From contig JAGAYN010000040.1 of NCBI GenBank assembly GCA_017940465.1, forward strand, positions 1 through 64,000: a stretch of DNA of 64,000 nucleotides, in the 5' to 3' direction. Position numbers and translations under genes: made by a program. The notes beneath the pieces were generated by a model. The model was not told the DNA's origin. It searched no databases and worked only from the letters and a program-made list of their open reading frames with translations. This document shows positions 1 to 64,000 of the stretch, piece by piece; position 1 is the first letter of the stretch, and every line of letters begins with the position of its first letter. This DNA is from Bacteroidales bacterium (GTDB lineage Bacteria > Bacteroidota > Bacteroidia > Bacteroidales > P3).

Positions 1-848
1 CGCTCGCCCGCCGTGGTGTCCACCCCGAAGCCGTCGCGGGCATAGACCACCTCATACTGGTGCTCCTCCCCGTCGTCCACGAACTGAATCACCACCGAAT
101 CCCCCTCGACCCGTATCACCTCGCCCTCCTTCGGTGCCGTGCACCTCGGCCGTACAATGGGGAATGCCGAACCCCAGCGATAATGGACCCATCTACCTGA
201 GTGATTGTTAGTAATGTATGTTTCCATATTATCTAAAGACAATCCTAACCACCATGTTTGGGAGGCAGACGTGTCGTAGCCTCCCGTGATGCCCATGTTC
301 CAGCCATCTCCTTTCGGGGCATGGACAATGCCAATGTAAAAGGTGTCGGACACGGGAACTGGATGGTCAAAATAGAGCTCATAGCAGTTAGATTGATATT
401 CATGGCCATCTCCTTTCCAGTACCCAAAGCGACATTCTCTGACGATAGCGTCATCAACCGAGATGGTGTCGATTGTCTCGAATGAGGCATAGGACAGTGT
501 GATATCTGGATGTACCACATCGGGTCTTCTTTGCCCCAGACGATATAATCCTAATATATGATTTATGGAATCTACGCTTAAAGCGCTGTGCGTCAAGGCT
601 ATTCCATATATCAGACTGTGTTCTCCAGTGGATGGGGCCACATACGGCTGAAGTGCATAAGTGGCCCCAAAATAGAAGCCCCGCATAAATGTTGGACTCC
701 ATACGGATGGGTCGTAGTCAAAAACAGGAACATTGGGCTGCACATTGAACAGATACCATGGGTCGCCATAGCGGACGGTGTCCTGAGCGGAGATATTGGC
801 TATAAAACAATAAGCCAATACGTACAATATAGTCTTTTTCATATACAT
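1..848 (-). CDS. Secreted protein of unknown function, 3' end cut by window edge
   Basis: An open frame starts at ATG 848 and runs off the left edge without a stop, giving about 282 residues. It begins with a typical signal peptide: a short basic start (MYMKKTILY), a hydrophobic stretch and a probable cleavage after ISAQ. A second in-frame ATG lies at 842. The mature part is rich in aromatic and Asp residues and has no family signature I recognise. Near the edge a segment resembling a fibronectin-like strand pattern (QYEVVYARDGFG) appears. Secreted Bacteroidales proteins of this build often carry a C-terminal T9SS sorting domain, but that end is missing here, so cargo status is only inference. 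The coding region is more AT-rich than the genes to its right. Confidence 0.7.
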   Translation of the reverse strand, partial: MYMKKTILYVLAYCFIANISAQDTVRYGDPWYLFNVQPNVPVFDYDPSVWSPTFMRGFYFGATYALQPYVAPSTGEHSLIYGIALTHSALSVDSINHILGLYRLGQRRPDVVHPDITLSYASFETIDTISVDDAIVRECRFGYWKGDGHEYQSNCYELYFDHPVPVSDTFYIGIVHAPKGDGWNMGITGGYDTSASQTWWLGLSLDNMETYITNNHSGRWVHYRWGSAFPIVRPRCTAPKEGEVIRVEGDSVVIQFVDDGEEHQYEVVYARDGFGVDTTAGE

Positions 849-1035
849 GGTTTAATGTTTTAAACAAGGTATTTAAATATTATTGAGATTATTAAGGCAG
901 ATACGATTGAATGCAAACAGGGAGCCGGACCACATCGGGCGAGGTGGTTTTAAGGCCTTCGGGCGGTGTCGTATTGAGGATAATTCGCTCATTATCTATA
1001 TACTTGTATAGTATAAGCGGATTGAAATCCTGCTG

Positions 1036-1043
1036 CAAATATA
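1036..1043 (-). promoter_or_regulatory. Bacteroidetes -7 element TATATTTG
   Basis: On the minus strand TATATTTG matches the TAnnTTTG consensus of Bacteroidota housekeeping promoters. It would give a leader of about 180 nt for the secreted protein gene starting at 848. No clear -33 TTG was identified. Confidence 0.45.
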
Positions 1044-1217
1044 CAAAACTTTTCGATTCCGGAATAAAAAAGTTGCTATCAGTTGTAAATATTTTATTAA
1101 ACCACTGGAAATCAGAGTCCATACAGACCCCACAACCGAACCCCTCCAACCCGATAAACTTAAAAATTCACATTTAAAACTTCAAAATCCCACCCCTTCT
1201 CTACTCCACATTCTACA

Positions 1218-1242
1218 CCCCCTCTCTTGAAAGGAGAGGGGG
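1218..1242. repeat. Perfect 9-bp inverted repeat (CCCCCTCTC / GAGAGGGGG)
   Basis: Two perfectly complementary 9-base arms flank a 7-base loop. The surrounding text, a pyrimidine arm followed by a G-rich tail and 'tgagg', resembles short palindromic repeats dispersed in many bacterial genomes. No T-tract follows, so it is not an obvious intrinsic terminator. Confidence 0.55.
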
Positions 1243-1263
1243 CTGGGGGGTGAGGCCCTCCGA

Positions 1264-1337
1264 ACCCGGTAAGTATCCGGTAGGTATCCCCTAGGTATTT
1301 ACTTCGACTGAGAACCGATATGACCGCTTATGGCCCA
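1264..1337 (+). repeat. 65-bp interspersed repeat, copy 1
   Basis: From 1273 to 1337 the sequence matches 7207-7271 at all but two positions, and weaker similarity continues about nine bases to the left. It carries spaced GTATCC/GGTATCCCC/GGTATTT units. It has no coding frame of note. Both copies have the same orientation and lie downstream of a minus-strand gene. Confidence 0.85.
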
Positions 1338-1343
1338 CTTCGC

Positions 1344-1365
1344 AAAAAAGGGGCCCCATGAGGGG
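1344..1365 (-). terminator. Weak intrinsic terminator candidate after the kinase-RapZ gene
   Basis: Read on the minus strand, a CCCC-TCAT-GGGG mini-hairpin is followed by CCCC and six T residues. The stem is short, so this is tentative. Confidence 0.3.
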
Positions 1366-1382
1366 GCAGAGGGAGACAATGG

Positions 1383-2792
1383 CTATCGCTCCTGCTCGCG
1401 GTGGGTGAGGAGGACGGTGCAGTCTGGATAGGTGTCTGAAAGCCAGCGGGAAAGCTGCTCGGCACAGTAGACGGAGCGGTGCTGTCCGCCGGTGCATCCG
1501 AAGGCGACTTGGAGGTGGGTGAAGCGCCGTTCAAGGTATTTCCCCACGCTCTGCGCCACCAGCGTCTTGGCATGGTCGAGGAACTGCGCCACGGCCTCTT
1601 CGCGCCGGAGGAAGTCGATGACGGGGCGGTCCTTGCCGGTATAGGCTTTATACTCGGCGTAGCGGCCCGGGTTGGGAAGCGCGCGGCAGTCGAATATGAA
1701 GCCGCCGCCATTGCCGGAGGGGTCGTCGGGGAGGCCCTGTTTGAAGCTGAAGGAGAGCACCCGGACGGTGAGCCCCGAGGCGGTGTCCTGCGCCGAGGCG
1801 GGCGCCAGCCGCGGCGAACGGAGGGCACGCAGGAGTTCGGGCAGGGCCTCGGGCAGGGGATGGCTGTCGAGCAGTCGTCGCAGGTTGCTGAGTGCCAGCG
1901 GAATGCTTTCCTTGAAGTAGGGCTTGTTCTCGTAGAGGCCCCGGTAGCCGTAGGCGCCGAGGGTCTGCAGGATACGCACCAGGACATAGGCCCAGAAATG
2001 ATTGAGCCACTGTGACTTGGCATCGCCCGAGAGGTGCCGTGCATCGAGGTAGTGGTGCAGGAGGTCGAGCCGGACGGGCTCGGGGAGGTCGCTCTTGGCG
2101 GAATAGAGGAGCGAGGCGACGTCGTACTGCGCTGCACCGCGTCGGCCTCCCTGGAAATCGATGTAGTACAGATCGCGATTCTCCGTCACCATGATGTTGC
2201 GCCCCTGGAAGTCGCGGTAGAGAAAGTAGCCGCAGTCGGCCCCGAGGAGGAAGTCGGCCAGGGTGTGGAAGTCGTCCTCGAGGAGTTGCTCATCGAAGTC
2301 TATATGGTTGAGCTTGAGGAAGAAGTACTTGAAATAGTTGAGGTCCCAGAGGATAGACTGGCGATCGAAGGCCGGCCGGGGGTAGGCCAGGGAGAAGTCG
2401 ATGTCGGCTCCGGCCTGCTGGATGGCGGCGAGGTCGGTGAGTGCCTGGCGGTAGAGGGCCGCCATGTCGGCATCGAATCCCCCACCCTGCCGCCGCTTGT
2501 CGAGCAGGAGCCCGTAGAGCGAAGTGTCGCCCAGGTCCTCCTGCAGGTAGTGCGAGAGGTCGTCGCTGACGGCGTAGACTTCGGGCACAGGAATCCCCTT
2601 CGCCCTGAAATGGCAGGCGAAAGCGACGAAGGCGCGGTTCTCGCGCGGCTCGTCGCCGATGGTGCCGATGCAGCGGTGCGAGGCTCCGGAGAGGCGGTAG
2701 TAGCGTCGGCTGGAGCCATTGGCTCCCAGGGCGAGGCATTCGCCGCACGGCTCGCCCGCCCATTGCTCAAAGAGCGCTTTGAGGGTCTGCAT
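1383..2792 (-). CDS. Sugar kinase (APH fold) fused to RapZ C-terminal domain
   Basis: This 469-residue protein has two parts. Residues 1 to about 330 form an aminoglycoside-phosphotransferase-fold kinase: a catalytic-loop-like segment (YFLYRDFQGRNIMV) and a metal-binding segment (YIDFQGGRRG) are visible. Such kinases in Gram-negatives act on N-acetylmuramate/glucosamine in cell-wall recycling (AmgK type). The last 130 residues are a RapZ/UPF0042 C-terminal domain with its hallmark GCTGGQHRSV; the RapZ P-loop domain is absent. This fusion is familiar in Bacteroidota, but its substrate is not established. I prefer ATG 2792 over GTG 2795 because it makes a one-base TGATG overlap with the bactofilin stop, indicating translational coupling. 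Confidence 0.85.
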   Translation of the reverse strand: MQTLKALFEQWAGEPCGECLALGANGSSRRYYRLSGASHRCIGTIGDEPRENRAFVAFACHFRAKGIPVPEVYAVSDDLSHYLQEDLGDTSLYGLLLDKRRQGGGFDADMAALYRQALTDLAAIQQAGADIDFSLAYPRPAFDRQSILWDLNYFKYFFLKLNHIDFDEQLLEDDFHTLADFLLGADCGYFLYRDFQGRNIMVTENRDLYYIDFQGGRRGAAQYDVASLLYSAKSDLPEPVRLDLLHHYLDARHLSGDAKSQWLNHFWAYVLVRILQTLGAYGYRGLYENKPYFKESIPLALSNLRRLLDSHPLPEALPELLRALRSPRLAPASAQDTASGLTVRVLSFSFKQGLPDDPSGNGGGFIFDCRALPNPGRYAEYKAYTGKDRPVIDFLRREEAVAQFLDHAKTLVAQSVGKYLERRFTHLQVAFGCTGGQHRSVYCAEQLSRWLSDTYPDCTVLLTHREQER

Positions 2793-3202
2793 CACTCCTC
2801 GGCGTGCTGCTCGGCGGCTTCGGCGGCGGCGCGGGCCTCGGCCTCCTGCTGCTGGCGCACCTCATCGAGCATGCGGCACTTGCCGGTGAAGACGGCGCCG
2901 GGCTCGATGGAGAGCTTGTTGATGAGGATGTCGCCCTTGACGCGGGCCGTGCTGTGGAGCGAGAGGAGCTCTTTCACAGAGAGGTTGCCATTGACGGTGC
3001 CGATGATGTTGGCGTTCTGGCAGAGGATGTTGCCATTGACGATGCCGGTGTCGCCCACCACAAGCTTGCCGTTGAGCTGAATGTTGCCTTCGAGGGTGCC
3101 GTCGAGGCGGAAGTCGCCGGAGGCGGTGATGTCGCCTTTGATGACGGTGCCGTTGATGATGCTGTTGAGGGGTGTGTTTTCTACTTCCATTGTTCTTGCC
3201 AT
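2792..3202 (-). CDS. Bactofilin (polymer-forming cytoskeletal protein)
   Basis: A 136-residue bactofilin. The core, about residues 15-110, shows the repeating short beta-strand pattern with Gly turns (GTVIKGDI, GTLEGNI, GIVNGNI, GTVNGNL) that builds the right-handed beta-helix subunit of bactofilin filaments. The tail is Ala/Glu-rich and probably disordered. Bactofilins polymerise without nucleotide and scaffold peptidoglycan or envelope machines. It lies between porW and the kinase-RapZ gene, starts 17 bases after the porW stop and overlaps the next gene by one base, so the three form an envelope-related operon. Confidence 0.93.
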   Translation of the reverse strand: MARTMEVENTPLNSIINGTVIKGDITASGDFRLDGTLEGNIQLNGKLVVGDTGIVNGNILCQNANIIGTVNGNLSVKELLSLHSTARVKGDILINKLSIEPGAVFTGKCRMLDEVRQQQEAEARAAAEAAEQHAEE

Positions 3203-3218
3203 AATTTGGGTTGTTGAT

Positions 3219-6029
3219 TTATTGATTTTTGTTGCTTTCTTTCAAATAATACCTCCTGAAGAAGGGGATATAGGCGTTGGGGTCCTTGCGGTTGTAGAAG
3301 GTGGCGTAGTTGAGGGTGGAGATGGGGAATTCCTGGTGGTCGGAGGAGTTGAGCTGGCGGAGGGGGCTCTCGTCCTGCTGGAGGTGCTTCCAGTAGCCGA
3401 GGGCCTCGGCGGCGGACATGAAGCGGTGGATGGTGATGAGCTGGGTGGTGTCGGTGAAGAGGGTGGTGTTGATTCTGTAGCCTGAGTTGGAGTAGTACTG
3501 ACTGTTGAAGGCAGCGATCTTGTACTGGAGTTCGGTGGCTTTAACGGTGCGGTCATTGACGACGATGACTACATAGTACTGCTGGTTCTCGCGGTAGCGG
3601 TAGACCTGCGACTCGGCCGGGAGCTCCGTGTCGGCTTCGTCCTCCGGGGTGCTTCGCTGCACGGACGGGGCCGGTGCAGCGACGGCGGCAAGGCGCCGCT
3701 CGTCCTGCTCGGTGATGGTCTCGTCGCTGCTGTAGGGGTTGAAGCGGCGGGCTGTGTCGCGCAGGAGGGCCAGTTGCGTCTGGGCGAGCGGCCGGATGCT
3801 GTCGGCTTCGCCGCAGCGGACGAGGATGTCCTCCAGCGTGGCGACGGCCGCCTGCCGGTTGCCGGTCTGCGCCTGGGCCAGGGCTTTCCAGTAATCGAAG
3901 CGTAGCAACTGGGGGCTTCCGGCGTAGGTCTCCCCTGCCTCGTCGGCCAGGCGGATGACCCGTGTGTAGCGGCGGGCGGCATATTGGGCGTAGAGGGTCT
4001 CGTAGTCGTCCTCTATGCGTCGGTCGCGGCGGATGATTTCCTTGTAGTACTCGTTGTCGCGGATGAGGTTGGCGAAGTCGCTGTCGGGGAAGCCCATGAG
4101 CACCATGTCGCGGTAGTAGTTGGCCTGGGGAGTGTTGCCCTGACGGTCATAGATGCGGTAGAGCATGTAGAAAGCCTGTACCACTTCGTCGTAGGAGGTG
4201 TAGTGGTCGGCCAGGCGGTGGTAGCATTCGAGGGCCCGCGGTATGTTGCCGATGCCGTCGTAGTAAATGTAGCCGGCATTGAGCAGGCAGATGGAGGTGA
4301 GCGAGTCGATGGAGTCGAGCTGTTGCTGTGTGGTGGGGAGGTCCTTGAGGTAGTAGGCCGGACTGGTAGGGTCGTTGGGGTTGCCTTTGGCCAGCGCGGC
4401 TCCGGAAGAGGAACCCTCCTGCCGCCCGTCCTGGTCGGTCTGCTGCGATTGCTCCTCGTCGGTATCCAGCATTGCCATCGAGGGCTTGTTGGAGAGGAAC
4501 CACATATCCTCCAGCGCCCTCATGCCCCACCGTTGGCGGAAGGTCTCCTTGCCTTTCTGAAGGGTATTGGAATTGTAGAAGTACCAGTCGCCGGTGAGGG
4601 TGTTCTGCTGGGCTTTCGAGTCGTTGAGGAGTTCGTTGATGAGCTCACGCTCGCGGGCCTCCTCCTGCTGCCGCTTGTAGGTCTCTATCTGCCTGTTGAT
4701 GAGGTTGAGGCGTTCTGCCTCGGGGAGTGCGGCGACTGCCAGGATGCTGTCGCAGCGGGTAAAGGTGCGCGTGTAGAGGGCCAGTTCGGTGAGGGTCTCG
4801 TGGCGGCGGCGGATGTGGTCGTAACGGGGATAGTCGCGGGTGATGCACTGCATGGCGGTGTCGTAGTAGAGCTGCGCCTGGTCGTAGTCCTGGAACTGGT
4901 CGTAGAGCACTTCTCCCATGCGGAGGGCCGATTGGGCGCGCTGGGCTTGGTTGACCTTGGCGAGGGCCACGGAGAGGCGGTAATTGTCGCAAGCCTTGCG
5001 CGGCTCCTTCATGCCGAGGTACATCTCGCCTTTGGCGAAGTAGATTTGGTCGCGGTACTCTTCGTTTTTCTTGTCACCAAGAAGGTCGTCGAGCTGGCGT
5101 TCGAGCTTGGCTATGTCGGAATGCTCCAGGTCGGCGCAGGAAGCCTCGCCCAACTTGGCGTTGAATTCCATGACGTAGGGTGGGCTATAGCGGAGCACCT
5201 GGTGGTAGTACTTGGCGGCCACGGCGCGGCGGTCCAGCTGACGGTAAATCTGCGCCATGAGGAATGTGAGGCGGGCTTTGGCCTGCCGGTCGGAGGTGGC
5301 GTCGATGGCTTCCCGTATATACTCGACGGCTTTCTTGTATTTGCCTTGGGGGACGGTGGCCTCCACCATGGCGATGTAGAGCTTGTCGCGCTGGGACCGC
5401 GAGAACTGCCCTTTGGCAAGCTGCTGCACCAACTGGTCAAGCATATTCTCAGCCTCGGTGTAGCGCTTCTCCTGCGTCATGCTTCGTGCCAGGAGCACGG
5501 CGCCTTCGTCTCCGGCGCGGGTGCCCTGGAACTGCGAGGTGAGGATGTTGCAGGTGTTGGCGGTGGAGGTGTAGTCGTGCTTATAGAAGGAGGCGTATGC
5601 AGTGAGGAGGTAGCATTCCTTGATGTAGGGGACGTGTTCTGTTCCGCGGACGAAGATGCTGTGTTTCTTGATGCCTTTGATGCCTTTTTCGATGGCGCGG
5701 TCCATTTCGGGATAGATGGAGCGTGCATTGTCGTCGGTGCCGAGGGGTTCGGGGGGTAGGAGCTGTGTATAGTCGTCCACCACGCTGGCATATAGCTTCT
5801 GCCGACCTTCCTTGAGGCTTTCGTTGCCGTTCCACCAGACGTTGTAATGGGTGGTGAGGTTGTGGTACTGGATGTTTTTCCACTTGGCTTTCTCGGTGGA
5901 GCAGGAGGCGAGGAGAAACAGGATAAGGAATTGAAAATTGAAAATTGAAAATAGGAATATGCGCCGCACTGCGGGTTTGCAGTACGCGCGCTTGAGCAAC
6001 TGACCTATTATATTCTTTACAATTTTCAA
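3219..6029 (-). CDS. porW: T9SS lipoprotein PorW/SprE, TPR-rich
   Basis: A 936-residue lipoprotein. The N-terminus has a basic region, a hydrophobic stretch and a lipobox ending LLASC, so Cys is lipidated. Directly after it comes the family signature with THYNVWWNG, followed by many tetratricopeptide-like helices and a low-complexity middle (QSQQTDQDGRQEG). The C-terminal 150 residues look like a beta-rich domain. PorW/SprE links the T9SS motor and translocon at the periplasmic face of the outer membrane and is needed for secretion and, in flavobacteria, gliding. The signal peptide core (SIFNFQF) is written by a heptamer DNA repeat. It is first in an operon with the bactofilin and the kinase-RapZ fusion. 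Confidence 0.88.
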   Translation of the reverse strand: MKIVKNIIGQLLKRAYCKPAVRRIFLFSIFNFQFLILFLLASCSTEKAKWKNIQYHNLTTHYNVWWNGNESLKEGRQKLYASVVDDYTQLLPPEPLGTDDNARSIYPEMDRAIEKGIKGIKKHSIFVRGTEHVPYIKECYLLTAYASFYKHDYTSTANTCNILTSQFQGTRAGDEGAVLLARSMTQEKRYTEAENMLDQLVQQLAKGQFSRSQRDKLYIAMVEATVPQGKYKKAVEYIREAIDATSDRQAKARLTFLMAQIYRQLDRRAVAAKYYHQVLRYSPPYVMEFNAKLGEASCADLEHSDIAKLERQLDDLLGDKKNEEYRDQIYFAKGEMYLGMKEPRKACDNYRLSVALAKVNQAQRAQSALRMGEVLYDQFQDYDQAQLYYDTAMQCITRDYPRYDHIRRRHETLTELALYTRTFTRCDSILAVAALPEAERLNLINRQIETYKRQQEEARERELINELLNDSKAQQNTLTGDWYFYNSNTLQKGKETFRQRWGMRALEDMWFLSNKPSMAMLDTDEEQSQQTDQDGRQEGSSSGAALAKGNPNDPTSPAYYLKDLPTTQQQLDSIDSLTSICLLNAGYIYYDGIGNIPRALECYHRLADHYTSYDEVVQAFYMLYRIYDRQGNTPQANYYRDMVLMGFPDSDFANLIRDNEYYKEIIRRDRRIEDDYETLYAQYAARRYTRVIRLADEAGETYAGSPQLLRFDYWKALAQAQTGNRQAAVATLEDILVRCGEADSIRPLAQTQLALLRDTARRFNPYSSDETITEQDERRLAAVAAPAPSVQRSTPEDEADTELPAESQVYRYRENQQYYVVIVVNDRTVKATELQYKIAAFNSQYYSNSGYRINTTLFTDTTQLITIHRFMSAAEALGYWKHLQQDESPLRQLNSSDHQEFPISTLNYATFYNRKDPNAYIPFFRRYYLKESNKNQ
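5929..5954. repeat. Heptamer repeat (TTGAAAA) inside porW signal peptide
   Basis: Three tandem copies of a TTGAAAA-type heptamer lie within the porW coding region and encode part of its hydrophobic signal segment. Related AATTTTCAA/TTTTCAATT sequence is found just upstream of the gene and inside the M20 peptidase gene. Confidence 0.7.
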
Positions 6030-6039
6030 GTTTTCAATT
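6021..6039. repeat. Heptamer-type repeat between ychF and porW
   Basis: AATTTTCAAGTTTTCAATT spans the porW start codon region and the short gap after ychF. It belongs to the same repeat type as the copy 70 bases further inside porW. Confidence 0.6.
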
Positions 6040-6049
6040 CACGATTTTA

Positions 6050-7150
6050 CTATACGTTGAAGCGGAAGTGCATGATGTCGCCGTCCTGCACGACATAGTC
6101 CTTGCCCTCTACGGCAATCTTCCCGGCCTCGCGGCAGCGGGCTTCGGAGCCGAGGGCGACGTAGTCGTCGTACTTGATGACTTCGGCGCGGATGAAGCCG
6201 CGTTCGAAGTCGGAGTGGATGATGCCGGCGGTCTGTGGGGCTTTCATACCGCGTTTGAAGGTCCATGCGCGGCATTCCTTGGGGCCTGCCGTGAGGAATG
6301 TCTGGAGACCGAGGAGGCGGTAGGCAGCCTTAATGAGGCGGTTGACGCCGCTTTCCTCCAGGCCCAGGTCGTTGAGGAAGAGCTGCTTCTCCTCGTAGGT
6401 CTCGAGTTCGGCAATGTCGGCCTCGATGGCTGCGCCGAGGATGAGGACTTCGGCCTGTTCGTCCTTGACGGCATTGCGGAGGGCGTTGACGTAGGCGTTG
6501 CCGCTGACAACGGAGGCTTCGTCGACGTTGCAGACGTAGAGGACGGGCTTGGTGGTGAGGAGTGAGAGGTCGCGGGCGGCTTCCTGCTGGGCATCGTCGA
6601 GCTGGACGGTGCGTGCGCTGCGGCCGGCGAGGAGGGCTTCGCGGTAGAGGTCCATGACCTCCACCAGTTTCTTGGCCCGCGCGTCGCCACCGGCTTTGCC
6701 TTTTTTCACCTCTTTGTCGTAGCGGTTTTCGATGGTTTCGAGGTCTTTGAACTGGAGTTCAAGGTCGATTGTCTGCTTGTCGCGGACGGGGTCGACGGTG
6801 CCGTCGACGTGGGTGATGTTGTCGTTGTCGAAGCAGCGGAGGACGTGGATGATGGCGTCGCAGTTGCGTATGTCGGCGAGGAATTTGTTGCCGAGGCCCT
6901 CGCCCTTGGAGGCGCCGCGGACGAGGCCGGCGATGTCGACTATCTCCACAGTGGCGGGGACGACCGAGGCCGGACGCTCTATCTCGGCCAGCTTGGCCAG
7001 ACGCTCGTCGGGCACGGTGATGATGCCGACGTTGGGCTCAATGGTGCAGAAGGGGAAGTTGGCGGCCTGCGCCTTGGCATTGGAGAGGCAGTTGAAGAGT
7101 GTCGACTTGCCGACGTTGGGCAGTCCTACGATTCCGCATTGGAGGCTCAT
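6050..7150 (-). CDS. ychF: Redox-regulated ATPase YchF
   Basis: This 366-residue protein is the universal Obg-like P-loop ATPase YchF/OLA1. The P-loop GLPNVGKSTLFN is at residues 8-19, the switch region VDIAGLVRGASKGEGLGN near 70-90, and the C-terminal TGS-like domain ends with the typical GDIMHFRFNV. YchF associates with ribosomes and prefers ATP to GTP. Length and both ends match the family. It is separated from porW by only 20 bases and may be co-transcribed with it. No clear TAnnTTTG element was seen upstream. Confidence 0.97.
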   Translation of the reverse strand: MSLQCGIVGLPNVGKSTLFNCLSNAKAQAANFPFCTIEPNVGIITVPDERLAKLAEIERPASVVPATVEIVDIAGLVRGASKGEGLGNKFLADIRNCDAIIHVLRCFDNDNITHVDGTVDPVRDKQTIDLELQFKDLETIENRYDKEVKKGKAGGDARAKKLVEVMDLYREALLAGRSARTVQLDDAQQEAARDLSLLTTKPVLYVCNVDEASVVSGNAYVNALRNAVKDEQAEVLILGAAIEADIAELETYEEKQLFLNDLGLEESGVNRLIKAAYRLLGLQTFLTAGPKECRAWTFKRGMKAPQTAGIIHSDFERGFIRAEVIKYDDYVALGSEARCREAGKIAVEGKDYVVQDGDIMHFRFNV

Positions 7151-7197
7151 GGTGTTTTTATATTATATCTATTGTTTTTGTTTCCGTTTCGGGTGGG

Positions 7198-7271
7198 ACC
7201 CTGTAGGTATCCGGTAGGTATCCCCTAGGTATTTACTTCGACTGAGAACCGATATGAACGCTTATGGACCA
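7198..7271 (+). repeat. 65-bp interspersed repeat, copy 2
   Basis: 7207-7271 matches 1273-1337 with two substitutions. The copy ends exactly at the base before the stop codon of the glycosyltransferase gene (7272-7274) and fills most of the gap to ychF. Confidence 0.85.
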
Positions 7272-8204
7272 TCAGATTTCTTTCTCGATTAGATACTGGT
7301 TGCGGGTGGTGGAGTTGCGGCAGACGAGTTCGCCGATGAATCCAGCGAGGAAGAGCATGGTGCCCATGACGAGGAAGAGCATGGAGAGGTAGAACCAGAC
7401 GCTGTTGGTCAGCGCGATGCGTCCGCAGAGGCGCAGCACGATGACGACGCAGAGGTCAATAAATCCCAACAGGAATGCCAGGGAGCCGACGGCGCCGAAG
7501 AAGTGCATGGGCTGCTTGCCGAATTTGGACATGAACATGATGGACATGAGGTCGAGGTAGCCGTTGATGAAGCGGTTGATGCCGAATTTGGTGACGCCGA
7601 ACTCGCGCTTGCGGTGCTGGACGACTTTTTCGCCGATGCGCGAGAAGCCGGCCCACTTGGCGATGACGGGTATGTAGCGGTGCATTTCGCCGTAGACCTC
7701 GATGGATTTGACGACGTCGCGGCGGTAGGCTTTGAGGCCGCAGTTGAAGTCGTGGAGCTTGATGCCGGAGAGGAGGCGCGTGGTGCCGTTGAAGAACTTC
7801 GAGGGCAGGTTCTTGGCGAGTTTGCTGTCGTAGCGTTTCTTTTTCCATCCGGAGACGAGGTCGTAGCCCTCCTCCAGTATCATGCGGCGCATTTCGGGCA
7901 CCTCGTCGGGGGAGTCCTGGAGGTCGGCGTCCATGGTGACGACGATGTCGCCCTGGGCGGCGGCGAAGCCTGTGTTGAGGGCGGCGGATTTGCCGTAGTT
8001 GCGGCGGAATTTGATGCCGCGGTAGGCGGGGTTGGCGGCGTGGAGGGCCTCGATGACCTGCCAGGAGCCGTCGTTGCTGCCGTCGTCGACCATGACGACC
8101 TCATAAGTGAGGGCGTGTTCCTGCATGACGCGGTCTATCCACTGGGCCAGGTGGGGGAGCGACTCGGCTTCGTTGTAGAGGGGTACTATGATTGAGATGT
8201 CCAT
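7272..8204 (-). CDS. Family 2 glycosyltransferase (DPM1/GtrB-like) with membrane anchor
   Basis: A 310-residue GT2 enzyme. The N-terminal GT-A domain shows SIIVPLYNEAESLP, the nucleotide-binding VVMVDDGSNDGS and the metal-binding MDADLQD. The C-terminal 90 residues hold two transmembrane helices, as in polyprenyl-phosphate glucosyl- or mannosyltransferases that charge a lipid carrier with a sugar. The acceptor and sugar cannot be read from sequence. It follows the DUF4199-like gene, a pairing I associate with Bacteroidota genomes, after a gap of 53 bases filled with heptamer repeats. Confidence 0.9.
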   Translation of the reverse strand: MDISIIVPLYNEAESLPHLAQWIDRVMQEHALTYEVVMVDDGSNDGSWQVIEALHAANPAYRGIKFRRNYGKSAALNTGFAAAQGDIVVTMDADLQDSPDEVPEMRRMILEEGYDLVSGWKKKRYDSKLAKNLPSKFFNGTTRLLSGIKLHDFNCGLKAYRRDVVKSIEVYGEMHRYIPVIAKWAGFSRIGEKVVQHRKREFGVTKFGINRFINGYLDLMSIMFMSKFGKQPMHFFGAVGSLAFLLGFIDLCVVIVLRLCGRIALTNSVWFYLSMLFLVMGTMLFLAGFIGELVCRNSTTRNQYLIEKEI

Positions 8205-8242
8205 TTTAAAATTAAGAGTTAAAAATTATGAACTAAGAATTT

Positions 8243-8288
8243 CTCATTCTTCATTTTTCATTCTTCATTCTTCATTTTTCCTTTTTCG
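8243..8288. repeat. Tandem heptamer repeat (CATTCTT/CATTTTT)
   Basis: About six consecutive heptamers of the form CATTCTT or CATTTTT span the 3' end of the DUF4199-like gene and the gap to the glycosyltransferase. On the minus strand they encode the Lys/Glu/Asn-rich C-terminus NEKGKMKNEE. Confidence 0.75.
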
Positions 8289-8773
8289 TTTCTGAAAAGC
8301 ACTGCCGCGATGAAGGCGGCGAAGGTGCCGATGAGGAGGAGTTTTACGGTGGCTACGAGGGCGACGAAGGCTGCCCAGTAGTGTATTTGGGGGTCGTCGG
8401 CCGTGGGTGTGGCGCCGGTGGTGGCGGTGGCGAAGAGGGCCGCCTGGTCGGGACGCGCCAGGCCGAGGGCCCAGAGGAAGAGGCCGTAAAGGAGGGCGGC
8501 GAGGGCGGCGGTGCCGAAGCCGAAGAGCATGAGTTCCTTGAGCGTTGCCCGTTTCTCTTCCAACGAGTTGCGATAGAAGAACGCCAGCAGGAAAAGGCCC
8601 GCGATGAGGATGCCGTCGGTGGCGTAGGATTCCGGCGCCTGGGCCGGCACGCCGAGCAGCATCCGCATCAGGATGTAGAGCATGAGCGCCACACCGAGCA
8701 AAAGCCCGCAACGGAAGTAGGCGCGGCGGTAGTTGCCATGGATGGTGGAATGGTATCGGCGGAAGGGTTTCAT
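8258..8773 (-). CDS. DUF4199-like integral membrane protein
   Basis: A 171-residue protein with four predicted transmembrane helices (starting near residues 21, 52, 84 and 135). Size, helix layout and position next to a GT2 gene fit the DUF4199 family of Bacteroidota; the match is by pattern only and no catalytic motif is seen. Its ATG overlaps the AsmA-like stop as ATGA, so translation is coupled. The last dozen residues, highly charged, are encoded by a tandem heptamer repeat and are probably not part of the conserved fold. Confidence 0.6.
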   Translation of the reverse strand: MKPFRRYHSTIHGNYRRAYFRCGLLLGVALMLYILMRMLLGVPAQAPESYATDGILIAGLFLLAFFYRNSLEEKRATLKELMLFGFGTAALAALLYGLFLWALGLARPDQAALFATATTGATPTADDPQIHYWAAFVALVATVKLLLIGTFAAFIAAVLFRNEKGKMKNEE

Positions 8774-11700
8774 CGGACGTTCTTTTCCAGTGCTTGACGT
8801 ATCATGGTCTTCATTTCAATGGCGCGTTTGGCTGCAGCACCCTGTTTTTCGGGGCGGTAGAGGTCGGCATAGCGCACCTGGCCGAGGGAGATTTTAGGTT
8901 TGGAGAGGCTGCCTTTGATGTCGACGCCGACTTTGGCGAGGAGGGGGTTTTTGAGGAGTTCGATATGGTAGTTGCAGGCGTTGTCGAGCGTATGCTTGCC
9001 CGAAGCGCAGAGGGAGTAGGAGCCGATGTTGAGGAGGAAGGGGAAGACTTCGATTTCTTTCTCGAAGCAGGTCATCTCGACAGAGAGGCTGTCGACACGT
9101 ATCTTGTTGTCCTTTTCTTTCCAGCTTTTGAAGCGCATGAGTTTGGCTATGGAGGAGATGGAGCTGTTGTCCATGAGGACGAGGTTCTGCCCGCTGATGG
9201 CTGCGGATCCGAGGAGGGAACTGAATTTGGGCTGGTAATTGGCGAAGAGGTAGCTTTCGCCGGCGAGGTGGAAGTCGGCATTGCCGTCGAAGGCTGCGAG
9301 CATGGGGACGAGGGTGTCGATGACGGGAATCATGTCGAGGAGTTCGTCGATTTGTATGTCAAGCAGGTGGAAGTCGATGGCGGCAAATAGGTTGGAGGGT
9401 CTTGGGGAGCGGTAGAGGGCGGTGAGCTGCATCCGTGCGGCTTTGCAGACGAAACCCATCTGGTCGAGGATGACGGCACCGTCCTTGACGGTGAGGCTCC
9501 CAGCGACGTCGTTGAGGTCGTTGCCGAAGGCCACGCTGCGCTGGATGTGGGTGTGGAGGGTGAGGTCGACGTTCTTGGGGACGATGAAGGGGTTGGCGTC
9601 GGAAGGCACCTTATCCTCTTTGCGCATGGCCTCGAGGCTGTCCGGGTCGGACCCCATGCCGCTGACCATGTCCAGTATTTGGTCCACGTCGGCGTAGTTG
9701 GAGGTGAAGTTGAGGTCGGCATGGAGCATAGCCTGGTCGGAAAGCCATTCTTCGAGGTTGTCCACGGTACCATAGAGTTCGAAGTCAGAGTGGCCGAGCT
9801 TGACCTGCACTTTCTTGATATCACACTGCTTGGCGTTATAGTCCAGCGAAAGCTGTGACAAGCGGACGGCGTCCGGAAGGTCCGGCATGTAGAGGAGGGC
9901 GCTGTGGGCGTTGATGCTGGCCACTGGGTTGAACTGCTTCAAGGGGTTGGTCTGCGTGGAGTCGAGGCGAATGGAGCCTTTGAGGTTGAGTTCGTGGAGG
10001 GATACGAGCATGGAGTCGAGCGTGGCCTCGGCGTCTCCGGTCAGGACGACGAAAGAGGCTGCCAACTGGTTCTTGAGCATATTGTTCACACCCAGGCTGA
10101 TATTGGGTTGTTCCACCTTGGCCTTGATGCCCTTGTGCGGCATTTCCACCAGCAGGTCGCCGGAGCGGAGGCGTGCGTCGGCCAGGGAGCCGGTGTGGCG
10201 CTTGGCAGGGAGCTGGAGGGTGAGGTCGAGGTTGGGGGTGGAGGCGCGGAGGGTGTCGTAGGTGATGTCGAGCCGCCGCAGGTTGAGGGTGCCGCTGGCC
10301 TCCATCTTCTCCAGGTTCATAGCCTGCAGCTGGCTGAGGCGGAATTTGGCGTGGAGGTCGAGGTCGGCATCGCCGCTGGCGACAGTCAGCGGGAGGCTGT
10401 CGGGGATGAGCGGGAGGAGATCTGCCAAGGGCAGCCCGCCTTTGACGGTGGCATCGACACGCATGTCGCCCAGAAGATCGTCGGCACGTCCGGAGAGGTT
10501 CAGCCTGGTGTCGCGTGTGCGGGCGGAGAGGCTCTTTACCACAGCATGGCTGATGCCTCCCTTGCCGAGGTCGAGGTGGGCGGTGAGGTCGCCGTTAATC
10601 TTATTTACCTTGTAAGGCAGCACCTGCGGCTGGTGGTAGAGCCCGTTGGCCAATGTGAGGTGTGCGTCGATGAGCGGCATGGTGCTGTCGGAGAGGGTGC
10701 CCTGGATGGTGGCCGTGAGGTCGGCCTTGCCATCGAGGTCCATACCCTTTTTCCAGGCCATGAAGGGCTGTGGCACGAGGGAAAGCAGCGGTGCCACCTG
10801 CCAGGCCCCGTCGGTGGCCACCTGGAGGTCAAGGCCCAGCGGCATGCTGTCGGCAGGCAACTGGAGGTCGCCGTCGGCGGTGAAGGTGTAGTCGTCGAGG
10901 GATATGGATGCCTCGTTGAGGGCCAGGAGCATCTTGTTGAGGTCGATGGTGAAGGGTATGTTGGCGGCCAGCAGGTCGTGTTTGGAAGCCTGCAGGGCGG
11001 GGTTGATCATGTCGGTACCGGCGGCATTGAGGGTGCCACCGTCGAGGTTGAGGGCAAGCAGGCCGGAAGCCATCTCGCTGCTGCCGTCGCCTTTGAGGGA
11101 TGCCTTGAGGCCATGGAGGGTGGTGGCGAGGGTGGTACGGCCCGCACTGTCGGCCATATTGAAGGCTACCTGCCTGCCTCCGAGCGAGGCTTTGGCCTTG
11201 ATGGATTCGTTTTGGAGACTGCCTTTGGCGGTAAGTTCCAAGTCGTTGAGCAGTGCTCCGAGGGTGATCCGCCCGCTGACGGTGTCGGACATGGCGAAAG
11301 CCAGACGGGGGATGCCCAGGGAGAGGTCAGCATCGGCGTCGTTCTCCTTGAGGTAGCCCTTGAGGTTGAGGTCCACTCCCTCAAGGGTGGCGTTCATGCC
11401 GTCGCGCTCGTCCAGGAGGCACGCGTTGAGATTGGAGAGTTTTACCTTCTGTATGTCAATCTCTTCCGGAAGGGAGGTGGAAGAGGATGCGGTGTCGCCG
11501 GAAGAGGGGAAGATATCGAAGTTGGTGCTGCCGTCGCGGGCGATGAAGAGATTTGCGTCGGCATCGTCGAGGAGCACCTGATGGACAATGACCTTACGCT
11601 CCTTAAGGAAAGCCTTGACATCGAGGCCGACGGTAAGGCTGCCGATGCGGGCCAGGGTGTCGCTCGGAGCGCCTTCGGTGGGGTTCACCAAGTAGACGTT

Positions 11701-11919
11701 GTCCACCTTGAGCCCTGCATCGGGGAAGGTGGAGAGGAGGGTGAGGTCGACGTTGTCGAAATGGCTTTCGCAGGCGATGTATTCGCCAGCCAGTTTGTTG
11801 ACGATTTTGGTGAGGCGGCTGGGGGTGAACACCAGCCACAGGGCCACAGCCACCACGACTACCACCAGCCCCAGCAGCGACCCCAGCGAGATTAGTGTTA
11901 TCTTCCAGCCTTTCTTCAT
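8770..11919 (-). CDS. AsmA-like inner-membrane-anchored protein
   Basis: A protein of 1049 residues from ATG 11919. It starts MKKGWKITL, has one transmembrane helix at about residues 8-30, then the AsmA N-terminal motif FTPSRLTKIVNKLAGEYI and a very long beta-rich periplasmic region. The C-terminus keeps the AsmA-like pattern (YLFANYQPKFSSLLGS ... LSKPKISL). AsmA relatives bridge the periplasm and move phospholipids to the outer membrane or affect its assembly. A longer frame would start at 11970, but ATG 11919 overlaps the upstream stop by ATGA. Both ends are coupled to neighbours in the same operon. Confidence 0.85.
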   Translation of the reverse strand: MKKGWKITLISLGSLLGLVVVVVAVALWLVFTPSRLTKIVNKLAGEYIACESHFDNVDLTLLSTFPDAGLKVDNVYLVNPTEGAPSDTLARIGSLTVGLDVKAFLKERKVIVHQVLLDDADANLFIARDGSTNFDIFPSSGDTASSSTSLPEEIDIQKVKLSNLNACLLDERDGMNATLEGVDLNLKGYLKENDADADLSLGIPRLAFAMSDTVSGRITLGALLNDLELTAKGSLQNESIKAKASLGGRQVAFNMADSAGRTTLATTLHGLKASLKGDGSSEMASGLLALNLDGGTLNAAGTDMINPALQASKHDLLAANIPFTIDLNKMLLALNEASISLDDYTFTADGDLQLPADSMPLGLDLQVATDGAWQVAPLLSLVPQPFMAWKKGMDLDGKADLTATIQGTLSDSTMPLIDAHLTLANGLYHQPQVLPYKVNKINGDLTAHLDLGKGGISHAVVKSLSARTRDTRLNLSGRADDLLGDMRVDATVKGGLPLADLLPLIPDSLPLTVASGDADLDLHAKFRLSQLQAMNLEKMEASGTLNLRRLDITYDTLRASTPNLDLTLQLPAKRHTGSLADARLRSGDLLVEMPHKGIKAKVEQPNISLGVNNMLKNQLAASFVVLTGDAEATLDSMLVSLHELNLKGSIRLDSTQTNPLKQFNPVASINAHSALLYMPDLPDAVRLSQLSLDYNAKQCDIKKVQVKLGHSDFELYGTVDNLEEWLSDQAMLHADLNFTSNYADVDQILDMVSGMGSDPDSLEAMRKEDKVPSDANPFIVPKNVDLTLHTHIQRSVAFGNDLNDVAGSLTVKDGAVILDQMGFVCKAARMQLTALYRSPRPSNLFAAIDFHLLDIQIDELLDMIPVIDTLVPMLAAFDGNADFHLAGESYLFANYQPKFSSLLGSAAISGQNLVLMDNSSISSIAKLMRFKSWKEKDNKIRVDSLSVEMTCFEKEIEVFPFLLNIGSYSLCASGKHTLDNACNYHIELLKNPLLAKVGVDIKGSLSKPKISLGQVRYADLYRPEKQGAAAKRAIEMKTMIRQALEKNVR

Positions 11920-12296
11920 AGGGTGTTCACTTTGCTGAATGTCATGGTGCGGTCGTATTCGTCCTTCCATTTCATGGAGGTGGAGGTGATGGAGGTGACG
12001 GTGTAGTTCTTGGGTATGCTCTGGTTACCCTGCCGGCCATGGAACACATGGCGCAGCTCATCCTGCCTGACAGACCACTCGAAGTCGCCGTTGTTCTCGT
12101 CGCCGTCGTCGAATTCGCTCTTGTCCACCTTGTTGCCGGTGCCGTCGCTGTTGTAGGTCCAGTACTTCTGCGTGCCGGTCTGTATCCATTCCCCATGGAG
12201 CTGGCCGGGCGAGACGTTGATGTGCTTTTCCTTCTCGACGCAGGAAGTGAAGAGCGGCACCAAGGCTGCCAAGAGGAGTATCATGCGCGTTTTCAT
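11916..12296 (-). CDS. Lipocalin-like lipoprotein
   Basis: A 126-residue lipoprotein from ATG 12296, which lies just after the hpt stop codon. The signal ends with lipobox LFTSC, so the mature protein begins at that Cys. The mature domain opens with a GEWIQTG strand, then alternates short strands and acidic turns and ends RTMTFSKVNTL, which resembles the lipocalin-like domains common in Bacteroidota lipoproteins. No ligand is indicated. Its stop overlaps the AsmA-like start by four bases, suggesting a shared envelope role. Confidence 0.6.
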   Translation of the reverse strand: MKTRMILLLAALVPLFTSCVEKEKHINVSPGQLHGEWIQTGTQKYWTYNSDGTGNKVDKSEFDDGDENNGDFEWSVRQDELRHVFHGRQGNQSIPKNYTVTSITSTSMKWKDEYDRTMTFSKVNTL

Positions 12297-12300
12297 GGCG

Positions 12301-12831
12301 TTATTGTTGGTCAAGGACATATATTTCTTTGAGGTTGCGGCCGAGCTCGTCGTAGTCGAGGCCGTAGCCGACGATGAATTCGTTGCCGATATTGCGGCCT
12401 ATGTAGTCTACACGGTAGCCGCCCTGGAAGGCATCGGGTTTGAAGAAGAGGGAGCACACGCGGACACTGCGGGGATGCAGTGTCTGGACGTCGCGGAGTA
12501 TGTGCCGCATGGAGAGGCCGCTGTCCACCACATCCTCCACTATCAGCACGTCGCGCCCCTCCACCTCCTTGGGGAACGGGAGGAGGCAGCGGACGGTGCC
12601 GGTGCTGGCCAGGCCGCTGTAGGAGGCGTAGCGCACGAAGTTCACCTCGCAGGGCACGGCGATATGCTTCAGCAGGTCGGAGGCGAACATGAAGGCACCT
12701 GTCAGGACAGGACAGACCACGAGGTCGAGCCCTGCGTAGTCGCGGCTCACCTCCTCCCCCAACCGGACTGCGATGGCCTGCAGTTCATCCTGGGGGATAT
12801 AGGGTTTGAAGTGTCTGTCCTTAATCTTCAT
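12301..12831 (-). CDS. hpt: Hypoxanthine phosphoribosyltransferase
   Basis: A 176-residue purine-salvage enzyme that joins hypoxanthine (and usually guanine) to PRPP. The PRPP loop VLIVEDVVDSG is at about residues 98-108, preceded by LTGAFMFASDLL and VNFVRYASYSG as in bacterial HPRTs. Length is normal. Its start overlaps the 3' end of the FGE-like gene by 11 bases, and it follows pyrE by one gene, so two phosphoribosyltransferases of nucleotide metabolism share this operon. Confidence 0.95.
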   Translation of the reverse strand: MKIKDRHFKPYIPQDELQAIAVRLGEEVSRDYAGLDLVVCPVLTGAFMFASDLLKHIAVPCEVNFVRYASYSGLASTGTVRCLLPFPKEVEGRDVLIVEDVVDSGLSMRHILRDVQTLHPRSVRVCSLFFKPDAFQGGYRVDYIGRNIGNEFIVGYGLDYDELGRNLKEIYVLDQQ

Positions 12832-13612
12832 GGTCGGGTTCCATTATGATTCTGAAGCCATAGTATTCGTACTTGCCGGAGGGGATGTACCAGCCGCGGT
12901 CGTAGACCGTGCATGCCGAGGAGGTGCTGTTGTAGTGCCCCCCCCGCAGCACGCGGTGCTCGCCCTGGCGGGGTCCGCGGGGATTGTCCTGCGCCTCGGG
13001 GGAGTATTCGCTCATCCAGTCAAGGCACCATTCGGCCACGTTGCCGCTCATGTCGTACAGCCCCAGCTCGTTGGGCTGCAACTGTCCCACGGGATGGGTG
13101 GAGCCCTGGCTGTTCACGCAGTACCATGCGCTGGCATCCAGCCCCTTGCGGTCGGAGCCTGCGAAGGGGTTGCGGCGCGAGCGGCGGCCGCCCCGGGCCG
13201 CATATTCCCACTCCGCCTCGGTGGGCAGGCGGAAGCGGTGGCCGGTCATCTGGCTGAGCAGGAGGGCGAACTGCCGGGCTTCGTCCCACGACACGCAGTC
13301 CACCGGCAGGCTGTCGCTGCCGCTGAACTTGGAGGGGTTCCCGCCCATGACGGCGGTCCAGAGGGCCTGCGTCACCTCATGGCGGGCGATGTAGAAGCTG
13401 CCGACCGAGACCTTGTGCTCGGGACGGGCCGCCTGGAAGCTGTATTTCACCCCCTTCGCCTGGTTGTTGCCCATGGTGAACGAACCGCCTTCGACCCACA
13501 CGAGGTCGAACTGCACACCGCCAGCCAGGCGGACAGTGACCACACTGTCCGCCTCCTGCGCCCGCAACGTGAGGGCCAGGCAGAGCATGGCTATGGCAGC
13601 GGCAAGCCTCAT
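12821..13612 (-). CDS. Exported FGE/sulfatase-modifying-factor-like protein
   Basis: A 263-residue protein from ATG 13612. A signal peptide (MRLAAAIAMLCLALTLRAQ) is followed by a full FGE-sulfatase fold: VWVEGGSFTMG, HEVTQALW, LPVDCVSWDEA, RLPTEAEWEYAARGG, GLYDMSGNVAEWCLDW and a final GFRI. True formylglycine-generating enzymes need a catalytic Cys pair near the C-terminus; the equivalent region here (YNSTSSACTVYDRGW) has only one Cys, so sulfatase activation is unlikely. Many Bacteroidota homologues are structural or of unknown role. ATGA coupling to pyrE upstream and an 11-base overlap with hpt downstream place it oddly inside a nucleotide-salvage operon. Confidence 0.85.
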   Translation of the reverse strand: MRLAAAIAMLCLALTLRAQEADSVVTVRLAGGVQFDLVWVEGGSFTMGNNQAKGVKYSFQAARPEHKVSVGSFYIARHEVTQALWTAVMGGNPSKFSGSDSLPVDCVSWDEARQFALLLSQMTGHRFRLPTEAEWEYAARGGRRSRRNPFAGSDRKGLDASAWYCVNSQGSTHPVGQLQPNELGLYDMSGNVAEWCLDWMSEYSPEAQDNPRGPRQGEHRVLRGGHYNSTSSACTVYDRGWYIPSGKYEYYGFRIIMEPDHED

Positions 13613-14265
13613 TGCTGGCCGTGGTCTATGCTCCACTGCTCGGGATCGAGGCGCCAGGCGGCGAGGCTGTCGAGGGCGTCGGGGCGTATGTATTCGTGGC
13701 GCTGCGCCACATCCACCAGCGTGTCATAGTCGGTGATGGTGACCAGCTCGACATTCTCCTGCGCGAAGTTGTCGTCCGCCACCTTGAGCCCATAGGTGAA
13801 GATGGCAGCCATGCCCTTCACCACACAGCCCTTCTCGCGCAGCGCCTTGACGGCGATGAGCGAACTCTTGCCGGTGGAGACGAGGTCCTCAATCACCACG
13901 ACCGACTGCCCGGCGTGGATCTCACCCTCAATCTGGTTGGTCAGCCCGTGGCTCTTCTGCTCCGAACGGACGTACACGAAGGGTTTGCCCAGCTCCTGGG
14001 CCACCAATGCGCCCTGGGCAATGCCGCCCGTGGCTACACCGGCGATGACATCCACGTCGCCCCACTGGTCGGACACCAGGTCGGTGAACCGTTGCCGGAT
14101 GAAGGTGCGTATCTCGGGATACGACAGGGTGACCCGATTGTCGCAATAAATGGGCGATTTGCGGCCCGACGCCCATGTGAACGGGTGCTCGTTGTTGAGC
14201 TTTACCGCTTTCACTTTCAGTAAGAATTCGGCTGTCTGTGCAGCCATTTCCCGGTTTGTAATCAT
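13609..14265 (-). CDS. pyrE: Orotate phosphoribosyltransferase
   Basis: A 218-residue enzyme making OMP from orotate and PRPP in pyrimidine synthesis. The PRPP motif VVVIEDLVSTGKSS is near residues 115-128, and FTWASGRKSPIYCDNR and GVATGGIAQGAL are typical substrate segments. I choose ATG 14265 (MITNRE), not the frame extension to 14316, because a TATCTTTG promoter element ends five bases before it; the extension would be encoded upstream of the transcription start. It is the first gene of a coupled operon that runs at least to the DUF4199-like gene. Confidence 0.95.
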   Translation of the reverse strand: MITNREMAAQTAEFLLKVKAVKLNNEHPFTWASGRKSPIYCDNRVTLSYPEIRTFIRQRFTDLVSDQWGDVDVIAGVATGGIAQGALVAQELGKPFVYVRSEQKSHGLTNQIEGEIHAGQSVVVIEDLVSTGKSSLIAVKALREKGCVVKGMAAIFTYGLKVADDNFAQENVELVTITDYDTLVDVAQRHEYIRPDALDSLAAWRLDPEQWSIDHGQQ

Positions 14266-14269
14266 GGTG

Positions 14270-14277
14270 CAAAGATA
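14270..14277 (-). promoter_or_regulatory. -7 element TATCTTTG of pyrE
   Basis: TATCTTTGCACC stands directly before the ATG. The spacing implies a transcript that starts at or very near the start codon, i.e. a leaderless or near-leaderless mRNA. No convincing -33 TTG was found. Confidence 0.6.
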
Positions 14278-14378
14278 CACACTTTTTTTATAATAGTAAA
14301 ACTTTTTTATAAACAACCCGGCCTCCGCCGCAGCGGAACGGGGGACCGAGAGCGCTGTGAAGGCCCTTTCCGGCCGCC

Positions 14379-14446
14379 TTGCAAACGGCTGGCGGATAGC
14401 GGCTTGCAGGATTCATGTTCTTCCTCTCTTCTTTATTTCTTCATCA
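14379..14446 (+). repeat. Pyrimidine-rich intergenic repeat, copy a
   Basis: Divergent copy with the left half TTGCAAACGGCTGGC, then CTTGCAGG and a pyrimidine-rich right half ending TTTATTTCTTCATC. It best matches copy h (45333-45412), which also precedes a DUF6266 gene. It lies between divergent pyrE and DUF6266 copy 1. Confidence 0.55.
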
Positions 14447-14502
14447 TTGCACAATAAACGGAAGCTGCCGCCGTTAGAAGTGGAAAAACAGGAGAAAAAA
14501 GC

Positions 14503-15261
14503 ATGGCAAAATTATCGCAGGGCATCCTCGGCCCGTTTTCGGGGAAAGTGGGCACAGTGGTAGGCTACCGCTGGAAGGGACTGGAATGTGTGCGCGGCTA
14601 CCGGCGCGAAATCCGCTACCCAAACACGGCAATGCAACAGACTGAGCGCGAGTGGTTTGTCTCCATGGTGCGCTTCGCTGCACGGGCTCGGCAGGCGTTG
14701 CTGCTGGGGCTGGCGGCGCAGGCCGCAGAGAGGCAGATGACGGAGGGGAACCTCTTCGTGAATCGCAACAAACACTGTTTCAGGAATGTAGACGGCATGT
14801 TGCAGACCGACTATGCCGCCCTCACCTTTGCCGTCGGCAGCGCGGCGCCGGTGGCGTTCCGTGCGCCGCAGGTGTCCGCGGACGGCGGGCTGAAGGTTGA
14901 TTTCGAGAAGAATACGCAGTTCTCCAGGGCCTCACCCGAGGACCGCGTCTACCTCTATGCCTACTGCCCCGAGGCCGAAGGCGGCCTGCTCTCGGCCCCT
15001 ACCGCACGCAGGACCAAGCAGTTGCGCATGGCGCTGCCCGACGCCTGGCGCGGTCGCGAGGTGCACCTGTGGGGCTTCGTGGTGGACCGCGAAGGGCGCC
15101 CCTCGCCCTCCTCCTATATCGGCTCCACGCTCCAGACGTCTCCGGAGCACCCCGCAAGCCTCGACGAGGAACGCACACCAATGGCAGTCAGCGGTTTACG
15201 CGAATCCGACAGCCTCGCCGAAGGCCACCTCGAGGCGCCGAGGCCCGACCTGCGCCCATAG
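14503..15261 (+). CDS. DUF6266-like protein, copy 1
   Basis: A 252-residue protein of unknown function, one of three paralogues in the window. The N-terminal signature QGILGPFSGKVGTVVGYRWKG is shared with the copies at 30412 and 45458, as are the EGNLFVNRNK and VYLYAYCP segments. No signal peptide or membrane helix is visible, so it is probably cytoplasmic. The N-terminal third is basic and Gly-rich, the rest beta-like. The last 45 residues (after SSYIGSTLQ) are Ser/Pro/Glu-rich and not shared. This copy has diverged most, lacking the KSAAQLxQR block of the others. The family assignment to DUF6266 is from memory of the N-terminal pattern. Confidence 0.7.
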   Translation: MAKLSQGILGPFSGKVGTVVGYRWKGLECVRGYRREIRYPNTAMQQTEREWFVSMVRFAARARQALLLGLAAQAAERQMTEGNLFVNRNKHCFRNVDGMLQTDYAALTFAVGSAAPVAFRAPQVSADGGLKVDFEKNTQFSRASPEDRVYLYAYCPEAEGGLLSAPTARRTKQLRMALPDAWRGREVHLWGFVVDREGRPSPSSYIGSTLQTSPEHPASLDEERTPMAVSGLRESDSLAEGHLEAPRPDLRP

Positions 15262-15357
15262 CCGCTCCCCCACCCTTTCCGACCCAGCAACCGACGCCCG
15301 CAAGCGAAAAAAATTGCGGGCTGGACACTTTTTTTTTACCATTTACATAAAAAACAC

Positions 15358-15365
15358 TATATTTG
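15358..15365 (+). promoter_or_regulatory. -7 element TATATTTG of hppA
   Basis: TATATTTG fits TAnnTTTG and lies 42 bases before the hppA ATG, giving a leader of about 35 nt. Upstream is an AT-rich tract; no clear -33 TTG at the standard distance. Confidence 0.5.
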
Positions 15366-15407
15366 TAAACCCGTTTTTGAAATGCAAATTAACAAAAACA
15401 ACACTAT

Positions 15408-17807
15408 ATGAAGAAATTAGCGATTACCTTGGCTACCCTTGCGACGCCCATTTTGGCGTTTGCAAGCGAAGCCGACCTCGAAATGCCGCAGGGATTCGCC
15501 TCCTCGCACGACGCCTCGATCCTCTACTGGGGATTCGCCATCGTGGTGCTCGGCCTGCTGTTCGGATTCTGGCAGTTCAACAATGTGCGCAAACTCAAGG
15601 CACACAAGTCGATGCTGGAGATAGGCAACGTCATCTTCAAGACATGCAGCACCTACCTCAAACAGCAGGGCAAGTTCCTCGGCCTGCTGTTTGTCTTTAT
15701 CGGCGCCGCCATCGCGCTCTACTTCGGCGTGCTGAGCCAGATGAGCGTGGGGGCCGTGGTGCTGATCCTCTGCTGGACCGTCATCGGCATCCTCGGGAGC
15801 TACGGCGTGGCCTGGTTCGGCGTCCGCATGAACACCTACGCCAACGCCCGCATGGCCTTCGCCAGCCTGCGCCGCCGCCCGCTCGACCTGCTCAACATCC
15901 CGCTCCGCGCCGGCATGTCGATAGGCATCGTGCTGATATGCGTCGAACTGGTGTTGATGCTCATCATACTGCTCTTCATGCCCGAACACCTGGCGGGCGA
16001 CTGCTTTATCGGCTTCGCCATCGGCGAAAGCCTGGGCGCCAGCGCATTGCGCATTGCTGGCGGTATCTTCACCAAAATCGCCGACATCGGAAGCGACCTC
16101 ATGAAGGTGGTCTTCAAAATCGGCGAGGACGACCCCCGCAACCCCGGCGTCATCGCCGACTGCACCGGCGACAACGCAGGCGACAGCATCGGACCCACCG
16201 CCGACGGCTTCGAGACCTACGGTGTCACCGGCGTGGCCCTCGTGAGCTTCATCCTCCTGGCTGTCCCCGACATGGACATGCAGGTCAAACTCCTCGTCTG
16301 GATCTTCGTCATGCGCATCCTCGGCATCGTCGCCTCTGTCCTCTCCTACTATATTAATGGCGCGATAGCGCGTGCGAAATATAAAAACGCCGACGACATG
16401 AACTTCGAGAAGCCGCTCACGTCGCTCGTCTGGATCACCTCCCTGCTCTCCATCGCCGCCACCTTCGCCGCCTCCTACGCCATCCTTGGCGACCTGGGCA
16501 ACAACTGGTGGCTCGCCCTCTCCATCATCATCTCCTGCGGCACCCTCGGCGCGGCACTCATCCCCGAGTTCACCAAGATCTTCACCTCCCCCACGTCGAA
16601 GCACGTGAACGAGGTGGTGAAAGCCTCCGAACAGGGCGGCGCCTCGCTCAACATACTCTCCGGCCTCGTGGCCGGCAACTTCGGCGCCTTCTGGACGGGG
16701 GTGGTCTTCTTCGTGCTGATGATCATCGCCTACCTCGCCTCCTCCGCCTTTGGCATGGGCGACATCTTCGGCACCTACCACAGCATCTTCGCCTTCGGCC
16801 TGGTAGCCTTCGGCATGCTCGGCATGGGCCCCGTGACCATCGCCGTCGACAGTTACGGCCCCGTCACCGACAACGCCCAGAGCGTCTACGAACTCTCCCT
16901 CATCGAGGACGACATCGAGAAGACCACCCGCGAGGTGGAACAGGAATTCGGCTTCAAGCCCGACTTCGAGAAGGCCAAATACTATCTGGAAGCCAACGAC
17001 GGCGCCGGCAACACCTTCAAGGCCACCGCCAAGCCCGTCCTCATCGGCACCGCCGTGGTGGGCGCCACCACCATGATCTTCTCCCTCATCCTCATGATAC
17101 AGAAGACCCCCGGCATCGAGCCCGCCGACATCCTCAACCTCCTCAACCCCTACTCCATACTCGGCTTCATCCTCGGCGGATGCGTCATCTACTGGTTCAC
17201 CGGCGCCTCGATGCAGGCCGTCACCACCGGTGCCAACCGCGCTGTGGAGTACATCAAGGAGAACATCAACCTCGACCTCGGCTCCGCCAAGAAGGCCGAC
17301 ACCGCCAAGAGCCAGGAGGTGGTCAAGATCTGCACCAACTACGCCCAGAAAGGCATGATCAACATCTTCATCGCCATCTTCTGCTTCGCGCTGGCCTTCG
17401 CCTGCCTCTCCAGCCCCAAAAGCATCGGCGGCCAGAACGCCGTCTGCCTCTTCATATCCTACCTGATTTCCATCGCCGTCTTCGGCCTCTTCCAGGCCGT
17501 CTTCATGGCCAATGCCGGCGGCGCGTGGGACAACGCCAAGAAGGTGGTCGAAGTGGACATGAAAGCCAAGGGCACCGACCTGCACGACGCCTCCGTCGTG
17601 GGCGACACCGTGGGCGACCCCTTCAAGGACACCTCCTCCGTGGCCCTCAACCCCATCATCAAGTTCACCACCCTCTTCGGTGTGCTGGCCATGGAAATCG
17701 CCATCAGCAAAGGGTTCTGCACCGCCGCCCCCTGGGTGGGCGTGGTGCTGCTGGTGGTGGCGCTCTACTTCGTCTACCGCTCCTTCTACGGCATGCGCAT
17801 CAAGTAG
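15408..17807 (+). CDS. hppA: Membrane-bound ion-pumping pyrophosphatase
   Basis: A 799-residue polytopic protein (about 16 helices) that hydrolyses PPi and pumps Na+ and/or H+ out of the cell. The substrate-site motif DDPRNPGVIADCTGDNAGD and the following TADGFETYGVTG are intact. The N-terminus has an extra signal-like helix (MKKLAITLATLATPILAFAS). The site that separates K+-dependent from K+-independent enzymes reads GNTFKA, with Lys where K+-independent enzymes have Lys; combined with the divergent sequence this leaves ion specificity open. It saves ATP in fermenters by using PPi from biosynthesis. It is monocistronic, with its own promoter, and precedes atpD. Confidence 0.95.
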   Translation: MKKLAITLATLATPILAFASEADLEMPQGFASSHDASILYWGFAIVVLGLLFGFWQFNNVRKLKAHKSMLEIGNVIFKTCSTYLKQQGKFLGLLFVFIGAAIALYFGVLSQMSVGAVVLILCWTVIGILGSYGVAWFGVRMNTYANARMAFASLRRRPLDLLNIPLRAGMSIGIVLICVELVLMLIILLFMPEHLAGDCFIGFAIGESLGASALRIAGGIFTKIADIGSDLMKVVFKIGEDDPRNPGVIADCTGDNAGDSIGPTADGFETYGVTGVALVSFILLAVPDMDMQVKLLVWIFVMRILGIVASVLSYYINGAIARAKYKNADDMNFEKPLTSLVWITSLLSIAATFAASYAILGDLGNNWWLALSIIISCGTLGAALIPEFTKIFTSPTSKHVNEVVKASEQGGASLNILSGLVAGNFGAFWTGVVFFVLMIIAYLASSAFGMGDIFGTYHSIFAFGLVAFGMLGMGPVTIAVDSYGPVTDNAQSVYELSLIEDDIEKTTREVEQEFGFKPDFEKAKYYLEANDGAGNTFKATAKPVLIGTAVVGATTMIFSLILMIQKTPGIEPADILNLLNPYSILGFILGGCVIYWFTGASMQAVTTGANRAVEYIKENINLDLGSAKKADTAKSQEVVKICTNYAQKGMINIFIAIFCFALAFACLSSPKSIGGQNAVCLFISYLISIAVFGLFQAVFMANAGGAWDNAKKVVEVDMKAKGTDLHDASVVGDTVGDPFKDTSSVALNPIIKFTTLFGVLAMEIAISKGFCTAAPWVGVVLLVVALYFVYRSFYGMRIK

Positions 17808-17844
17808 AGACCACTCCATCCGCAAGACATCCCCAACCCCCTTT

Positions 17845-17871
17845 CCCCGACGGCCCTCCTGGCCGCCGGGG
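17845..17871 (+). terminator. GC-rich hairpin after hppA
   Basis: Arms CCCCGACGGCC and GGCCGCCGGGG pair with one mismatch around a five-base loop. Only AAATTTG follows, so termination strength is uncertain. Confidence 0.5.
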
Positions 17872-17922
17872 AAATTTGTATGGGAATGCGAAATGTTAAA
17901 AAACCGACTCCGGGAAACTTTT

Positions 17923-17954
17923 TTGCCACGCAAAGAAAAAAATTTGTAATTTTG
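17923..17954 (+). promoter_or_regulatory. Promoter of atpDC: TTG ... TAATTTTG
   Basis: A TTG at 17923-17925 lies 21 bases before TAATTTTG at 17947-17954, matching the Bacteroidota -33/-7 arrangement. The transcript would have a leader of about 30 nt before atpD. Confidence 0.55.
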
Positions 17955-17971
17955 CACCGCAATTTATATAG

Positions 17972-19724
<1,753 letters not shown>

Positions 19725-19728
<4 letters not shown>

Positions 19729-20837
19729 CCCTCGGCAACGCCCTGCTCGACGGGCAGGCCGTCGACATCACCCTCCGCGACGGCCTCATTGCAGACGTCG
19801 CCCCCCATGGCCCGTGTGCGCCGGACATCGATGCGCACGGGCTTTCCGTATACCCCGGCCTGCGCAACATGCACTGCCACGCCCCCATGGTCCTCTTCCG
19901 CGGCCTGGGCGACGACCAGCCGCTGGACCGCTGGCTGAACGACTACATCTGGCCCGCCGAGCGGGAACTGACCGACCGGCGCGTCTACGAGGGCACCCTC
20001 CAGGCCTGCCGCGAAATGCTGGCCGGCGGCATCACCTTCTTCAACGACATGTACTTCCGCCTCCCCGCCATGGCCCGTGCCGTGGAGGAGAGCGGCATCC
20101 GCGCCCGCCTGGGGCTCAACGTCTTCGGCGACGCCGACGAGCTGGACGACCCCGCCATCCGCGCCCTCCTCGGTCAGTCCTCGGCCAACGTAGCCTACAG
20201 CATCGCCCCCCATTCCGTCTATACCGTCAGCGAACGCGGCCTCCTGCGCAGCGCCGAAGCCTGCCGCGACCTGGGGCTGCCCATGCACATCCACATGAGC
20301 GAGACCCTGAAGGAGGTGGACGACTGCCTGCGCCTGCACGGCTGCCGCCCCTGGGAGCTGCTGGAACGGATCGGGATACTGGACATGCTGGGTTCCAATA
20401 TCATAGCAGCCCACTGCCTGCACCTCTCCGACCGCGAAGTGGAACTCATCGGCCGCCACGGCATCACCTGCGTCCACTGCCCCAACAGCAACCTCAAACT
20501 CGGCTCGGGCTACCGCTTCCCCCTGCTGGAACTGCTGCAGGCCGGCGCGAAGGTGGCACTCGGCACCGACGGGGCCGCCAGCAGCAACAACCTGGACCTG
20601 CTTGAGGCCATGAAAACCAGCGCCTTGCTGCAGAAAGGGTGGCGCGGCGACCCCACCGTCGTCCCCGCCGGCCAGGCCCTCGCCATTGCCACCCAGGACC
20701 ACACCATAGCCCCCGGCCAGCCCGCCGACCTCTTCCTGGCGCCCGCCCGCAGCACCTCGGACCTCGTCTACGCCACCCACGGCGAAAGTGTGGCCCTCAC
20801 CCTGGTCGGCGGCCGCGTCGTCCACAGCCGCCTATAG
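19725..20837 (+). CDS. Amidohydrolase, MTA/SAH deaminase-like (TRZ/ATZ family)
   Basis: A 370-residue metal-dependent hydrolase. Metal ligands and active-site blocks are visible: NMHCHAPM (HxH), HIHMSETLKEV, AAHCLHLSD, HCPNSNLKLGSG and GTDGAASSNN. These match the TRZ/ATZ group that includes 5'-methylthioadenosine/S-adenosylhomocysteine deaminase, though other nucleobase deaminases are possible. Family members are usually 420-440 residues, so the N-terminal composite domain is trimmed. The true start is ATG 19725, overlapping atpC by four bases; a longer frame back to 19479 lies inside atpC. It ends with a clear terminator. Confidence 0.85.
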
Positions 20838-20864
20838 TCCACCATCCGTTCCGCCCCCCAAGGC

Positions 20865-20887
20865 AGCCCCCTCCCGAGGGGCTTTTT
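20865..20887 (+). terminator. Intrinsic terminator of the atpDC-deaminase operon
   Basis: AGCCCC and GGGGCT arms surround a seven-base loop, followed directly by a run of five T residues. Confidence 0.75.
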
Positions 20888-20894
20888 CTGTATC

Positions 20895-20983
20895 CCCCAG
20901 GAGGATACTATTCAAAGACGGAGAGGAGAAGAAGAGGGGAAGAAGAGGATACCTGTAACACACTGGAATCCAGCCTACTGCAT
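20895..20983 (-). repeat. Pyrimidine-rich intergenic repeat, copy b
   Basis: Read on the minus strand it contains GATGCAGTAGGCTGG, then TTACAGGTATCC, pyrimidine runs TTCTTCCCC/TCTTCTTCTCC, and ends AGTATCCTCCTGG. This is the family pattern in reverse orientation. It sits between the deaminase terminator and the RNA ligase promoter. Confidence 0.65.
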
Positions 20984-21106
20984 CCGGCCCAAAAACGGCC
21001 TTTTTCCCAGAACGGGGCAAAAAAGACACTCGGTGTCAGCAGCGGTCCTATACCGCTGTGGGTCAGCGAATTGAAAGAAAATAGCGTCCGAATGGCCAAA
21101 AAGTCG

Positions 21107-21114
21107 TATCTTTG
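21107..21114 (+). promoter_or_regulatory. -7 element TATCTTTG of the RNA ligase gene
   Basis: TATCTTTG lies 33 bases before ATG 21147, giving a leader of about 25 nt. No -33 TTG at the expected distance was seen. Confidence 0.55.
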
Positions 21115-21146
21115 CAATCCGAAACCGCCCCACATACCTGCCGGAA

Positions 21147-22727
21147 ATGACCCCAGAGACCTCCACACTGCTCAGCTGCAGCCTCGACATGAGGAAAGAA
21201 TACTGCGCCAAGATAATCCGCATCGGCGACCTATTCCCCATCGAGGACGCCGACCGATTGGAGCGCACCAATCTGGACGGCCACAGCGTTGTGGTGGAGA
21301 AGGGGCGCTACCACCCCGGCGAAGCGGTCATCTACTGCACGCACGAAAGCCAGATCAACCGTAACTTCCTGGCAGCCAACAATCAATTCTCCTTCTCGGA
21401 ACGCCGTCTGAACGCCAACCATGCCGAGGTGGCGGCCCTGATTGCAGAGGGACGGGACGAGGAGGCGCGCCGCCTGACAGGCCACTTCAACCGCCAGGGC
21501 CGTGTGCGGATGGTGCGCTTCCGCGGATGCCCCAGCTACGGCTGCGTCCTCAAGGCCGAACAGCTGGCGCGGTGGAATCCCCGGCTGGAGGGTCTCTGCC
21601 TGGAGGACTACCTCACGGTGGACGAGGAGGGCCGCGAACATCCCTTCCGGTTCGACACCGTGGACGGCAAGATATTCATCCAGGCCTACTACCCACGTTT
21701 CTCCCGGAAACTGAACAAGAACGCCAGCAGACACAACCGGCGCCTGGCACGCTTCGACCGGCTGGAGCCCGGGCAGTTCCTCTACCACTACGAGACCGAC
21801 ACCCTGAACGGCAACATCTGGCGCCTGAAGCCTGACACCACCGTCGCCATCAGCCTCAAGATGCACGGCACCTCGGTATGTCTGGCCCATGTGCTGACCC
21901 GCACACCGGTACGGCTCACCGTGGCGGACCGCATGACCAACCGCCGCATCCTGCGCCGGATGGACTCCCTCCGCCGGGAGGCGACGCGCTTCCCCTGGCA
22001 GCGGAAGCAACAGGAATGCGAGCTGGAACGCCTGGAGCACTGCTTGATACAGCCCTACAGGCTCTGCTACGGCCCCGTGTGGTCCAGCCGCAGCACCATT
22101 AAGAACCGCTACATCAACACCTCGGTGAGCAACGGATTCTACGAGGTGGACCTCTGGAGCCAGTACGGCGAACTGCTACATCCCTTCCTCGACCCCGGCA
22201 TGACGCTCTACGGCGAAATCTGCGGCTACCTCACCCAGCTAGACCGCATGATCATGAAGAACTACGACTACGGTTGCCAACGCGGCGAGAACTTCCTCAT
22301 GCCCTACCGCATCACCCACACGGCACCGGACGGGACGAAGACCGAATGGAGTGTGATGCAGGTGCACGACTGGACGCAGCGCCTCATCGAACGCCAGCCC
22401 GAACTGGCGGCCTGCCTCCGCCCCATCCACATCCTCTATCACGGCACCCTGCGGGACCTCTACCCATCGCTCGACACGAAGCACTTCTGGAGCGAGAGCC
22501 TGCTGGAAGCCCTCAAGGCCGACACCGAGCATTTCGGCATGGAACAGGACGAGCCCCTCTGTCGCCACCGTGTGCCACGCGAAGGCATCTGCATCCGCAT
22601 CGACGGCGATCCCGAGCCGCAATGCTTCAAGCTCAAGACCACGGCCTTCTTCAACCGCGAGACCAAGCTCATCGACGAGGGGAAGATGGACTACGAGATG
22701 GAGGTGCAACTCAACGCAGAGCCATGA
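21147..22727 (+). CDS. RNA ligase, DRB0094/Rnl2-like
   Basis: A 526-residue nucleotidyltransferase-fold RNA ligase. Residues about 15-70 form an OB-like N-terminal domain (KIIRIGDLFPIEDADRLER, VVVEKGRYHPGEAVIYC). The catalytic motif I is ISLKMHGTS with Lys238, KxHG as in this branch instead of KxDG. YGEICG at 355-360, EGICIRID at 479-486 and FKLKT at 494-498 fit motifs III/IIIa, IV and V. Such enzymes seal 3'-OH/5'-phosphate RNA ends through an AMP intermediate, in repair of cleaved RNA. No helicase, kinase-phosphatase or toxin partner is adjacent. ATG 21186 is an alternative start, just before the OB domain. A lipoprotein gene follows ten bases later. Confidence 0.85.
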   Translation: MTPETSTLLSCSLDMRKEYCAKIIRIGDLFPIEDADRLERTNLDGHSVVVEKGRYHPGEAVIYCTHESQINRNFLAANNQFSFSERRLNANHAEVAALIAEGRDEEARRLTGHFNRQGRVRMVRFRGCPSYGCVLKAEQLARWNPRLEGLCLEDYLTVDEEGREHPFRFDTVDGKIFIQAYYPRFSRKLNKNASRHNRRLARFDRLEPGQFLYHYETDTLNGNIWRLKPDTTVAISLKMHGTSVCLAHVLTRTPVRLTVADRMTNRRILRRMDSLRREATRFPWQRKQQECELERLEHCLIQPYRLCYGPVWSSRSTIKNRYINTSVSNGFYEVDLWSQYGELLHPFLDPGMTLYGEICGYLTQLDRMIMKNYDYGCQRGENFLMPYRITHTAPDGTKTEWSVMQVHDWTQRLIERQPELAACLRPIHILYHGTLRDLYPSLDTKHFWSESLLEALKADTEHFGMEQDEPLCRHRVPREGICIRIDGDPEPQCFKLKTTAFFNRETKLIDEGKMDYEMEVQLNAEP

Positions 22728-22737
22728 TTTTCCCGAC

Positions 22738-24348
22738 ATGAAGAGAAGGTACATACTGCTGACAATCATCGCATTAACCCTCGTCTCCTGCGGCGGGCAC
22801 CGCCACGGGGACAAGATGATATTCCGCTACAACGAGAGCGCCGGCATCGCCACCCTCGACCCGGCCTTCGCCAAGGACCAGAGCATCATCTGGCCCTGCC
22901 GCCAGCTCTACAACGGGCTCATTGAACTGGACTCCGCCCTGCAGGTGCAGCCCTCCATCGCCAAGCGGTGGGACATCAGCCCGGACGGGTGCACCTACAC
23001 CTTCACCCTCCGGAACGACGTGCGGTTCCACAAGTCGCCCCTCTTCCGCACCCCCGACAGCAGCCGCTGCGTGGTGGCCAACGACTTCCGCTACAGCTTC
23101 CGCCGCATTACCGACCACGCCGTGGCATCGCCCGGGGCATGGATTTTCAACGACCTGGAGGACATCCAGGCTCCCGACGACACCACCCTCGTCCTCCGCC
23201 TGCGCCGCCCCTTCGCCCCGTTCCTGCCCATGCTGGGCATGGCCTACTGCTCTGTGGTGCCGCGCGAGGTGGTGGAGCACTACGGCAAGGACTTCCGCCG
23301 AAATCCCTGTGGCACAGGTCCCTTCCAGTTCCAGTACTGGAAGGAGGGTGTGAAACTGGTGCTGCGGAAGAACCCCTGCTATTTCGAGCGCGACACGCTG
23401 GGCGCCCCCCTGCCCTACCTCGACGCCGTGGCCGTCACCTTCATCGCCGACCGGCAGACCGCCTTCCTCGAGTTCATCAAGGGAAACCTCGACTTCCTCA
23501 ACTCGGTCGACCCCGCCTACAAGGACCTCCTGCTCACGCCGCAGGGCGAGCTGCAGCCGCAACACGAGCACCGCATCCTGATGCGCACCTCGCCCTACCT
23601 CAACACCGAATACCTTGGTTTCCAGATGGAAAACCACAACACGCCACTCCGTGACCCACGCCTGCGCCTGGCCATCAACCACGGATTCGACCGCCACAAA
23701 ATGATCCGCTACCTGCGCAACAACATCGGCACTCCGGCCACTGGCGGCATCATCCCCGCCGGCCTACCCGGACACAATCCGCAGGCGGGCTTCGACTACG
23801 ACCCCGACCGCACACGCCAACTGCTGGCCGAGGCCGGCTACCCGGGCGGACAGGGCTTCCCGCCACTCACGCTCTCCACCACGGCCTCCTACCTCGACCT
23901 CTGCAAATACATCCAGCAACAACTGGCCCTGCTCGGCATGGACATCCGGATCGACGTCAATCCTCCGGCCGCGCTGCGCAGCCAGATTGCGGAGGGCAAA
24001 ATCGACTGGTTCCGAGGGTCGTGGGTGGCCGATTACCCCGACGCCGAGAACTACCTCTCCATCCTCTACGGCCCCAACCGCGCCCCCGCCGGGCCCAACT
24101 ACACCCGCTTCTCCGACCCCGCCGTGGACCGTCTCTACCAGCAGGCGCGGCAGACCAGCGACCCGGCGCAACGCGCACGGCTCTACCGCTCCATCGACAG
24201 CCTGGCCATGCTCCAGGCGCCCGTCGTGCCGCTCTACTACGACCAGATTGTCCACCTCACCCACCGCAACGTCAGCGGCCTGTGCACCAACGCCATGAAC
24301 ACACTCGACCTGCGGCACCTCCGCATCGCGCCAGCCGAGAGTCGATAG
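22738..24348 (+). CDS. ABC-type peptide-binding lipoprotein (SBP family 5)
   Basis: A 536-residue lipoprotein. Signal and lipobox LTLVSC give a lipidated Cys. The mature part follows the family-5 solute-binding pattern: GIATLDPAFAKDQS, LYNGLIELD, WDISPDGCTYTFTLRNDVRFH, GTGPFQFQYWKEG, then LRLAINHGFDRHKMI and the C-lobe ending with VVPLYYDQIVHL. Ligands are usually oligopeptides, sometimes other small molecules. No permease or ATPase gene is adjacent, so it either uses a transporter elsewhere or has another role. It follows the RNA ligase stop by ten bases and is probably co-transcribed. Start ATG 22738 chosen for the signal peptide. Confidence 0.92.
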   Translation: MKRRYILLTIIALTLVSCGGHRHGDKMIFRYNESAGIATLDPAFAKDQSIIWPCRQLYNGLIELDSALQVQPSIAKRWDISPDGCTYTFTLRNDVRFHKSPLFRTPDSSRCVVANDFRYSFRRITDHAVASPGAWIFNDLEDIQAPDDTTLVLRLRRPFAPFLPMLGMAYCSVVPREVVEHYGKDFRRNPCGTGPFQFQYWKEGVKLVLRKNPCYFERDTLGAPLPYLDAVAVTFIADRQTAFLEFIKGNLDFLNSVDPAYKDLLLTPQGELQPQHEHRILMRTSPYLNTEYLGFQMENHNTPLRDPRLRLAINHGFDRHKMIRYLRNNIGTPATGGIIPAGLPGHNPQAGFDYDPDRTRQLLAEAGYPGGQGFPPLTLSTTASYLDLCKYIQQQLALLGMDIRIDVNPPAALRSQIAEGKIDWFRGSWVADYPDAENYLSILYGPNRAPAGPNYTRFSDPAVDRLYQQARQTSDPAQRARLYRSIDSLAMLQAPVVPLYYDQIVHLTHRNVSGLCTNAMNTLDLRHLRIAPAESR

Positions 24349-24471
24349 GCCAGGCACCCTCGTTTTCAAATTGTTTGTCAGTCGCCCTGCATCCTCCTCC
24401 GGATGCAGGGCGACGCCTCTTTCATTCCACCCCCTCCCCAGCCGCTTCCCAGGGAGCAGGCACGAGGGGTG

Positions 24472-24530
24472 CCGGAGGATACTTTGAAGGTAAAAAGGTG
24501 AGCAAAACCTATAACATATTATACACTGAT
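24472..24530 (-). repeat. Pyrimidine-rich intergenic repeat, copy c
   Basis: On the minus strand it reads GTTATAGGTTTTGCTCACC, TTTTTACC, AAAGTATCCTCCGG. The match to copy f at 37163-37240 is close over about 40 bases. It lies between convergent genes, just left of a shared terminator. Confidence 0.7.
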
Positions 24531-24542
24531 TATCAGTAAAAT

Positions 24543-24569
24543 AAAAACGGCCCAAACTGGGCCGTTTTT
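24543..24569. terminator. Bidirectional intrinsic terminator
   Basis: AAAAACGGCCC and GGGCCGTTTTT form a perfect 11-bp stem around AAACT. A and T tracts on both sides make it work for both the peptide-binding lipoprotein (plus) and lplA (minus). Confidence 0.92.
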
Positions 24570-24597
24570 CATTTTTCACATCACTTTTTTCCACCTT

Positions 24598-25554
24598 TTA
24601 TTCGGGCGAATAGGCTAACGTCAGGATGTCGTCCACGATGGGGTCGGGGTCGTGCTGCGGCACCTCTGCGGCGGAGGCTCCGATGAGCAGCGCGCGGGCG
24701 GTGTCGAGGGCCGCGAGGTCGAGGGCGTCGGAGGCAAGCTGCACCTCTCGGATGGTGCCGTCGTCCACCTTCAGCGCCAGCTCCACCCCGCCCCAGTCGA
24801 ACTGGCCACTGCGCTGTGCGGTGAAGGTGCGCCAGGAGCCGTACTTCCACTGTGGCGACGCGAACTCCGCGAAGCGCTCCTGCACGTCAGGGCGCTCTGT
24901 GACGCTTCCGAAGTCGAGGAGCGTGGCCTTCGCGCCGTATTCCTGCTCGAAGGCCTCGACGAGGCGCGGGGCGATGGTGTCAGGCGTGATGTCGGGGTTG
25001 AGGTCGGCCAGGTTCACAACGCGGCTCTGCACCGAACTGACGCCGTGCTTCATCAGCTTGGCGGGCTTGGGTTTGAGGTAGCGTTGCAGGTCGTCCATGT
25101 TGCCGCGGATGAGGATGGTGCCGTGGTGGAGGTCCTGGTATTTTGCCTTGCTGAATGCGTTGCCGCTGAATTTGCGCCCATCGGCCAGCACATCGTTGCG
25201 GCCGCTGAGTTCGGTGCGGATGCCGAAGGTCTCGACGGCCCGCTGGAGAACCGAGAACTGCCGGCGGAGGTCGTAGAGGGATTTGGGGACGATGAAGGAG
25301 AAGTTGAGGTTGCCGTCGTCGTGGTAGACGGCTCCGCCGCCGGTGCGTCGGCGCATGAGGTAGCCGCCGTCGGCTTCGAGTGCCTCCACATTGCACTCGC
25401 TGAAGGGGTTCTGATTCATTCCGATAACCACCGTGCGACGGTTCTTCCACAGGTAGAGCGTCACTGTGTCCCTTTCGGGCAACGAAAGCAGATGGTTTTC
25501 AACCGCTACGTTGAGGTAGGGGTTGGTCTGGTTGGATACAATGTATTGCAGCAT
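24598..25554 (-). CDS. lplA: Lipoate-protein ligase A
   Basis: A 318-residue ligase that attaches lipoate to E2 or GcvH proteins. The lipoyl-AMP binding signature RRRTGGGAVYHDDGNLNFSF is at about residues 68-87, with GRKFSGNAFS further on. A C-terminal accessory domain is present. It is the last gene of a minus-strand run after porQ (3-base gap), ending at the bidirectional terminator. Bacteroidota scavengers often rely on such ligases. Confidence 0.93.
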   Translation of the reverse strand: MLQYIVSNQTNPYLNVAVENHLLSLPERDTVTLYLWKNRRTVVIGMNQNPFSECNVEALEADGGYLMRRRTGGGAVYHDDGNLNFSFIVPKSLYDLRRQFSVLQRAVETFGIRTELSGRNDVLADGRKFSGNAFSKAKYQDLHHGTILIRGNMDDLQRYLKPKPAKLMKHGVSSVQSRVVNLADLNPDITPDTIAPRLVEAFEQEYGAKATLLDFGSVTERPDVQERFAEFASPQWKYGSWRTFTAQRSGQFDWGGVELALKVDDGTIREVQLASDALDLAALDTARALLIGASAAEVPQHDPDPIVDDILTLAYSPE

Positions 25555-25557
25555 CTG

Positions 25558-26676
25558 TTATAATTTGAAACTCAATGTAAAGAAGTTGGGTGCCTGCGAA
25601 AGGTGATAGTTGCGGCGGGCATAGGCGAAGTCGAAGCGGCGGGTGTGGATGCCGATGCCGAAGGAGAAGCCGCTGAGGTTGAAGGCGTCCACGCCGCGCA
25701 TCTCGCGGCTGCGGCGGTGGTTATAGCCCACACGGGCGAAGAGGGCCTTGCCGATGTTGAGCTCAAGGCCGATCTGTGTGTGGCGCATGAGGTTGTCAAG
25801 CGTTCCCTCGAACCAACTCTCCTTGGAGACCTCCCCCGTGAAGGGGTCGGTGGTGGTGGCGGGGTAGCGAGGATCCTCATAGCGTAAATCCCATCGTTGC
25901 AGTTCGTTAAGACCGAAGAAGAGGCGGAACGGGGCCTTGGAAAGCTTATACGATGCCTCGGCCGACAGTTCAAATGGCAAGGTCTCTCCCGTGCCGTCGA
26001 AGGTGGATATCTGCGCGCCGATGTTGCGTGCCGCCAGGGTAGCGGCAAAGCCCTTCGGGAGGTCCATGTAGCTCAGCATGAGGTCGAACGAGAGGGCAAA
26101 AGCCTTGTAGTGCTCGTATTGCGAAAGCACCGGCGTCATCATGGCGCCGAAGTTCAGGTGCCTGCCTGTGCCAAGGCCGCGGCCTATGGGGATGCTGTAG
26201 CCCACGCTCAAAGCATAGTCGGCGGCGTGGAAGGTCCCAGTGCTGACTTCCTCCTCGTCGTAGCCCGCGAAAGAGCCATAGTTATTGAAGCGGAAGGCAA
26301 AGAGCATGGGCGAGAGGCGGCCGGAGAAGTCGGTGGAATAGGCCAGCGCACCCATGGCGCCGCCATCGAAGAGCGACGTGTAGGTCAGCGAGGCCCGTCG
26401 GCCTCCGTGGAAGTATTTCTCGGCGTCACTGTCCCACAGGCACAGCAACGAGGGGTTGTCCATTGCCTCCGTGATGTCGCCCTCGGGCAGCACCAGATAG
26501 TCAAACCCCAAGCCCGCCGCGCGGGCACCGCTGCCAAGGTCGAGGAACGTCAAGGTGTTCATGCCTGCAATCTGGGCATGTACGGGGGCGGAAAGGAAGA
26601 ATGGCGAATGAAGAAGGAGGCTGACGCATAGCCATCGCGCCAGCCTGTTCTTCCTTCTTGATTCCTTGCCCTTCAT
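25558..26676 (-). CDS. porQ: T9SS protein PorQ
   Basis: A 372-residue outer-membrane barrel protein. After a basic start comes a signal peptide ending PVHAQ. The first mature segment TFLDLGSGARAAGLGFDY and then EAMDNPSLL is the pattern of PorQ, a type IX secretion component related to PorV/PorP barrels. Repeated aromatic strands follow, ending FFTLSFKL with a C-terminal barrel-like strand. PorQ is proposed to work with PorU/PorV/PorZ in cargo attachment. Its ATG follows the kamA stop with no gap, which is unusual pairing with a metabolic gene. Confidence 0.85.
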   Translation of the reverse strand: MKGKESRRKNRLARWLCVSLLLHSPFFLSAPVHAQIAGMNTLTFLDLGSGARAAGLGFDYLVLPEGDITEAMDNPSLLCLWDSDAEKYFHGGRRASLTYTSLFDGGAMGALAYSTDFSGRLSPMLFAFRFNNYGSFAGYDEEEVSTGTFHAADYALSVGYSIPIGRGLGTGRHLNFGAMMTPVLSQYEHYKAFALSFDLMLSYMDLPKGFAATLAARNIGAQISTFDGTGETLPFELSAEASYKLSKAPFRLFFGLNELQRWDLRYEDPRYPATTTDPFTGEVSKESWFEGTLDNLMRHTQIGLELNIGKALFARVGYNHRRSREMRGVDAFNLSGFSFGIGIHTRRFDFAYARRNYHLSQAPNFFTLSFKL

Positions 26677-27924
26677 TTACTTCTTGTTGCGTTCGTGGCG
26701 CATGAGGTGGCTGGGCTCGAGGGCCATGCGGTCGGTCTCCAGCAGGGAGGCCACGCCTTCGTCGATGCGCTTCTTGGACTGACAGGCTTCGCAGTGGCAG
26801 TCCTCCTCGTAGTGGCGCGGTTCGGTATAGGTGGTGATTACGCCCTCGAAGTTGCGCAGGATGACCTTGTCTGGACTCTGCGAGATGACATACTGGGGCA
26901 TCACAGGGGTCTTTCCACCGCCGCCGGGGGCATCCACCACGAAGGTCGGTACGGCATAGCCGGAGGTGTGTCCGCGCAGGTTCTCGATAATCTCGATACC
27001 CTTGCTGACAGGGGTGCGGAAATGCTCGAGGCCCATCGAGAGGTCGCACTGGTAGATATAGTACGGGCGGACGCGATTGCGCACAAGCTGGTGCATGAGG
27101 TTCTTCATCACATGTACACAATCATTCACACCGCGCAGCAACACGGTCTGGTTACCCAGGGGGATACCTGCATTGGCCAGTCGTGCCAAGGCCTGCTCCG
27201 CCTCGGGGGTGAACTCGTTGGGGTGATTGAAATGGGTATTGAGCCAAATGGGATGGTACTTCTTCAGCATCTCACACAACTCGGGGGTGATGCGCTGCGG
27301 GCAGACAACGGGGGTGCGGCTGCCGATACGCACTATCTCCACATGAGGTATCTGGCGGAGACGCGAGATGATATACTCAAGCTTCTGGTCGGATACCATC
27401 AAGGCATCACCACCGGACAGGAGCACGTCGCGCACCTGCGGGGTACGCTCAATGTACTCGAGGCACTTCTCTATGCGCTGGCTTGGGCTTTCGTCGTCCT
27501 TCTGACCTGCAAAGCGACGGCGGGTGCAATGGCGGCAATACATGGAGCACATGTCGGTGATGAGGAAGAGCACGCGGTCCGGATAGCGGTGGGTAAGGCC
27601 GGGTGCGGGCGAGTCCTCGTCCTCGTGCAGGGGGTCGTTGAGGTCGGCCGGGGCAATATTGCACTCGGGACCTGCAGGGATAGCCTGGCGACGGATGGGG
27701 TCGTAGGGGTCGTTCGGATCAATGAGGCTCAAGTAATAGGGCGTGATTGCCATACGGAACTTGGCCAGTGCCTGCCTGATTCCTTCTGCCTCTTCAGGGG
27801 CGAACTGGAAGTACTTGCTGAGTTCCTCATAGGTCTCGATGCGGTTCTTCACCTGCCATTTCCAGTCGTTCCACTCGGTGTCGCTGACGTTGGGGAACAA
27901 CTCTTTTCTGCGGTTTACTTTCAT
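26677..27924 (-). CDS. kamA: Lysine 2,3-aminomutase
   Basis: A 415-residue radical SAM/PLP enzyme that converts L-lysine to L-beta-lysine, the first step of lysine fermentation. The CxxxCxxC cluster motif MCSMYCRHC uses Cys126, Cys130 and Cys133. The PLP-binding region VVDAPGGGGKTPV is near residue 335. Length and both ends match KamA. It is 24 bases downstream of kdd copy 1 in the same operon. EpmB-type relatives are shorter and lack this N-terminal extension, which supports KamA. Confidence 0.95.
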   Translation of the reverse strand: MKVNRRKELFPNVSDTEWNDWKWQVKNRIETYEELSKYFQFAPEEAEGIRQALAKFRMAITPYYLSLIDPNDPYDPIRRQAIPAGPECNIAPADLNDPLHEDEDSPAPGLTHRYPDRVLFLITDMCSMYCRHCTRRRFAGQKDDESPSQRIEKCLEYIERTPQVRDVLLSGGDALMVSDQKLEYIISRLRQIPHVEIVRIGSRTPVVCPQRITPELCEMLKKYHPIWLNTHFNHPNEFTPEAEQALARLANAGIPLGNQTVLLRGVNDCVHVMKNLMHQLVRNRVRPYYIYQCDLSMGLEHFRTPVSKGIEIIENLRGHTSGYAVPTFVVDAPGGGGKTPVMPQYVISQSPDKVILRNFEGVITTYTEPRHYEEDCHCEACQSKKRIDEGVASLLETDRMALEPSHLMRHERNKK

Positions 27925-27948
27925 ATTATAATATAGGATTAATATTTG

Positions 27949-28989
27949 TTATGCATACAGTTCTTCAAACAGGCGGCGTATGGGTTCGCTTTCGCGGAGG
28001 ATGTTGAGCGTCAGCTCGGCATGCCCACGGGCGTAGCCGTTGCCCACAATGAGGCTGATGTCCTTCCCCACCCCCTCGGCGCCCAGGGCGGCGCGGGTGA
28101 ACGAGGTGGCCATCGAGAAGAAATAGACGCACCCCTGCCCCTTGGTGATGAGGATGGAGGTCATCTCGGTGTTGGGGACATTGACGTTGTTGATGGTCAC
28201 GTCGGTGCCACGCCCGCCGGTAATGGCCATCACCTTGTTGTATACGTCCATGACATTGGTGGCGTCGGCGATGACTACATCGGTGGCCAGGCCGAGGTCC
28301 TTGATGCGTTGGGCATTCTTCTCGCTGTATTCCACCACGATGACCTTGCCGTAAGGGCCTACGTTCTTCATGGCCTGGTAGCAGCACAGGATGCCGCTCT
28401 TGCCGCCACCGCCGATGAGGCAGACGATATCGCCCTCGGTGACGAGGCGGTCCACCTGGGCAGGCGCACCGGCCACATCCAGGGCCGCCAACGCAAGCCT
28501 TTCGGGCAAATCCGGCGGCAGGACGGCGAACAGACCGCTCTCGAAGAGGATGGCCTGCGCATCGACATCCACCTGGTCATGCTGCGGGTCGAGATGCTTT
28601 ATCTGTTTAATCTTCAACGGCGTGAGGCTCAGCGACACCAGCGTGGCCACCTTGTCCCCCACCTTTACCTTGGTGTTGCTGTGGAACTTGGGACCTATCT
28701 CCTTCACCGTGCCGATGAGCATGCCGCCACTGCCGGTAACGGGGTTCTGCATCTTGCCACGCTCGTCCACAATGCTCATGATCATCTTCTTCATCTGCTC
28801 GGCATCGTCGCTGCATGCGTGGCGGATCTGCGTGTAGGAGGCCGAGTCGATGTTGAGCGTGCTGACGTCGATGAGCAGCTCGTTGTCGTAGATTTCCATC
28901 GTATTGTCCAGCTTCTGCGCCGGCTGCGGGAGGGTGCCCAGAGGCTCCACAACGCGATGTGTGCCGTATCTGTTGCCGTTGTTTCTCAT
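27949..28989 (-). CDS. kdd: L-erythro-3,5-diaminohexanoate dehydrogenase, paralogue 1
   Basis: A 346-residue NAD(P)-dependent dehydrogenase of lysine fermentation, which oxidatively deaminates 3,5-diaminohexanoate to 5-amino-3-oxohexanoate. The N-terminus GNRYGTHRVVEP and the coenzyme-binding VCLIGGGGKSGILCCY are family marks. Compared with its neighbour it carries several small deletions and has diverged to perhaps half identity. Both end with the same FEELYA. It stands 50 bases after kdd copy 2 and before kamA. Which of the two is the main enzyme cannot be told. Confidence 0.88.
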   Translation of the reverse strand: MRNNGNRYGTHRVVEPLGTLPQPAQKLDNTMEIYDNELLIDVSTLNIDSASYTQIRHACSDDAEQMKKMIMSIVDERGKMQNPVTGSGGMLIGTVKEIGPKFHSNTKVKVGDKVATLVSLSLTPLKIKQIKHLDPQHDQVDVDAQAILFESGLFAVLPPDLPERLALAALDVAGAPAQVDRLVTEGDIVCLIGGGGKSGILCCYQAMKNVGPYGKVIVVEYSEKNAQRIKDLGLATDVVIADATNVMDVYNKVMAITGGRGTDVTINNVNVPNTEMTSILITKGQGCVYFFSMATSFTRAALGAEGVGKDISLIVGNGYARGHAELTLNILRESEPIRRLFEELYA

Positions 28990-29039
28990 AATGGAACCTG
29001 CCGGAGGGCCTCCCCTGCCGGCAGGTTGTGGCCTATGCC

Positions 29040-30113
29040 TTAGGCATAGAGTTCTTCAAAGATCTTACGCAGTTCGGGGCTTTCGCGGAGCTCCTGGAGG
29101 GTGAACTCGGCATGGCCCTTGGTGTAGCCGTTGCCCATGATCATGTTCACGTCGCTTCCGATGCCCTCGGCGCCGAGGCTGGCCTTGGTGAACGAGGTGG
29201 CCATGGAGAAGAAGTAGACGATGCCGTCGTCCTTCGTAATCATGACGGCGGTCATCTCCTGGTCGGGCACATTGACGCAGTTGATGGTCACGTCGGCCAT
29301 CTTCCCGTCGGTGAGGCGCTCGATGAGCTCATACACCTGCACCGGGGTCATGCCGGCGGCGCTTTCCACGATGTCGCAGAAGCCGAGGTCCTTGATACGC
29401 TGGGTGGACTTGGGGCTGTTGGCGATGCCGATCACCTTGCCGGTGACGCCGACGCGCTTCTTGGCCTCGTAGCAGCAGAGCATGCCGCTCTTGCCGCCGG
29501 CACCGAGGATGACCACCGTCTGGCCATACTGGCAGAGCTTGGCCGTCTGGGCGGGGGCGCCGGCCACGTCGAGGGCGCTCAGCGCGAGCTTCTCGGGCAT
29601 GTCGGTAGGAATCTTGGCATAGATGCCGCTCTCGAAGAGGATGGCCTTGCCCTTGATGTCCACCTGGTCCACATCGGGACGGATCTCGAGGATCTCGTCG
29701 ATGCGCAGCGGGGTGAGCGAGAGGGAGACGAGGGTGGCGATGCGGTCGCCCTCCTTGAGGTCGATCTTGCCCTTGAGGGCGTCGCCGATCTTCTCCACCT
29801 TGCCCAGCAGCATGCCACCCGATCCGGTGCGGCGGTTGCGGTGCTTGCCTTGCAGCTCCACGTTCAGGAGCATCTCCTTCTTCACCTCTTCCATGATCTT
29901 CTCCTCCGAGGCGCCGGCGCCGGCCTGCTCCTTGGCGTAGTTGTGGATGTCGGTGAACGACGCGCTGTCGATGTTCAGCGTCTGCACATCGATCAGGATC
30001 TCATTGTCCCAAATCTCGTCCATGTTGTTGTCGAGCTTGTTGGCGGGCTGCGGAAGAACTCCCTTGGGCTCGATGACGCGGTGGGTACCGTACTTGTTGC
30101 CTTTTTTCTGCAT
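29040..30113 (-). CDS. kdd: L-erythro-3,5-diaminohexanoate dehydrogenase, paralogue 2
   Basis: A 357-residue enzyme, tandem paralogue of the next gene. It shows GNKYGTHRVIEPKGVLPQ at the start, a Rossmann motif VVILGAGGKSGMLCCYEA near residue 200 and ends IFEELYA. It is first in the run kdd-kdd-kamA-porQ-lplA and has a good promoter element 65 bases upstream. The other enzymes of the pathway (KamDE, Kce, Kal, CoA-transferases) are not in the window. Its greater length and position make it the likelier canonical Kdd, which is inference. Confidence 0.9.
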   Translation of the reverse strand: MQKKGNKYGTHRVIEPKGVLPQPANKLDNNMDEIWDNEILIDVQTLNIDSASFTDIHNYAKEQAGAGASEEKIMEEVKKEMLLNVELQGKHRNRRTGSGGMLLGKVEKIGDALKGKIDLKEGDRIATLVSLSLTPLRIDEILEIRPDVDQVDIKGKAILFESGIYAKIPTDMPEKLALSALDVAGAPAQTAKLCQYGQTVVILGAGGKSGMLCCYEAKKRVGVTGKVIGIANSPKSTQRIKDLGFCDIVESAAGMTPVQVYELIERLTDGKMADVTINCVNVPDQEMTAVMITKDDGIVYFFSMATSFTKASLGAEGIGSDVNMIMGNGYTKGHAEFTLQELRESPELRKIFEELYA

Positions 30114-30132
30114 TTTTGTCTGTTATTTTATT

Positions 30133-30172
30133 GGTTTTAAGATAATTTTATTTTTACCCTCTCAAGGTATGA
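30133..30172 (+). repeat. Pyrimidine-rich intergenic repeat, partial copy d
   Basis: GGTTTTAAGATAA, then TTTTTACCCTC and CAAGGTAT align with the right half of copy f (AGGTTTTGCTCACA, TTTTTACCCTCAAGGTGT). It lies in the transcribed leader of kdd copy 2. Confidence 0.5.
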
Positions 30173-30177
30173 GGATA

Positions 30178-30185
30178 CAAAGATA
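30178..30185 (-). promoter_or_regulatory. -7 element TATCTTTG of the kdd-kamA operon
   Basis: On the minus strand TATCTTTG gives a leader of about 58 nt before kdd copy 2. It drives the kdd-kdd-kamA-porQ-lplA run unless internal promoters exist. Confidence 0.6.
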
Positions 30186-30300
30186 CGACTTTTTTCTGAA
30201 TCCCCAACAATTTTTCTTCCTGGGCGAAATATTTTTCCCTACCGGACCGCCTGCACCCTCCGACATTTTTTTTGAAAAACTCCCGCCCTCCGCCACGAAC

Positions 30301-30366
30301 CCAACTGCCTGTCTCCCAGCACCATCCAAGTTATAGGTTTTGCTCCTCTTCATATCTTCCTGGTGA
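30301..30366 (+). repeat. Pyrimidine-rich intergenic repeat, copy e
   Basis: CCAACTGCCTGTC, then GTTATAGGTTTTGCTCCTC, and TATCTTCCTGGTG. The central 15 bases match copies c and f. It ends 46 bases before the start of DUF6266 copy 2. Confidence 0.65.
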
Positions 30367-30411
30367 TTGCATGCAATATAATCGGCATCCCAGCGTTATG
30401 CTGTTACATTT

Positions 30412-31320
30412 ATGGCAATAATCGAACAGGGCATCCTTGGCGGCTTCAGCGGCCGCGTAGGCACCGTGGTGGGCTATCACCGGCACGGGGCCTGGTTCGT
30501 CCGTGCCTACCAGCCGCATATAAACGACCGCAAATCAGCGGCCCAGCTGGAGCAACGCTCCCGTTTCAAGGCGATGATCCAGTTTGCCTCGCCAGCCACG
30601 CCCCTGCTCCGCATCGGCCTCCGCCAGATGGCTGACCGCGAGGGGATTACCGAAGGCAACGTCTTCCTCAAAATCAACAAAGCCTGCTTTCAAAATCTGA
30701 ATAATCAGAATAATCCGATTACTCCGAATCCGATTACTCCGACTACTCCGATTAATCAGATTACCCCGACAATCCTCTACCCCTCCCTCCAGTTCTCCCG
30801 TGGTCCGCTGGCGGCTCCGCGCGCGTTGGAATACAGCCTCGCGGGCGCCCTCTGCACCGTCCGCTGGCAGCGCAGCGGCGGCTCCCTGACGGACACCCTA
30901 CACATCTACGCCTACTGCCCCGCCACGGGGACGGGGATATGCCTCACCGCCCGGCGCTCCCAAGGCCGCCTGCGGGCGCTCCTGCCGGAGGGCTTCGCTG
31001 GGCAGGAACTGCACGTGTGGGCCTTCGTGCAAGGGCGCGGCGGCGCCGTGTCGGGAACGGAGTATGTACGTGAAGACGAGAGCGATAGCACACATTCTGA
31101 CGCGGAGGGCTGCACCCCACTCCCCGACCTTAGCTGGGAAGCAAAAGAGAGGGTGCCCACAAGGTTCCTATCGGCGACTTTGGGGACACCCTCCTCTTCT
31201 CAAATACATAATCTACAGAGTGATAGATTATGTTCAAACTTGTTTAATTTGCATCGCACACCAGCCGCACCGAAAAACCCATGTGGCGGCTATAGTTTCT
31301 TATTGCAATCTCGGCCATAG
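30412..31320 (+). CDS. DUF6266-like protein, copy 2, with repeat insertion and run-on end
   Basis: A 302-residue paralogue. The N-terminal block EQGILGGFSGRVGTVVGYH and KSAAQLEQRSRFKAMIQFA is well kept and closely matches copy 3. Between the two halves an insertion of about 25 residues (NNPITPNPITPTTP and neighbours) is encoded by a 9-bp-period DNA repeat. The C-terminal third starts well (LHIYAYCP, LHVWAFVQ) but then loses similarity, and the frame runs 77 bases into the opposite-strand fimbrillin-like gene before stopping. The end is probably eroded. Function unknown; no signal peptide. Confidence 0.65.
   Translation: MAIIEQGILGGFSGRVGTVVGYHRHGAWFVRAYQPHINDRKSAAQLEQRSRFKAMIQFASPATPLLRIGLRQMADREGITEGNVFLKINKACFQNLNNQNNPITPNPITPTTPINQITPTILYPSLQFSRGPLAAPRALEYSLAGALCTVRWQRSGGSLTDTLHIYAYCPATGTGICLTARRSQGRLRALLPEGFAGQELHVWAFVQGRGGAVSGTEYVREDESDSTHSDAEGCTPLPDLSWEAKERVPTRFLSATLGTPSSSQIHNLQSDRLCSNLFNLHRTPAAPKNPCGGYSFLLQSRP
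30694..30768 (+). repeat. 9-bp-period repeat inside DUF6266 copy 2
   Basis: Units such as AATCAGAAT, AATCCGATT and ACTCCGACT recur every nine bases for about 75 bases. Being a multiple of three, they stay in frame and encode Asn/Thr/Pro/Ile triplets. The same unit type occurs at 46871 and 47641. Confidence 0.8.
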
Positions 31321-33061
31321 ACCCTTCGTCGAAATGAAGGGCGTAAGTGTTGCCACCATTGTTGCCAACAAATGTGGATGACCAATAGTAGCCCGTTTCA
31401 TAGCTGTAGTAGTAGTTTGATCCATTGAGACGCATACCAGGACCCGACAGCAGGACCGCACCTGCCGCCTCCATGTCGGCCCATTGCTCTGCGGTATAGG
31501 TGTTTTTTGTATAATAATCGTTGTAGGTAACACCCGGGTTGAACGATGGGCAGGAGACAGGGTTCTCCCACTTGTCGGGCAGAAGCACAAGACCCGGCCC
31601 TTTGCCACTAACCCTGGCAAGGCCAGCCTTTCCGTCACGCTGGATGAGGTAGCGCCACTCGTTTGCAGTCAGTGTGCGCCACAGGCCAGCCTGCCCGCCG
31701 CCGTTGCTGATGGCGTTATGGACCCCCCAGTCATAGTGCGAGTACTCGCCGCTGGTACCAAGGTCAAAGTCGGACGTGATCTCATAGGCGTTGAGGTTGG
31801 GCCCTGGCTGTGGCCGGTCGGCATGATAGTAGTCGTCGGTGGCTATCGTCCCATAACTGTATGGGTAATCGCATTCTACATCAGTGCCATAGCCACTGGT
31901 TCCGAAATAGAAGAGGTCTATCCAACCGCTATAGGTAGGGGAAAGTTGGCTATTGTCGCCATCGGCTACATTACCGCGATTAATGCCATCACCAGTAGTG
32001 CTACTACCGCAGTAGTCATACTGGTTGGTGGCGAAGCGCCAGGTGCCGGTAGAGGGTTGGTACTGGAGGTTGCCCTGCGAGAAATAGACGGCCTTGGTGG
32101 GGCTGACGGAGAAGGTGCCGGGCGAGGCTACATACTGGCTGGTGGGGTCGAGGCGGATGCGGGCGGTGAGCATGACATTGCGCCCGAGAGCGACAGAGGA
32201 TGTCTTGTGGGAGAAGGTGTAGCTGAACTCGTCGACCAGCGTGCCCTGCTGCGCGGGGGCGCTGCCCTTGACGGTGATGCTCAGTTCGGCCGCGCCGATG
32301 GGGCGTATGGGCACCTGCACGTCGATAATCTCGCCGGGGGCGACGGTGGCCGTCTCGTCGAAGTTGACGGTGACGGTACTGACATCGTTACCCATTGAGG
32401 TGTAGGACTCTGGATTGATGGTGGGCATATCACCGTCCATCGTAACACTGATGCCGTCGTCGGCACAGAGACGTTGGGTGTGGCATTGCACCGACACGTT
32501 CTGCAACGTGAGTTCGCGCGAGGTGCAGTTCTTCACGCGGACGAGCACGGCGGCGGTGAGGTGGCGGAACTGCATCGTGGCGCTAGATCCCATAGGGGCA
32601 TAGCCTATCATAGGCAATCCAATCACTTGGCGCCCATCGCGATAGGTGCTGGTGTAGGTGGAGGGGAGTTTGACCTTGTATGTTGAGGGAAGGGAGGTAT
32701 TGGCGGAGGTGTAGTTGCTCAAGTCACAGTTCGCAGGGTATACCCCGTAAACGTCGCTGGTTGAGGCGGAATAGTTCACAGAACTACCGTTTTGTACGGT
32801 TCTCGTTTCTTGTTGAAGTTGAGGTCCGTTTGTGCCCCTCAGATTTATTCTATACAAAGAAACAGCGTCGCCGACCACCCATTGGACGGAGGTGCCGCTG
32901 ACGGAGGTCTTGGCACCCGAGAGGTCTGTGTAGCCTTCGACGGTGAGCAGCATCTTCCCCTCCTCGGCGGGGGGCTCGGGGACAGCGGGGACGTTCTCTT
33001 TCTGGCAGGCCACAGCCATGCCTGCGGCGAGGGCCGCCAGTATAATCAGTCGCTTTTCCAT
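31244..33061 (-). CDS. Fimbrillin-like surface lipoprotein with FISUMP-like C-terminus
   Basis: A 605-residue lipoprotein from ATG 33061 with lipobox AVAC. Residues to about 310 follow the Bacteroidales fimbrillin (Mfa-like) pattern: GAKTSVSGTSVQWVVGDAVSLY, VYPAN, MQFRHLTAAVLVRVKN and an Arg-rich strand before RLDPTSQY. From about 330 the sequence changes to a domain found in Fibrobacter-type major paralogous (FISUMP) proteins: FSVSPTKAVYFSQGNLQYQ, TLTANEWRYL and the end YYWSSTFVG ... MGFSVRLVCDAN. It is likely surface-exposed, possibly a fimbrial tip or adhesin. A longer frame to 33103 is less likely because it precedes the signal peptide. A 56-residue small ORF lies 28 bases upstream. Confidence 0.8.
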   Translation of the reverse strand: MEKRLIILAALAAGMAVACQKENVPAVPEPPAEEGKMLLTVEGYTDLSGAKTSVSGTSVQWVVGDAVSLYRINLRGTNGPQLQQETRTVQNGSSVNYSASTSDVYGVYPANCDLSNYTSANTSLPSTYKVKLPSTYTSTYRDGRQVIGLPMIGYAPMGSSATMQFRHLTAAVLVRVKNCTSRELTLQNVSVQCHTQRLCADDGISVTMDGDMPTINPESYTSMGNDVSTVTVNFDETATVAPGEIIDVQVPIRPIGAAELSITVKGSAPAQQGTLVDEFSYTFSHKTSSVALGRNVMLTARIRLDPTSQYVASPGTFSVSPTKAVYFSQGNLQYQPSTGTWRFATNQYDYCGSSTTGDGINRGNVADGDNSQLSPTYSGWIDLFYFGTSGYGTDVECDYPYSYGTIATDDYYHADRPQPGPNLNAYEITSDFDLGTSGEYSHYDWGVHNAISNGGGQAGLWRTLTANEWRYLIQRDGKAGLARVSGKGPGLVLLPDKWENPVSCPSFNPGVTYNDYYTKNTYTAEQWADMEAAGAVLLSGPGMRLNGSNYYYSYETGYYWSSTFVGNNGGNTYALHFDEGSMAEIAIRNYSRHMGFSVRLVCDAN

Positions 33062-33089
33062 ATGGCAATTCGGTTGTTTGCGGTGAGAC

Positions 33090-33260
33090 TTAGAACCATC
33101 CATCGTTGTTGCCCCAGTTGTATCCGTTCAAGTCGTCGCGCCCCTCGACACTGCTGGTGGGGAGGGATGGTCCGCTGGTGGCAAAGCCGCTCTCGGCGGC
33201 AAACAGAGCTACCTGCAGCCCGGGCGGGCTGTAGGGGCGTTTCTGGGTTGTTTTGTCCAT
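33090..33260 (-). CDS. Small acidic ORF upstream of the fimbrillin-like gene
   Basis: A 56-residue frame from ATG 33260 to TAA 33090. It begins MDKTTQKRPYSPPGLQVALF and ends YNWGNNDGWF. The pattern of basic start, PxxxVxxF segment and Gly/Asn/Trp-rich acidic end matches short proteins often seen directly before Bacteroidales surface lipoprotein genes; they have no known function. It has good coding character and no overlap with other genes. Co-transcription with the fimbrillin-like gene is likely. Confidence 0.65.
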   Translation of the reverse strand: MDKTTQKRPYSPPGLQVALFAAESGFATSGPSLPTSSVEGRDDLNGYNWGNNDGWF

Positions 33261-33323
33261 GTGTGTTTTGTATTTTTAATGATTATGTGTGTGGATTAAT
33301 ACATTATGCTTCACGCGATAAGG

Positions 33324-33358
33324 AAAAAAAAAGCGGGCACCCGGAATGGGGGTGTCCG
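33324..33358 (-). terminator. Intrinsic terminator in the leader of the fimbrillin-like operon
   Basis: On the minus strand arms CGGACACCC and GGGTGCCCG (one mismatch) are followed by nine T residues. It lies between a TATCTTTG element at 33521 and the small ORF at 33260. It either ends ctpA transcripts or attenuates the leader. Confidence 0.75.
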
Positions 33359-33520
33359 TTGGAGGGTATAAATATAGTATGGGAGGCGCCTGTCCGTGCG
33401 CATCGCATGTCCCTGGCGGCATCAACAGCCTGGCTCAAAGACAAAAGCAATGGTATAGGGGGGGGGTATTCCTCTCATTTTCAATATATTACGCGTATTC
33501 TGATTCGTTTATTGCCGGTG

Positions 33521-33528
33521 CAAAGATA
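33521..33528 (-). promoter_or_regulatory. -7 element TATCTTTG downstream of ctpA
   Basis: On the minus strand TATCTTTGCACC lies 25 bases after the ctpA stop and about 260 bases before the small ORF, so the transcript would have a leader of some 250 nt containing the terminator at 33324-33358. Confidence 0.5.
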
Positions 33529-33553
33529 TATATTTTTCTTGGACTGGGAAAAA

Positions 33554-35143
33554 TTATTTCTTGCGGAGCATCTCGAGACCCACCTGGTAGCCCTCGTCGA
33601 AGTCTTTCATCACCTTGTAGTAGTACTCGATGCCGAACAAATCTTTCGCCACCTGCGCCTTGAGCATGAGGGCCAGGTAGCGGTCGCTGTGGGCGGTGCG
33701 CTCGGGCTCTCGGGCCTCTTTCTCGGTGTCGCGCACGATGCCGCGCTCGATGGCATGGGCGGCCAGCAGGCTGTCGAGGCCGAAACTGTCGTAGTGCTGC
33801 AGGAAGAGGTCGAAGGTCTTCACCTCCGCCCTACCTCTGTGGCTGTCAGCCCATTGCATGGGGAAAGTGTTGAGCAGCCCCTTGCCGCGGAGGGAGATGA
33901 AATAGTCGGAAAGGCGCATCGTGTCCATCGGCACAAAGACGTCGGGCATCACGCCGCCGCCGCCGTAGACGGTGCGACCCGATGCGGTCTTATATTTCAG
34001 TGAATCAGGGAAATGGATGGAATCGGCATTGACCATCTCGCCGCGCTTGTAACGCTGCGAGAACTCGTCGCGGTAGGCGTCGGAGCCCTCGTCGTAGGGG
34101 CGCTGGATGCAGCGGCCGGAGGGGGTGTAGTAACGTGCGGTGGTGAGGCGCACCTGGCCGCCGTCGCTCAACGGGAACATGCGCTGCACCAGTCCTTTGC
34201 CAAATGTGCGACGGCCGACGACCAGGCCACGATCCCAGTCCTGCACGGCACCGGAGACAATCTCGGAAGCCGAAGCCGACCCTTCATCGACCAATACCAC
34301 CAGGCGCCCTGTACGAAACCTCCCCCGTCCATTGGCGTGGAAATTCTGACGCGGAGTGCGGCGCCCTTCCTGGTAGACCACCAGTTGCCCACGATCGAGA
34401 AACTCATTTGCCAGGCCATAGGCTATATCGAGATAGCCACCCGTGTTGCCGCGGAGGTCCAGCATGAGGGCTTTCATGCCCTGCTTCTCAAGGGATTTCA
34501 GCGCCTTCCGGAACTCATCAATCGAGGTGCGGGCAAAGCGTATGAGGCGTATGTAGCCGATGGTGTCGTCGGCCATGAAGTAGGTATCGACCGAATAGAT
34601 AGGCACCTTGTCGCGCACGATGTCGAAAGTATAGGTGGTTCCCTGGCGGAGGATACCAAGGCTTACCGTAGTGCCCTTCTTTCCACGCAAGCGCTTGAAG
34701 ACGAAGTTGTTATTGACACTGTCGCCTGTGGCAGCCTCGCCGTCGATGGTCAGCAGCTTGTCGCCCACCTGTAAGCCCACCTTCTCGCTGGGCCCACCAT
34801 CGATAACCGACTGGACCACAATGGTGTCGCTCACAATCTGGAACGAAATGCCAACCCCCTCGAAGTTGCCCTGCAACCCCTCGTTGGCACGTTCCACATC
34901 CTTGGCGGCAATATAGACACTGTGGGGGTCCAGTGCTTTGAGCATGGCCTTGACAGCTTCCTCGCCCATCTTGTCCATGTCGGGCTGGTCGGTGTAGTAG
35001 CCGTCGATGAGGTGCATCACCTCATCCACTTTCATCTGGCCAGGAGTGATGGTGTCGGGCCGCAGAGTCGGCTGGGCCTTCGAGGCGTCAGGAGCAATAA
35101 AAACCAAGCTGGCCAGAGCCAGCAGGAGCATTTTGTTGTTCAT
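33554..35143 (-). CDS. C-terminal processing peptidase, S41 family (CtpA)
   Basis: A 529-residue exported protease from ATG 35143. A signal peptide ends ASKA. A PDZ domain follows (EGVGISFQIVSDTIVV ... VGDKLLTIDGE), then the S41 catalytic core with GYIRLIRF, LMLDLRGNTGGYLD, the Ser in DEGSASASEIV and the Lys in RRTFGKGLVQ. Such proteases trim or degrade periplasmic proteins. The start overlaps the agmatine deiminase stop by ATGA, so it is coupled to the putrescine genes; a frame extension to 35170 is inside that gene and rejected. Confidence 0.93.
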   Translation of the reverse strand: MNNKMLLLALASLVFIAPDASKAQPTLRPDTITPGQMKVDEVMHLIDGYYTDQPDMDKMGEEAVKAMLKALDPHSVYIAAKDVERANEGLQGNFEGVGISFQIVSDTIVVQSVIDGGPSEKVGLQVGDKLLTIDGEAATGDSVNNNFVFKRLRGKKGTTVSLGILRQGTTYTFDIVRDKVPIYSVDTYFMADDTIGYIRLIRFARTSIDEFRKALKSLEKQGMKALMLDLRGNTGGYLDIAYGLANEFLDRGQLVVYQEGRRTPRQNFHANGRGRFRTGRLVVLVDEGSASASEIVSGAVQDWDRGLVVGRRTFGKGLVQRMFPLSDGGQVRLTTARYYTPSGRCIQRPYDEGSDAYRDEFSQRYKRGEMVNADSIHFPDSLKYKTASGRTVYGGGGVMPDVFVPMDTMRLSDYFISLRGKGLLNTFPMQWADSHRGRAEVKTFDLFLQHYDSFGLDSLLAAHAIERGIVRDTEKEAREPERTAHSDRYLALMLKAQVAKDLFGIEYYYKVMKDFDEGYQVGLEMLRKK

Positions 35144-36177
35144 AAAGAGGGCATTTGCTGGCTGAGGCAATGGAACGAGCCGAGGCCCCAGATGATATCG
35201 GTCGAGTCGATGCCGACCACCTCGCGGTCGGGGAAGCAGGCCTCCAGTATGTAGGCCGCCTCGTTGTCGGTGAGGCAGCGGTAGGTGGGGAAGATGACCT
35301 TGCCGTTGGCGATGTAGAAGTTGGCATAGGAAGCCGGAAGACGCTGATTGTCATAGAAAACCACATCGGGCATGGGCAGTTCGACAATGGTGGGCTGCTT
35401 GCCGTTGGCCAAGCGACAGCGCTTGAGCATACGGAGGTTCTTTTGGAGGGGCTCGTAGTTCTCGTCCCAAGCGTCCTCTTCCACCACGGTGAGGATGGTG
35501 TCCTCGGAGACGAAACGCGTCAGGTCGTCGACATGTCCGTCGGTGTCATCGCCTACGATTCCGTCGCCCAGCCAGATGATATTCTCAACACCATAATAGT
35601 CTCGAAGATAGCCTTCTATTTGGTCTTGATTCAAATGGGGATTGCGATTGGGATTGAGCAAGCAGGAGGTGGTGGTGAGCAGGTCGCCGCAACCATTGAC
35701 ATCGATGCTGCCGCCCTCCATAACGATTCCGGGCTCGAAGAGTTGCACTTCGGGCATCAGCTCGTGTATGTGCACAGGCACCTCGGTATCAAGCTCGTAG
35801 GGATATTTCCCGCCCCAGGCGTTGTGGTTCCAGTTGACGATGGCACGCTTGGTGGCATCCTGACGGTTGAGCAGGAAGGCGGGGCCGTGGTCGCGGCACC
35901 AGGCATCGTTGCTTGGAATAACATGCAGTCTGATATTCTGCATATTGCACCCGATATGCTCCAACTCCGATTTAACATGGTGGAGCATCTGCTCGTCATC
36001 CACATTGATATGCACTGCCTCGTCCTCGGCGAGGGTTTTCACAAAGAGGTGATACGAGGGATAAATCGTTTCAATCTTGCCCGGCCACGAGTCGGGATTC
36101 TTGGGATAGGTGAGCCAGGTACCTTCATGGCACGCCCACTCGGCGGGCATATAGTAGCCTAATTCTTTGGGAGTCAT
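35140..36177 (-). CDS. aguA: Agmatine deiminase
   Basis: A 345-residue enzyme that converts agmatine to N-carbamoylputrescine and ammonia. Family blocks are seen: the start PAEWACHEGTWLTYP, NDAWCRDHGPAFL, MEGGSIDVNG, GDDTDGHVDDLTRFV, and the catalytic Cys near the end in GLGSFHCLSQQ. It shares one base (TGATG) with the stop of the upstream N-carbamoylputrescine amidase and is coupled to the S41 protease after it. Together with aguB it makes putrescine from arginine-derived agmatine. Confidence 0.95.
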   Translation of the reverse strand: MTPKELGYYMPAEWACHEGTWLTYPKNPDSWPGKIETIYPSYHLFVKTLAEDEAVHINVDDEQMLHHVKSELEHIGCNMQNIRLHVIPSNDAWCRDHGPAFLLNRQDATKRAIVNWNHNAWGGKYPYELDTEVPVHIHELMPEVQLFEPGIVMEGGSIDVNGCGDLLTTTSCLLNPNRNPHLNQDQIEGYLRDYYGVENIIWLGDGIVGDDTDGHVDDLTRFVSEDTILTVVEEDAWDENYEPLQKNLRMLKRCRLANGKQPTIVELPMPDVVFYDNQRLPASYANFYIANGKVIFPTYRCLTDNEAAYILEACFPDREVVGIDSTDIIWGLGSFHCLSQQMPSL

Positions 36178-37040
36178 CAGTCTATGTAACGTTTGGTGAT
36201 GGGGGCGTAGGAGTCGATGCGGCGGTCGCGGAGGTAGGGCCAGTGGCGGCGGTAGTGGTCGGTCTGGTCGAGGTCGAGTTCCTCGATGTGGAGCACCTCC
36301 TCGAGGTAGGGGGCCTGGTAGAGCACGCGACCGAAGGCATTGGTGATGAACGAGCCGCCCCAGAACTGCATCCCCCCTTCCCTACCGGTGCGGTTGACGG
36401 AGACGACGGGGACGCCGTTGGCGACTGCGTGGGCGCGCTGGATGGTCTGCCAGGCATCGTACTGCTCGCGGTTGTCGTGCTCGTTCTGACGCACATCCCA
36501 GCCGATGGCCGTGGGGTAGAAGAGTATCTGTGCGCCCATGAGGGCGGTGATGCGGCTGGCTTCGGGGTACCACTGGTCCCAGCAGATGAGGACGCCGATG
36601 GTGGCGAAGCGGGTCTTGAAGACCTTGTAGCCGAGGTCGCCGGGGGTGAAGTAGAACTTCTCGTAGTAGCCCGGGTCGTCGGGGATGTGCATCTTGCGGT
36701 ATTTGCCGAGGTAGGAGCCGTCGGCATCGATGACGGCGGTGGTGTTGTGGTAGAGCCCTTCGGCGCGTTTCTCGAACATCGAGCAGACGAGAACCACGCC
36801 CAACTCTTTGGCCAATGCCATGAAATGCTGCGTGGTGGGTCCATCGGGGATGGGCTCAGCGAGGGAGAAGTTCTGATAGCGCTCCTCGTCGCAAAAATAG
36901 AGCGATGCGAAGAGCTCCTGCAAGCAGATGATTTGTGCCCCACCTGCTGCCAGTTGGCGTACCTTTTCGGTGTAGCGCTCAATGTTTTGCGCCTTGTCTT
37001 CCACGCAACTCATCTGCGCGATTCCTACCTTTACTTTCAT
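36177..37040 (-). CDS. aguB: N-carbamoylputrescine amidase
   Basis: A 287-residue nitrilase-family enzyme that hydrolyses N-carbamoylputrescine to putrescine, CO2 and ammonia. The Glu-Lys-Cys triad lies in CLQELFAS, YRKMHIPDDPG and VLICWDQWYPE. Length and the DQWYPEASR context match AguB. A long frame continues upstream to 37724, but ATG 37040 sits 25 bases after a TATTTTTG promoter element and matches the family start. One-base overlap with aguA. Confidence 0.95.
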   Translation of the reverse strand: MKVKVGIAQMSCVEDKAQNIERYTEKVRQLAAGGAQIICLQELFASLYFCDEERYQNFSLAEPIPDGPTTQHFMALAKELGVVLVCSMFEKRAEGLYHNTTAVIDADGSYLGKYRKMHIPDDPGYYEKFYFTPGDLGYKVFKTRFATIGVLICWDQWYPEASRITALMGAQILFYPTAIGWDVRQNEHDNREQYDAWQTIQRAHAVANGVPVVSVNRTGREGGMQFWGGSFITNAFGRVLYQAPYLEEVLHIEELDLDQTDHYRRHWPYLRDRRIDSYAPITKRYID

Positions 37041-37064
37041 AGTTCGGTCAATGTATTGAGGGTG

Positions 37065-37072
37065 CAAAAATA
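37065..37072 (-). promoter_or_regulatory. -7 element TATTTTTG of the aguB-aguA-ctpA operon
   Basis: TATTTTTG fits TAnnTTTG and gives a leader of about 18 nt. Confidence 0.5.
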
Positions 37073-37162
37073 CGAAATATTTTTGATACCGTGGAAAAAT
37101 CATGTGCAACGGGGCGCGAATTTCCTGCGCTGAAAACGCTTTCCAGGCCGATTTTCGGAGGA

Positions 37163-37240
37163 ACACAACAGGCTGGCGAACAGTTACTTGCAAGCTATAG
37201 GTTTTGCTCACATTTTTACCCTCAAGGTGTCTTCCGGGAG
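37163..37240 (+). repeat. Pyrimidine-rich intergenic repeat, copy f
   Basis: ACACAACAGGCTGGCGAAC, then CTTGCAAGCTATAGG, TTTTGCTCACA, TTTTTACCCTCAAGG and TCTTCCGG. It is one of the fullest copies and joins the two halves seen in others. It lies right of the aguB promoter and left of the decarboxylase terminator. Confidence 0.75.
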
Positions 37241-37244
37241 AGTG

Positions 37245-37292
37245 AAAAAAAAGAAGGCGGGGGCATCCCGGAATGAAAGGGATGCCCCCGCC
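37245..37292 (-). terminator. Strong intrinsic terminator of the methylmalonyl-CoA decarboxylase operon
   Basis: A perfect 14-bp stem, arms GGCGGGGGCATCCC and GGGATGCCCCCGCC, is followed on the minus strand by TTCTTTTTTTT. Confidence 0.93.
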
Positions 37293-37315
37293 GAAAGGGG
37301 TGGGTTGCCGCTTGA

Positions 37316-38485
37316 CTAATGCAAGAAGGCCAGGAGGATACCGGCCGCCACGGCCGAGCCTACCACGCCGGCCACGTTGGGGCCCATGGCGTGCTGCAGG
37401 AGGTAGTTGGTCTTGTCGTACTCGAGGCCCACGTTGTTCGACACACGGGCGGCGTCGGGCACAGCACTGACACCGCTGTTGCCGATGAGGGGGTTGATCT
37501 TGTTGCCCTCTTTGAGGAAGAGGTTCATAATCTTGACGAAGAGCACGCCGCAGAAGGTGGCCACGATGAAGCTGCCTGCACCGAGGGCGAAAATCATCAC
37601 CGACTTCCCGCTGAGGAAGACGGAGGCCTGGGTGGAGGCGCCGACGGTGATGCCGATGAGCAGGGTGCAGATGTTCACGATGGCGTTGGAGGCCACTTCG
37701 GAGAGACGCTTGGTCACACCGCACTCCTTCAGCAGGTTGCCGAAGAAGAGCATGCCGAGCAGCGGCAGGCCGCTGGGGACGATGAAGGCGCAGAAGAGGA
37801 GGCCGATGATGGGGAATGTGATCTTCTGGAGCTTCGACACCTGGCGCGGGGTCTTCATGCGGATGGTGCGCTCTTTCTTGGTGGTCATCAGGCGCATGAT
37901 GGGCGGCTGGATGACGGGCACAAGGGCCATGTAGCTGTAGGCGCTGACGGCGATGGCACCCATCAGTTCAGGCGCCAGCTGCGAGGAAAGGAAGATGGCC
38001 GTGGGACCGTCGGCCCCGCCGATGATACCGATGGCACCGGCTTCGTTGGGCTGGAAGCCCAGGGCCAGGGCGCCCATGTAGGCCGCGAAGATGCCCACCT
38101 GCGCCGCCGCGCCCACAAGCATCAGCTTGGGGTTGGAAAGCAGCGCCGAGAAATCGGTCATGGCGCCGATGCCGAGGAATATCAATGGCGGGTACCAGCC
38201 GTTCTGCACGCCGTGGTAGAGGATGTTCAGCACCGACCCTTGCTCGTAGATGCCGATTTTCAGGCCGGGATAGAACGGGATGTTGCCGATGAGCATACCG
38301 AATCCGATAGGCACCAGCAACAGCGGTTCAAATTCGTACTTGATGCCCAGGAAGATGAACACCAAGCCAATCAAAATCATTGCGATATGGCCCCAGGTCA
38401 CATTGGCGAAGCCGGTGTATTCCAAGAATTGCACCATCTGCGTCGACATGAACTCCATGAAGCCACCTGTTGCTAAACTAATCAT
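37316..38485 (-). CDS. mmdB: Na+-translocating decarboxylase beta subunit
   Basis: A 389-residue membrane protein of the OadB/MmdB/GcdB family, the carboxybiotin decarboxylase that couples CO2 release to Na+ export. Hallmarks are FLGIKYEFEPLLLVPIGFG, GIGAMTDFSALLSNP, GIIGGADGPTAIFLSS with its ion-site Asp, and the end GNSGVSAVPDAARVSNNVG. Ten or more transmembrane segments are evident. It is last of the operon with epimerase, carboxyltransferase, biotin carrier and OadG-like subunit, so methylmalonyl-CoA is the likely substrate. Confidence 0.95.
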   Translation of the reverse strand: MISLATGGFMEFMSTQMVQFLEYTGFANVTWGHIAMILIGLVFIFLGIKYEFEPLLLVPIGFGMLIGNIPFYPGLKIGIYEQGSVLNILYHGVQNGWYPPLIFLGIGAMTDFSALLSNPKLMLVGAAAQVGIFAAYMGALALGFQPNEAGAIGIIGGADGPTAIFLSSQLAPELMGAIAVSAYSYMALVPVIQPPIMRLMTTKKERTIRMKTPRQVSKLQKITFPIIGLLFCAFIVPSGLPLLGMLFFGNLLKECGVTKRLSEVASNAIVNICTLLIGITVGASTQASVFLSGKSVMIFALGAGSFIVATFCGVLFVKIMNLFLKEGNKINPLIGNSGVSAVPDAARVSNNVGLEYDKTNYLLQHAMGPNVAGVVGSAVAAGILLAFLH

Positions 38486-38515
38486 TTCGTTGTCTTACAG
38501 TTAGGGGTTCAACCT

Positions 38516-38953
38516 TTATCCAATCACAATCAGGATGTCGCCTTCCAGGACGCTGTCGCCCTTGCGGACGCGCACCTCCTTGACGGTGCCGTCGGTGTCG
38601 GCTTCGATGTTGTTTTCCATCTTCATGGCCTCGAGCAGGACCACCGTCTGGCCGCTCTTCACCGTGTCGCCCACATTGACGAACACGTCGAGGATGGTGC
38701 CGGGGAGCGGCGTGGTCACCTTGGCCCCTGCGGCAGCGGCATTCGACTTCTGCACGTCGCCACCGGCAGCCGGGGAGACGCGCGGCGTGGCGGCGCTGGT
38801 GGTCACCACCGTCTTCCGCTGCTGCTTGACCTCCTGGTCCACCGTCACCACATAGGGCGAACCATTGACACTGAGTTTGACTTCCTGGCCCTCAACCTCG
38901 TTGATGTCGACGTTGTAGTCGTGGCCGTTTATCTTGAGCTTGTAGTTCTTCAT
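38516..38953 (-). CDS. mmdC: Biotin carboxyl carrier subunit of the decarboxylase
   Basis: A 145-residue biotin carrier. The C-terminal biotinyl domain has the motif EAMKMEN with biotin acceptor Lys111. The N-terminal 45 residues (MKNYKLKINGHDYNV) are the usual OadA/PCC-like lead domain, joined by an Ala/Pro/Thr linker. It shuttles the carboxyl group from MmdA to the membrane beta subunit. It begins three bases after the OadG-like gene. Confidence 0.95.
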   Translation of the reverse strand: MKNYKLKINGHDYNVDINEVEGQEVKLSVNGSPYVVTVDQEVKQQRKTVVTTSAATPRVSPAAGGDVQKSNAAAAGAKVTTPLPGTILDVFVNVGDTVKSGQTVVLLEAMKMENNIEADTDGTVKEVRVRKGDSVLEGDILIVIG

Positions 38954-38956
38954 CGT

Positions 38957-39940
38957 TTACTTCTTGTTATTAAAATAATGATTCATATTATAGTACTTGG
39001 CATTCCACGGCGTCCACTCGCGCTCCACCTTCTGGATGGTGATGACGGTGTCCTCCTCGTCGTGGAGCTCGTCATTGTACAGATGGATGGCGGCGGCTAT
39101 GGCAGCGTAGAGCTCGTTGCTGGCCGTGGAGGAGCCCTCGGACACGGGCTTCACCTTCGAGGCCTTCTTGTCGGCCTTCTCCTTGTCCTCCATGTCACGG
39201 AACAGACGGCCCGAGCCGAGCAGGATGAGGGCGATGCAGATCAGCGCCAGGAACACCACGGCGACAGCCACAAAGGTGAGACCGATGCCGACAGGGTCGG
39301 ACATCTTGATCTTCTCGGACTGCTTGAAGACGCGGTAGTGATGGGTCAGGGCCTCGCCTTGCTCGAAACCCTCCAGCCCGTCGCGGAGCGACAGGACGTT
39401 GATGTCGTAGCCCAGCGGATTGCGACCCACGACGAACATGTTGCCGTGCTCGAAATGCATGGCATACATCGGGCTGTTGAAGCCGCGACGCGCCACGAGG
39501 TTCATATTCTGGTCCAACAAGGCAATGTAGGCGGTGTCGTTCACTGCCGACGCCAGCACCACAACGTACTGACCCATGACGCTGACGCTGACAGGGCGCA
39601 GGATGTTCTTCAGGTCGTGACGCTTGCGCGTGTTGTCGGTAGTGAAGCAGGCGGCAGTGTCCAGGCGGCCGCCGTCCACCTGTTTCACCAGGTGCACGGA
39701 GCACTCCACACTGTCGATGGCCACAAAGGCACCCCAATGGGGTGCGAAGCAGATCTTGGTGCTCTGGAACTCCACGGGCTTGGCCATGCCATGCGTCATG
39801 CAGCCCTGGTGGGGCTGACCCTGGTGAGGCGTGGCCTGCGTGGCACCGGCCACGGCGTCGGGCTGCCGACCCTGGGCCGCGCCGGCCAGCGTGGCAAAGC
39901 ACATCAGACCTGCGAACAGCAATCTATAAACGGTATTCAT
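38957..39940 (-). CDS. OadG-family (gamma/delta) subunit with extended periplasmic domain
   Basis: A 327-residue protein. A signal peptide (ending AGAAQ) and a periplasmic beta-rich domain of about 170 residues precede one transmembrane helix (VGIGLTFVAVAVVFLALIC) and the OadG-like cytoplasmic tail that ends with AIAAAIHLYNDELHDEED. OadG/MmdD subunits tether the soluble carboxyltransferase to the membrane beta subunit. The large exported N-terminal domain is beyond the usual 80-130-residue gamma subunit. Position between the biotin carrier and MmdA supports the role. Confidence 0.85.
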   Translation of the reverse strand: MNTVYRLLFAGLMCFATLAGAAQGRQPDAVAGATQATPHQGQPHQGCMTHGMAKPVEFQSTKICFAPHWGAFVAIDSVECSVHLVKQVDGGRLDTAACFTTDNTRKRHDLKNILRPVSVSVMGQYVVVLASAVNDTAYIALLDQNMNLVARRGFNSPMYAMHFEHGNMFVVGRNPLGYDINVLSLRDGLEGFEQGEALTHHYRVFKQSEKIKMSDPVGIGLTFVAVAVVFLALICIALILLGSGRLFRDMEDKEKADKKASKVKPVSEGSSTASNELYAAIAAAIHLYNDELHDEEDTVITIQKVEREWTPWNAKYYNMNHYFNNKK

Positions 39941-40027
39941 TTGTCTTCGGAATTGTTACATCAAAACAACTGAAAGGCAAGGCGCCGGGCTTGCGGCCGG
40001 AACCGCAAACCCGTTGCCTCGATTGGC

Positions 40028-40339
40028 TTAGTTGGCCTTGTTGGGGCACTCTTTGCCTTCTTCCTTGCAGCACTTGCCGCTCTCGGACTTCTGGCAGCCC
40101 TTGGCTTCGCCGTCCTTGCAGCACTGCTTGCCTTCGGCCTTCTCGCAGGCGGCACCTTCCACCTTCTGCTGGCAGCAGCTGGCGCTGTCGCCGGCCTTGT
40201 CGCATTTCTTCTCGCAGGGCTTGTCGCACTGCTCGGTAGCGGCGGTTTCAGCCTCCTCGGCGGTCTTGGCGTTGTTGTTGCAGGCCACCATGGCAACCAT
40301 GGCCAGGGCGGCGACGGCGGTTAAAAGAACCTTTTTCAT
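40028..40339 (-). CDS. Small Cys-rich lipoprotein in the decarboxylase operon
   Basis: A 103-residue lipoprotein. The signal ends MVAC, giving a lipidated Cys, and the mature chain has twelve further Cys in Lys/Glu-rich repeats such as CDKPCEKKCDK, SCCQQ, QCCKD and KCCKEE. There is no known fold. The pattern suggests metal binding or disulfide-rich packing in the periplasm. It lies between mmdA and the OadG-like gene, 36 bases from mmdA, all on one strand, so it is co-transcribed with a Na+ pump. I do not recognise a named family. Confidence 0.8.
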   Translation of the reverse strand: MKKVLLTAVAALAMVAMVACNNNAKTAEEAETAATEQCDKPCEKKCDKAGDSASCCQQKVEGAACEKAEGKQCCKDGEAKGCQKSESGKCCKEEGKECPNKAN

Positions 40340-40375
40340 TGTTTGATGTGGTATTAAAATGGTTAATAAATGATT

Positions 40376-41935
40376 TTACAAAGGCAGGTTGCAATGCTTC
40401 TTCATGGGCAGGCTGTCCTTCTTGGTGGAGAGGGCCTGCAGGGCGCGGATGACGCGGAAGCGCGTGTTGCGCGGCTCGATGACATCGTCGATGTAGCCAT
40501 ACTTGGCTGCATTGTAGGGATTGGCGAAGAGGTCGTTGTATTCCTTCTCTTTTTCGGCGATGAACTTGGCCTTCTCCTCGGCATCGGTAATCTCCTTGAG
40601 GGCACGGCCGTGCAGCACCTCGGTGGCGCCGCTGGCACCCATGACGGCAATCTGGGCCGTGGGCCAAGCGTAGTTGATATCGCTCCGCAACTGCTTGCAA
40701 CTCATCACGATATGGGCGCCGCCGTAGCTCTTGCGCAGCGTGACGGTGATCTTCGGCACCGTGGCCTCGCCATAGGCGTAAAGCATCTTGGCACCGTGGG
40801 CGATGACGCCGCTGTACTCCTGGCCAGTGCCGGGCAGGAAGCCAGGCACATCGACGAGGGTGACCAGCGGAATGTTGAAGGCGTCGCAGAAGCGCACAAA
40901 GCGCGCACCCTTGCGCGAGGCGTTGCAGTCAAGCACGCCGGCCATGCTCTTGGGCTGGTTGGCCACCACGCCCACACTCATGCCACCCATGCGGGCAAAG
41001 CCCACAACGAGGTTCGGGGCGAATTTCTCGTGCACCTCCAGGAATTTCCCTTCGTCCACGATAGCGGCGATGACCTCCTTAACGTCGTAGGCGGCGTTGG
41101 GATTCTCGGGAATGATGGTGTTCAGGCTGTCTTCCAGACGGTCGATGGGGTCCTCGGTAGCCACATAGGGGGCCTCCTCGAAGTTGTTGCTGGGGATGTA
41201 ACCCACCAGGTCGCGGATGAGGTTGAGGGTGGCCTCCTCGGTCTCGCCGACGAAGTGGGCCACGCCGCTCTTGGTGGCATGCACCATGGCGCCACCGAGT
41301 TTGTCCACCGTCACATCCTCGCCCGTGACGGTCTTCACCACCTTCGGGCCGGTGAGGAACATATAGCTGTTCTCCTTCGACATGAGTATGAAGTCGGTCA
41401 GCGCGGGGCTGTAGACCGAACCGCCGGCGCAGGGGCCGAAGATGGCGCTGATCTGCGGCACCACGCCCGAGGCCAATATATTGCGCTCGAATATCTCCGC
41501 GAAGCCGGCCAGGGCGTTGATACCCTCCTGGATGCGGGCGCCGCCGGAGTCGTTGAGGCCGATGACGGGGGCACCCACCTTCATGGCCTGGTCCATCACC
41601 TTGCAGATTTTCAAGGCCATCGTCTCGCTCAGCGAACCACCGAAGACGGTGAAATCCTGGGCAAAGACATAGACCATGCGGCCGTTGATGGTGCCGTAGC
41701 CGGTAACCACCCCGTCGCCGAGGAACGACTTCTTCTGCATGTCGAAGTTCTGGCAACGGTGCGTGACAAACATGTCAAACTCTTCAAACGAGCCCTCGTC
41801 GAGCAACAGTGCGATGCGCTCACGGGCCGTCAGTTTGCCCTGCTCGTGCTGCTTGTCGATGCCCTTCTGGCCTCCGCCGATTTTGGCCTCGCCACGCTTG
41901 TCGAGCAGCTCTTTTATCTTTTGTTCAAAAGCCAT
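40376..41935 (-). CDS. mmdA: Methylmalonyl-CoA decarboxylase carboxyltransferase subunit
   Basis: A 519-residue carboxyltransferase of the biotin-dependent acyl-CoA carboxylase/decarboxylase class. CoA and carboxybiotin sites are visible in [52 protein letters not shown] and [16 protein letters not shown]. In an operon with a Na+-pump beta subunit it transfers CO2 from (S)-methylmalonyl-CoA to biotin, forming propionyl-CoA; running as propionyl-CoA carboxylase is the alternative. It follows the epimerase gene, which supplies the right stereoisomer. Confidence 0.95.
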
Positions 41936-41966
41936 TGTATTAGTGTTTTATGAAATTATTCCAATG

Positions 41967-42374
41967 TTATTTGCAGCAGTATTCGGTCAGCACGCCGAGG
42001 GTGCTCTTGGGGTGCAGGAAGCCGATGTTGAGCTGTTCCGCGCCGGGGCGGGACTTCTCGTCGATGAGGCGCACGCCCTTCTCCTTGGCCTCGCCGAGGG
42101 CCTGGTCGGTGTTCTCCACGGCGAATGCGATGTGGTGCATGCCACCCTTGCCGCCGTTCTTCTCGATAAACGAGGCGATGGTGCTCTCGGGCGACGTGGG
42201 CTCCAGAAGCTCTATCTTGACGTCGCCGCAACGGAAGAAAGCGGTCTTGACCTTTTGATCCACCACTTCTTCAATGGCGTAGCACTTGAGGCCCATCACG
42301 TCTTCCCAGTAGCGGATGGCCTCGTCGAGGTTGGTCACGGCAATGCCGATGTGTTCAATGTGTGAAGGTGTCAT
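41967..42374 (-). CDS. mce: Methylmalonyl-CoA epimerase
   Basis: A 135-residue VOC-fold enzyme from ATG 42374 (MTPSHIEHIGIAV). Metal ligands and family blocks include HIEHIGIAV, KIELLEP, GGMHHIAFAV and the terminal LTEYC. It interconverts (R)- and (S)-methylmalonyl-CoA in the succinate-propionate pathway. A frame extension to 42416 (MINNNNIKKQ) is unlike the family and was not used. First gene of the operon behind a TATATTTG promoter. Confidence 0.95.
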   Translation of the reverse strand: MTPSHIEHIGIAVTNLDEAIRYWEDVMGLKCYAIEEVVDQKVKTAFFRCGDVKIELLEPTSPESTIASFIEKNGGKGGMHHIAFAVENTDQALGEAKEKGVRLIDEKSRPGAEQLNIGFLHPKSTLGVLTEYCCK

Positions 42375-42451
42375 AACTTTTATGCCTTGTTTTTTTATGT
42401 TGTTATTGTTTATCACATATTTACGCCAGTATCTGACGTGGAATTAAAGTG

Positions 42452-42459
42452 CAAATATA
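42452..42459 (-). promoter_or_regulatory. -7 element TATATTTG of the mce-mmd operon
   Basis: TATATTTG on the minus strand gives a leader of about 70 nt for mce. The 370-base gap from here to the MATE gene otherwise holds repeat copy g and a terminator. Confidence 0.5.
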
Positions 42460-42592
42460 CAAACTTTTTTACATATAACATAAAAATGTTTTCAACACCG
42501 CTTCGCATCCGCCTCCAATCCCCCTCCCGAACCGCTCCGGAAAAGGGCGCGGATTTTTATTCCAAACCTGCCGGAAGGGCACTTTTTGCCCC

Positions 42593-42670
42593 CTTTGCAA
42601 CTGCTTGTCGCACAGCATTCTGTTGCCTTCCCCTTTTTCTCCCCTTTTTACCATCTTCGTATCTGCCTGC
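42593..42670 (+). repeat. Pyrimidine-rich intergenic repeat, copy g
   Basis: CTTTGCAACTGCTTG, then GTTGCCTTCCCC, TTTTTCTCCCC, TTTTTACC and TCTTCGTATCTGCCTG. It matches copy j closely. It lies between mce and the MATE terminator. Confidence 0.75.
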
Positions 42671-42686
42671 ACAATGGGTAGGGAAT

Positions 42687-42717
42687 AAAAAAAATCCCCC
42701 AAGTGGCTGCTTGGGGG
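42687..42717 (-). terminator. Intrinsic terminator after the MATE gene
   Basis: On the minus strand a perfect stem CCCCCAAG/CTTGGGGG with a six-base loop is followed by A and eight T residues. Confidence 0.9.
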
Positions 42718-42744
42718 ACGAGGAGGATGCGCACGACGGTACGC

Positions 42745-44106
42745 TCATTTCATCTGGCGCTTCAGCTTGCGGTCGATCCACATGGCATAGGGGATGCAGA
42801 GGAGGAATGTCAGGCCGTCGGCCACGGCCTGCGCGGCCTGCACTCCCTGCATGTTATAGCAAACCGGAAGTATCAGAAGCACAGGGAGAAAGAACAGTCC
42901 GTTTCGACAAATACTTAAAAGCGTGGCCGGGAAGGTCATGCGTATGTTCTGGAAGAGCATTCCGGTGGAGGTGATGAGGCCCGTCAGGGGGAACGCCGCG
43001 CACTGCCATCGCAGCGTGGCGGCACCGATTTCGATAAGGGCAGGGTCCTCGGCGCGGAACAATGCAACTATCTGTGGCGCAAAGAGAAAGCCTGCCAGCG
43101 AGATGACCAGCAGGAAGGCGGTGCCCACCCAGGTGGCGAAGTGCCACGACTCGCGCACACGGCCGTAAAGTCCGGCTCCGTAGTTGAATCCACACACGGG
43201 TTGGAACCCTTGGCAGAAGCCGAGTACCACGCTGAAAGCGAACATCATGATGCGCGTCACCACGGCGAAGGCAGCCACCGCGGCGGCCTCGTGGCCGGGA
43301 GCGGCATAGCGCGCCGCACTGTAGTTGAGCAGCACGGCGGCGGCACAGTTGAACACCTGGCGGAACAGCGACGGAAGTCCGCCCCGCAGTATCTCGTTAT
43401 ACACCCTCAACGATGGCTTGAAGTCGCGCAGTTTAATATGCACACTTTCAGGTCTAAACGTACCACTCAAAAGCAGCACCCACGAGCACAGCTGGCTGAC
43501 GGCGGTGGCCAGCGAGGCACCGCTCACGCCCATGTCGAGGCCGAAGATGAAAATCGGGTCCAGCGCGATGTTGAGGATGGCGCCGCTCACGATGCCCACC
43601 ATGCCGAAGTTGGCGTTGCCCTGCAGGCGAAGCTGGTTGTTCAGCGTGAGGGCCGACATCATAAAGGGGGTGGCGAGGACAATAAACCGCAGGTAATCAT
43701 TGGCATACGGCACCACCTCCGGCGGCGCACCCAGCAGCGAACTCAGGCCGGAGAGGTTCGATAGGCAGAGCAACGCCGCCGCCGTCCCCAGCAGGAAGGG
43801 GGTGATCACTCCCACGCTGGCCACCACCGAAGCCGACGACAAGTCCTTGGCCCCCAAGGCCCTGGAGATATAGTTCCCGCTGCCGTGGCCAAAGAAGAAT
43901 CCCAGGGCCTGGATGAATGTCATGTAGGCGAACGAGATGCCAATGCCAGCCGTGCCCTCGGTGGAAAGGCGACCCACGAAGGCCGCGTCGACTACATTGT
44001 AGAGGGCCGTGGTGACCATCGCGATAATGGTCGGCACGGCCATCTTGAGCACCAGCAGCCGCACCGGCTTCCGGGTCATTTCCTGGTATTTGTCCTCGAG
44101 CGTCAA
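42745..44106 (-). CDS. MATE family efflux transporter
   Basis: A 453-residue transporter with about twelve transmembrane helices in two related halves. The start (RKPVRLLVLKMAVPTIIAMVTTALYNVVDAAFVG) and the segment GFQPVCGFNYGAG typical of MATE/DinF proteins are clear. It would export cationic or other compounds using Na+ or H+; the substrate is unknown. It is translationally coupled (ATGA) to the Deg-type protease upstream and ends at its own terminator. Confidence 0.92.
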   Translation of the reverse strand: MTLEDKYQEMTRKPVRLLVLKMAVPTIIAMVTTALYNVVDAAFVGRLSTEGTAGIGISFAYMTFIQALGFFFGHGSGNYISRALGAKDLSSASVVASVGVITPFLLGTAAALLCLSNLSGLSSLLGAPPEVVPYANDYLRFIVLATPFMMSALTLNNQLRLQGNANFGMVGIVSGAILNIALDPIFIFGLDMGVSGASLATAVSQLCSWVLLLSGTFRPESVHIKLRDFKPSLRVYNEILRGGLPSLFRQVFNCAAAVLLNYSAARYAAPGHEAAAVAAFAVVTRIMMFAFSVVLGFCQGFQPVCGFNYGAGLYGRVRESWHFATWVGTAFLLVISLAGFLFAPQIVALFRAEDPALIEIGAATLRWQCAAFPLTGLITSTGMLFQNIRMTFPATLLSICRNGLFFLPVLLILPVCYNMQGVQAAQAVADGLTFLLCIPYAMWIDRKLKRQMK

Positions 44107-45245
44107 CGACGGATAATCTGTGTGTTACCCTGCGAGTTCAGAAGTGTTGCTTCAACCGTGTAGGTGCGTCCGCCGCGCTCATAGTCCACCTCCACTTTGT
44201 CGCCCGGATTGAAGCGCCCGAGTTCCTCCATCATTTCGGCAAAGGTGTTCACCTCCACCCCCGCGATGCGGAGCACGATGTCGCCCACCTGCATGCCGGC
44301 ACGCTCGGCGGCGCAGTCGTGGGTCACCTTGACCACATAGAGCCCTTTGACGGCACGCGCGCCGGTCTGCCGGGCCAGCTTGGCGTCCACCTCGGTGACC
44401 TGCACCCCCAGGTAGCCGCGCTGCACGTAGCCATAGTGCTGCAGGTCGGAAGCCACCTTGACGGCAAGATTTGAGGGAATTGCGAAGCTGTAGCCGGTAT
44501 AGTATCCGTTGCCGGAGGCGATGGCGGTGACCACCCCGATGAGCTCGGCGCGGGAATTGACCAACGCACCGCCGCTATTGCCCGAATTGACGGCCGCATC
44601 TGTCTGAATAAAAGACTCTAACGGCGTCTCCTGCCCTCGCGGATTCTCGATGATGTTCACGTTGCGCGCCTTGGCGCTGATGATGCCCGAGGTGACGGTG
44701 GAGGTGAGGTTGAAAGGGTTGCCGATGGCCAGCACAGGCTCGCCGATGCGGGCCTGGTCGCTATTGCCGAAGGGAATGTAGGTAAGTCCCTCGGCCTCAA
44801 TCTTTATCACGGCCAGGTCGGTGGCGGGGTCGTTGCCTATCAGCGTGGCAGGCAGTTCGCGCCGGTCATTGAGCGTCACGTAGATACGCTCGGCATCCTG
44901 CACCACGTGGTTGTTGGTGAGGATGTAGCCGTCGGTGGTGATGATGACACCCGAACCGTAGGCGTTATATACCTGGCGGCGAGTGCCTTGCGGAATGATA
45001 AAGCCGAAGAACGACTGGTAGAGGGGGGTGATCTGCGTCATCTCGGTCTTGATGTGGACCACGCCGTCGATCGTGGCGGCGGCCACATCGGTGAAGTCAG
45101 TGAGCGTCAGGCGCGAATGCTGTGCAACACTCTGCGAAACAGCGGGTTCCGACTGCTGCCTGGCCTGGGTTTCGGTGGGTTGCGCCTGACAGCCCTGCAG
45201 GGCCAGCGAGGCGACGGCCAAAGATACGATGAATGTCCTTTTCAT
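44103..45245 (-). CDS. Deg-type periplasmic serine protease with one PDZ domain
   Basis: A 380-residue S1C protease from ATG 45245. The signal ends ALQGC, so Cys19 may be lipidated. The catalytic triad is His113 (NNHVVQD), Asp143 (ATDLAVIK) and Ser224 (NSGNSGGAL). One PDZ domain follows (GYLGVQVTEVD ... VGDIVLRIAGVEV). Single-PDZ members resemble DegS-like sensors or DegQ. It precedes and is coupled to a MATE transporter gene. Confidence 0.92.
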   Translation of the reverse strand: MKRTFIVSLAVASLALQGCQAQPTETQARQQSEPAVSQSVAQHSRLTLTDFTDVAAATIDGVVHIKTEMTQITPLYQSFFGFIIPQGTRRQVYNAYGSGVIITTDGYILTNNHVVQDAERIYVTLNDRRELPATLIGNDPATDLAVIKIEAEGLTYIPFGNSDQARIGEPVLAIGNPFNLTSTVTSGIISAKARNVNIIENPRGQETPLESFIQTDAAVNSGNSGGALVNSRAELIGVVTAIASGNGYYTGYSFAIPSNLAVKVASDLQHYGYVQRGYLGVQVTEVDAKLARQTGARAVKGLYVVKVTHDCAAERAGMQVGDIVLRIAGVEVNTFAEMMEELGRFNPGDKVEVDYERGGRTYTVEATLLNSQGNTQIIRR

Positions 45246-45332
45246 GTTCAATGGGTTTTGTGTTTCACTTCCGTAACAAAAAAATTGCCGTTTTATTGCC
45301 TTGACAAGCAAAAAAGGTGCCAATCCAGCCCC

Positions 45333-45412
45333 GATGCAACAGGCTGGCAACTAACATCTTATAAGCATCCCCTTTTTCTCTCCTTTTTATCCTGTTCGTA
45401 TCCACATACTAA
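45333..45412 (+). repeat. Pyrimidine-rich intergenic repeat, copy h
   Basis: GATGCAACAGGCTGGCAAC, then CTTATAAGCATCCCC, TTTTTCTCTCC, TTTTTATCC and TTCGTATCCACA. It lies between divergent deg-type and DUF6266 genes, ending 46 bases before the latter. Confidence 0.75.
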
Positions 45413-45457
45413 AACCGGAGAATGTGCGTTACATTATGGAAACAAATATAAAAAGAC

Positions 45458-46234
45458 ATGGCAAAAATCGATCAAGGCATCCTGGGCGGCTACAGCGGCC
45501 GCATCGGCAGCGTGGTGGGCTACTACCGCAAGGGCAAATGGTGCGTGCGCGCCTACCAGCCCACCATCAACGACGCCAAGAGCGCGGCGCAGCTGCAGCA
45601 ACGCTCCATCTTCAAGGCGATGATCCAGTTCGCCTCGCGCACGCTGGCTCCTATCCGGTTGGGAATGAAGCAGATATCCGACATGGAAGAAATCACCGAG
45701 TGCAACCTATTCATGCGCATGAACAGTCAGAATTTCAAGCACATAGACGGCACAGTGCAAATCGTCTACAGCGGACTCCAATTCTCGATGGGCGACCTCC
45801 CGGGCGTGGATTTCCGCAGCCTCCAGGTGGAGGCAGACGGACGCGTAACGGTTGATTATGAGCCCAATAGAATATCGTCGCGTGCCAAGATGGAGGACGA
45901 GGTGCACGTCTATGCCTACCTGCCCTCCGAGGGCCTCGGCGTGCTCTGCGCCCCCGCCAGCCGCCGCAGCAAGCAGACGGCATTCATGCTGCCCGACGGG
46001 TGGGCCTCGCAAGATGTTCATTTCTACGGATTTACACTCGCTTCCGACGGATGCGCCTCGGAGACCACCTACCTCGGCTCCACCCTCGAGCCGTTGTCGC
46101 AACCCGCTGAGAACAAATCATCTATCGAAAACAAAAATCCCCTGATTGAATATGAAGAAAGGCAAACTGATCCTGTTTCCGGTCCCCATCGGAGCGGAGG
46201 AGACAACCCTCTCACTGCCAGAGGGAAACCATGA
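45458..46234 (+). CDS. DUF6266-like protein, copy 3
   Basis: A 258-residue paralogue of unknown function. It has the cleanest family pattern: DQGILGGYSGRIGSVVGYYRKG, AYQPTINDAKSAAQLQQRS, FKAMIQFA, then VHVYAYLPSEG and DVHFYGFTLASDG, and TTYLGSTLE. No signal peptide. The conserved part ends near residue 210; the remaining tail (ENKSSIENKN onward) overlaps the RsmI-like gene by 89 bases in another frame, so the tail is probably not selected. An upstream repeat copy is shared with the other two copies. Confidence 0.75.
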   Translation: MAKIDQGILGGYSGRIGSVVGYYRKGKWCVRAYQPTINDAKSAAQLQQRSIFKAMIQFASRTLAPIRLGMKQISDMEEITECNLFMRMNSQNFKHIDGTVQIVYSGLQFSMGDLPGVDFRSLQVEADGRVTVDYEPNRISSRAKMEDEVHVYAYLPSEGLGVLCAPASRRSKQTAFMLPDGWASQDVHFYGFTLASDGCASETTYLGSTLEPLSQPAENKSSIENKNPLIEYEERQTDPVSGPHRSGGDNPLTARGKP

Positions 46235-46871
46235 CCTGCTGGGCACATGCCGCACCTTTATCGTGGAGGAGCTGCGCACGGCGCGGCGATTCCTGAAAAA
46301 GGCGCGCTACCCCTACCCTATCGACGAGACAGAATTCTTCATCCTCAACGAGCATACGACGCACGGCGAGATCGGGGGCTACCTGGACGCCATCGAGCGA
46401 GGCGACAACATCGGCCTGCTCTCCGAGGCCGGGCTGCCCTGCGTGGCCGACCCGGGGGCGATGATTGTGCGCGTGGCGCAACGGCGTGGTATCGAGGTGG
46501 TTCCGCTCGTGGGCCCCTCGTCGCTCATGCTCGCCCTGATGGCCAGTGGGCTGAACGGACAGAGTTTCGCCTTCAACGGCTACCTGCCCGTGGACAAAAG
46601 CCAGAGGGCCAGCGCCATACGCCGTCTCGAAGAACGCGCCCGCCGCGAGCGGCAGACCCAACTCTTCATCGAAGCGCCCTACCGCAACAACCAACTGCTG
46701 GAGGCGCTATGCACTGTGCTCCAGCCTGATACCGACATCTGCGTAGCTTGCGACCTCACGCTCCCCTCGCAGTATATCCGCACCCTCCCCGCCAAGCAAT
46801 GGCAAAAAGAGCGCGAGAAAACCAACCTCCACAAACGCAACACCGTCTTCCTGATAGGCACAGCCGGGTAA
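46146..46871 (+). CDS. RsmI-related SAM-dependent methyltransferase
   Basis: A 241-residue tetrapyrrole-methylase-fold enzyme related to RsmI, which 2'-O-methylates C1402 of 16S rRNA. Seen are IPIGAEE-like opening (FPVPIGAEETT), IGLLSEAGLPCVADPGAMIVRVAQ, VPLVGPSSLMLALMASG and FIEAPYRNNQLLEAL. It is shorter than full RsmI and belongs to the brief Bacteroidota form whose target is not certain. The second in-frame ATG at 46152 (MKKGKLILFP) is the more usual start. Confidence 0.85.
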   Translation: MNMKKGKLILFPVPIGAEETTLSLPEGNHDLLGTCRTFIVEELRTARRFLKKARYPYPIDETEFFILNEHTTHGEIGGYLDAIERGDNIGLLSEAGLPCVADPGAMIVRVAQRRGIEVVPLVGPSSLMLALMASGLNGQSFAFNGYLPVDKSQRASAIRRLEERARRERQTQLFIEAPYRNNQLLEALCTVLQPDTDICVACDLTLPSQYIRTLPAKQWQKEREKTNLHKRNTVFLIGTAG

Positions 46872-46947
46872 ATCGGAGTAATCGGAATAATCAGAATAAT
46901 CAGAATAATCAGATTAATCAGATTAATCAGACTAATCAGAAAAATCA
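46871..46947 (+). repeat. 9-bp-period repeat (AATCAGnnn) after the RsmI-like gene
   Basis: About eight units AATCGGAGT, AATCAGAAT, AATCAGATT run in tandem at nine-base steps directly after the stop codon and before the four-helix-bundle gene. Confidence 0.85.
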
Positions 46948-46976
46948 TATTAACCACCCAAAAAACCAAACCACCC

Positions 46977-47645
46977 ATGCCCAATTCCAACACCCCCCAG
47001 CACCTCTTCCTGCCTCAGCGGGGTCACTACCGGCAGCTGCGTGTCTACCATGTGACCGAAGCCCTATACGACCTCACCTACCTCTTCTGCCGGCGCTTCC
47101 TGCCGCCCCACGGCGACCGCACGGTGGACCAGATGGTGCAGGCCGCCCGCAGCGGCAAACAGAACATAGCCGAAGGCAACCAAGCCGCCACCACATCGAG
47201 CGAGACCGAAATCAAGCTGACCAACGTGGCCCGCGCCAGCATCGAGGAACTGCTGGCCGACTACGAAGACTACCTCCGCACGCGCTCGCTTCCCCAATGG
47301 GACCGCCACCATCCGCGCTTCGAGCCCCTGCGCCGTTGGGCCAGCAGCAACACCTTCCTGCTGGAATATACCCCCAAGGCCGCCTCGATGACCGACGAGG
47401 AACTGGCCAACCTCTGCATCACCCTCTGCCACCAGACCATCTACATGCTCGGCCGCCTGCTGCGCACCCAGCAGGAGCGCTTCGTCACCCAAGGCGGCAT
47501 CCGCGAACAGATGACAGCCGCCCGCCTCGGCTACCGCACCGAACAACGCTCCCAAATCGAAGCCCTGCAGCAGGAAAACGCCGCCCTACGAGAAAAGGTA
47601 GCCCAGCTGGAAGCCCTGGTAAAGACCCTCCAAGGGAAAAATTAG
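46977..47645 (+). CDS. Four-helix-bundle protein (23S IVS-like) with coiled-coil tail
   Basis: A 222-residue protein. The first two thirds follow the four-helix-bundle/23S rRNA intervening-sequence protein pattern (RVYHVTEALYDLTYLFCRRF ... MVQAARSGKQNIAEGNQAATTSSETEIKLTNVARASIEELLADY), with the conserved NIAEG stretch. A C-terminal coiled coil (IEALQQENAALREKVAQLEALV) is added. Its function is unknown; small relatives sit in rRNA intervening sequences. Here it is chromosomal and not in rRNA. The gene is bracketed by 9-bp-period repeats on both sides. Confidence 0.82.
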   Translation: MPNSNTPQHLFLPQRGHYRQLRVYHVTEALYDLTYLFCRRFLPPHGDRTVDQMVQAARSGKQNIAEGNQAATTSSETEIKLTNVARASIEELLADYEDYLRTRSLPQWDRHHPRFEPLRRWASSNTFLLEYTPKAASMTDEELANLCITLCHQTIYMLGRLLRTQQERFVTQGGIREQMTAARLGYRTEQRSQIEALQQENAALREKVAQLEALVKTLQGKN

Positions 47646-47687
47646 TCGGAGTAGTCCGATTAATCAGATTAATCCGACTACTCAGAC
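47641..47687 (+). repeat. 9-bp-period repeat after the four-helix gene
   Basis: Units AGTCCGATT, AATCAGATT, AATCCGACT and ACTCAGAC follow the stop. The array also supplies the last codons and stop of the opposite-strand GNAT gene. Confidence 0.8.
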
Positions 47688-48166
47688 ACCCTCAACCAAT
47701 AATACACACAATCCGCATCGCGGAAGAACTCCCGCGCGCCCCAGCGTTGCCAGTACCGGTGCGTCTTAAGTCGGTGAAGCACAGGGACAAAGACGAAGTC
47801 ATAGTTCGCGCACAGCTCAGGCATGATGGACATCAGCATGTCGTAGTTGAGGCGCGTGCCACGGTAGTCGGGCGACACTATAAAGGAGAAGACCGCCGTG
47901 TAGCGCAACGCGTTCAACTCGGCCAGCAGGGCGGGCTGCTCGGTGGCGATGAGGGGTGTCTCCTCCTCGATGCGGTAGTCGCTCATGTTCAGCAGGCCCA
48001 CCACCCTGCCCTGCCCGTCCAATGCCTTGACGCTCAGCGGCCAGTTGAAGTGCAGGTGCTGCACCCAGTCCTCCACCTCCTCGCGGTCGAAGCCGTACTG
48101 CCGCACCAGCCAGTCGACGGTCAGCGGCGCATCGGCGGCAGTCATCCTATTTAATATGTACGACAT
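47678..48166 (-). CDS. GNAT family acetyltransferase
   Basis: A 162-residue GNAT-fold protein. The first strand (YILNRMTAAD), the acceptor strand VVGLLNMSDYRI, the AcCoA-binding segment FSFIVSPDYRGTRLNYDML and the late YWQRWGAREFF strand are recognisable. Acceptor unknown. It follows the frameshifted DUF2156 gene with a 20-base overlap if ATG 48166 is used, or two bases apart from ATG 48145. The pairing of DUF2156 and GNAT genes suggests linked acyl/aminoacyl-transfer roles. Confidence 0.75.
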   Translation of the reverse strand: MSYILNRMTAADAPLTVDWLVRQYGFDREEVEDWVQHLHFNWPLSVKALDGQGRVVGLLNMSDYRIEEETPLIATEQPALLAELNALRYTAVFSFIVSPDYRGTRLNYDMLMSIMPELCANYDFVFVPVLHRLKTHRYWQRWGAREFFRDADCVYYWLRVSE

Positions 48167-49047
48167 TGTAAGTGAGCAGGATTTCAGGGTGATACGACAA
48201 CTTGGCCTTGCGCAGACCCTCGAGGCCCATATCCTCCTCGCGGTTCAAGTAGACGAACTGCTCCGGCAGGTGGGCGGCGAACTGCTGGTTGATGGCCGAG
48301 AAGAGGCCGTCGATGTTGCGGTCGGCCTTCTCGACGCAGACGTCGAGCGTGTCGTCGGTAACGGGCGCGCCGTAGGTGAAGGCCACCATGCGGCCGTCGA
48401 GCCAAATGCTGCCGCCCAGCATGCCCAGCGCGTCCCCAGTGGGCGAAGACGTTCTCCACCACGCGCTGCTCGGCGGCGATGGTGTCGCCGTAGGAGGGGT
48501 TGTCGTGCGGCTTCTCGTCGCGCCAGAGGGCTTCGAGGCGGCGGCAGTCGTCGAACATCGCGGGCGTGAGGGGGCGGTACTCGAAGTCGGGGTGCTCGGC
48601 ACGGAACTTATTGACGTGGTTGCGCTTGGCCTTCAGTTTGCCACCCGCCAGCGAGGCCAGGTCGGCGCGGCGGTAGATATAGTCGTACTGGTTGCGGCGG
48701 GACTCGACGGTGATGCCGATGCCCTCGCGGCAGGCGTTCTGCTGCAGCGCCAGGGCGGCCTCGTCCTCGAGGCCGAGGAGGGTCAGGCGGCCGCCGCAGT
48801 CATCGCAGATGGCCTGCAGCAAGTCGCAACCCGGCGTGCCGGCGCAGCAGAGCATGTAGGCCCGCTCGCCCTCCATGTCGAACCGCAGCACGGCGGCATC
48901 GGGCAGGATGCACACCTCGGTCCGGAACCAGAACTGCCAGCCGATGAGGTTGGCGAAGGTGAAGTTGCAGTTGCGCCGCCCGCTGCCCAGGCTCACGGCC
49001 TGGTAGGCTTCGCGGTCGGCGATGGTGAGATGGTGGAATTCTAGCAT
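48147..49047 (-). pseudogene. DUF2156 (LPG synthase-like) gene interrupted by a frameshift
   Basis: Two overlapping frames together encode one DUF2156 protein (the GNAT-like domain of lysyl-phosphatidylglycerol synthase). The 5' part, 49047 to about 48437, has MLEFHHLTIADREAYQ, FANLIGWQFWF, FRAEHPDFEYRPLT and ENVFAHWG. The 3' part, in a different frame down to 48147, has LGMLGGSIWLDGRMVAFTYGAPV, EKADRNIDGLFSAINQQF and YLNREEDMGLEGLRKAKLSYHPE. The switch falls at four consecutive C on the plus strand (48434-48437): removing one restores the frame. It may be a sequencing or assembly error, a recent mutation or a phase-variable tract. Everything else is intact. Confidence 0.85.
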
Positions 49048-49058
49048 TAGATTGGTTT

Positions 49059-49838
49059 TCAATAACATTTTCCGTCGGGGGTACAGTAGCGCTGGGGGCG
49101 GTAGGTGCGGAAGCCGACGGTGTCGTGGATGGCATACATGCCGACGGTGTCGTAGGCGAAGCTGTAGCGCAGGGTGTCTATGCGGTCGTAGTCAAGCTGG
49201 TAGACCGTCAGGCTGTCGCGGTGCACCATGTCGCGCAGGTCGTAGGCATTCAGGCGGCTGTAGTCGGCGAACTGCTCGTAGACCTGCTTCACACGTCCGT
49301 CGGGACTGACGATGAGGGTGAGCGGTTTACCGCCGCAGTCGGTGAAGGCGCGGCGCGGCTGGAGGGCGTAGTTGACGATGGCGGTCCAGTCGTGCAGGTT
49401 CAGCATCTTGCCCTTGTTGAAGAGATGGAAGAGGCTGTCGGCGTCGCGCATATAGTAGCGAGTGGCGATGCCGTAGGCGGCCAGGTAGTCGGCGTTCCAG
49501 GGGAGCGAGCCGCAGTCGTCGAGAATGAAGTACATGCGGCAGCGCGCGGTGTCGAGGTTGCGCAGCAGGGGCACGTAGGTGTCGCGCATGGCCTCCCGGC
49601 AGGGGCCGCAGCAGTAGCTGTAGACGATAGCAATCTTGTAGTGCACGGTGTCGTCCAGCATCCAGTGGCGCAGGTCGTCGGCGGTGAGCGGCGTGTGGTC
49701 GGCGTACTTGGTGCCGGCCTGTCGCAGCAGGCGGTCGGTGGGGTGGCATACCCTGACCAGCGAGTGCTTGCTTTGGAAACAACCCGGGAGCAGCAGCGTG
49801 GCCGCCAGGGCGAGGAGCAGTGTGCGTGTGTGTTTCAT
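49059..49838 (-). CDS. Thioredoxin-like lipoprotein
   Basis: A 259-residue lipoprotein. The signal ends LLLPGC, so Cys20 is lipidated. A thioredoxin-type active site CGPC (Cys77-Cys80) lies in IVYSYCCGPCREAM after a beta strand, and PLTLIVSPDGRV supplies the cis-Pro-like segment. The rest is family-poor. It may reduce or oxidise periplasmic proteins, as Bacteroidota TlpA-like lipoproteins do. It ends 11 bases before the DUF2156 start, probably in one operon. Confidence 0.75.
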   Translation of the reverse strand: MKHTRTLLLALAATLLLPGCFQSKHSLVRVCHPTDRLLRQAGTKYADHTPLTADDLRHWMLDDTVHYKIAIVYSYCCGPCREAMRDTYVPLLRNLDTARCRMYFILDDCGSLPWNADYLAAYGIATRYYMRDADSLFHLFNKGKMLNLHDWTAIVNYALQPRRAFTDCGGKPLTLIVSPDGRVKQVYEQFADYSRLNAYDLRDMVHRDSLTVYQLDYDRIDTLRYSFAYDTVGMYAIHDTVGFRTYRPQRYCTPDGKCY

Positions 49839-49890
49839 GTCGCTTTCGATTGAATGTTCTGCCTGGTAGTCGTAGAAGCATGATGAAATC

Positions 49891-50178
49891 TTACACCGAG
49901 GGTTGAATTGGGGTTATGCCCACCTCCACCTCGTCGCCGAAGGTCTTCCCTATCGCCGTGCGCACGGCTTTGGGGATGCCGAGGATGTAGCAGATGTTGC
50001 CCTCGGCGTCCTTCACGCCCATGTTGACCACGCTGCCGCTGTATGGATAGCCGTCGAACGTAGCCTCCACCTTCAGCCGCCCCTTGCCGTACAGGGCGCG
50101 GATGTCAACAGGCACAACGATATACGCGGCGTCCATGTCGCCGTTGCGGATGACGGTGGCTGTGAATCGGTGGGTCAT
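49891..50178 (-). CDS. DUF1905 domain protein
   Basis: A 95-residue protein from ATG 50178 (MTHRFTATVIRNGDMDAAYIVVP). The YIVVPVDIRALYGKGRLKVEATFDG and ILGIPKAVRTAIGKTFGDEVEV pattern is the DUF1905 beta-barrel fold. Function unknown. The start overlaps the upstream stop as ATGA. A longer frame to 50256 would begin inside the upstream gene and was not used. Confidence 0.85.
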   Translation of the reverse strand: MTHRFTATVIRNGDMDAAYIVVPVDIRALYGKGRLKVEATFDGYPYSGSVVNMGVKDAEGNICYILGIPKAVRTAIGKTFGDEVEVGITPIQPSV

Positions 50179-50666
50179 AACAACCTTATAGCAAGTCCTA
50201 CAAAACAACAAATGGCTGTCGCTGCCGGCACCATTATTATTATTATCGCCGTCCAAAGGTTCTTATCCGTCGTTCTGTCGCGAATCACACCGTTCGGCCA
50301 CACTGCCTTTTGGCCGACAACGTCGTAATACGTCAAACCGTGTTTCCTTGCGATTGAATAGACCTCGGTCAGAACGTTTCTCTCATGGACATCTGTGAAT
50401 GCCAGTTCAATCCAGATGGCGTCTTGGGAGAATCCGTAATCCGAGGCATAGTATTTCTCCGAATCAAATTCAACGTCCGTAGCCGCAAATTCTCCGTTAA
50501 GTGGACGGACAATATCTTTGAGTTCCAAGAAGAAGTCTTGCAGCCGCCGCGAGGAAACCGCATGATTCTGGCCATCGGCATACTCCGACATTCCGTCATA
50601 GCGTTCCTTGTATGACTTGAAGAACAGCTTTTTCTTGGTGTCAACTATGGCAACCAGGTATCCCAT
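50175..50666 (-). CDS. Hypothetical protein with C-terminal membrane helix
   Basis: A 163-residue protein I do not recognise. The N-terminus is soluble (MGYLVAIVDTKKKLFFKSYK) and mixed alpha/beta. One transmembrane helix lies at the very C-terminus (LWTAIIIIMVPAATAICCFVGLAI), so it may be tail-anchored with the bulk in the cytoplasm. The gene is more AT-rich than its neighbours. It is placed between a pseudouridine synthase (four-base gap) and DUF1905 (ATGA overlap), so it is co-translated with both. Confidence 0.65.
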   Translation of the reverse strand: MGYLVAIVDTKKKLFFKSYKERYDGMSEYADGQNHAVSSRRLQDFFLELKDIVRPLNGEFAATDVEFDSEKYYASDYGFSQDAIWIELAFTDVHERNVLTEVYSIARKHGLTYYDVVGQKAVWPNGVIRDRTTDKNLWTAIIIIMVPAATAICCFVGLAIRLL

Positions 50667-50670
50667 TGGA

Positions 50671-51627
50671 CTATATCATTTTGAGGTAGCCGACTTCCTT
50701 GTCGGTGAGTTCGCGCCAGCGGCCGCGGGGGAGGTCCTTCTTGGTGAGGCCGGCGAAGACGGTGCGGTCGAGCTTGTGCACCTCGTAGCCGAGGGTCTCA
50801 AACAAGCGGCGAACGATGCGGTTGCGGCCGCTGTGCAGCTCGACGCCGACGATGCGCTTGTCGATGGTGCTGCCGGTGGCGGCGTACTGAATGTCGTCCA
50901 CGTGCATGGGGCCGTCCTCGAGCTCGATGCCGTCGAGGAGCTTCTTCATGTCCTCCTTGGTGACGGGCTTGTTGAGCTCGACCTGGTAGATTTTGTAGAC
51001 CTGCGTGGAGGGGTGCGTGAGGCGCTTGGCGAGCTCGCCGTCGTTGGTGAAGAGGAGCAGGCCGGTGGTGGCGCGGTCGAGGCGGCCGACGGGATAGATG
51101 CGCTCGGCGCAGCAGCCGTCCATGAGCATCATGACGGTGCGGCGCTCCTGCGGGTCGTCGGTAGTGGTGATGAAGCCTTTGGGCTTGTTGAGGAGGAAGT
51201 AGCGCGGGCGCTCGGAACGGAGCTTCTCGCCGCCATACTGCACCTCGTCGCCGGGCATGACCTGGTAGCCCATCTCGGTAACCACGCGGCCGTTGACCTT
51301 GACGCTGCCGGCGGCGATGAGCTCGTCGGCCTCGCGGCGCGAGCAGATGCCGGCATGGGCAATGTACTTGTTGAGGCGCATGGCGCCCTCGGGGTGCTCC
51401 TGCTTGGGGCGCTGCCTGATGGGCCTCGCTCCACCTCGGTCGCGTTGCCCACTGACAGGCCTGTTGCCGGCAGGGCGGGCTGTCCTGGTTTCTTTGGTTT
51501 TACTAGTTTCTCTAGTTTTACTAGTCGAACTAGTTTTACTAGAATAACTAGCCTTACCACCCTTTCCAGCTCTGCCGGGCTCTTTATTCTCTTTCTGCGG
51601 TTTGCGGTTGTCTTTCTTCTGTATCAT
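50671..51627 (-). CDS. rRNA pseudouridine synthase, RsuA/RluB family
   Basis: A 318-residue enzyme. An S4 RNA-binding domain starts at MRLNKYIAHAGICSRREADELI (about residue 82). The catalytic Asp is in VGRLDRATTGLLLFTNDGEL. It isomerises a specific uridine in 23S or 16S rRNA; which one cannot be told. The first 80 residues are a Lys/Ser/Thr/Glu-rich tail, part of which (KTSSTSKTRETSKTKETRT) is written by a 9-bp-period CTAG repeat. The start may lie further in, since it overlaps the upstream gene by 44 bases. Confidence 0.88.
   Translation of the reverse strand: MIQKKDNRKPQKENKEPGRAGKGGKASYSSKTSSTSKTRETSKTKETRTARPAGNRPVSGQRDRGGARPIRQRPKQEHPEGAMRLNKYIAHAGICSRREADELIAAGSVKVNGRVVTEMGYQVMPGDEVQYGGEKLRSERPRYFLLNKPKGFITTTDDPQERRTVMMLMDGCCAERIYPVGRLDRATTGLLLFTNDGELAKRLTHPSTQVYKIYQVELNKPVTKEDMKKLLDGIELEDGPMHVDDIQYAATGSTIDKRIVGVELHSGRNRIVRRLFETLGYEVHKLDRTVFAGLTKKDLPRGRWRELTDKEVGYLKMI
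51494..51553. repeat. 9-bp-period CTAG repeat inside the pseudouridine synthase gene
   Basis: CTAG recurs every nine bases six times (TTTACTAGT, TTCTCTAGT, CGAACTAGT and so on). The array stays in frame and encodes Ser/Thr/Lys triplets in the disordered N-terminal tail. CTAG is generally rare in bacterial genomes, which makes the array stand out. Confidence 0.85.
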
Positions 51628-52093
51628 TGTCTTGTTGGTTTTTCCATTCTTCCAAGTCTTTCATGGCGCGGTAGTGGCCACCGAAGTGCATCACGTAGGG
51701 CCAGGTGTACTCCTTCTCCTGGTATTTCAGGAACTTCTCCACTTCGCGCACCAGCATCAGCAGCACGCCGAGCTTGCGCTGGTAGAGCCACTTGAGCGAG
51801 TCAACATCATGCCTGCAGGCCAGGGCGAAGCGCAGGTTGACGGGCGTCAGGCCGCGGCGCACCCAGTCGATGGCCTGCCCGTCGCCGTCGCAGGCGTTGC
51901 TGAGGATGGCCAGCCAGGCGTAGTCGTGCTTGAAGAGCCACACCATGGCGTCGTCGTCGCCCCGGATGGCGTTGCTGAAGGCGGCCAACTCGGGCTTTGT
52001 CTGCACCAGCACCTTGAAGAAATCGACGCGTCCGCTGACGCTCTTCACCAGCGCCAGCAGCAGCTTCACGTCGTATTGCTCCAAGCCTTTCAC
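51584..52093 (-). CDS. Conserved-looking hypothetical protein, non-ATG start
   Basis: About 169 residues from GTG 52093 (VKGLEQYDVKLLLALV); a TTG at 52084 is another choice. The only in-frame ATG upstream (52222) would require coding through repeat copy i and is rejected. The protein is helical with near-repeats: FSNAIRGDDDAMVWLFKHDYAWLAILSNACDGDGQAIDWV then FALACRHDVDSLKWLYQRKL, resembling tandem helical-repeat segments. I recall similar unannotated proteins in Bacteroidales but know no function. Its C-terminus overlaps the pseudouridine synthase by 44 bases. Confidence 0.6.
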   Translation of the reverse strand: MKGLEQYDVKLLLALVKSVSGRVDFFKVLVQTKPELAAFSNAIRGDDDAMVWLFKHDYAWLAILSNACDGDGQAIDWVRRGLTPVNLRFALACRHDVDSLKWLYQRKLGVLLMLVREVEKFLKYQEKEYTWPYVMHFGGHYRAMKDLEEWKNQQDNDTEERQPQTAERE

Positions 52094-52723
52094 CTGCTTT
52101 CCATAACTTGGAAACGGGCAGTTTATTGTGCGCCGGTTGCAATAAATAAGGTACGGCAGAACAGACTCTCCATTTTGGCCAAAAAAAGAGGCGAGAGAAC
52201 GCCCCCAACAGGCAAAATGCAACAGACTGACAATAAGGACGAAAAAGCGTTCCCCTTTTTCTCCCCTTTTTCTCTCCTTTTTCTCCTCTTCCTATGCTCT
52301 TGGAGACACCGTACCCTCCCCTGGCGGAGCTGCTGCATTTTTTTTTGCTGTCGGAACTCATGATGGGGGCAATAAAACTGCCGCCGCGCCGTTATGGAGA
52401 CAAAAAAAGGCACCGAATGACATGACACGATAACATAGCAAAGACATAGACCGAGCCGGACGCTCTCGATTTTCTCCTGTAGGACAGCTGGTTACTTTTC
52501 TTTTGGAGAGGGAATGGGACGCGGAGGGTTCACGCCTTGCGGCGTGGATTGTTTCGCAGACTTGTTTTCTCCAAAGGTTCAACCAGCACCTCCTACAGAA
52601 ACAGGCAAACCGACACGAAAACAGTTCGCGCCTCTCTTTTTTTTTGCTGGCGGCCTTGCGCCCCAAAGGGATTCTGCGCACTTGACACCAAAAACTAAAA
52701 AAAAACAAAAACTAAAAAAAAAG
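52094..52723. other. Long non-coding stretch before the outer-membrane receptor
   Basis: No convincing gene in 630 bases. The left half holds repeat copy i with an expanded pyrimidine tract of 11-base units. The right half has G- and A-rich tracts and ends in an A-rich leader (AAAACTAAAAAAAAAC). No clear TAnnTTTG was found. It separates divergent genes and may hold regulatory sites for the receptor. Confidence 0.5.
52215..52310 (+). repeat. Pyrimidine-rich intergenic repeat, copy i, expanded
   Basis: AATGCAACAGACTGAC, then three near-perfect 11-base units of CCCCTTTTTCT type, CTCCTCTTCCTATGC. The pyrimidine part is longer than in other copies, indicating slippage or unit duplication. Confidence 0.7.
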
Positions 52724-55156
52724 ATGAAAAAGCAAGCAATCTTTGCACTGATGACGGCCGCGGCACTTGGCCTTGCGGCACAGACTTTCACCATCAACGG
52801 CACCCTGCGCGATGGGCAGACGGGCGAGGCTATGGCATTTGCCAACTGTGTGCTGTTGCACGAGGACAGCACATTCGCCCGCCTCGGCGCCACTACGGGG
52901 CTGTCGGGCGCGTTCCGCATCGGGCAGGCGACCGACACTGCCTACCTGTTGCGCATCACCGCCGTGGGCTACGAGCCCTACTGGCAGCGCTTGCGCCTGC
53001 CGCAAGACACCGCCGTGGGCACCATCAGCCTCTTCCACAGCAGCACCACGCTGGGGGAGGTGGCTGTCGTGGCCGAGAAACCCCTCTACAGCGCCGACGG
53101 CGAGAAGGTGTTCTACCACGTGGAGGACGACCCGAGCGTGCAGACCGGCACGATGGCCGATGCCCTGCAAAATGCGCCCGGCGTGGAGGTGGACCCCGAG
53201 GGCAACATCACCCTGCGCGGCAGCGGCGACGTAACCGTCTGGCTAAACGACCGCCCCTCGAACCTCAGTGGCGAGGCCCTGAAGCAATACATCAAGACCC
53301 TGCCCGCCAGCAGTGTGAAACGTGTCGAGGTGCTCAGCAACCCCTCGGCCCGCTACGGCTCGACGGGAGCCATCATCAACATCAACATCATCACCGACCA
53401 GCGCGTGCAGCTCAACTCGCTGCTCTCCATCGGCCTCAACGCCAGCACCACGCCCTACCTGCAGCCGTGGCTCTCCTATGTGTGGGCCAACGACAAGGTG
53501 AGCGTCAACGCATGGATGAATGGCCACGGCAGCCGCACCGACGTACAGATACACAACGAGGAGCGCCTCTATGCCGACGACGGAAGTCTCTCGACGGAGT
53601 ACTCCTACGGCGGCACCGAAGAGCAGCGCCGCACCAACGGCAACATAGGTGCGGAACTGACGTGGCAGGTGGACAGCCTGACGAGCCTAACCCTCTGGGG
53701 CGGCGCTTACGGCGGTGGACAATACACAGGCAGCCAGTACGACATCGCCCGGGAGGAGCACCTCTATAATCCGGGCGACTACAGCTACCGAAGCAACATC
53801 GCCGTGGACCCCAACCGCAACGGATCGCTCTACTACGGCCTCTACCTCGAGCGACAACTGGACACCCTCGGGCAGAAGATAAGTCTCGACGCCAGCGGCC
53901 AGTACAGCCACCAGCACCAGCTCTTCGACAAGGAACGGCTCTACACCGTCATGCAGCAGCACAACATGCACACCTTGCGCGACTATACCTATTTCTCCTT
54001 CTGGAACAGCATCGACCTCGACTACGTGAAACCCTACAGCACCACTGGCCAGGTGGAGGCCGGCGCAAGCCTCGTGCTTGGCCGCAACAACAACCAGCAG
54101 CTGTGGGACAGCCTCGACTTCGCCACGCATCTTTACGGCCGCGATGCCGACCGCACTTTCAGCAACCGCATTGTGGACAACGAGCTGAACGCCTACTTCG
54201 CCGTGCAGCAGAAGGTGCAGCGCCTCACCCTCAAGGGCGGTGTGCGCGTCTACCGCAAGTGGAAGCAGGCCTACTTCATCGACCTGCCCATCGAGACCAC
54301 GCAATACGATGTGGACAAAGCCTTCTGGGACTTCATCCCTTCGCTCCACGCCAGCTACTCCACCGAGAGCGGCCACAATTTCACCATCAGCTACACGCGT
54401 CGTTTCATGTCGCCCGGCGCGCAGCTGTGGAGCCCGTATGTGGAACTGAAAGAAGAAAGCTACGGCATAGGCAACCCCGACCTGCGCTTCAGCCACACCC
54501 ACAACCTCGAAGGCGGCTGGACGATGTACCAAGGGTGGGGTAGTGTGAGCCTGACTGGCTACCTGCGCGCCAACACTGACGAGATGCAGTCCCTCGAAGA
54601 CGTGGCCTACAGCCTCTTTTTTGGCCGCATTGTGAAGTACAGTCAGTACCGCAATATCGGCGACAGCCGCACCATCGGCGCCGAGGCCAACGTCACGTGG
54701 CGACCCAGACCTTTCATGAACATCCGCCTCTACGCCAACCTCTACGACTACCATTACAACATGGAGTTCCGCCCCGGCGAGTGGGACGAGCGCCACCTGC
54801 CCACCTTCAGCGGACGGCTCAACGTCACGGGCAAACTGTGGAGCGTGCTGCAGGTCTACGCCAACGCCCGATACTCCACCGCCGCGCTGTCGCTGATGAG
54901 CAAGAGCCAGCCCACGTTCCAGCTAGACCTGGGCCTCAGTGCCGACCTGCTGGAGCGTCGCCTGTCGCTCTTCCTCAACGCCAGCGACATCTTCGCCAGC
55001 GCACAGGCAGGAGATGCCTCGCTCAACCCCTACTACCGCACCGACTTCCGCTACACCTGGGGCAGCCGCTCCATCACCCTCGGCCTCACCTACCGCTTCG
55101 GCAGGCTGGAACTGCAAGGCCGCGCCCGCGAAGGCGTCAGCGCCCCGACGATATAG
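52724..55156 (+). CDS. TonB-dependent receptor-like outer-membrane beta-barrel protein
   Basis: An 810-residue protein from ATG 52724. A signal peptide (MKKQAIFALMTAAALGLAAQ) is followed by a carboxypeptidase-regulatory-like domain (FTINGTLRDGQTGEAMAFANCVLL, about 22-105), a plug domain (MADALQNAPGVEVDPEGNITLRGSGDVTVWLNDRP, about 145-225) and a C-terminal barrel of the OMP_b-brl_3 type ending ITLGLTYRFG. No SusD partner follows, so it is not a classic SusCD glycan importer; metal, peptide or protein export roles are possible. A frame extension to 52514 lacks a signal peptide and is rejected. Confidence 0.88.
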   Translation: MKKQAIFALMTAAALGLAAQTFTINGTLRDGQTGEAMAFANCVLLHEDSTFARLGATTGLSGAFRIGQATDTAYLLRITAVGYEPYWQRLRLPQDTAVGTISLFHSSTTLGEVAVVAEKPLYSADGEKVFYHVEDDPSVQTGTMADALQNAPGVEVDPEGNITLRGSGDVTVWLNDRPSNLSGEALKQYIKTLPASSVKRVEVLSNPSARYGSTGAIININIITDQRVQLNSLLSIGLNASTTPYLQPWLSYVWANDKVSVNAWMNGHGSRTDVQIHNEERLYADDGSLSTEYSYGGTEEQRRTNGNIGAELTWQVDSLTSLTLWGGAYGGGQYTGSQYDIAREEHLYNPGDYSYRSNIAVDPNRNGSLYYGLYLERQLDTLGQKISLDASGQYSHQHQLFDKERLYTVMQQHNMHTLRDYTYFSFWNSIDLDYVKPYSTTGQVEAGASLVLGRNNNQQLWDSLDFATHLYGRDADRTFSNRIVDNELNAYFAVQQKVQRLTLKGGVRVYRKWKQAYFIDLPIETTQYDVDKAFWDFIPSLHASYSTESGHNFTISYTRRFMSPGAQLWSPYVELKEESYGIGNPDLRFSHTHNLEGGWTMYQGWGSVSLTGYLRANTDEMQSLEDVAYSLFFGRIVKYSQYRNIGDSRTIGAEANVTWRPRPFMNIRLYANLYDYHYNMEFRPGEWDERHLPTFSGRLNVTGKLWSVLQVYANARYSTAALSLMSKSQPTFQLDLGLSADLLERRLSLFLNASDIFASAQAGDASLNPYYRTDFRYTWGSRSITLGLTYRFGRLELQGRAREGVSAPTI

Positions 55157-55176
55157 AAGCCCTCGCGTCGACAGAC

Positions 55177-55208
55177 TTATCCGCCGTGCACGATTGCCCG
55201 GCGGATAA
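55177..55208. terminator. Inverted repeat between convergent receptor and pheT genes
   Basis: TTATCCGCCG and CGGCGGATAA form a perfect 10-bp stem around a 12-base loop, flanked by short AT stretches. It may serve both convergent genes, although no long T-tract is present. Confidence 0.6.
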
Positions 55209-55213
55209 ATTTG

Positions 55214-57694
55214 TCAGCCGCGAATCTTGGCGCCGAGTTGGGTCTCGAGGGCTTTCTGGATTTTGGCCATGGCGGATTCTATCTGCTTGTCGCCCATGGT
55301 CTTGTCCTTGTCCTGCAGGATGAAGCTGACGGCGTAGGACTTGAATCCCTCGGCAATGCCCTTGCCCTCGTAGACGTCGAAGAGGCCTACGGACTTGAGG
55401 AGTTTTTTCTCGCACTGCATGGCCACCTGCTCCACCTGGGCGAAGGTCACCTCCTTCCCCAGCACCAGCGCCAGGTCGCGCCGCACCTCGGGGAACTTGG
55501 CCACCTCCTGATACTGCACCTCCTTGGTGGGGTATTGCTTGAGGAGGAGCGTCCAGTTGAGGTCAGCGTAGTAGACGGGCTGCTTGATGTCCATGCGCTT
55601 CAGCGTCTCGCGGCCGAGGACGCCGAGGGTGGCGATGACCTTCTTGCTGTCGCGCATGACGAGGTCGAGGCCTTCGGAATAGTAGCGCGCCTGCGAGGGG
55701 AGCATCTCCACGCGGCTCATGTTGACGCGCATACGATGGAGGATGGTCATGACGTAGGACTTGAGGCTGTAGAAGTCGGCCTCGGGGCTCTTCTGGCGCC
55801 AACTTTCGGCAGCCATGCGCCCGGTGAGGAAGAGGCTGACGTGCTCGGTCTCGGAGAAGCGCCTGGTGACGGGCAGGTCAGAGTCGTCGGACATGTCGGA
55901 CTTCTGATAACTCCTGCCAAACTCGTAGAGTTTCTGGTCGAGGATGCGGTAGTTGATGTTGCGCGCCACGCACTCCAGTCCGCTGTAGAGCAGTGTCTGG
56001 CGCATGACGTTGAGTTCCTTGGAGAGGGGGTTGAGTATCTGCACCGAGGCCTCGGCGGGGAAGTCGGGGTTGCCCTCGTAGTATTCGCCCTTGGTGAGCG
56101 AGTTGTTCATGATTTCGGAGAAGCCGTTGTCGGTGAGGTAGTCGGCGACGGCATTCTTGAGCTTTGCGGGGTTGGGCTTTCGTCCATAGGAGAGGCAACT
56201 GTTGAGGCGCTCGTCGAAGGTGATGTTGTTGTAGCCGTAGATGCGCATGATTTCCTCCACGATGTCGCACTCGCGCGTTACGTCGGCCTTGCAGGTGGGC
56301 ACGCGGAGGGTCATTCCGTCGGCATCCTCGCGGGAGATCTCGATGTCGAGCGAGGTGAGGGCCGTGCGGACAGCCTCGAGGGGGATGTCCTGCCCGATGA
56401 GGTCGAACATGCGGCGGAAGTTCACCTCCACCACCGGGCGTTCTATCTTGTTGGGGTAGAGGTCAATCATGCTTCCGCAGACCTCGCCGCCGGCCACCTC
56501 CTGGATGAGCTTCACGGCGCGGCGCAGGGCCCAGGGGGTGATGTTGGGGTCGCAGGTGCGCTCGTAGCGGTAGGAGGCGTCGGTCTTCAGCCCATGGCGC
56601 TGGCTGGTCTTGCGGACGGAGACGGGATTGAAGTAGGCGCTCTCGAGGAAGACATTGACGGTATCCACCGAGACGCCGCTCTTCTGCCCGCCGAAGACGC
56701 CGGCGATGCACATGCCCTCGTTCTCGTCGCATATCATCAGGTCGCGGGCGTCGAGCGTGCGCTCCACGCCGTCGAGGGTGACGAACTTGGTGCCCTGCGG
56801 GAGGGTCTTCACCACCACCTGGCCACCGGCAATCCTGTCTGCGTCGAAGGCATGCAGCGGCTGGCCGACCTCCATCATGACGAAGTTGGTTACGTCGACC
56901 ACGTTGTTGATGGGGCGCAGGCCGACGGTGCGCAGGCGGTTCTGCAGCCACTCGGGGCTCTCCCCCACCCTGACGCCACGAAGCGTGATGCCGGTGTAGC
57001 GCGGGCAGAGGTCTGTGTTTTCCACTGTTACCTTGACAGCGTCCGGGCTATCCGGCTGCTCCGGAAGTTCCGGAGCCTCCGGCCACCGGATGGAGAGTTG
57101 CTTCCCCTCGCGGGTGTTTTTGACGGCCACCACGTCGCGCGCCACGCCGATGTGCGAGATGGCGTCCATGCGGTTGGCGGTGATGGCCACCTCCAGCAGG
57201 TAGTCGTCCTGCACATGGAAGTATTCCTTGGCGGGCATCCCCACGGGGGCGTCGTCGGGCAGCACCATGATGCCGGCGTGGTCGGTGCCGAGCTGCAGCT
57301 CGTCGGCAGCGCAGAGCATACCTTCGCTGACGGCACCGCGCAGCTTGCCCTTCTTGATCTCGTAGTATTCTGTGTCCGAAGTGTATATCTTCGTGCCAAT
57401 CTGCGCGCACACCACCTTCTGCCCTGCGGCCACATTGGGGGCGCCACAGACGATGTTAAGCGGCGTGCCCGAGCCCACGTCGACCGTAGTCAGGTGCAGG
57501 TGGTCACTGTCCGGATGGGGCTCGCAGGTCAGCACCTGGGCTATCACCACATGCTCCAGCCCCCCTTTGATGGTCTCCACCTTCTCCATGCCGTCCACTT
57601 CCAGACCGCTGAAGGTCAGCAGGTCGTCCAGCTCCTGGGGCGTCATGCCGCCCAAATCCACATACTCTTTAAGCCACGAAAACGATATATTCAT
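55214..57694 (-). CDS. pheT: Phenylalanyl-tRNA synthetase beta subunit
   Basis: An 826-residue beta chain of the (alpha-beta)2 PheRS. The N-terminal MNISFSWLKEYVDLGG, the tRNA-binding EMAP-like domain (GLEHVVIAQVLTCEPHPDSDHLHL, near 45-70), B3/B4 editing domain and C-terminal anticodon-binding fold (VAKFPEVRRDLALVL ... SYAVSFILQDKDKTMGDKQIESAM) are all present. Length is standard. In residues about 204-218 a Pro/Glu stretch (APELPEQPDSPDAV) is encoded by a TCCGG repeat. It follows glnS by 27 bases; pheS is elsewhere. Confidence 0.97.
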   Translation of the reverse strand: MNISFSWLKEYVDLGGMTPQELDDLLTFSGLEVDGMEKVETIKGGLEHVVIAQVLTCEPHPDSDHLHLTTVDVGSGTPLNIVCGAPNVAAGQKVVCAQIGTKIYTSDTEYYEIKKGKLRGAVSEGMLCAADELQLGTDHAGIMVLPDDAPVGMPAKEYFHVQDDYLLEVAITANRMDAISHIGVARDVVAVKNTREGKQLSIRWPEAPELPEQPDSPDAVKVTVENTDLCPRYTGITLRGVRVGESPEWLQNRLRTVGLRPINNVVDVTNFVMMEVGQPLHAFDADRIAGGQVVVKTLPQGTKFVTLDGVERTLDARDLMICDENEGMCIAGVFGGQKSGVSVDTVNVFLESAYFNPVSVRKTSQRHGLKTDASYRYERTCDPNITPWALRRAVKLIQEVAGGEVCGSMIDLYPNKIERPVVEVNFRRMFDLIGQDIPLEAVRTALTSLDIEISREDADGMTLRVPTCKADVTRECDIVEEIMRIYGYNNITFDERLNSCLSYGRKPNPAKLKNAVADYLTDNGFSEIMNNSLTKGEYYEGNPDFPAEASVQILNPLSKELNVMRQTLLYSGLECVARNINYRILDQKLYEFGRSYQKSDMSDDSDLPVTRRFSETEHVSLFLTGRMAAESWRQKSPEADFYSLKSYVMTILHRMRVNMSRVEMLPSQARYYSEGLDLVMRDSKKVIATLGVLGRETLKRMDIKQPVYYADLNWTLLLKQYPTKEVQYQEVAKFPEVRRDLALVLGKEVTFAQVEQVAMQCEKKLLKSVGLFDVYEGKGIAEGFKSYAVSFILQDKDKTMGDKQIESAMAKIQKALETQLGAKIRG
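57042..57083. repeat. 9-bp-period TCCGG repeat inside pheT
   Basis: TCCGG recurs every nine bases five times (TCCGGGCTA, TCCGGCTGC, TCCGGAAGT, TCCGGAGCC, TCCGGCCAC). It is in frame and encodes a Pro-rich loop. Confidence 0.75.
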
Positions 57695-57721
57695 AATTCT
57701 TAAACTCTTGGTTATTAACTC

Positions 57722-59407
57722 TTACTTCACTTTTGCCCAGCTGTCCTTGAGGGTGCAGGTGCGGTTGAAGACGGGGCGGGCGGGGGTGCTGTCGGGGTCG
57801 GTGCAGAAGTAGCCCATGCGCTCGAACTGGTAGCGGGCGATGCCGTCGGCGAACTGGCCGTGGTCGGTGTCGGCGAGGGCGGGCTCGCACTTGGCGGCGA
57901 CCACGCGGAGGCTGTCGGGGTTGAGGTTGTCGAGGAAGGTTTTTCCTTCGGGGGCCTCGTCGGGGGCCTCGGTGGCGAAGAGGCGGTCGAAGAGGCGCAC
58001 CTCGGCGTCGACGGCGTGCTGCGCGCTGACCCAGTGGATAGTGCCCTTCACCTTGCGCCCGTCGGGGGCGTCGCCACCGCGCGTGGCGGGGTCGTAGGTG
58101 CAGTGGATGCAGGTGATGCGGCCCTCGGCGTCCTTCTCGACGCTCTGCGCGGTGACGAAGTAGGCGTAGCGCAGACGCACCTCCTGGCCGATGGCCATGC
58201 GGAAGTATTTCTTGGGGGCCACCTCCATGAAGTCCTCGCGCTCGATATAGAGCTCGCGGCCGAAGGGTACCTCGCGGGTGCCGTCGGCCTCGCATTCGGG
58301 GTTATTGACGGCGGTGAGCATCTCGGTCTGCCCTTCGGGATAGTTGTCGATGACCACCTTCACGGGGTCTAAAACGGCCATGCGCCTCTGCGCCACCTTA
58401 TTGAGATGCTCGCGAAGCGAGAACTCAAGGAGGCCGTAGTCGATGATGTTGTCGCGCTTGGCGACGCCGATGCGGTCGCAGAAGGCGCGGATGCTCTCGG
58501 GCGTGTAGCCGCGGCGGCGGAAGCCGCAGATGGTGGGCATGCGGGGGTCGTCCCAGCCGCTGACGTGGTTTTCCTTCACCAGCTGCAGCAGTTTGCGCTT
58601 GGACATGACGGTGTAGTTGATGTTGAGGCGGGCGAACTCGTACTGGTGCGAGGGCCAGATGCCAAGCTGCTCGATGAACCAGTCGTACAAAGGGCGGTGT
58701 ATATCGAACTCCAACGTGCAGATACTGTGTGTGATATGCTCGATGGAATCGGACTGGCCGTGGGCGTAGTCGTACATGGGGTAGATGCACCAGCGGTCGC
58801 CCGTGCGGTGGTGGTGGGCGTGGAGGATGCGGTACATGATGGGGTCGCGGAACATCATGTTGGGGTGCGCCATGTCGATCTTGGCGCGGAGCACCTTGGC
58901 GCCGTCGGGAAATTCGCCGGCACGCATACGCTGGAAGAGGTCGATGTTCTCCTCTACGGAGCGGTTGCGGTAGGGGCTGTCGGTGCCGGGGGTGGTTACC
59001 GTGCCGCGGCCGGCACGGATTTCGTCCAGCGTCTGGTCGTCCACGTAGGCCAACCCCTTGCGTATCAACTCGCAGGCCCATTCGTAAAGTTGCTCGAAAT
59101 AGTCGGAGGCGTAGTGCATCTCGGCCCAGTCGAAGCCGAGCCAACGGATGTCCTGCTGGATGGAATCGACATACTCGGTGTCCTCTTTGACGGGGTTCGT
59201 GTCGTCGAAGCGGAGGTTGGTCTTGCCACCGTACTTCTTGGCGAGGCCGAAGTTGATGCAGATGCTCTTGGCGTGGCCGATGTGGAGGTAGCCGTTGGGC
59301 TCGGGGGGGAAGCGGGTCTGTATGGCGGTGCAGCGGCCTTCGCTCAGGTCGCGCTCAATGATTTCTTCCAGAAAGTTGAGCTGGCGCTCGGTGGTGTTTT
59401 CTTCCAT
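57722..59407 (-). CDS. glnS: Glutaminyl-tRNA synthetase
   Basis: A 561-residue class I synthetase. The HIGH region [21 protein letters not shown] is near residue 31-51 and the KMSK-like loop [11 protein letters not shown] near 268. NLRFDDTNP and the C-terminal anticodon-binding beta-barrels ending [10 protein letters not shown] agree with GlnRS, not GluRS. Direct charging of tRNA-Gln is usual in Bacteroidota. A TATCTTTG promoter element lies about 55 bases upstream. It leads an operon with pheT. Confidence 0.97.
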
Positions 59408-59460
59408 AACGGGTTGAATGATTAATAATTATGTACAATATATATAGTGGTTTCAGGCAA

Positions 59461-59468
59461 CAAAGATA
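59461..59468 (-). promoter_or_regulatory. -7 element TATCTTTG of glnS-pheT
   Basis: On the minus strand TATCTTTG gives a leader of about 47 nt. No -33 TTG at the standard distance. Confidence 0.55.
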
Positions 59469-59589
59469 GCAAATTTTCCCCAATCGCGACCGAAAATATT
59501 GCCATTTTTAAGCAAAACACTGTGTATCAGCATGGTATAAAACCCGCACATTTTTTGGGAAAAACAGCCGGAAACCCCGATTTTTGCCC

Positions 59590-59680
59590 ATTTGCAACTG
59601 GCTGATTCCTAAGAGCTTGTTACCTTCCCCTTTTTCTCCTCTTTTTCTCAACTTCGTATCCTCCTGGTGTGCTCCCGGGG
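59590..59680 (+). repeat. Pyrimidine-rich intergenic repeat, copy j
   Basis: ATTTGCAACTGGCTG, then CTTGTTACCTTCCCC, TTTTTCTCCTC, TTTTTCTC and CTTCGTATCCTCCTGGTG. It is one of the most complete copies, between divergent glnS and the LEA-type lipoprotein gene. Confidence 0.8.
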
Positions 59681-59693
59681 TGTGGAAAAAAAA

Positions 59694-59726
59694 TTGTTGG
59701 TGATTCAGAAAATGTTCTTATCTTTG
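59694..59726 (+). promoter_or_regulatory. Full Bacteroidota promoter: TTG ... TATCTTTG
   Basis: TTGTTG at 59694-59699 and TATCTTTG at 59719-59726 are separated by 19 bases. The start codon at 59731 follows within five bases, so the transcript is probably leaderless. Confidence 0.7.
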
Positions 59727-59730
59727 CACC

Positions 59731-60330
59731 ATGAAAAAAATAACATTAGCATTGGCATTGGCAGGATGTATCACACTGACATCCTGCGACATAGTGAACC
59801 AACTGGCCGGTCAGGTGCAGAGTGTGGCCAACCTGGCGAACTGCGATTTCTCGCTCAAGAACGTCAATAACGTCAGCGTGGCGGGGGTGAATGTGAAGAA
59901 TCTGACCCAGGGCAAGCTCTCGGCCACCGACGTGGTGAACCTCGTGGCCGCCTATCAGACCAAGCAGGTGCCGCTGGCGATGGACGTGAACGTGAACGTG
60001 AAGAACCCCACCAAGACGCAGGCCGCCCTGACGGCGATGGACTGGATACTGGCCATCGACGGCAGCGACGTGGCCAACGGCGTGAGCAACAAGGGCTTCA
60101 CCGTGAAACCCAGCACCACCACCACCGTGCCGCTGGGCGTGAAGACCGACCTCGGCAACGTCTTCTCCAGCAAGGGAGTGGAGAGCCTGAAGAACTTCGC
60201 CTCGAGCTTCACCACCGAAGGCGTCTCGTCGAAGGTGGGCCTCCGCGTGCGACCCAGCCTCTCGGTCGGCAGCACCCAGGTGCCTTTCCCCAACTACATC
60301 AAGCTGGAGAAGAAGACCGGCCGCGGATAA
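59731..60330 (+). CDS. LEA14-like lipoprotein
   Basis: A 199-residue lipoprotein with lipobox TLTSC. The mature chain has the LEA type 2/WHy pattern: SLKNVNNVSVAGVNVKNL, VPLAMDVNVNVKNPTKTQAALTAMDWILAIDG and a later VPFPNYIKLEK. Such domains form a small beta-sandwich; the physiological role in Bacteroidota is unclear, perhaps envelope stability. Its leaderless promoter is among the clearest in the window. The downstream AT-rich lipoprotein may be on the same transcript. Confidence 0.75.
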   Translation: MKKITLALALAGCITLTSCDIVNQLAGQVQSVANLANCDFSLKNVNNVSVAGVNVKNLTQGKLSATDVVNLVAAYQTKQVPLAMDVNVNVKNPTKTQAALTAMDWILAIDGSDVANGVSNKGFTVKPSTTTTVPLGVKTDLGNVFSSKGVESLKNFASSFTTEGVSSKVGLRVRPSLSVGSTQVPFPNYIKLEKKTGRG

Positions 60331-60372
60331 ACAATCTAATTTCGTGATTACAAAAGGAAGCTTTTTATTAAA

Positions 60373-60780
60373 ATGAAACAATATAAATATAAAAAGGCTC
60401 TTGTTATCGCCGCTGCCCCATTGCTGTTTTTCGCCGGATGCGAAAAAGACGAACAAGAAACACCCACACAACAAACCAGTACAACAATTACATTTATTGG
60501 ACGAAATTATTCTAAACAATTACACGATACAACTATAGCACCACTATGTAAAAAATATGATATAGTATATGCAGAAGCTATTTATGATGGTTGGGATAAT
60601 TTTGGAATAAACGACATTCGCGTTATGGCGCGTACGGTAGTTGATCAATTTGATAAATATAATCAATTGAAAGCCAAGTGTGGATTTGAATTTGTAGATA
60701 CAGTTGGTGCAGGATTAATGTGTAAAAAATTAGAAAATCTGGGCTACACAATTAAACTGTCACAAGACATCGCTAAATAA
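60373..60780 (+). CDS. AT-rich lipoprotein of unknown function
   Basis: A 135-residue lipoprotein with signal ending FFAGC. The mature part (EKDEQETPTQQTSTTITFIGRNY ... IVYAEAIYDGWDNFGINDIRVMARTVVDQFDKYNQLKAKCGFEF) has two further Cys and no family I know. Base composition is much more AT-rich than its surroundings and codon choice favours A/T endings, which suggests recent acquisition or relaxed selection. It ends at a clean terminator and starts 42 bases after the LEA-like gene. Confidence 0.7.
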   Translation: MKQYKYKKALVIAAAPLLFFAGCEKDEQETPTQQTSTTITFIGRNYSKQLHDTTIAPLCKKYDIVYAEAIYDGWDNFGINDIRVMARTVVDQFDKYNQLKAKCGFEFVDTVGAGLMCKKLENLGYTIKLSQDIAK

Positions 60781-60784
60781 TAGT

Positions 60785-60815
60785 AATACCACCCATATCC
60801 GGGTGGTATTTTTTA
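60785..60815 (+). terminator. Intrinsic terminator after the AT-rich lipoprotein gene
   Basis: AATACCACCC and GGGTGGTATT form a perfect stem around a six-base loop, followed by TTTT. Confidence 0.9.
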
Positions 60816-60871
60816 CCTGTGCTTACCCACGCATACATTACGAGCCGGCACAGTTTTAGACTGCGCCTGCG

Positions 60872-61948
60872 CTAACCTACCTGCGTCAGGCGGAAGAACA
60901 GCCGGGCGGCTGGCTCGATGAGGGCATCGGGGAAGTCGTAGTCGGGATGATGCAGCTCGGGCTGCCCTTCCCCGCTCCCCAAGCCGAACATAGCCCCCTG
61001 GAAGTGAAGCAGGTACTCGGCGAAGTCCTCGCTCCACCGATTGGGCAGTTGCTGCTCCTGCACCTTAAGCGGCACCGCTGCGGCCGCCGCTCTGATTTTC
61101 TCCACACATGAGGCGTGGTTCTCCGTGGCGCGGAAGGGCTCCACCAGCGAGCGGCCCACCTGCAGGCCGTGCCGCCCGGCCACCTCGTCCACCACGGCAT
61201 TGGCCTCGGCCAGGAGGCATTCCATCGCCTTGTTGGAAAAGGCGCGGAGGGTGAACATCACCTCGGCATGCCCTGCCGAGGTGCCGAAGGCAGGCTCGCC
61301 AAGGCGGACGCAGATGAGGGTGCTTTGGCGGAAATCCCCTCCCCTGCCGTTGAATTCATCGAAACGCCTGACAATCTCGGCCACCGCGAGGCCCGGATTG
61401 AGGCCCAACTCGGGCGTCGAGGCGTGGGTCTCGCGCCCGTCGAGGCGGTAGACCACCCCCGTGGAGGCGGCGGCAAAGGTCTCGGGGCAGAGCACCACGG
61501 TGCCCAGCGGGTAGCCCGGCAGGTTGTGCAACGCATAGATCGACTGTATGTTGTACTGCTGCAGGATGCCGCTCTCGAGCACCGCGCGCGCCCCCTCGCC
61601 GGTCTCCTCGGCAGGCTGCCAGAGCAACAGAATTGAAAATTGGGAGTTGTGAATTGAAAATTCCTCATCTATCAATTCGGCCAGGCGGAGCAGGACGGTG
61701 GTGTGGCCGTCGTGTCCGCAGCGGTGGCCGATGGGGAGGGCGTCGGTGTCGGCACGGAAGGCGATGGTGGGTGCCTGCGGGTCCCGGCCCCACACGGCAA
61801 CGAAGCCCCAGCCGCCGACATGGGTGTAGACCTTGTCCGGATGCAGACCCTGCAGGTGCTTGAGGATGAGGTCGTGGGCATAGCGCTCGTTGCCGGCGGT
61901 CTGCGGGTGGGCATGCAGGTCGCGCCGCAGGGAAAGGTAGTCAGTCAT
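60872..61948 (-). CDS. M20 family amidohydrolase/peptidase
   Basis: A 358-residue zinc hydrolase of the IAA-amino acid/hippurate hydrolase type. Seen are LRRDLHAHPQTAGNE, ADTDALPIGHRCGHDGHTT with metal ligands, LLWQPAEETGEGA, HNLPGYPLGTV and the dimerisation lid around GRETHAST. Substrate unknown (N-acyl amino acids likely). A segment between ELIDEE and LLLWQP is written FSIHNSQFSI by an AT-rich heptamer repeat. The start overlaps the murD stop by eight bases. Confidence 0.92.
   Translation of the reverse strand: MTDYLSLRRDLHAHPQTAGNERYAHDLILKHLQGLHPDKVYTHVGGWGFVAVWGRDPQAPTIAFRADTDALPIGHRCGHDGHTTVLLRLAELIDEEFSIHNSQFSILLLWQPAEETGEGARAVLESGILQQYNIQSIYALHNLPGYPLGTVVLCPETFAAASTGVVYRLDGRETHASTPELGLNPGLAVAEIVRRFDEFNGRGGDFRQSTLICVRLGEPAFGTSAGHAEVMFTLRAFSNKAMECLLAEANAVVDEVAGRHGLQVGRSLVEPFRATENHASCVEKIRAAAAAVPLKVQEQQLPNRWSEDFAEYLLHFQGAMFGLGSGEGQPELHHPDYDFPDALIEPAARLFFRLTQVG
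61631..61663. repeat. AATTGAAAATT-type repeat inside the M20 gene
   Basis: Two AATTGAAAATT motifs separated by eleven bases interrupt the otherwise GC-rich coding sequence in frame. Same type as near the porW start. Confidence 0.65.
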
Positions 61949-63227
61949 TGCCGGGAAGCTTTTGGATCAATTTCATAAAGTGGTCGCCCCGCGCCTCGAA
62001 ATTCTTGAACGAGTCGTAGCTGGCCGCCGCGGGCGAAAGGAGGCAGATGGAGCGCCGGTGGGTGTGCTTGGCACACCAGGGCACGATGTTCTCATAGTCA
62101 TCCTCTTCTATGCACAGACACTGGTAGCCGCTCTCCTGCAGCAGGGCATGGATGCGGCGGCCGGCGGCGCCCACGAAGGCGATGTTCCTCACCGGGTTCT
62201 CCTGCACGAGGTAGTCGGCCAGCGGCGCGTAGTCGATTCCACGGTCGAAACCGCCGAGTATCAGCGTCATCACCTTGCCGACCGGCTGCAGGGCCTTCAA
62301 GGCGGCGATTGTGGCCTCGGGAATGGTGGAGATGCTGTCGTTGTACCAGATGACCCCCCGGCGGTCGCCCGGCACATGCTCCAGGCGGTGGCGGAGGCCC
62401 CGGAAGGTGGAGAGGCGGCTACGGAATGAGGTGGCCGGCTGCCGCCTCGCAAGCGAGGCGATGCGGCATGCCACCAGGGCGTTGCTCCTGTTGTGTTCGC
62501 CCAGCAGGGGGCTGGACTCCAGCAGGGTCTGCTCCTCCGCCGCAAGGGTGGCGGCGCTGTAGGGGTGCTGTATCCCGCGCAGCTCTGCCGTCAGGCGCTC
62601 TGCCAGCCGGCGCAGCTCCTCGTTGTCGGTGCAGAAGAAGAAGTGGTCGTCGGGCTGCTGGTGGAGGGCAATCTGCATCTTGGCCATCTTGTAGGCCTCG
62701 TAGTCCTTATAGTGGTCCAAGTGCTCCTGGAACAGATTGAGCACCAATGCAATATGCGGCGAGCGATGCAGCACCTCCAGTTGGTGGCACGAGAGTTCGG
62801 CCACCACCGTGCTCTGCTCGTCCAGCTGTTCAATCACGTCGAACATGGGTATGCCGATGTTGCCAGCCAGGATGCTGTCGGGCAGCAGGTGGGCGATGAG
62901 GCTGGCGGTGGTGGACTTGCCCTTGGTGCCGGTGACGCCGATGGTGCGGTCGGCGTAGACCTGCAAAAAAAGGTCCACCTGCGAGGTGACCACGGCGGGG
63001 TCCTGCGCCTTGACGAGGCGCATAGGCACACCGGGCGACTTGATAATCATGTCGTAAGGCGCCGCCGTCATGGTGCGGATCTGGTCGTTGCCGTCGGCGA
63101 TGGAGATGTCGGCCTCCGGCAGGAGCGCACGGACCATGCGCTCGGTACTGCGCCCTTCGCGCCCGTAGCCTGCCAGAAGGATGCGCCTGCCCTCCAGCAG
63201 GGATTTCAGTTCTTGTTCGCGATACAT
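61941..63227 (-). CDS. murD: UDP-MurNAc-L-Ala:glutamate ligase, MurD/MurD2-like
   Basis: A 428-residue Mur ligase. The N-terminal Rossmann-like segment ILLAGYGREGRSTERMV, the SPGVP turn, the ATP-binding GVTGTKGKSTTASLI (about 113-127), ELSCHQLEVL and the C-terminal WYNDSISTIPEA/LILGGFDRGIDY are typical of MurD. The P-loop has Lys-Gly-Lys-Ser (GTKGKST) instead of the usual GTNGKTT or GTNGKST. Coupled to a MurL-like gene upstream by a 22-base overlap. In Xanthomonas a MurD2-MurL pair adds L-Glu and then epimerises it; whether this is MurD or MurD2 cannot be decided here. Confidence 0.85.
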   Translation of the reverse strand: MYREQELKSLLEGRRILLAGYGREGRSTERMVRALLPEADISIADGNDQIRTMTAAPYDMIIKSPGVPMRLVKAQDPAVVTSQVDLFLQVYADRTIGVTGTKGKSTTASLIAHLLPDSILAGNIGIPMFDVIEQLDEQSTVVAELSCHQLEVLHRSPHIALVLNLFQEHLDHYKDYEAYKMAKMQIALHQQPDDHFFFCTDNEELRRLAERLTAELRGIQHPYSAATLAAEEQTLLESSPLLGEHNRSNALVACRIASLARRQPATSFRSRLSTFRGLRHRLEHVPGDRRGVIWYNDSISTIPEATIAALKALQPVGKVMTLILGGFDRGIDYAPLADYLVQENPVRNIAFVGAAGRRIHALLQESGYQCLCIEEDDYENIVPWCAKHTHRRSICLLSPAAASYDSFKNFEARGDHFMKLIQKLPGND

Positions 63228-64000
63228 TGCTCTATGATGTTGCGCTCCCCGGCGTTGAGGTTGCCGATAGGAAGGAGCGTGGAGAGGGAATTCCGGATTG
63301 AGGATACAGCATCATGAATATCCTCATAATCAACCAAAAGGGACGGCCTTCCACGGTCGGCGTACCAGCGGCGCAGCGTCATGGCGAGCGCCTGGCGCAC
63401 TTCGCCGACGGTGCCCACACACTCGAAGGGCTTCGTCTCGGCCTGGCCCACCAACTGCTCGAACTCGGCACAGAGCGACCTGTCGTCCAGCAGGTTGTGG
63501 CCAAATATAGCGGACATACGCGACGGCTCGATAAAAGGCGACAGGATGATGTAGGCGAAGAGGCACTTGGCACAATGGCCGCACCACACATCCTGTTTGC
63601 TCCCCACGTTGCACGAGCGGAAGACGTCGTGGTAGTCGGTGAAACGGCTGAAGAGCATGGCAATCTGCAGTTCCGACAGGGGGCGGAGGAATGAGAAGTA
63701 ATTGTATGAAGAATCATCATTCTTCATTCTCATTTCTTCATTCCCGACATAGGCCCTGAAGTCGTCCTCGAATTCCAGGCTCTTGCTGTACTGGTGGTTC
63801 ACATAGGAGCCCTTGACAGTGCTCTCGTTGGCCGAACTCTCGTTGCTGAGCGCCACGTTGGGGATGCCGCTCAGGGCGGAGGCCAGGCGTGTGTAGAACG
63901 CCAGCATGGCCGAGAAGGGGGTGTGGCCGTTGAGGTAGCCCTGCTGGTTGAGTTGCAGGAGCGTAGGGTCGATGGCGCGACGGATGACCAGCACCTCCTC
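63206..64000 (-). CDS. murL: MurL-like UDP-MurNAc-dipeptide epimerase, 5' part beyond edge
   Basis: The frame enters from the right edge and has about 264 residues of the C-terminal part. Recognisable blocks are NGHTPFSAMLAFY, VALSNESSANE, NHQYSKSLEFEDDF, SFLRPLSELQIAML, the Cys cluster SCNVGSKQDVWCGHCAKC and IFGHNLLDD. They fit MurL, the epimerase that converts the terminal L-Glu of UDP-MurNAc-L-Ala-L-Glu to D-Glu in Xanthomonas. The segment GNEEMRMKNDDSS is encoded by a heptamer repeat. It overlaps the murD gene by 22 bases, as expected for a functional pair. Identification is from remembered motifs. Confidence 0.65.
   Translation of the reverse strand, partial: EEVLVIRRAIDPTLLQLNQQGYLNGHTPFSAMLAFYTRLASALSGIPNVALSNESSANESTVKGSYVNHQYSKSLEFEDDFRAYVGNEEMRMKNDDSSYNYFSFLRPLSELQIAMLFSRFTDYHDVFRSCNVGSKQDVWCGHCAKCLFAYIILSPFIEPSRMSAIFGHNLLDDRSLCAEFEQLVGQAETKPFECVGTVGEVRQALAMTLRRWYADRGRPSLLVDYEDIHDAVSSIRNSLSTLLPIGNLNAGERNIIEQCIANKN
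63704..63745. repeat. Heptamer-type repeat (CATTCTT) inside the MurL-like gene
   Basis: CATTCTTCATTCTCATTTCTTCATTC and adjacent AAGAATCAT lie in the coding region in frame between two conserved blocks. Same unit as at 8243-8288. Confidence 0.65.

Follow-up and report, generated by a model that had tools for sequence, protein, structure and literature searches.

Copies of a dyad joined to an 11-bp repeat array occupy long intergenic gaps upstream of genes in a Bacteroidales genome

The window, by which we mean the whole stretch of 64,000 nucleotides analyzed, carries nine related copies of an element made of two parts: an imperfect DNA dyad of ~30 bp (a palindrome close to TTGCAACAGGCTGATTTCCAGCATCTTGCAG) and, at a fixed distance after it, an array of degenerate tandem repeats with a period of 11 bp. 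Scores in bits are from R1, a 70-column profile model, and dyads were also located with a dyad-only model, R2. Copy a (14375..14441, plus strand, 43.5 bits; R2 match at 14379-14410) lies upstream of both a minus-strand phosphoribosyltransferase gene and a DUF6266 gene (14503..15261, plus; PF19781, 1.1e-13). Copy b (20921..20986, minus, 49.0 bits), with its dyad at 20952-20982 and a period-11 array reported by TRF at 20922-20949, is upstream of the plus-strand gene starting at 21147, and copy c (24484..24549, minus, 40.4 bits; no R2 match at E ≤ 2) sits in a convergent gap. Copy e (30295..30363, plus, 62.0 bits), a dyad with a TATAGGTTTTGCTC-type array, precedes a second DUF6266 gene (30412..31320, plus; PF19781, 6.1e-10), and its homology to three other loci starts at 30300-30302. 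Copies f (37160..37226, plus, 52.5 bits) and g (42591..42658, plus, 49.6 bits) are upstream of minus-strand genes at 36177-37013 and 41967-42338, respectively, and copy h (45330..45397, plus, 53.5 bits) separates an HtrA-like minus-strand gene from a third DUF6266 gene (45458..46234, plus; PF19781, 6.9e-14). Copy i (52216..52278, plus, 40.9 bits; no R2 match at E ≤ 2), with an array of TCCCCTTTTTC units (TRF period 11 at 52251-52290), is upstream of the minus-strand gene 51584-52093, and copy j (59588..59655, plus, 47.4 bits) lies between a GlnRS minus-strand gene and a LEA_2-domain gene at 59731 on the plus strand. Two other 11-bp array families, both on the plus strand, are present at 1266..1289 (CCGGTAAGTAT / GGTATCC units; TRF period 11, 2.2 copies) and 7203..7232 (GTAGGTATCCC units; TRF period 11, 2.7 copies). 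The original prediction had listed about ten non-coding copies, nine of which match R1 and were confirmed as non-coding; the partial copy at 30133 was not detected by R1. A peptide coded in the element was rejected after 70 copies, translated in three frames, gave no clear codon signal by eye.

R1 was built from an alignment (A2) of 24 seeds that includes all nine window copies and omits three ambiguous seeds (L071, L049, and L054). The profile search of the own and related genomes that had been proposed as a check returned at least 100 copies at E ≤ 1e-3 in the own genome (G000, 2.24 Mb; 150 of 922 first-look candidates scored), and 76 of the 100 matches are not seeds. At the same threshold R1 gave 81, 75, and 12 matches in three congeners and 0–1 in 21 other genomes, the main carriers being G000, G001, G004, and G007. 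The window copies reach E values of 9e-17 to 5e-10 in the R1 search of the whole own genome, values that are partly circular since these copies are seeds. Stretches L303 and L312-L318 stand outside all counts, and sequence context was read for the best 70 of the 100 own matches. Column-wise conservation, computed on the 50 of these 70 copies with at least 38 bits (24 of the 50 possibly seeds), amounts to 0.28–0.53 bits per column at −40 to 0, left of the modeled columns and unused by R1, and to 0.01–0.07 from column 120 onward. Because these unmodeled left-side columns are conserved, the copies have more in common than T-tracts; the family is real, dispersed, and regulatory-looking in position. 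The sequence plan first described for the copies survives in part. Its tail, TTCGTATCCTCCTGG, occurs above chance in the window (10 matches at ≤3 mismatches against a chance mean of 1.5, several of them outside the copies), whereas TGCAACNGGCTG by itself shows no excess there (34 matches against 26.7 by chance) and is significant only together with its neighbors. The candidate 3' end ACAATAAA-N12-GCGTTA proved to be a separate, genome-wide promoter-like motif.

The 11-bp unit is close to one helical turn. Self-identity among 69 copies is 0.462 at lag 11, against 0.274 in shuffled sequence and 0.399 at the runner-up lag of 3, with a z of 32 that is inflated by the homology of the copies. In an unbiased sample of 21 stretches there are 37 period-11 arrays, compared with four each at periods 10 and 13 and three in a Markov control. 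Neither this periodicity nor the dyad figured in the original prediction, whose "two T5 runs" are two of the 11-bp units. The distance from dyad to array is fixed, the 24 seeds of A2 aligning gap-free across 70 columns and 70 printed copies agreeing by eye; one match in the own genome (C32:92293-92369) covers 66 model positions with 77 bases, i.e. 11 extra bases. The dyad arms do not covary (70.9% paired, 71.3% when shuffled), RNAalifold gives zero conserved base pairs, and Rfam has no match within the window at the gathering score. A DNA-level rather than an RNA-level element is favored because the arms do not covary and RNAalifold finds no pair.

Nine of the 11 window gaps of at least 200 bp are occupied and none of the six gaps of 80–199 bp (bases 1-1382 excluded). 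In co-directional gaps the copy is upstream of the gene on its dyad (left) side in 24 of 27 cases (p about 5e-5), a count that rests on a crude gene finder missing DUF6266 genes, and by eye the copies are mostly beyond the promoter of that gene. A raw orientation count (59 of 68 left genes on the minus strand) was discarded in favor of this figure, being overstated by divergent gaps that are uninformative. Right-hand neighbors of the 70 copies are on the minus strand in 34 cases, on the plus strand in 33, and unknown in three, and clustering of copies by strand within contigs is not significant (p 0.09). All five divergent gaps do hold a copy on the plus strand, as had been pointed out, but this bias is mostly one of gap length because most long gaps of any type hold copies, the co-directional ones by the dyad-side rule. 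The claimed interval of 46–57 bases to the downstream start in four cases is only roughly right, the distance from model end to start being 48 (e), 60 (h), 61 (a), 75 (j), and 235 (i). Of the two copies noted as inverted, b obeys the common rule and only c, in its convergent gap, is an exception. The suggestion of a regulatory leader is supported in part: the position looks regulatory, but a leader of the right-hand plus-strand gene is not the general case, the gene concerned in 24 of 27 co-directional gaps being on the dyad side.

DUF6266 is a multi-copy gene family for which a limited literature search found no paper. A copy lies within 400 bp upstream of 12 of the 26 DUF6266 matches in the own genome, against 0.23 expected, an association biased by the fact that 11 of those 12 copies are seeds and that six seeds were picked by looking upstream of DUF6266. 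In counts free of that bias, a DUF6266 gene follows three of nine window copies and three of 15 pattern matches, and we rejected DUF6266 as the owner of the element. Lag 11 is the best lag at P ≤ 0.01 in 7 of 20 regions upstream of DUF6266 in other congeners (all seven at ≥30/55), a cut that 5 of 179 control pieces, mostly coding ones, also pass; in the own genome the same test is passed by only 5 of 27 such regions, and in many of them the best lag reflects repeats of 7 or 9 bp. Four DUF6266 duplicates are 87–95% identical from the dyad onward, beginning within a few bases of its left edge, and their left flanks are not alignable. These duplicates are what best suits a mobile miniature element, one of the two explanations first offered. 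Such a non-autonomous element (MITE-like or HUH-like) would have the dyad as its precise left end and the array inside, would sometimes carry DUF6266, and would insert upstream of promoters. The same reading gains from DUF6266 at locus h being present in G000, G001, and G004 and missing from G002, G007, and G023, from strong copy-number differences between congeners, from several relative gaps without any array, and from a likeness to the pMV158 origin as excerpted from PMC9943647 (hairpin plus 11-bp "bind" repeats). However, copies in G001 (among them one at the place of f) and G004 share orthologous sites with own copies, one of the two comparisons being able to find only positives; a right end is undefinable, two of the four units reaching contig ends; inspection of the flanks by eye gave no sign of target duplication; and the searches for a cognate mover gave none. 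The dyad (R2) has no match at E ≤ 1 in 18 RAYT regions (52 kb), where the flanks show other, GC-rich hairpins (12 genes, including five of six own; the start of one of the 12, L320, was miscalled). Y1_Tnp matches number 6, 7, 2, and 3 in G000, G001, G004, and G007 against 0–4 in the 12 other congeners searched, with no clear correlation, and RAYT was rejected as the mover; zero matches to Y2_Tnp (PF04986) and to Rep_OBD in G000 and the 15 congeners searched led us to reject an IS91/Helitron-like rolling-circle mover and a RepB-type one. We regard a mobile element as somewhat unlikely.

Comparison with other species shows both persistence and replacement of the arrays. R2 gave about 113 matches in other genomes, 30 of which were fetched and tested. 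Fourteen of the 30 show a lag-11 signal of z ≥ 3 over the 66 bases that follow the dyad and two show one ahead of it, and the units of these arrays are species-specific, different from those of the own genome. The 16 matches without lag-11 signal count against a protein-binding platform, as does the weakness of the matches themselves (best E 4e-4; 1–7 at E ≤ 1 in most congeners, few of them above chance). At the gaps orthologous to g, h, and j, lag 11 is the best lag, and significant, for 10 of the 19 gaps in relatives, whose units differ from the own ones (at g, in four of seven relatives); the total includes G009 at h and G023 and G002 at j, all three without significant lag 11. Element-free gaps were seen in G002 at j and in Ca. 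Colimorpha. The nine gaps without significant array, and locus i, where lag 11 is significant in none of eight relatives' orthologous gaps, again argue against a platform. The nine gaps would suit neutral minisatellites, functionless slippage arrays of a lineage-typical unit length that gene conversion spreads and keeps alike, as would the degeneracy of the units and the occurrence of tandem arrays of 7-, 8-, and 9-bp units both within this genus and elsewhere among bacteria; with the dyad spacing fixed in the seed alignment and, by eye, in the printed copies, with the orientation and promoter-upstream rule, and with differently spelled arrays at 10 of 19 orthologous gaps on the other side, we consider this unlikely. 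Arrays acting in RNA as terminators or mRNA-end structures are very unlikely: a forward followed by an inverted array half, seen by eye in G002, G009, G023, and G024, could let transcripts fold into long hairpins and could mean, against the platform, that the array works as a hairpin, but the inverted half is by eye mostly missing from the own genome, conserved pairs are absent, and where the upstream gene is co-directional a terminator-like hairpin may already be in place ahead of the array (e.g. C28:5756).

That related species in this group of uncultured gut bacteria keep an array at some compared sites, with its repeats spelled differently, suggests a DNA-binding platform rewritten over time. 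For the observed anatomy, periodicity, and placement, the species-specific arrays that follow dyads in congeners, and the arrays of other units at some orthologous gaps, we tentatively propose that the copies form a putative protein-binding platform of dyad plus iterons, located upstream of promoters, in which the iterons undergo concerted turnover, an explanation that is quite possible though short of probable. Each copy would act in cis as a composite DNA element, placed upstream of a promoter with its dyad facing the gene that the promoter serves. A protein dimer on the dyad may nucleate cooperative binding along one face of the array, by analogy with CarH on tandem 11-bp operators, and the bound array would set local transcription, insulation, or nucleoid structure. 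Recombination or gene conversion might homogenize the units within a genome, such that the unit sequence turns over and the site stays, and DUF6266 genes may ride on the system, units starting at the dyad being copied to several sites. A wider form of the proposal, which we hold to be rather unlikely, is that these are genus-wide, satellite-like promoter-upstream DNAs in which one conserved dyad is joined to an array of 11-bp iterons. The iteron unit would change in step at tens to hundreds of sites within each species, as though following a fast-evolving putative array-binding protein or a putative array-writing activity, and DUF6266 genes would be cargo for which the sites serve as landing pads. 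If true, bacteria would have their own equivalent of concerted-evolution satellite DNA, placed at promoters, the site kept and the spelling replaced. The dyad offers a direct handle to fish for the putative binding protein, the arrays would, on the platform reading, be a natural experiment on the co-evolution of binding arrays and their protein, and the repeat family gives context to DUF6266.

Several known systems share features with the copies. Like MITEs, they are short, non-coding, and dispersed, but reading the flanks of 70 copies by eye brought up neither terminal inverted repeats nor target duplications, some copies are at orthologous sites, and the array turns over. Cyanobacterial STRR-type repeats are intergenic tandem arrays with one typical unit length per lineage, 7 bp; here the unit is 11 bp and the array keeps a fixed distance from a dyad. 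To our knowledge, REP/BIME sequences carry no 11-bp array. The palindrome and the roughly 100 dispersed intergenic copies do recall REP/BIME with RAYT transposases, described in an excerpt of PMC2817692 as dispersed intergenic palindromic copies, but a palindrome shared with the RAYT flanks was not found in the 18 RAYT regions. The double-strand origin of pMV158 (RepB), according to PMC9943647, joins a hairpin-forming inverted repeat to three tandem 11-bp repeats, a combination that the copies resemble; that origin belongs to a plasmid and has its repeats 84 bp from the nick site, and Rep_OBD is unmatched here, as noted above. The B12-dependent MerR-type repressors CarH and CarA, according to part of PMC9304148, bind one DNA face at tandem degenerate 11-bp direct repeats (nnnnTnnACAn) near carotenoid promoters, and the copies likewise have tandem 11-bp direct repeats near promoters; they differ from CarH/CarA operators in numbering about 100 sites per genome, in their flanking dyad, and in their species-specific units.

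The repeat in this genome consists of an imperfect dyad of about 30 bp followed by a degenerate tandem array. A sequence-only model of dyad plus array (R1, 70 columns), built from 24 hand-picked copies, matched the 2.24-Mb assembly (56 contigs, of which the window is contig C37) 113 times at E ≤ 10 and, counting its 24 seeds, 100 times at E ≤ 1e-3; E-values for this model and for the dyad-only model used below come from a shortened calibration. Nine matches in the window lie where the original prediction had placed copies, and the partial copy it proposed at 30133 has no match. By GlnRS, the closest relatives with names belong to the uncultured Bacteroidales of gut and rumen, including Candidatus Colimorpha pelethequi (86% identity). 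In a run with stricter filters, the model found at E ≤ 1e-3 81, 75, 12 and 1 copies in four of 24 congeners (G001, G004, G007 and G023) and none in the remaining 20; 1 of 16 genomes of the same order gave one weak match.

The left half of the element is an imperfect palindrome, TTGCAACAGGCTG-n5-CAGCATCTTGCAG, often with a second, weaker and divergent arm nearer the gene on the dyad side (the left gene), as judged by eye. Among 70 oriented copies printed with their flanks, conservation reaches about 40 bases beyond the model on both left and right. Because the dyad arms show no covariation in 60 copies and no pair is predicted from the full element alignment, the dyad is better read as DNA than as RNA.

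Tandem repeats of period 11 make up the right half, with units TTCCCCTTTTT, CTCCTCTTTTT and CTCAACTTCGT in copy j (59588..59655, + strand), CATCATCTTCT, TCCCCTCTTCT and TCCCCTCTTCG in the commonest type in this genome, and AGGTTTTGCTC and CTCTTTTTATC in a TATAGG type. Across 69 copies, self-identity at lag 11 averaged 0.462, compared with 0.274 for shuffled segments, and every other lag between 2 and 33 stayed at or below 0.40; as the copies are homologous, this periodicity is not independent from copy to copy, and the independent evidence for it is the differing unit sequences of congeners. One match (C32:92293-92369) spans 77 bases for 66 model positions, an excess of 11. An unbiased TRF sample, made up of the window plus twenty stretches (462 kb in all, including 40 kb from two outgroup genomes), contained 37 merged arrays at period 11, 4 at 22, 29 at 7, 4 at 10 and 4 at 13, against 3 at period 11 in a Markov control; none of the period-11 arrays lay in the 40 kb of outgroup sequence. 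In 836 kb of sequence surrounding GlnRS, drawn from 80 diverse genomes, there were only 2 rows at period 11 and 2 at 22. A second 11-bp array family of this genome (GGTATCC.CTA), followed by a conserved ACTTCGACTGAGAACCGATATGA, is present at window positions 1266-1289 and 7203-7232 and at three other loci (L076, L080 and L022), and 11.7 kb of Candidatus Colimorpha (L157) carries 8-bp intergenic arrays with units TCAACAGT and CTTCAAAT at positions 4127, 6744 and 8270.

A model of the dyad alone (R2, 36 columns), which recovers 7 of the 9 window copies, was searched against 18 genomes at E ≤ 1. It matched most often in G009 (22 times) and G016 (20), then in G022 and G024 (10 apiece); a further 12 congeners had 1-7 matches each, and two outgroup genomes had 3 and 2. 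With about one chance match expected per genome, only the first few counts stand out, and single matches are weak (best E 4e-4). All 30 matches with a fetched locus were tested: 15 had lag 11 as their top lag within the 66 bases that follow the dyad, and z for lag 11 was at least 3 on that side at 14 of the 30, versus 2 of 30 in the 66 bases before the dyad. G007, which also carries the R1 family, accounts for two of these 14 loci, and the three outgroup matches gave no lag-11 signal. The array units are species-specific (CCAACTCCTTA in G009, TCAACTCTTAC and CCAACACCGTA in G002, TTGTACAGTAC in G024, CCATCTTCTTA in G007), and several congener arrays run on into their own reverse complement. At L359 and L376 (G023) and L365 and L383 (G008) the dyad is a near-perfect inverted repeat, AAAATGCAACACGCTG..CAGCGTGTTGCATTT, matched on both strands, with no 11-bp array at z ≥ 3.

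Arrays also recur at some orthologous positions. We applied a sliding-window lag test with shuffles to relatives' gaps beside the orthologous left gene at four + strand copies, g (42591..42658), h (45330..45397), i (52216..52278) and j. Lag 11 was best and significant in 4 of 7 relatives at g (G007, G009, G023 and G002; not G001, G015 or G016), 3 of 6 at h (G001, G002 and G023; not G004, G007 or G009) and 3 of 6 at j (G001, G009 and G007; not G004, G023 or G002), that is, in about half of the gaps at these three loci (10 of 19). At locus i it was significant in none of 8 relatives, the best lag of 11 in G004 having a P of 0.67. By eye, short TATAGG-type copies that fail the lag test are present in G004 at j, where this genome has a CCTTTTT type, and in G001 at g. 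Six G001 or G004 copies whose left gene has an ortholog here also adjoin a copy in this genome, a comparison able to detect positives only.

Placement follows the left gene. With neighbors assigned approximately by a codon-usage gene finder, the 70 best copies comprise 32 in divergent gaps, 6 in convergent gaps and 5 with a neighbor unknown; the informative comparison is that of co-directional gaps, where 24 copies are upstream of the dyad-side gene and 3 lie the opposite way (p about 5e-5). The median distance from the model's left edge to the start of the left gene is 173 bases (n = 59). Window gaps of at least 200 bp hold a copy in 9 of 11 cases and gaps of 80-199 bp in 0 of 6; one of the two copy-free long gaps contains a 163-aa ORF (50175-50666) missed by the gene finder. 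By eye, most copies sit farther upstream than a TAnnTTTG promoter or a second motif, ACAATAAA-N12-GCGTTA (for example, window 14451-14476 and C10:34888). Allowing up to 3 mismatches, this second motif occurs 224 times in this genome, against 85 for the reversed control; 19 of its occurrences are exact. In 30 printed loci it mostly stands shortly before an ORF, as judged by eye, and is possibly a second promoter class beside TAnnTTTG.

Some copies are joined to genes for DUF6266 (PF19781). This family has 26 matches here at E ≤ 1e-3; relaxing the cut to E ≤ 1 raises that to 30, some of which are fragments of the same gene. The main repeat carriers also lead in DUF6266 matches (G001, 39; G004, 24), and the non-carrier G002 comes next (18). 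Copy e (30295..30363, +) and those at C10:59542, C42:453 and C51:19258 match one another at 87-95% identity over a stretch that begins at the dyad and includes the DUF6266 gene start, the C42 and C51 matches extending to contig ends, and their left flanks do not align: these units have been copied from the dyad onward. The DUF6266 gene at locus h is present in G000 (this genome), G001 and G004 and absent from G002, G007 and G023, and at locus g G009 has one after its array (9e-6, partial ORF) where this genome has none. Upstream of DUF6266, lag 11 reached P ≤ 0.01 in 7 of 20 cases in other congeners and 5 of 27 here.

Other features accompany these genes. Tandem 9-bp arrays occur in or beside them (AATCAGAAT / TCCGATTAC; window 30714-30769 and 46871-46947, and L064) or ahead of them in G002 (GGTCCTTAA units; L388 and L390), and at L387, L392, L401 and L045 a different leader, which lacks the dyad and contains GTCGTCGCGACCGACA or a sequence close to it, is seen by eye. 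Among L043-L068, several matches are at contig ends and many ORFs extend well beyond the domain end, some into the neighboring gene's region; the window ORF at 30412-31320 overlaps the gene at 31244-33103. Right after the DUF6266 stop in L056 is a sequence that resembles a cobalamin riboswitch. Separately, RAYT (Y1_Tnp) genes at L319, L320, L321, L324 and L328 have GC-rich, REP-like hairpin repeats on their flanks.

The element may be bound by a protein, possibly with cooperativity along one helix face of the array, and gene conversion could homogenize the array units. Our literature search, which covered open-access papers only, found nothing on 11-bp tandem repeats in Bacteroidetes/Bacteroidales, and among the titles and abstract openings listed by broader searches none described such a system. 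For 11-bp phased sites themselves, the operators of CarH (PMC9304148) and the bind locus of pMV158 (PMC9943647) provide precedents.
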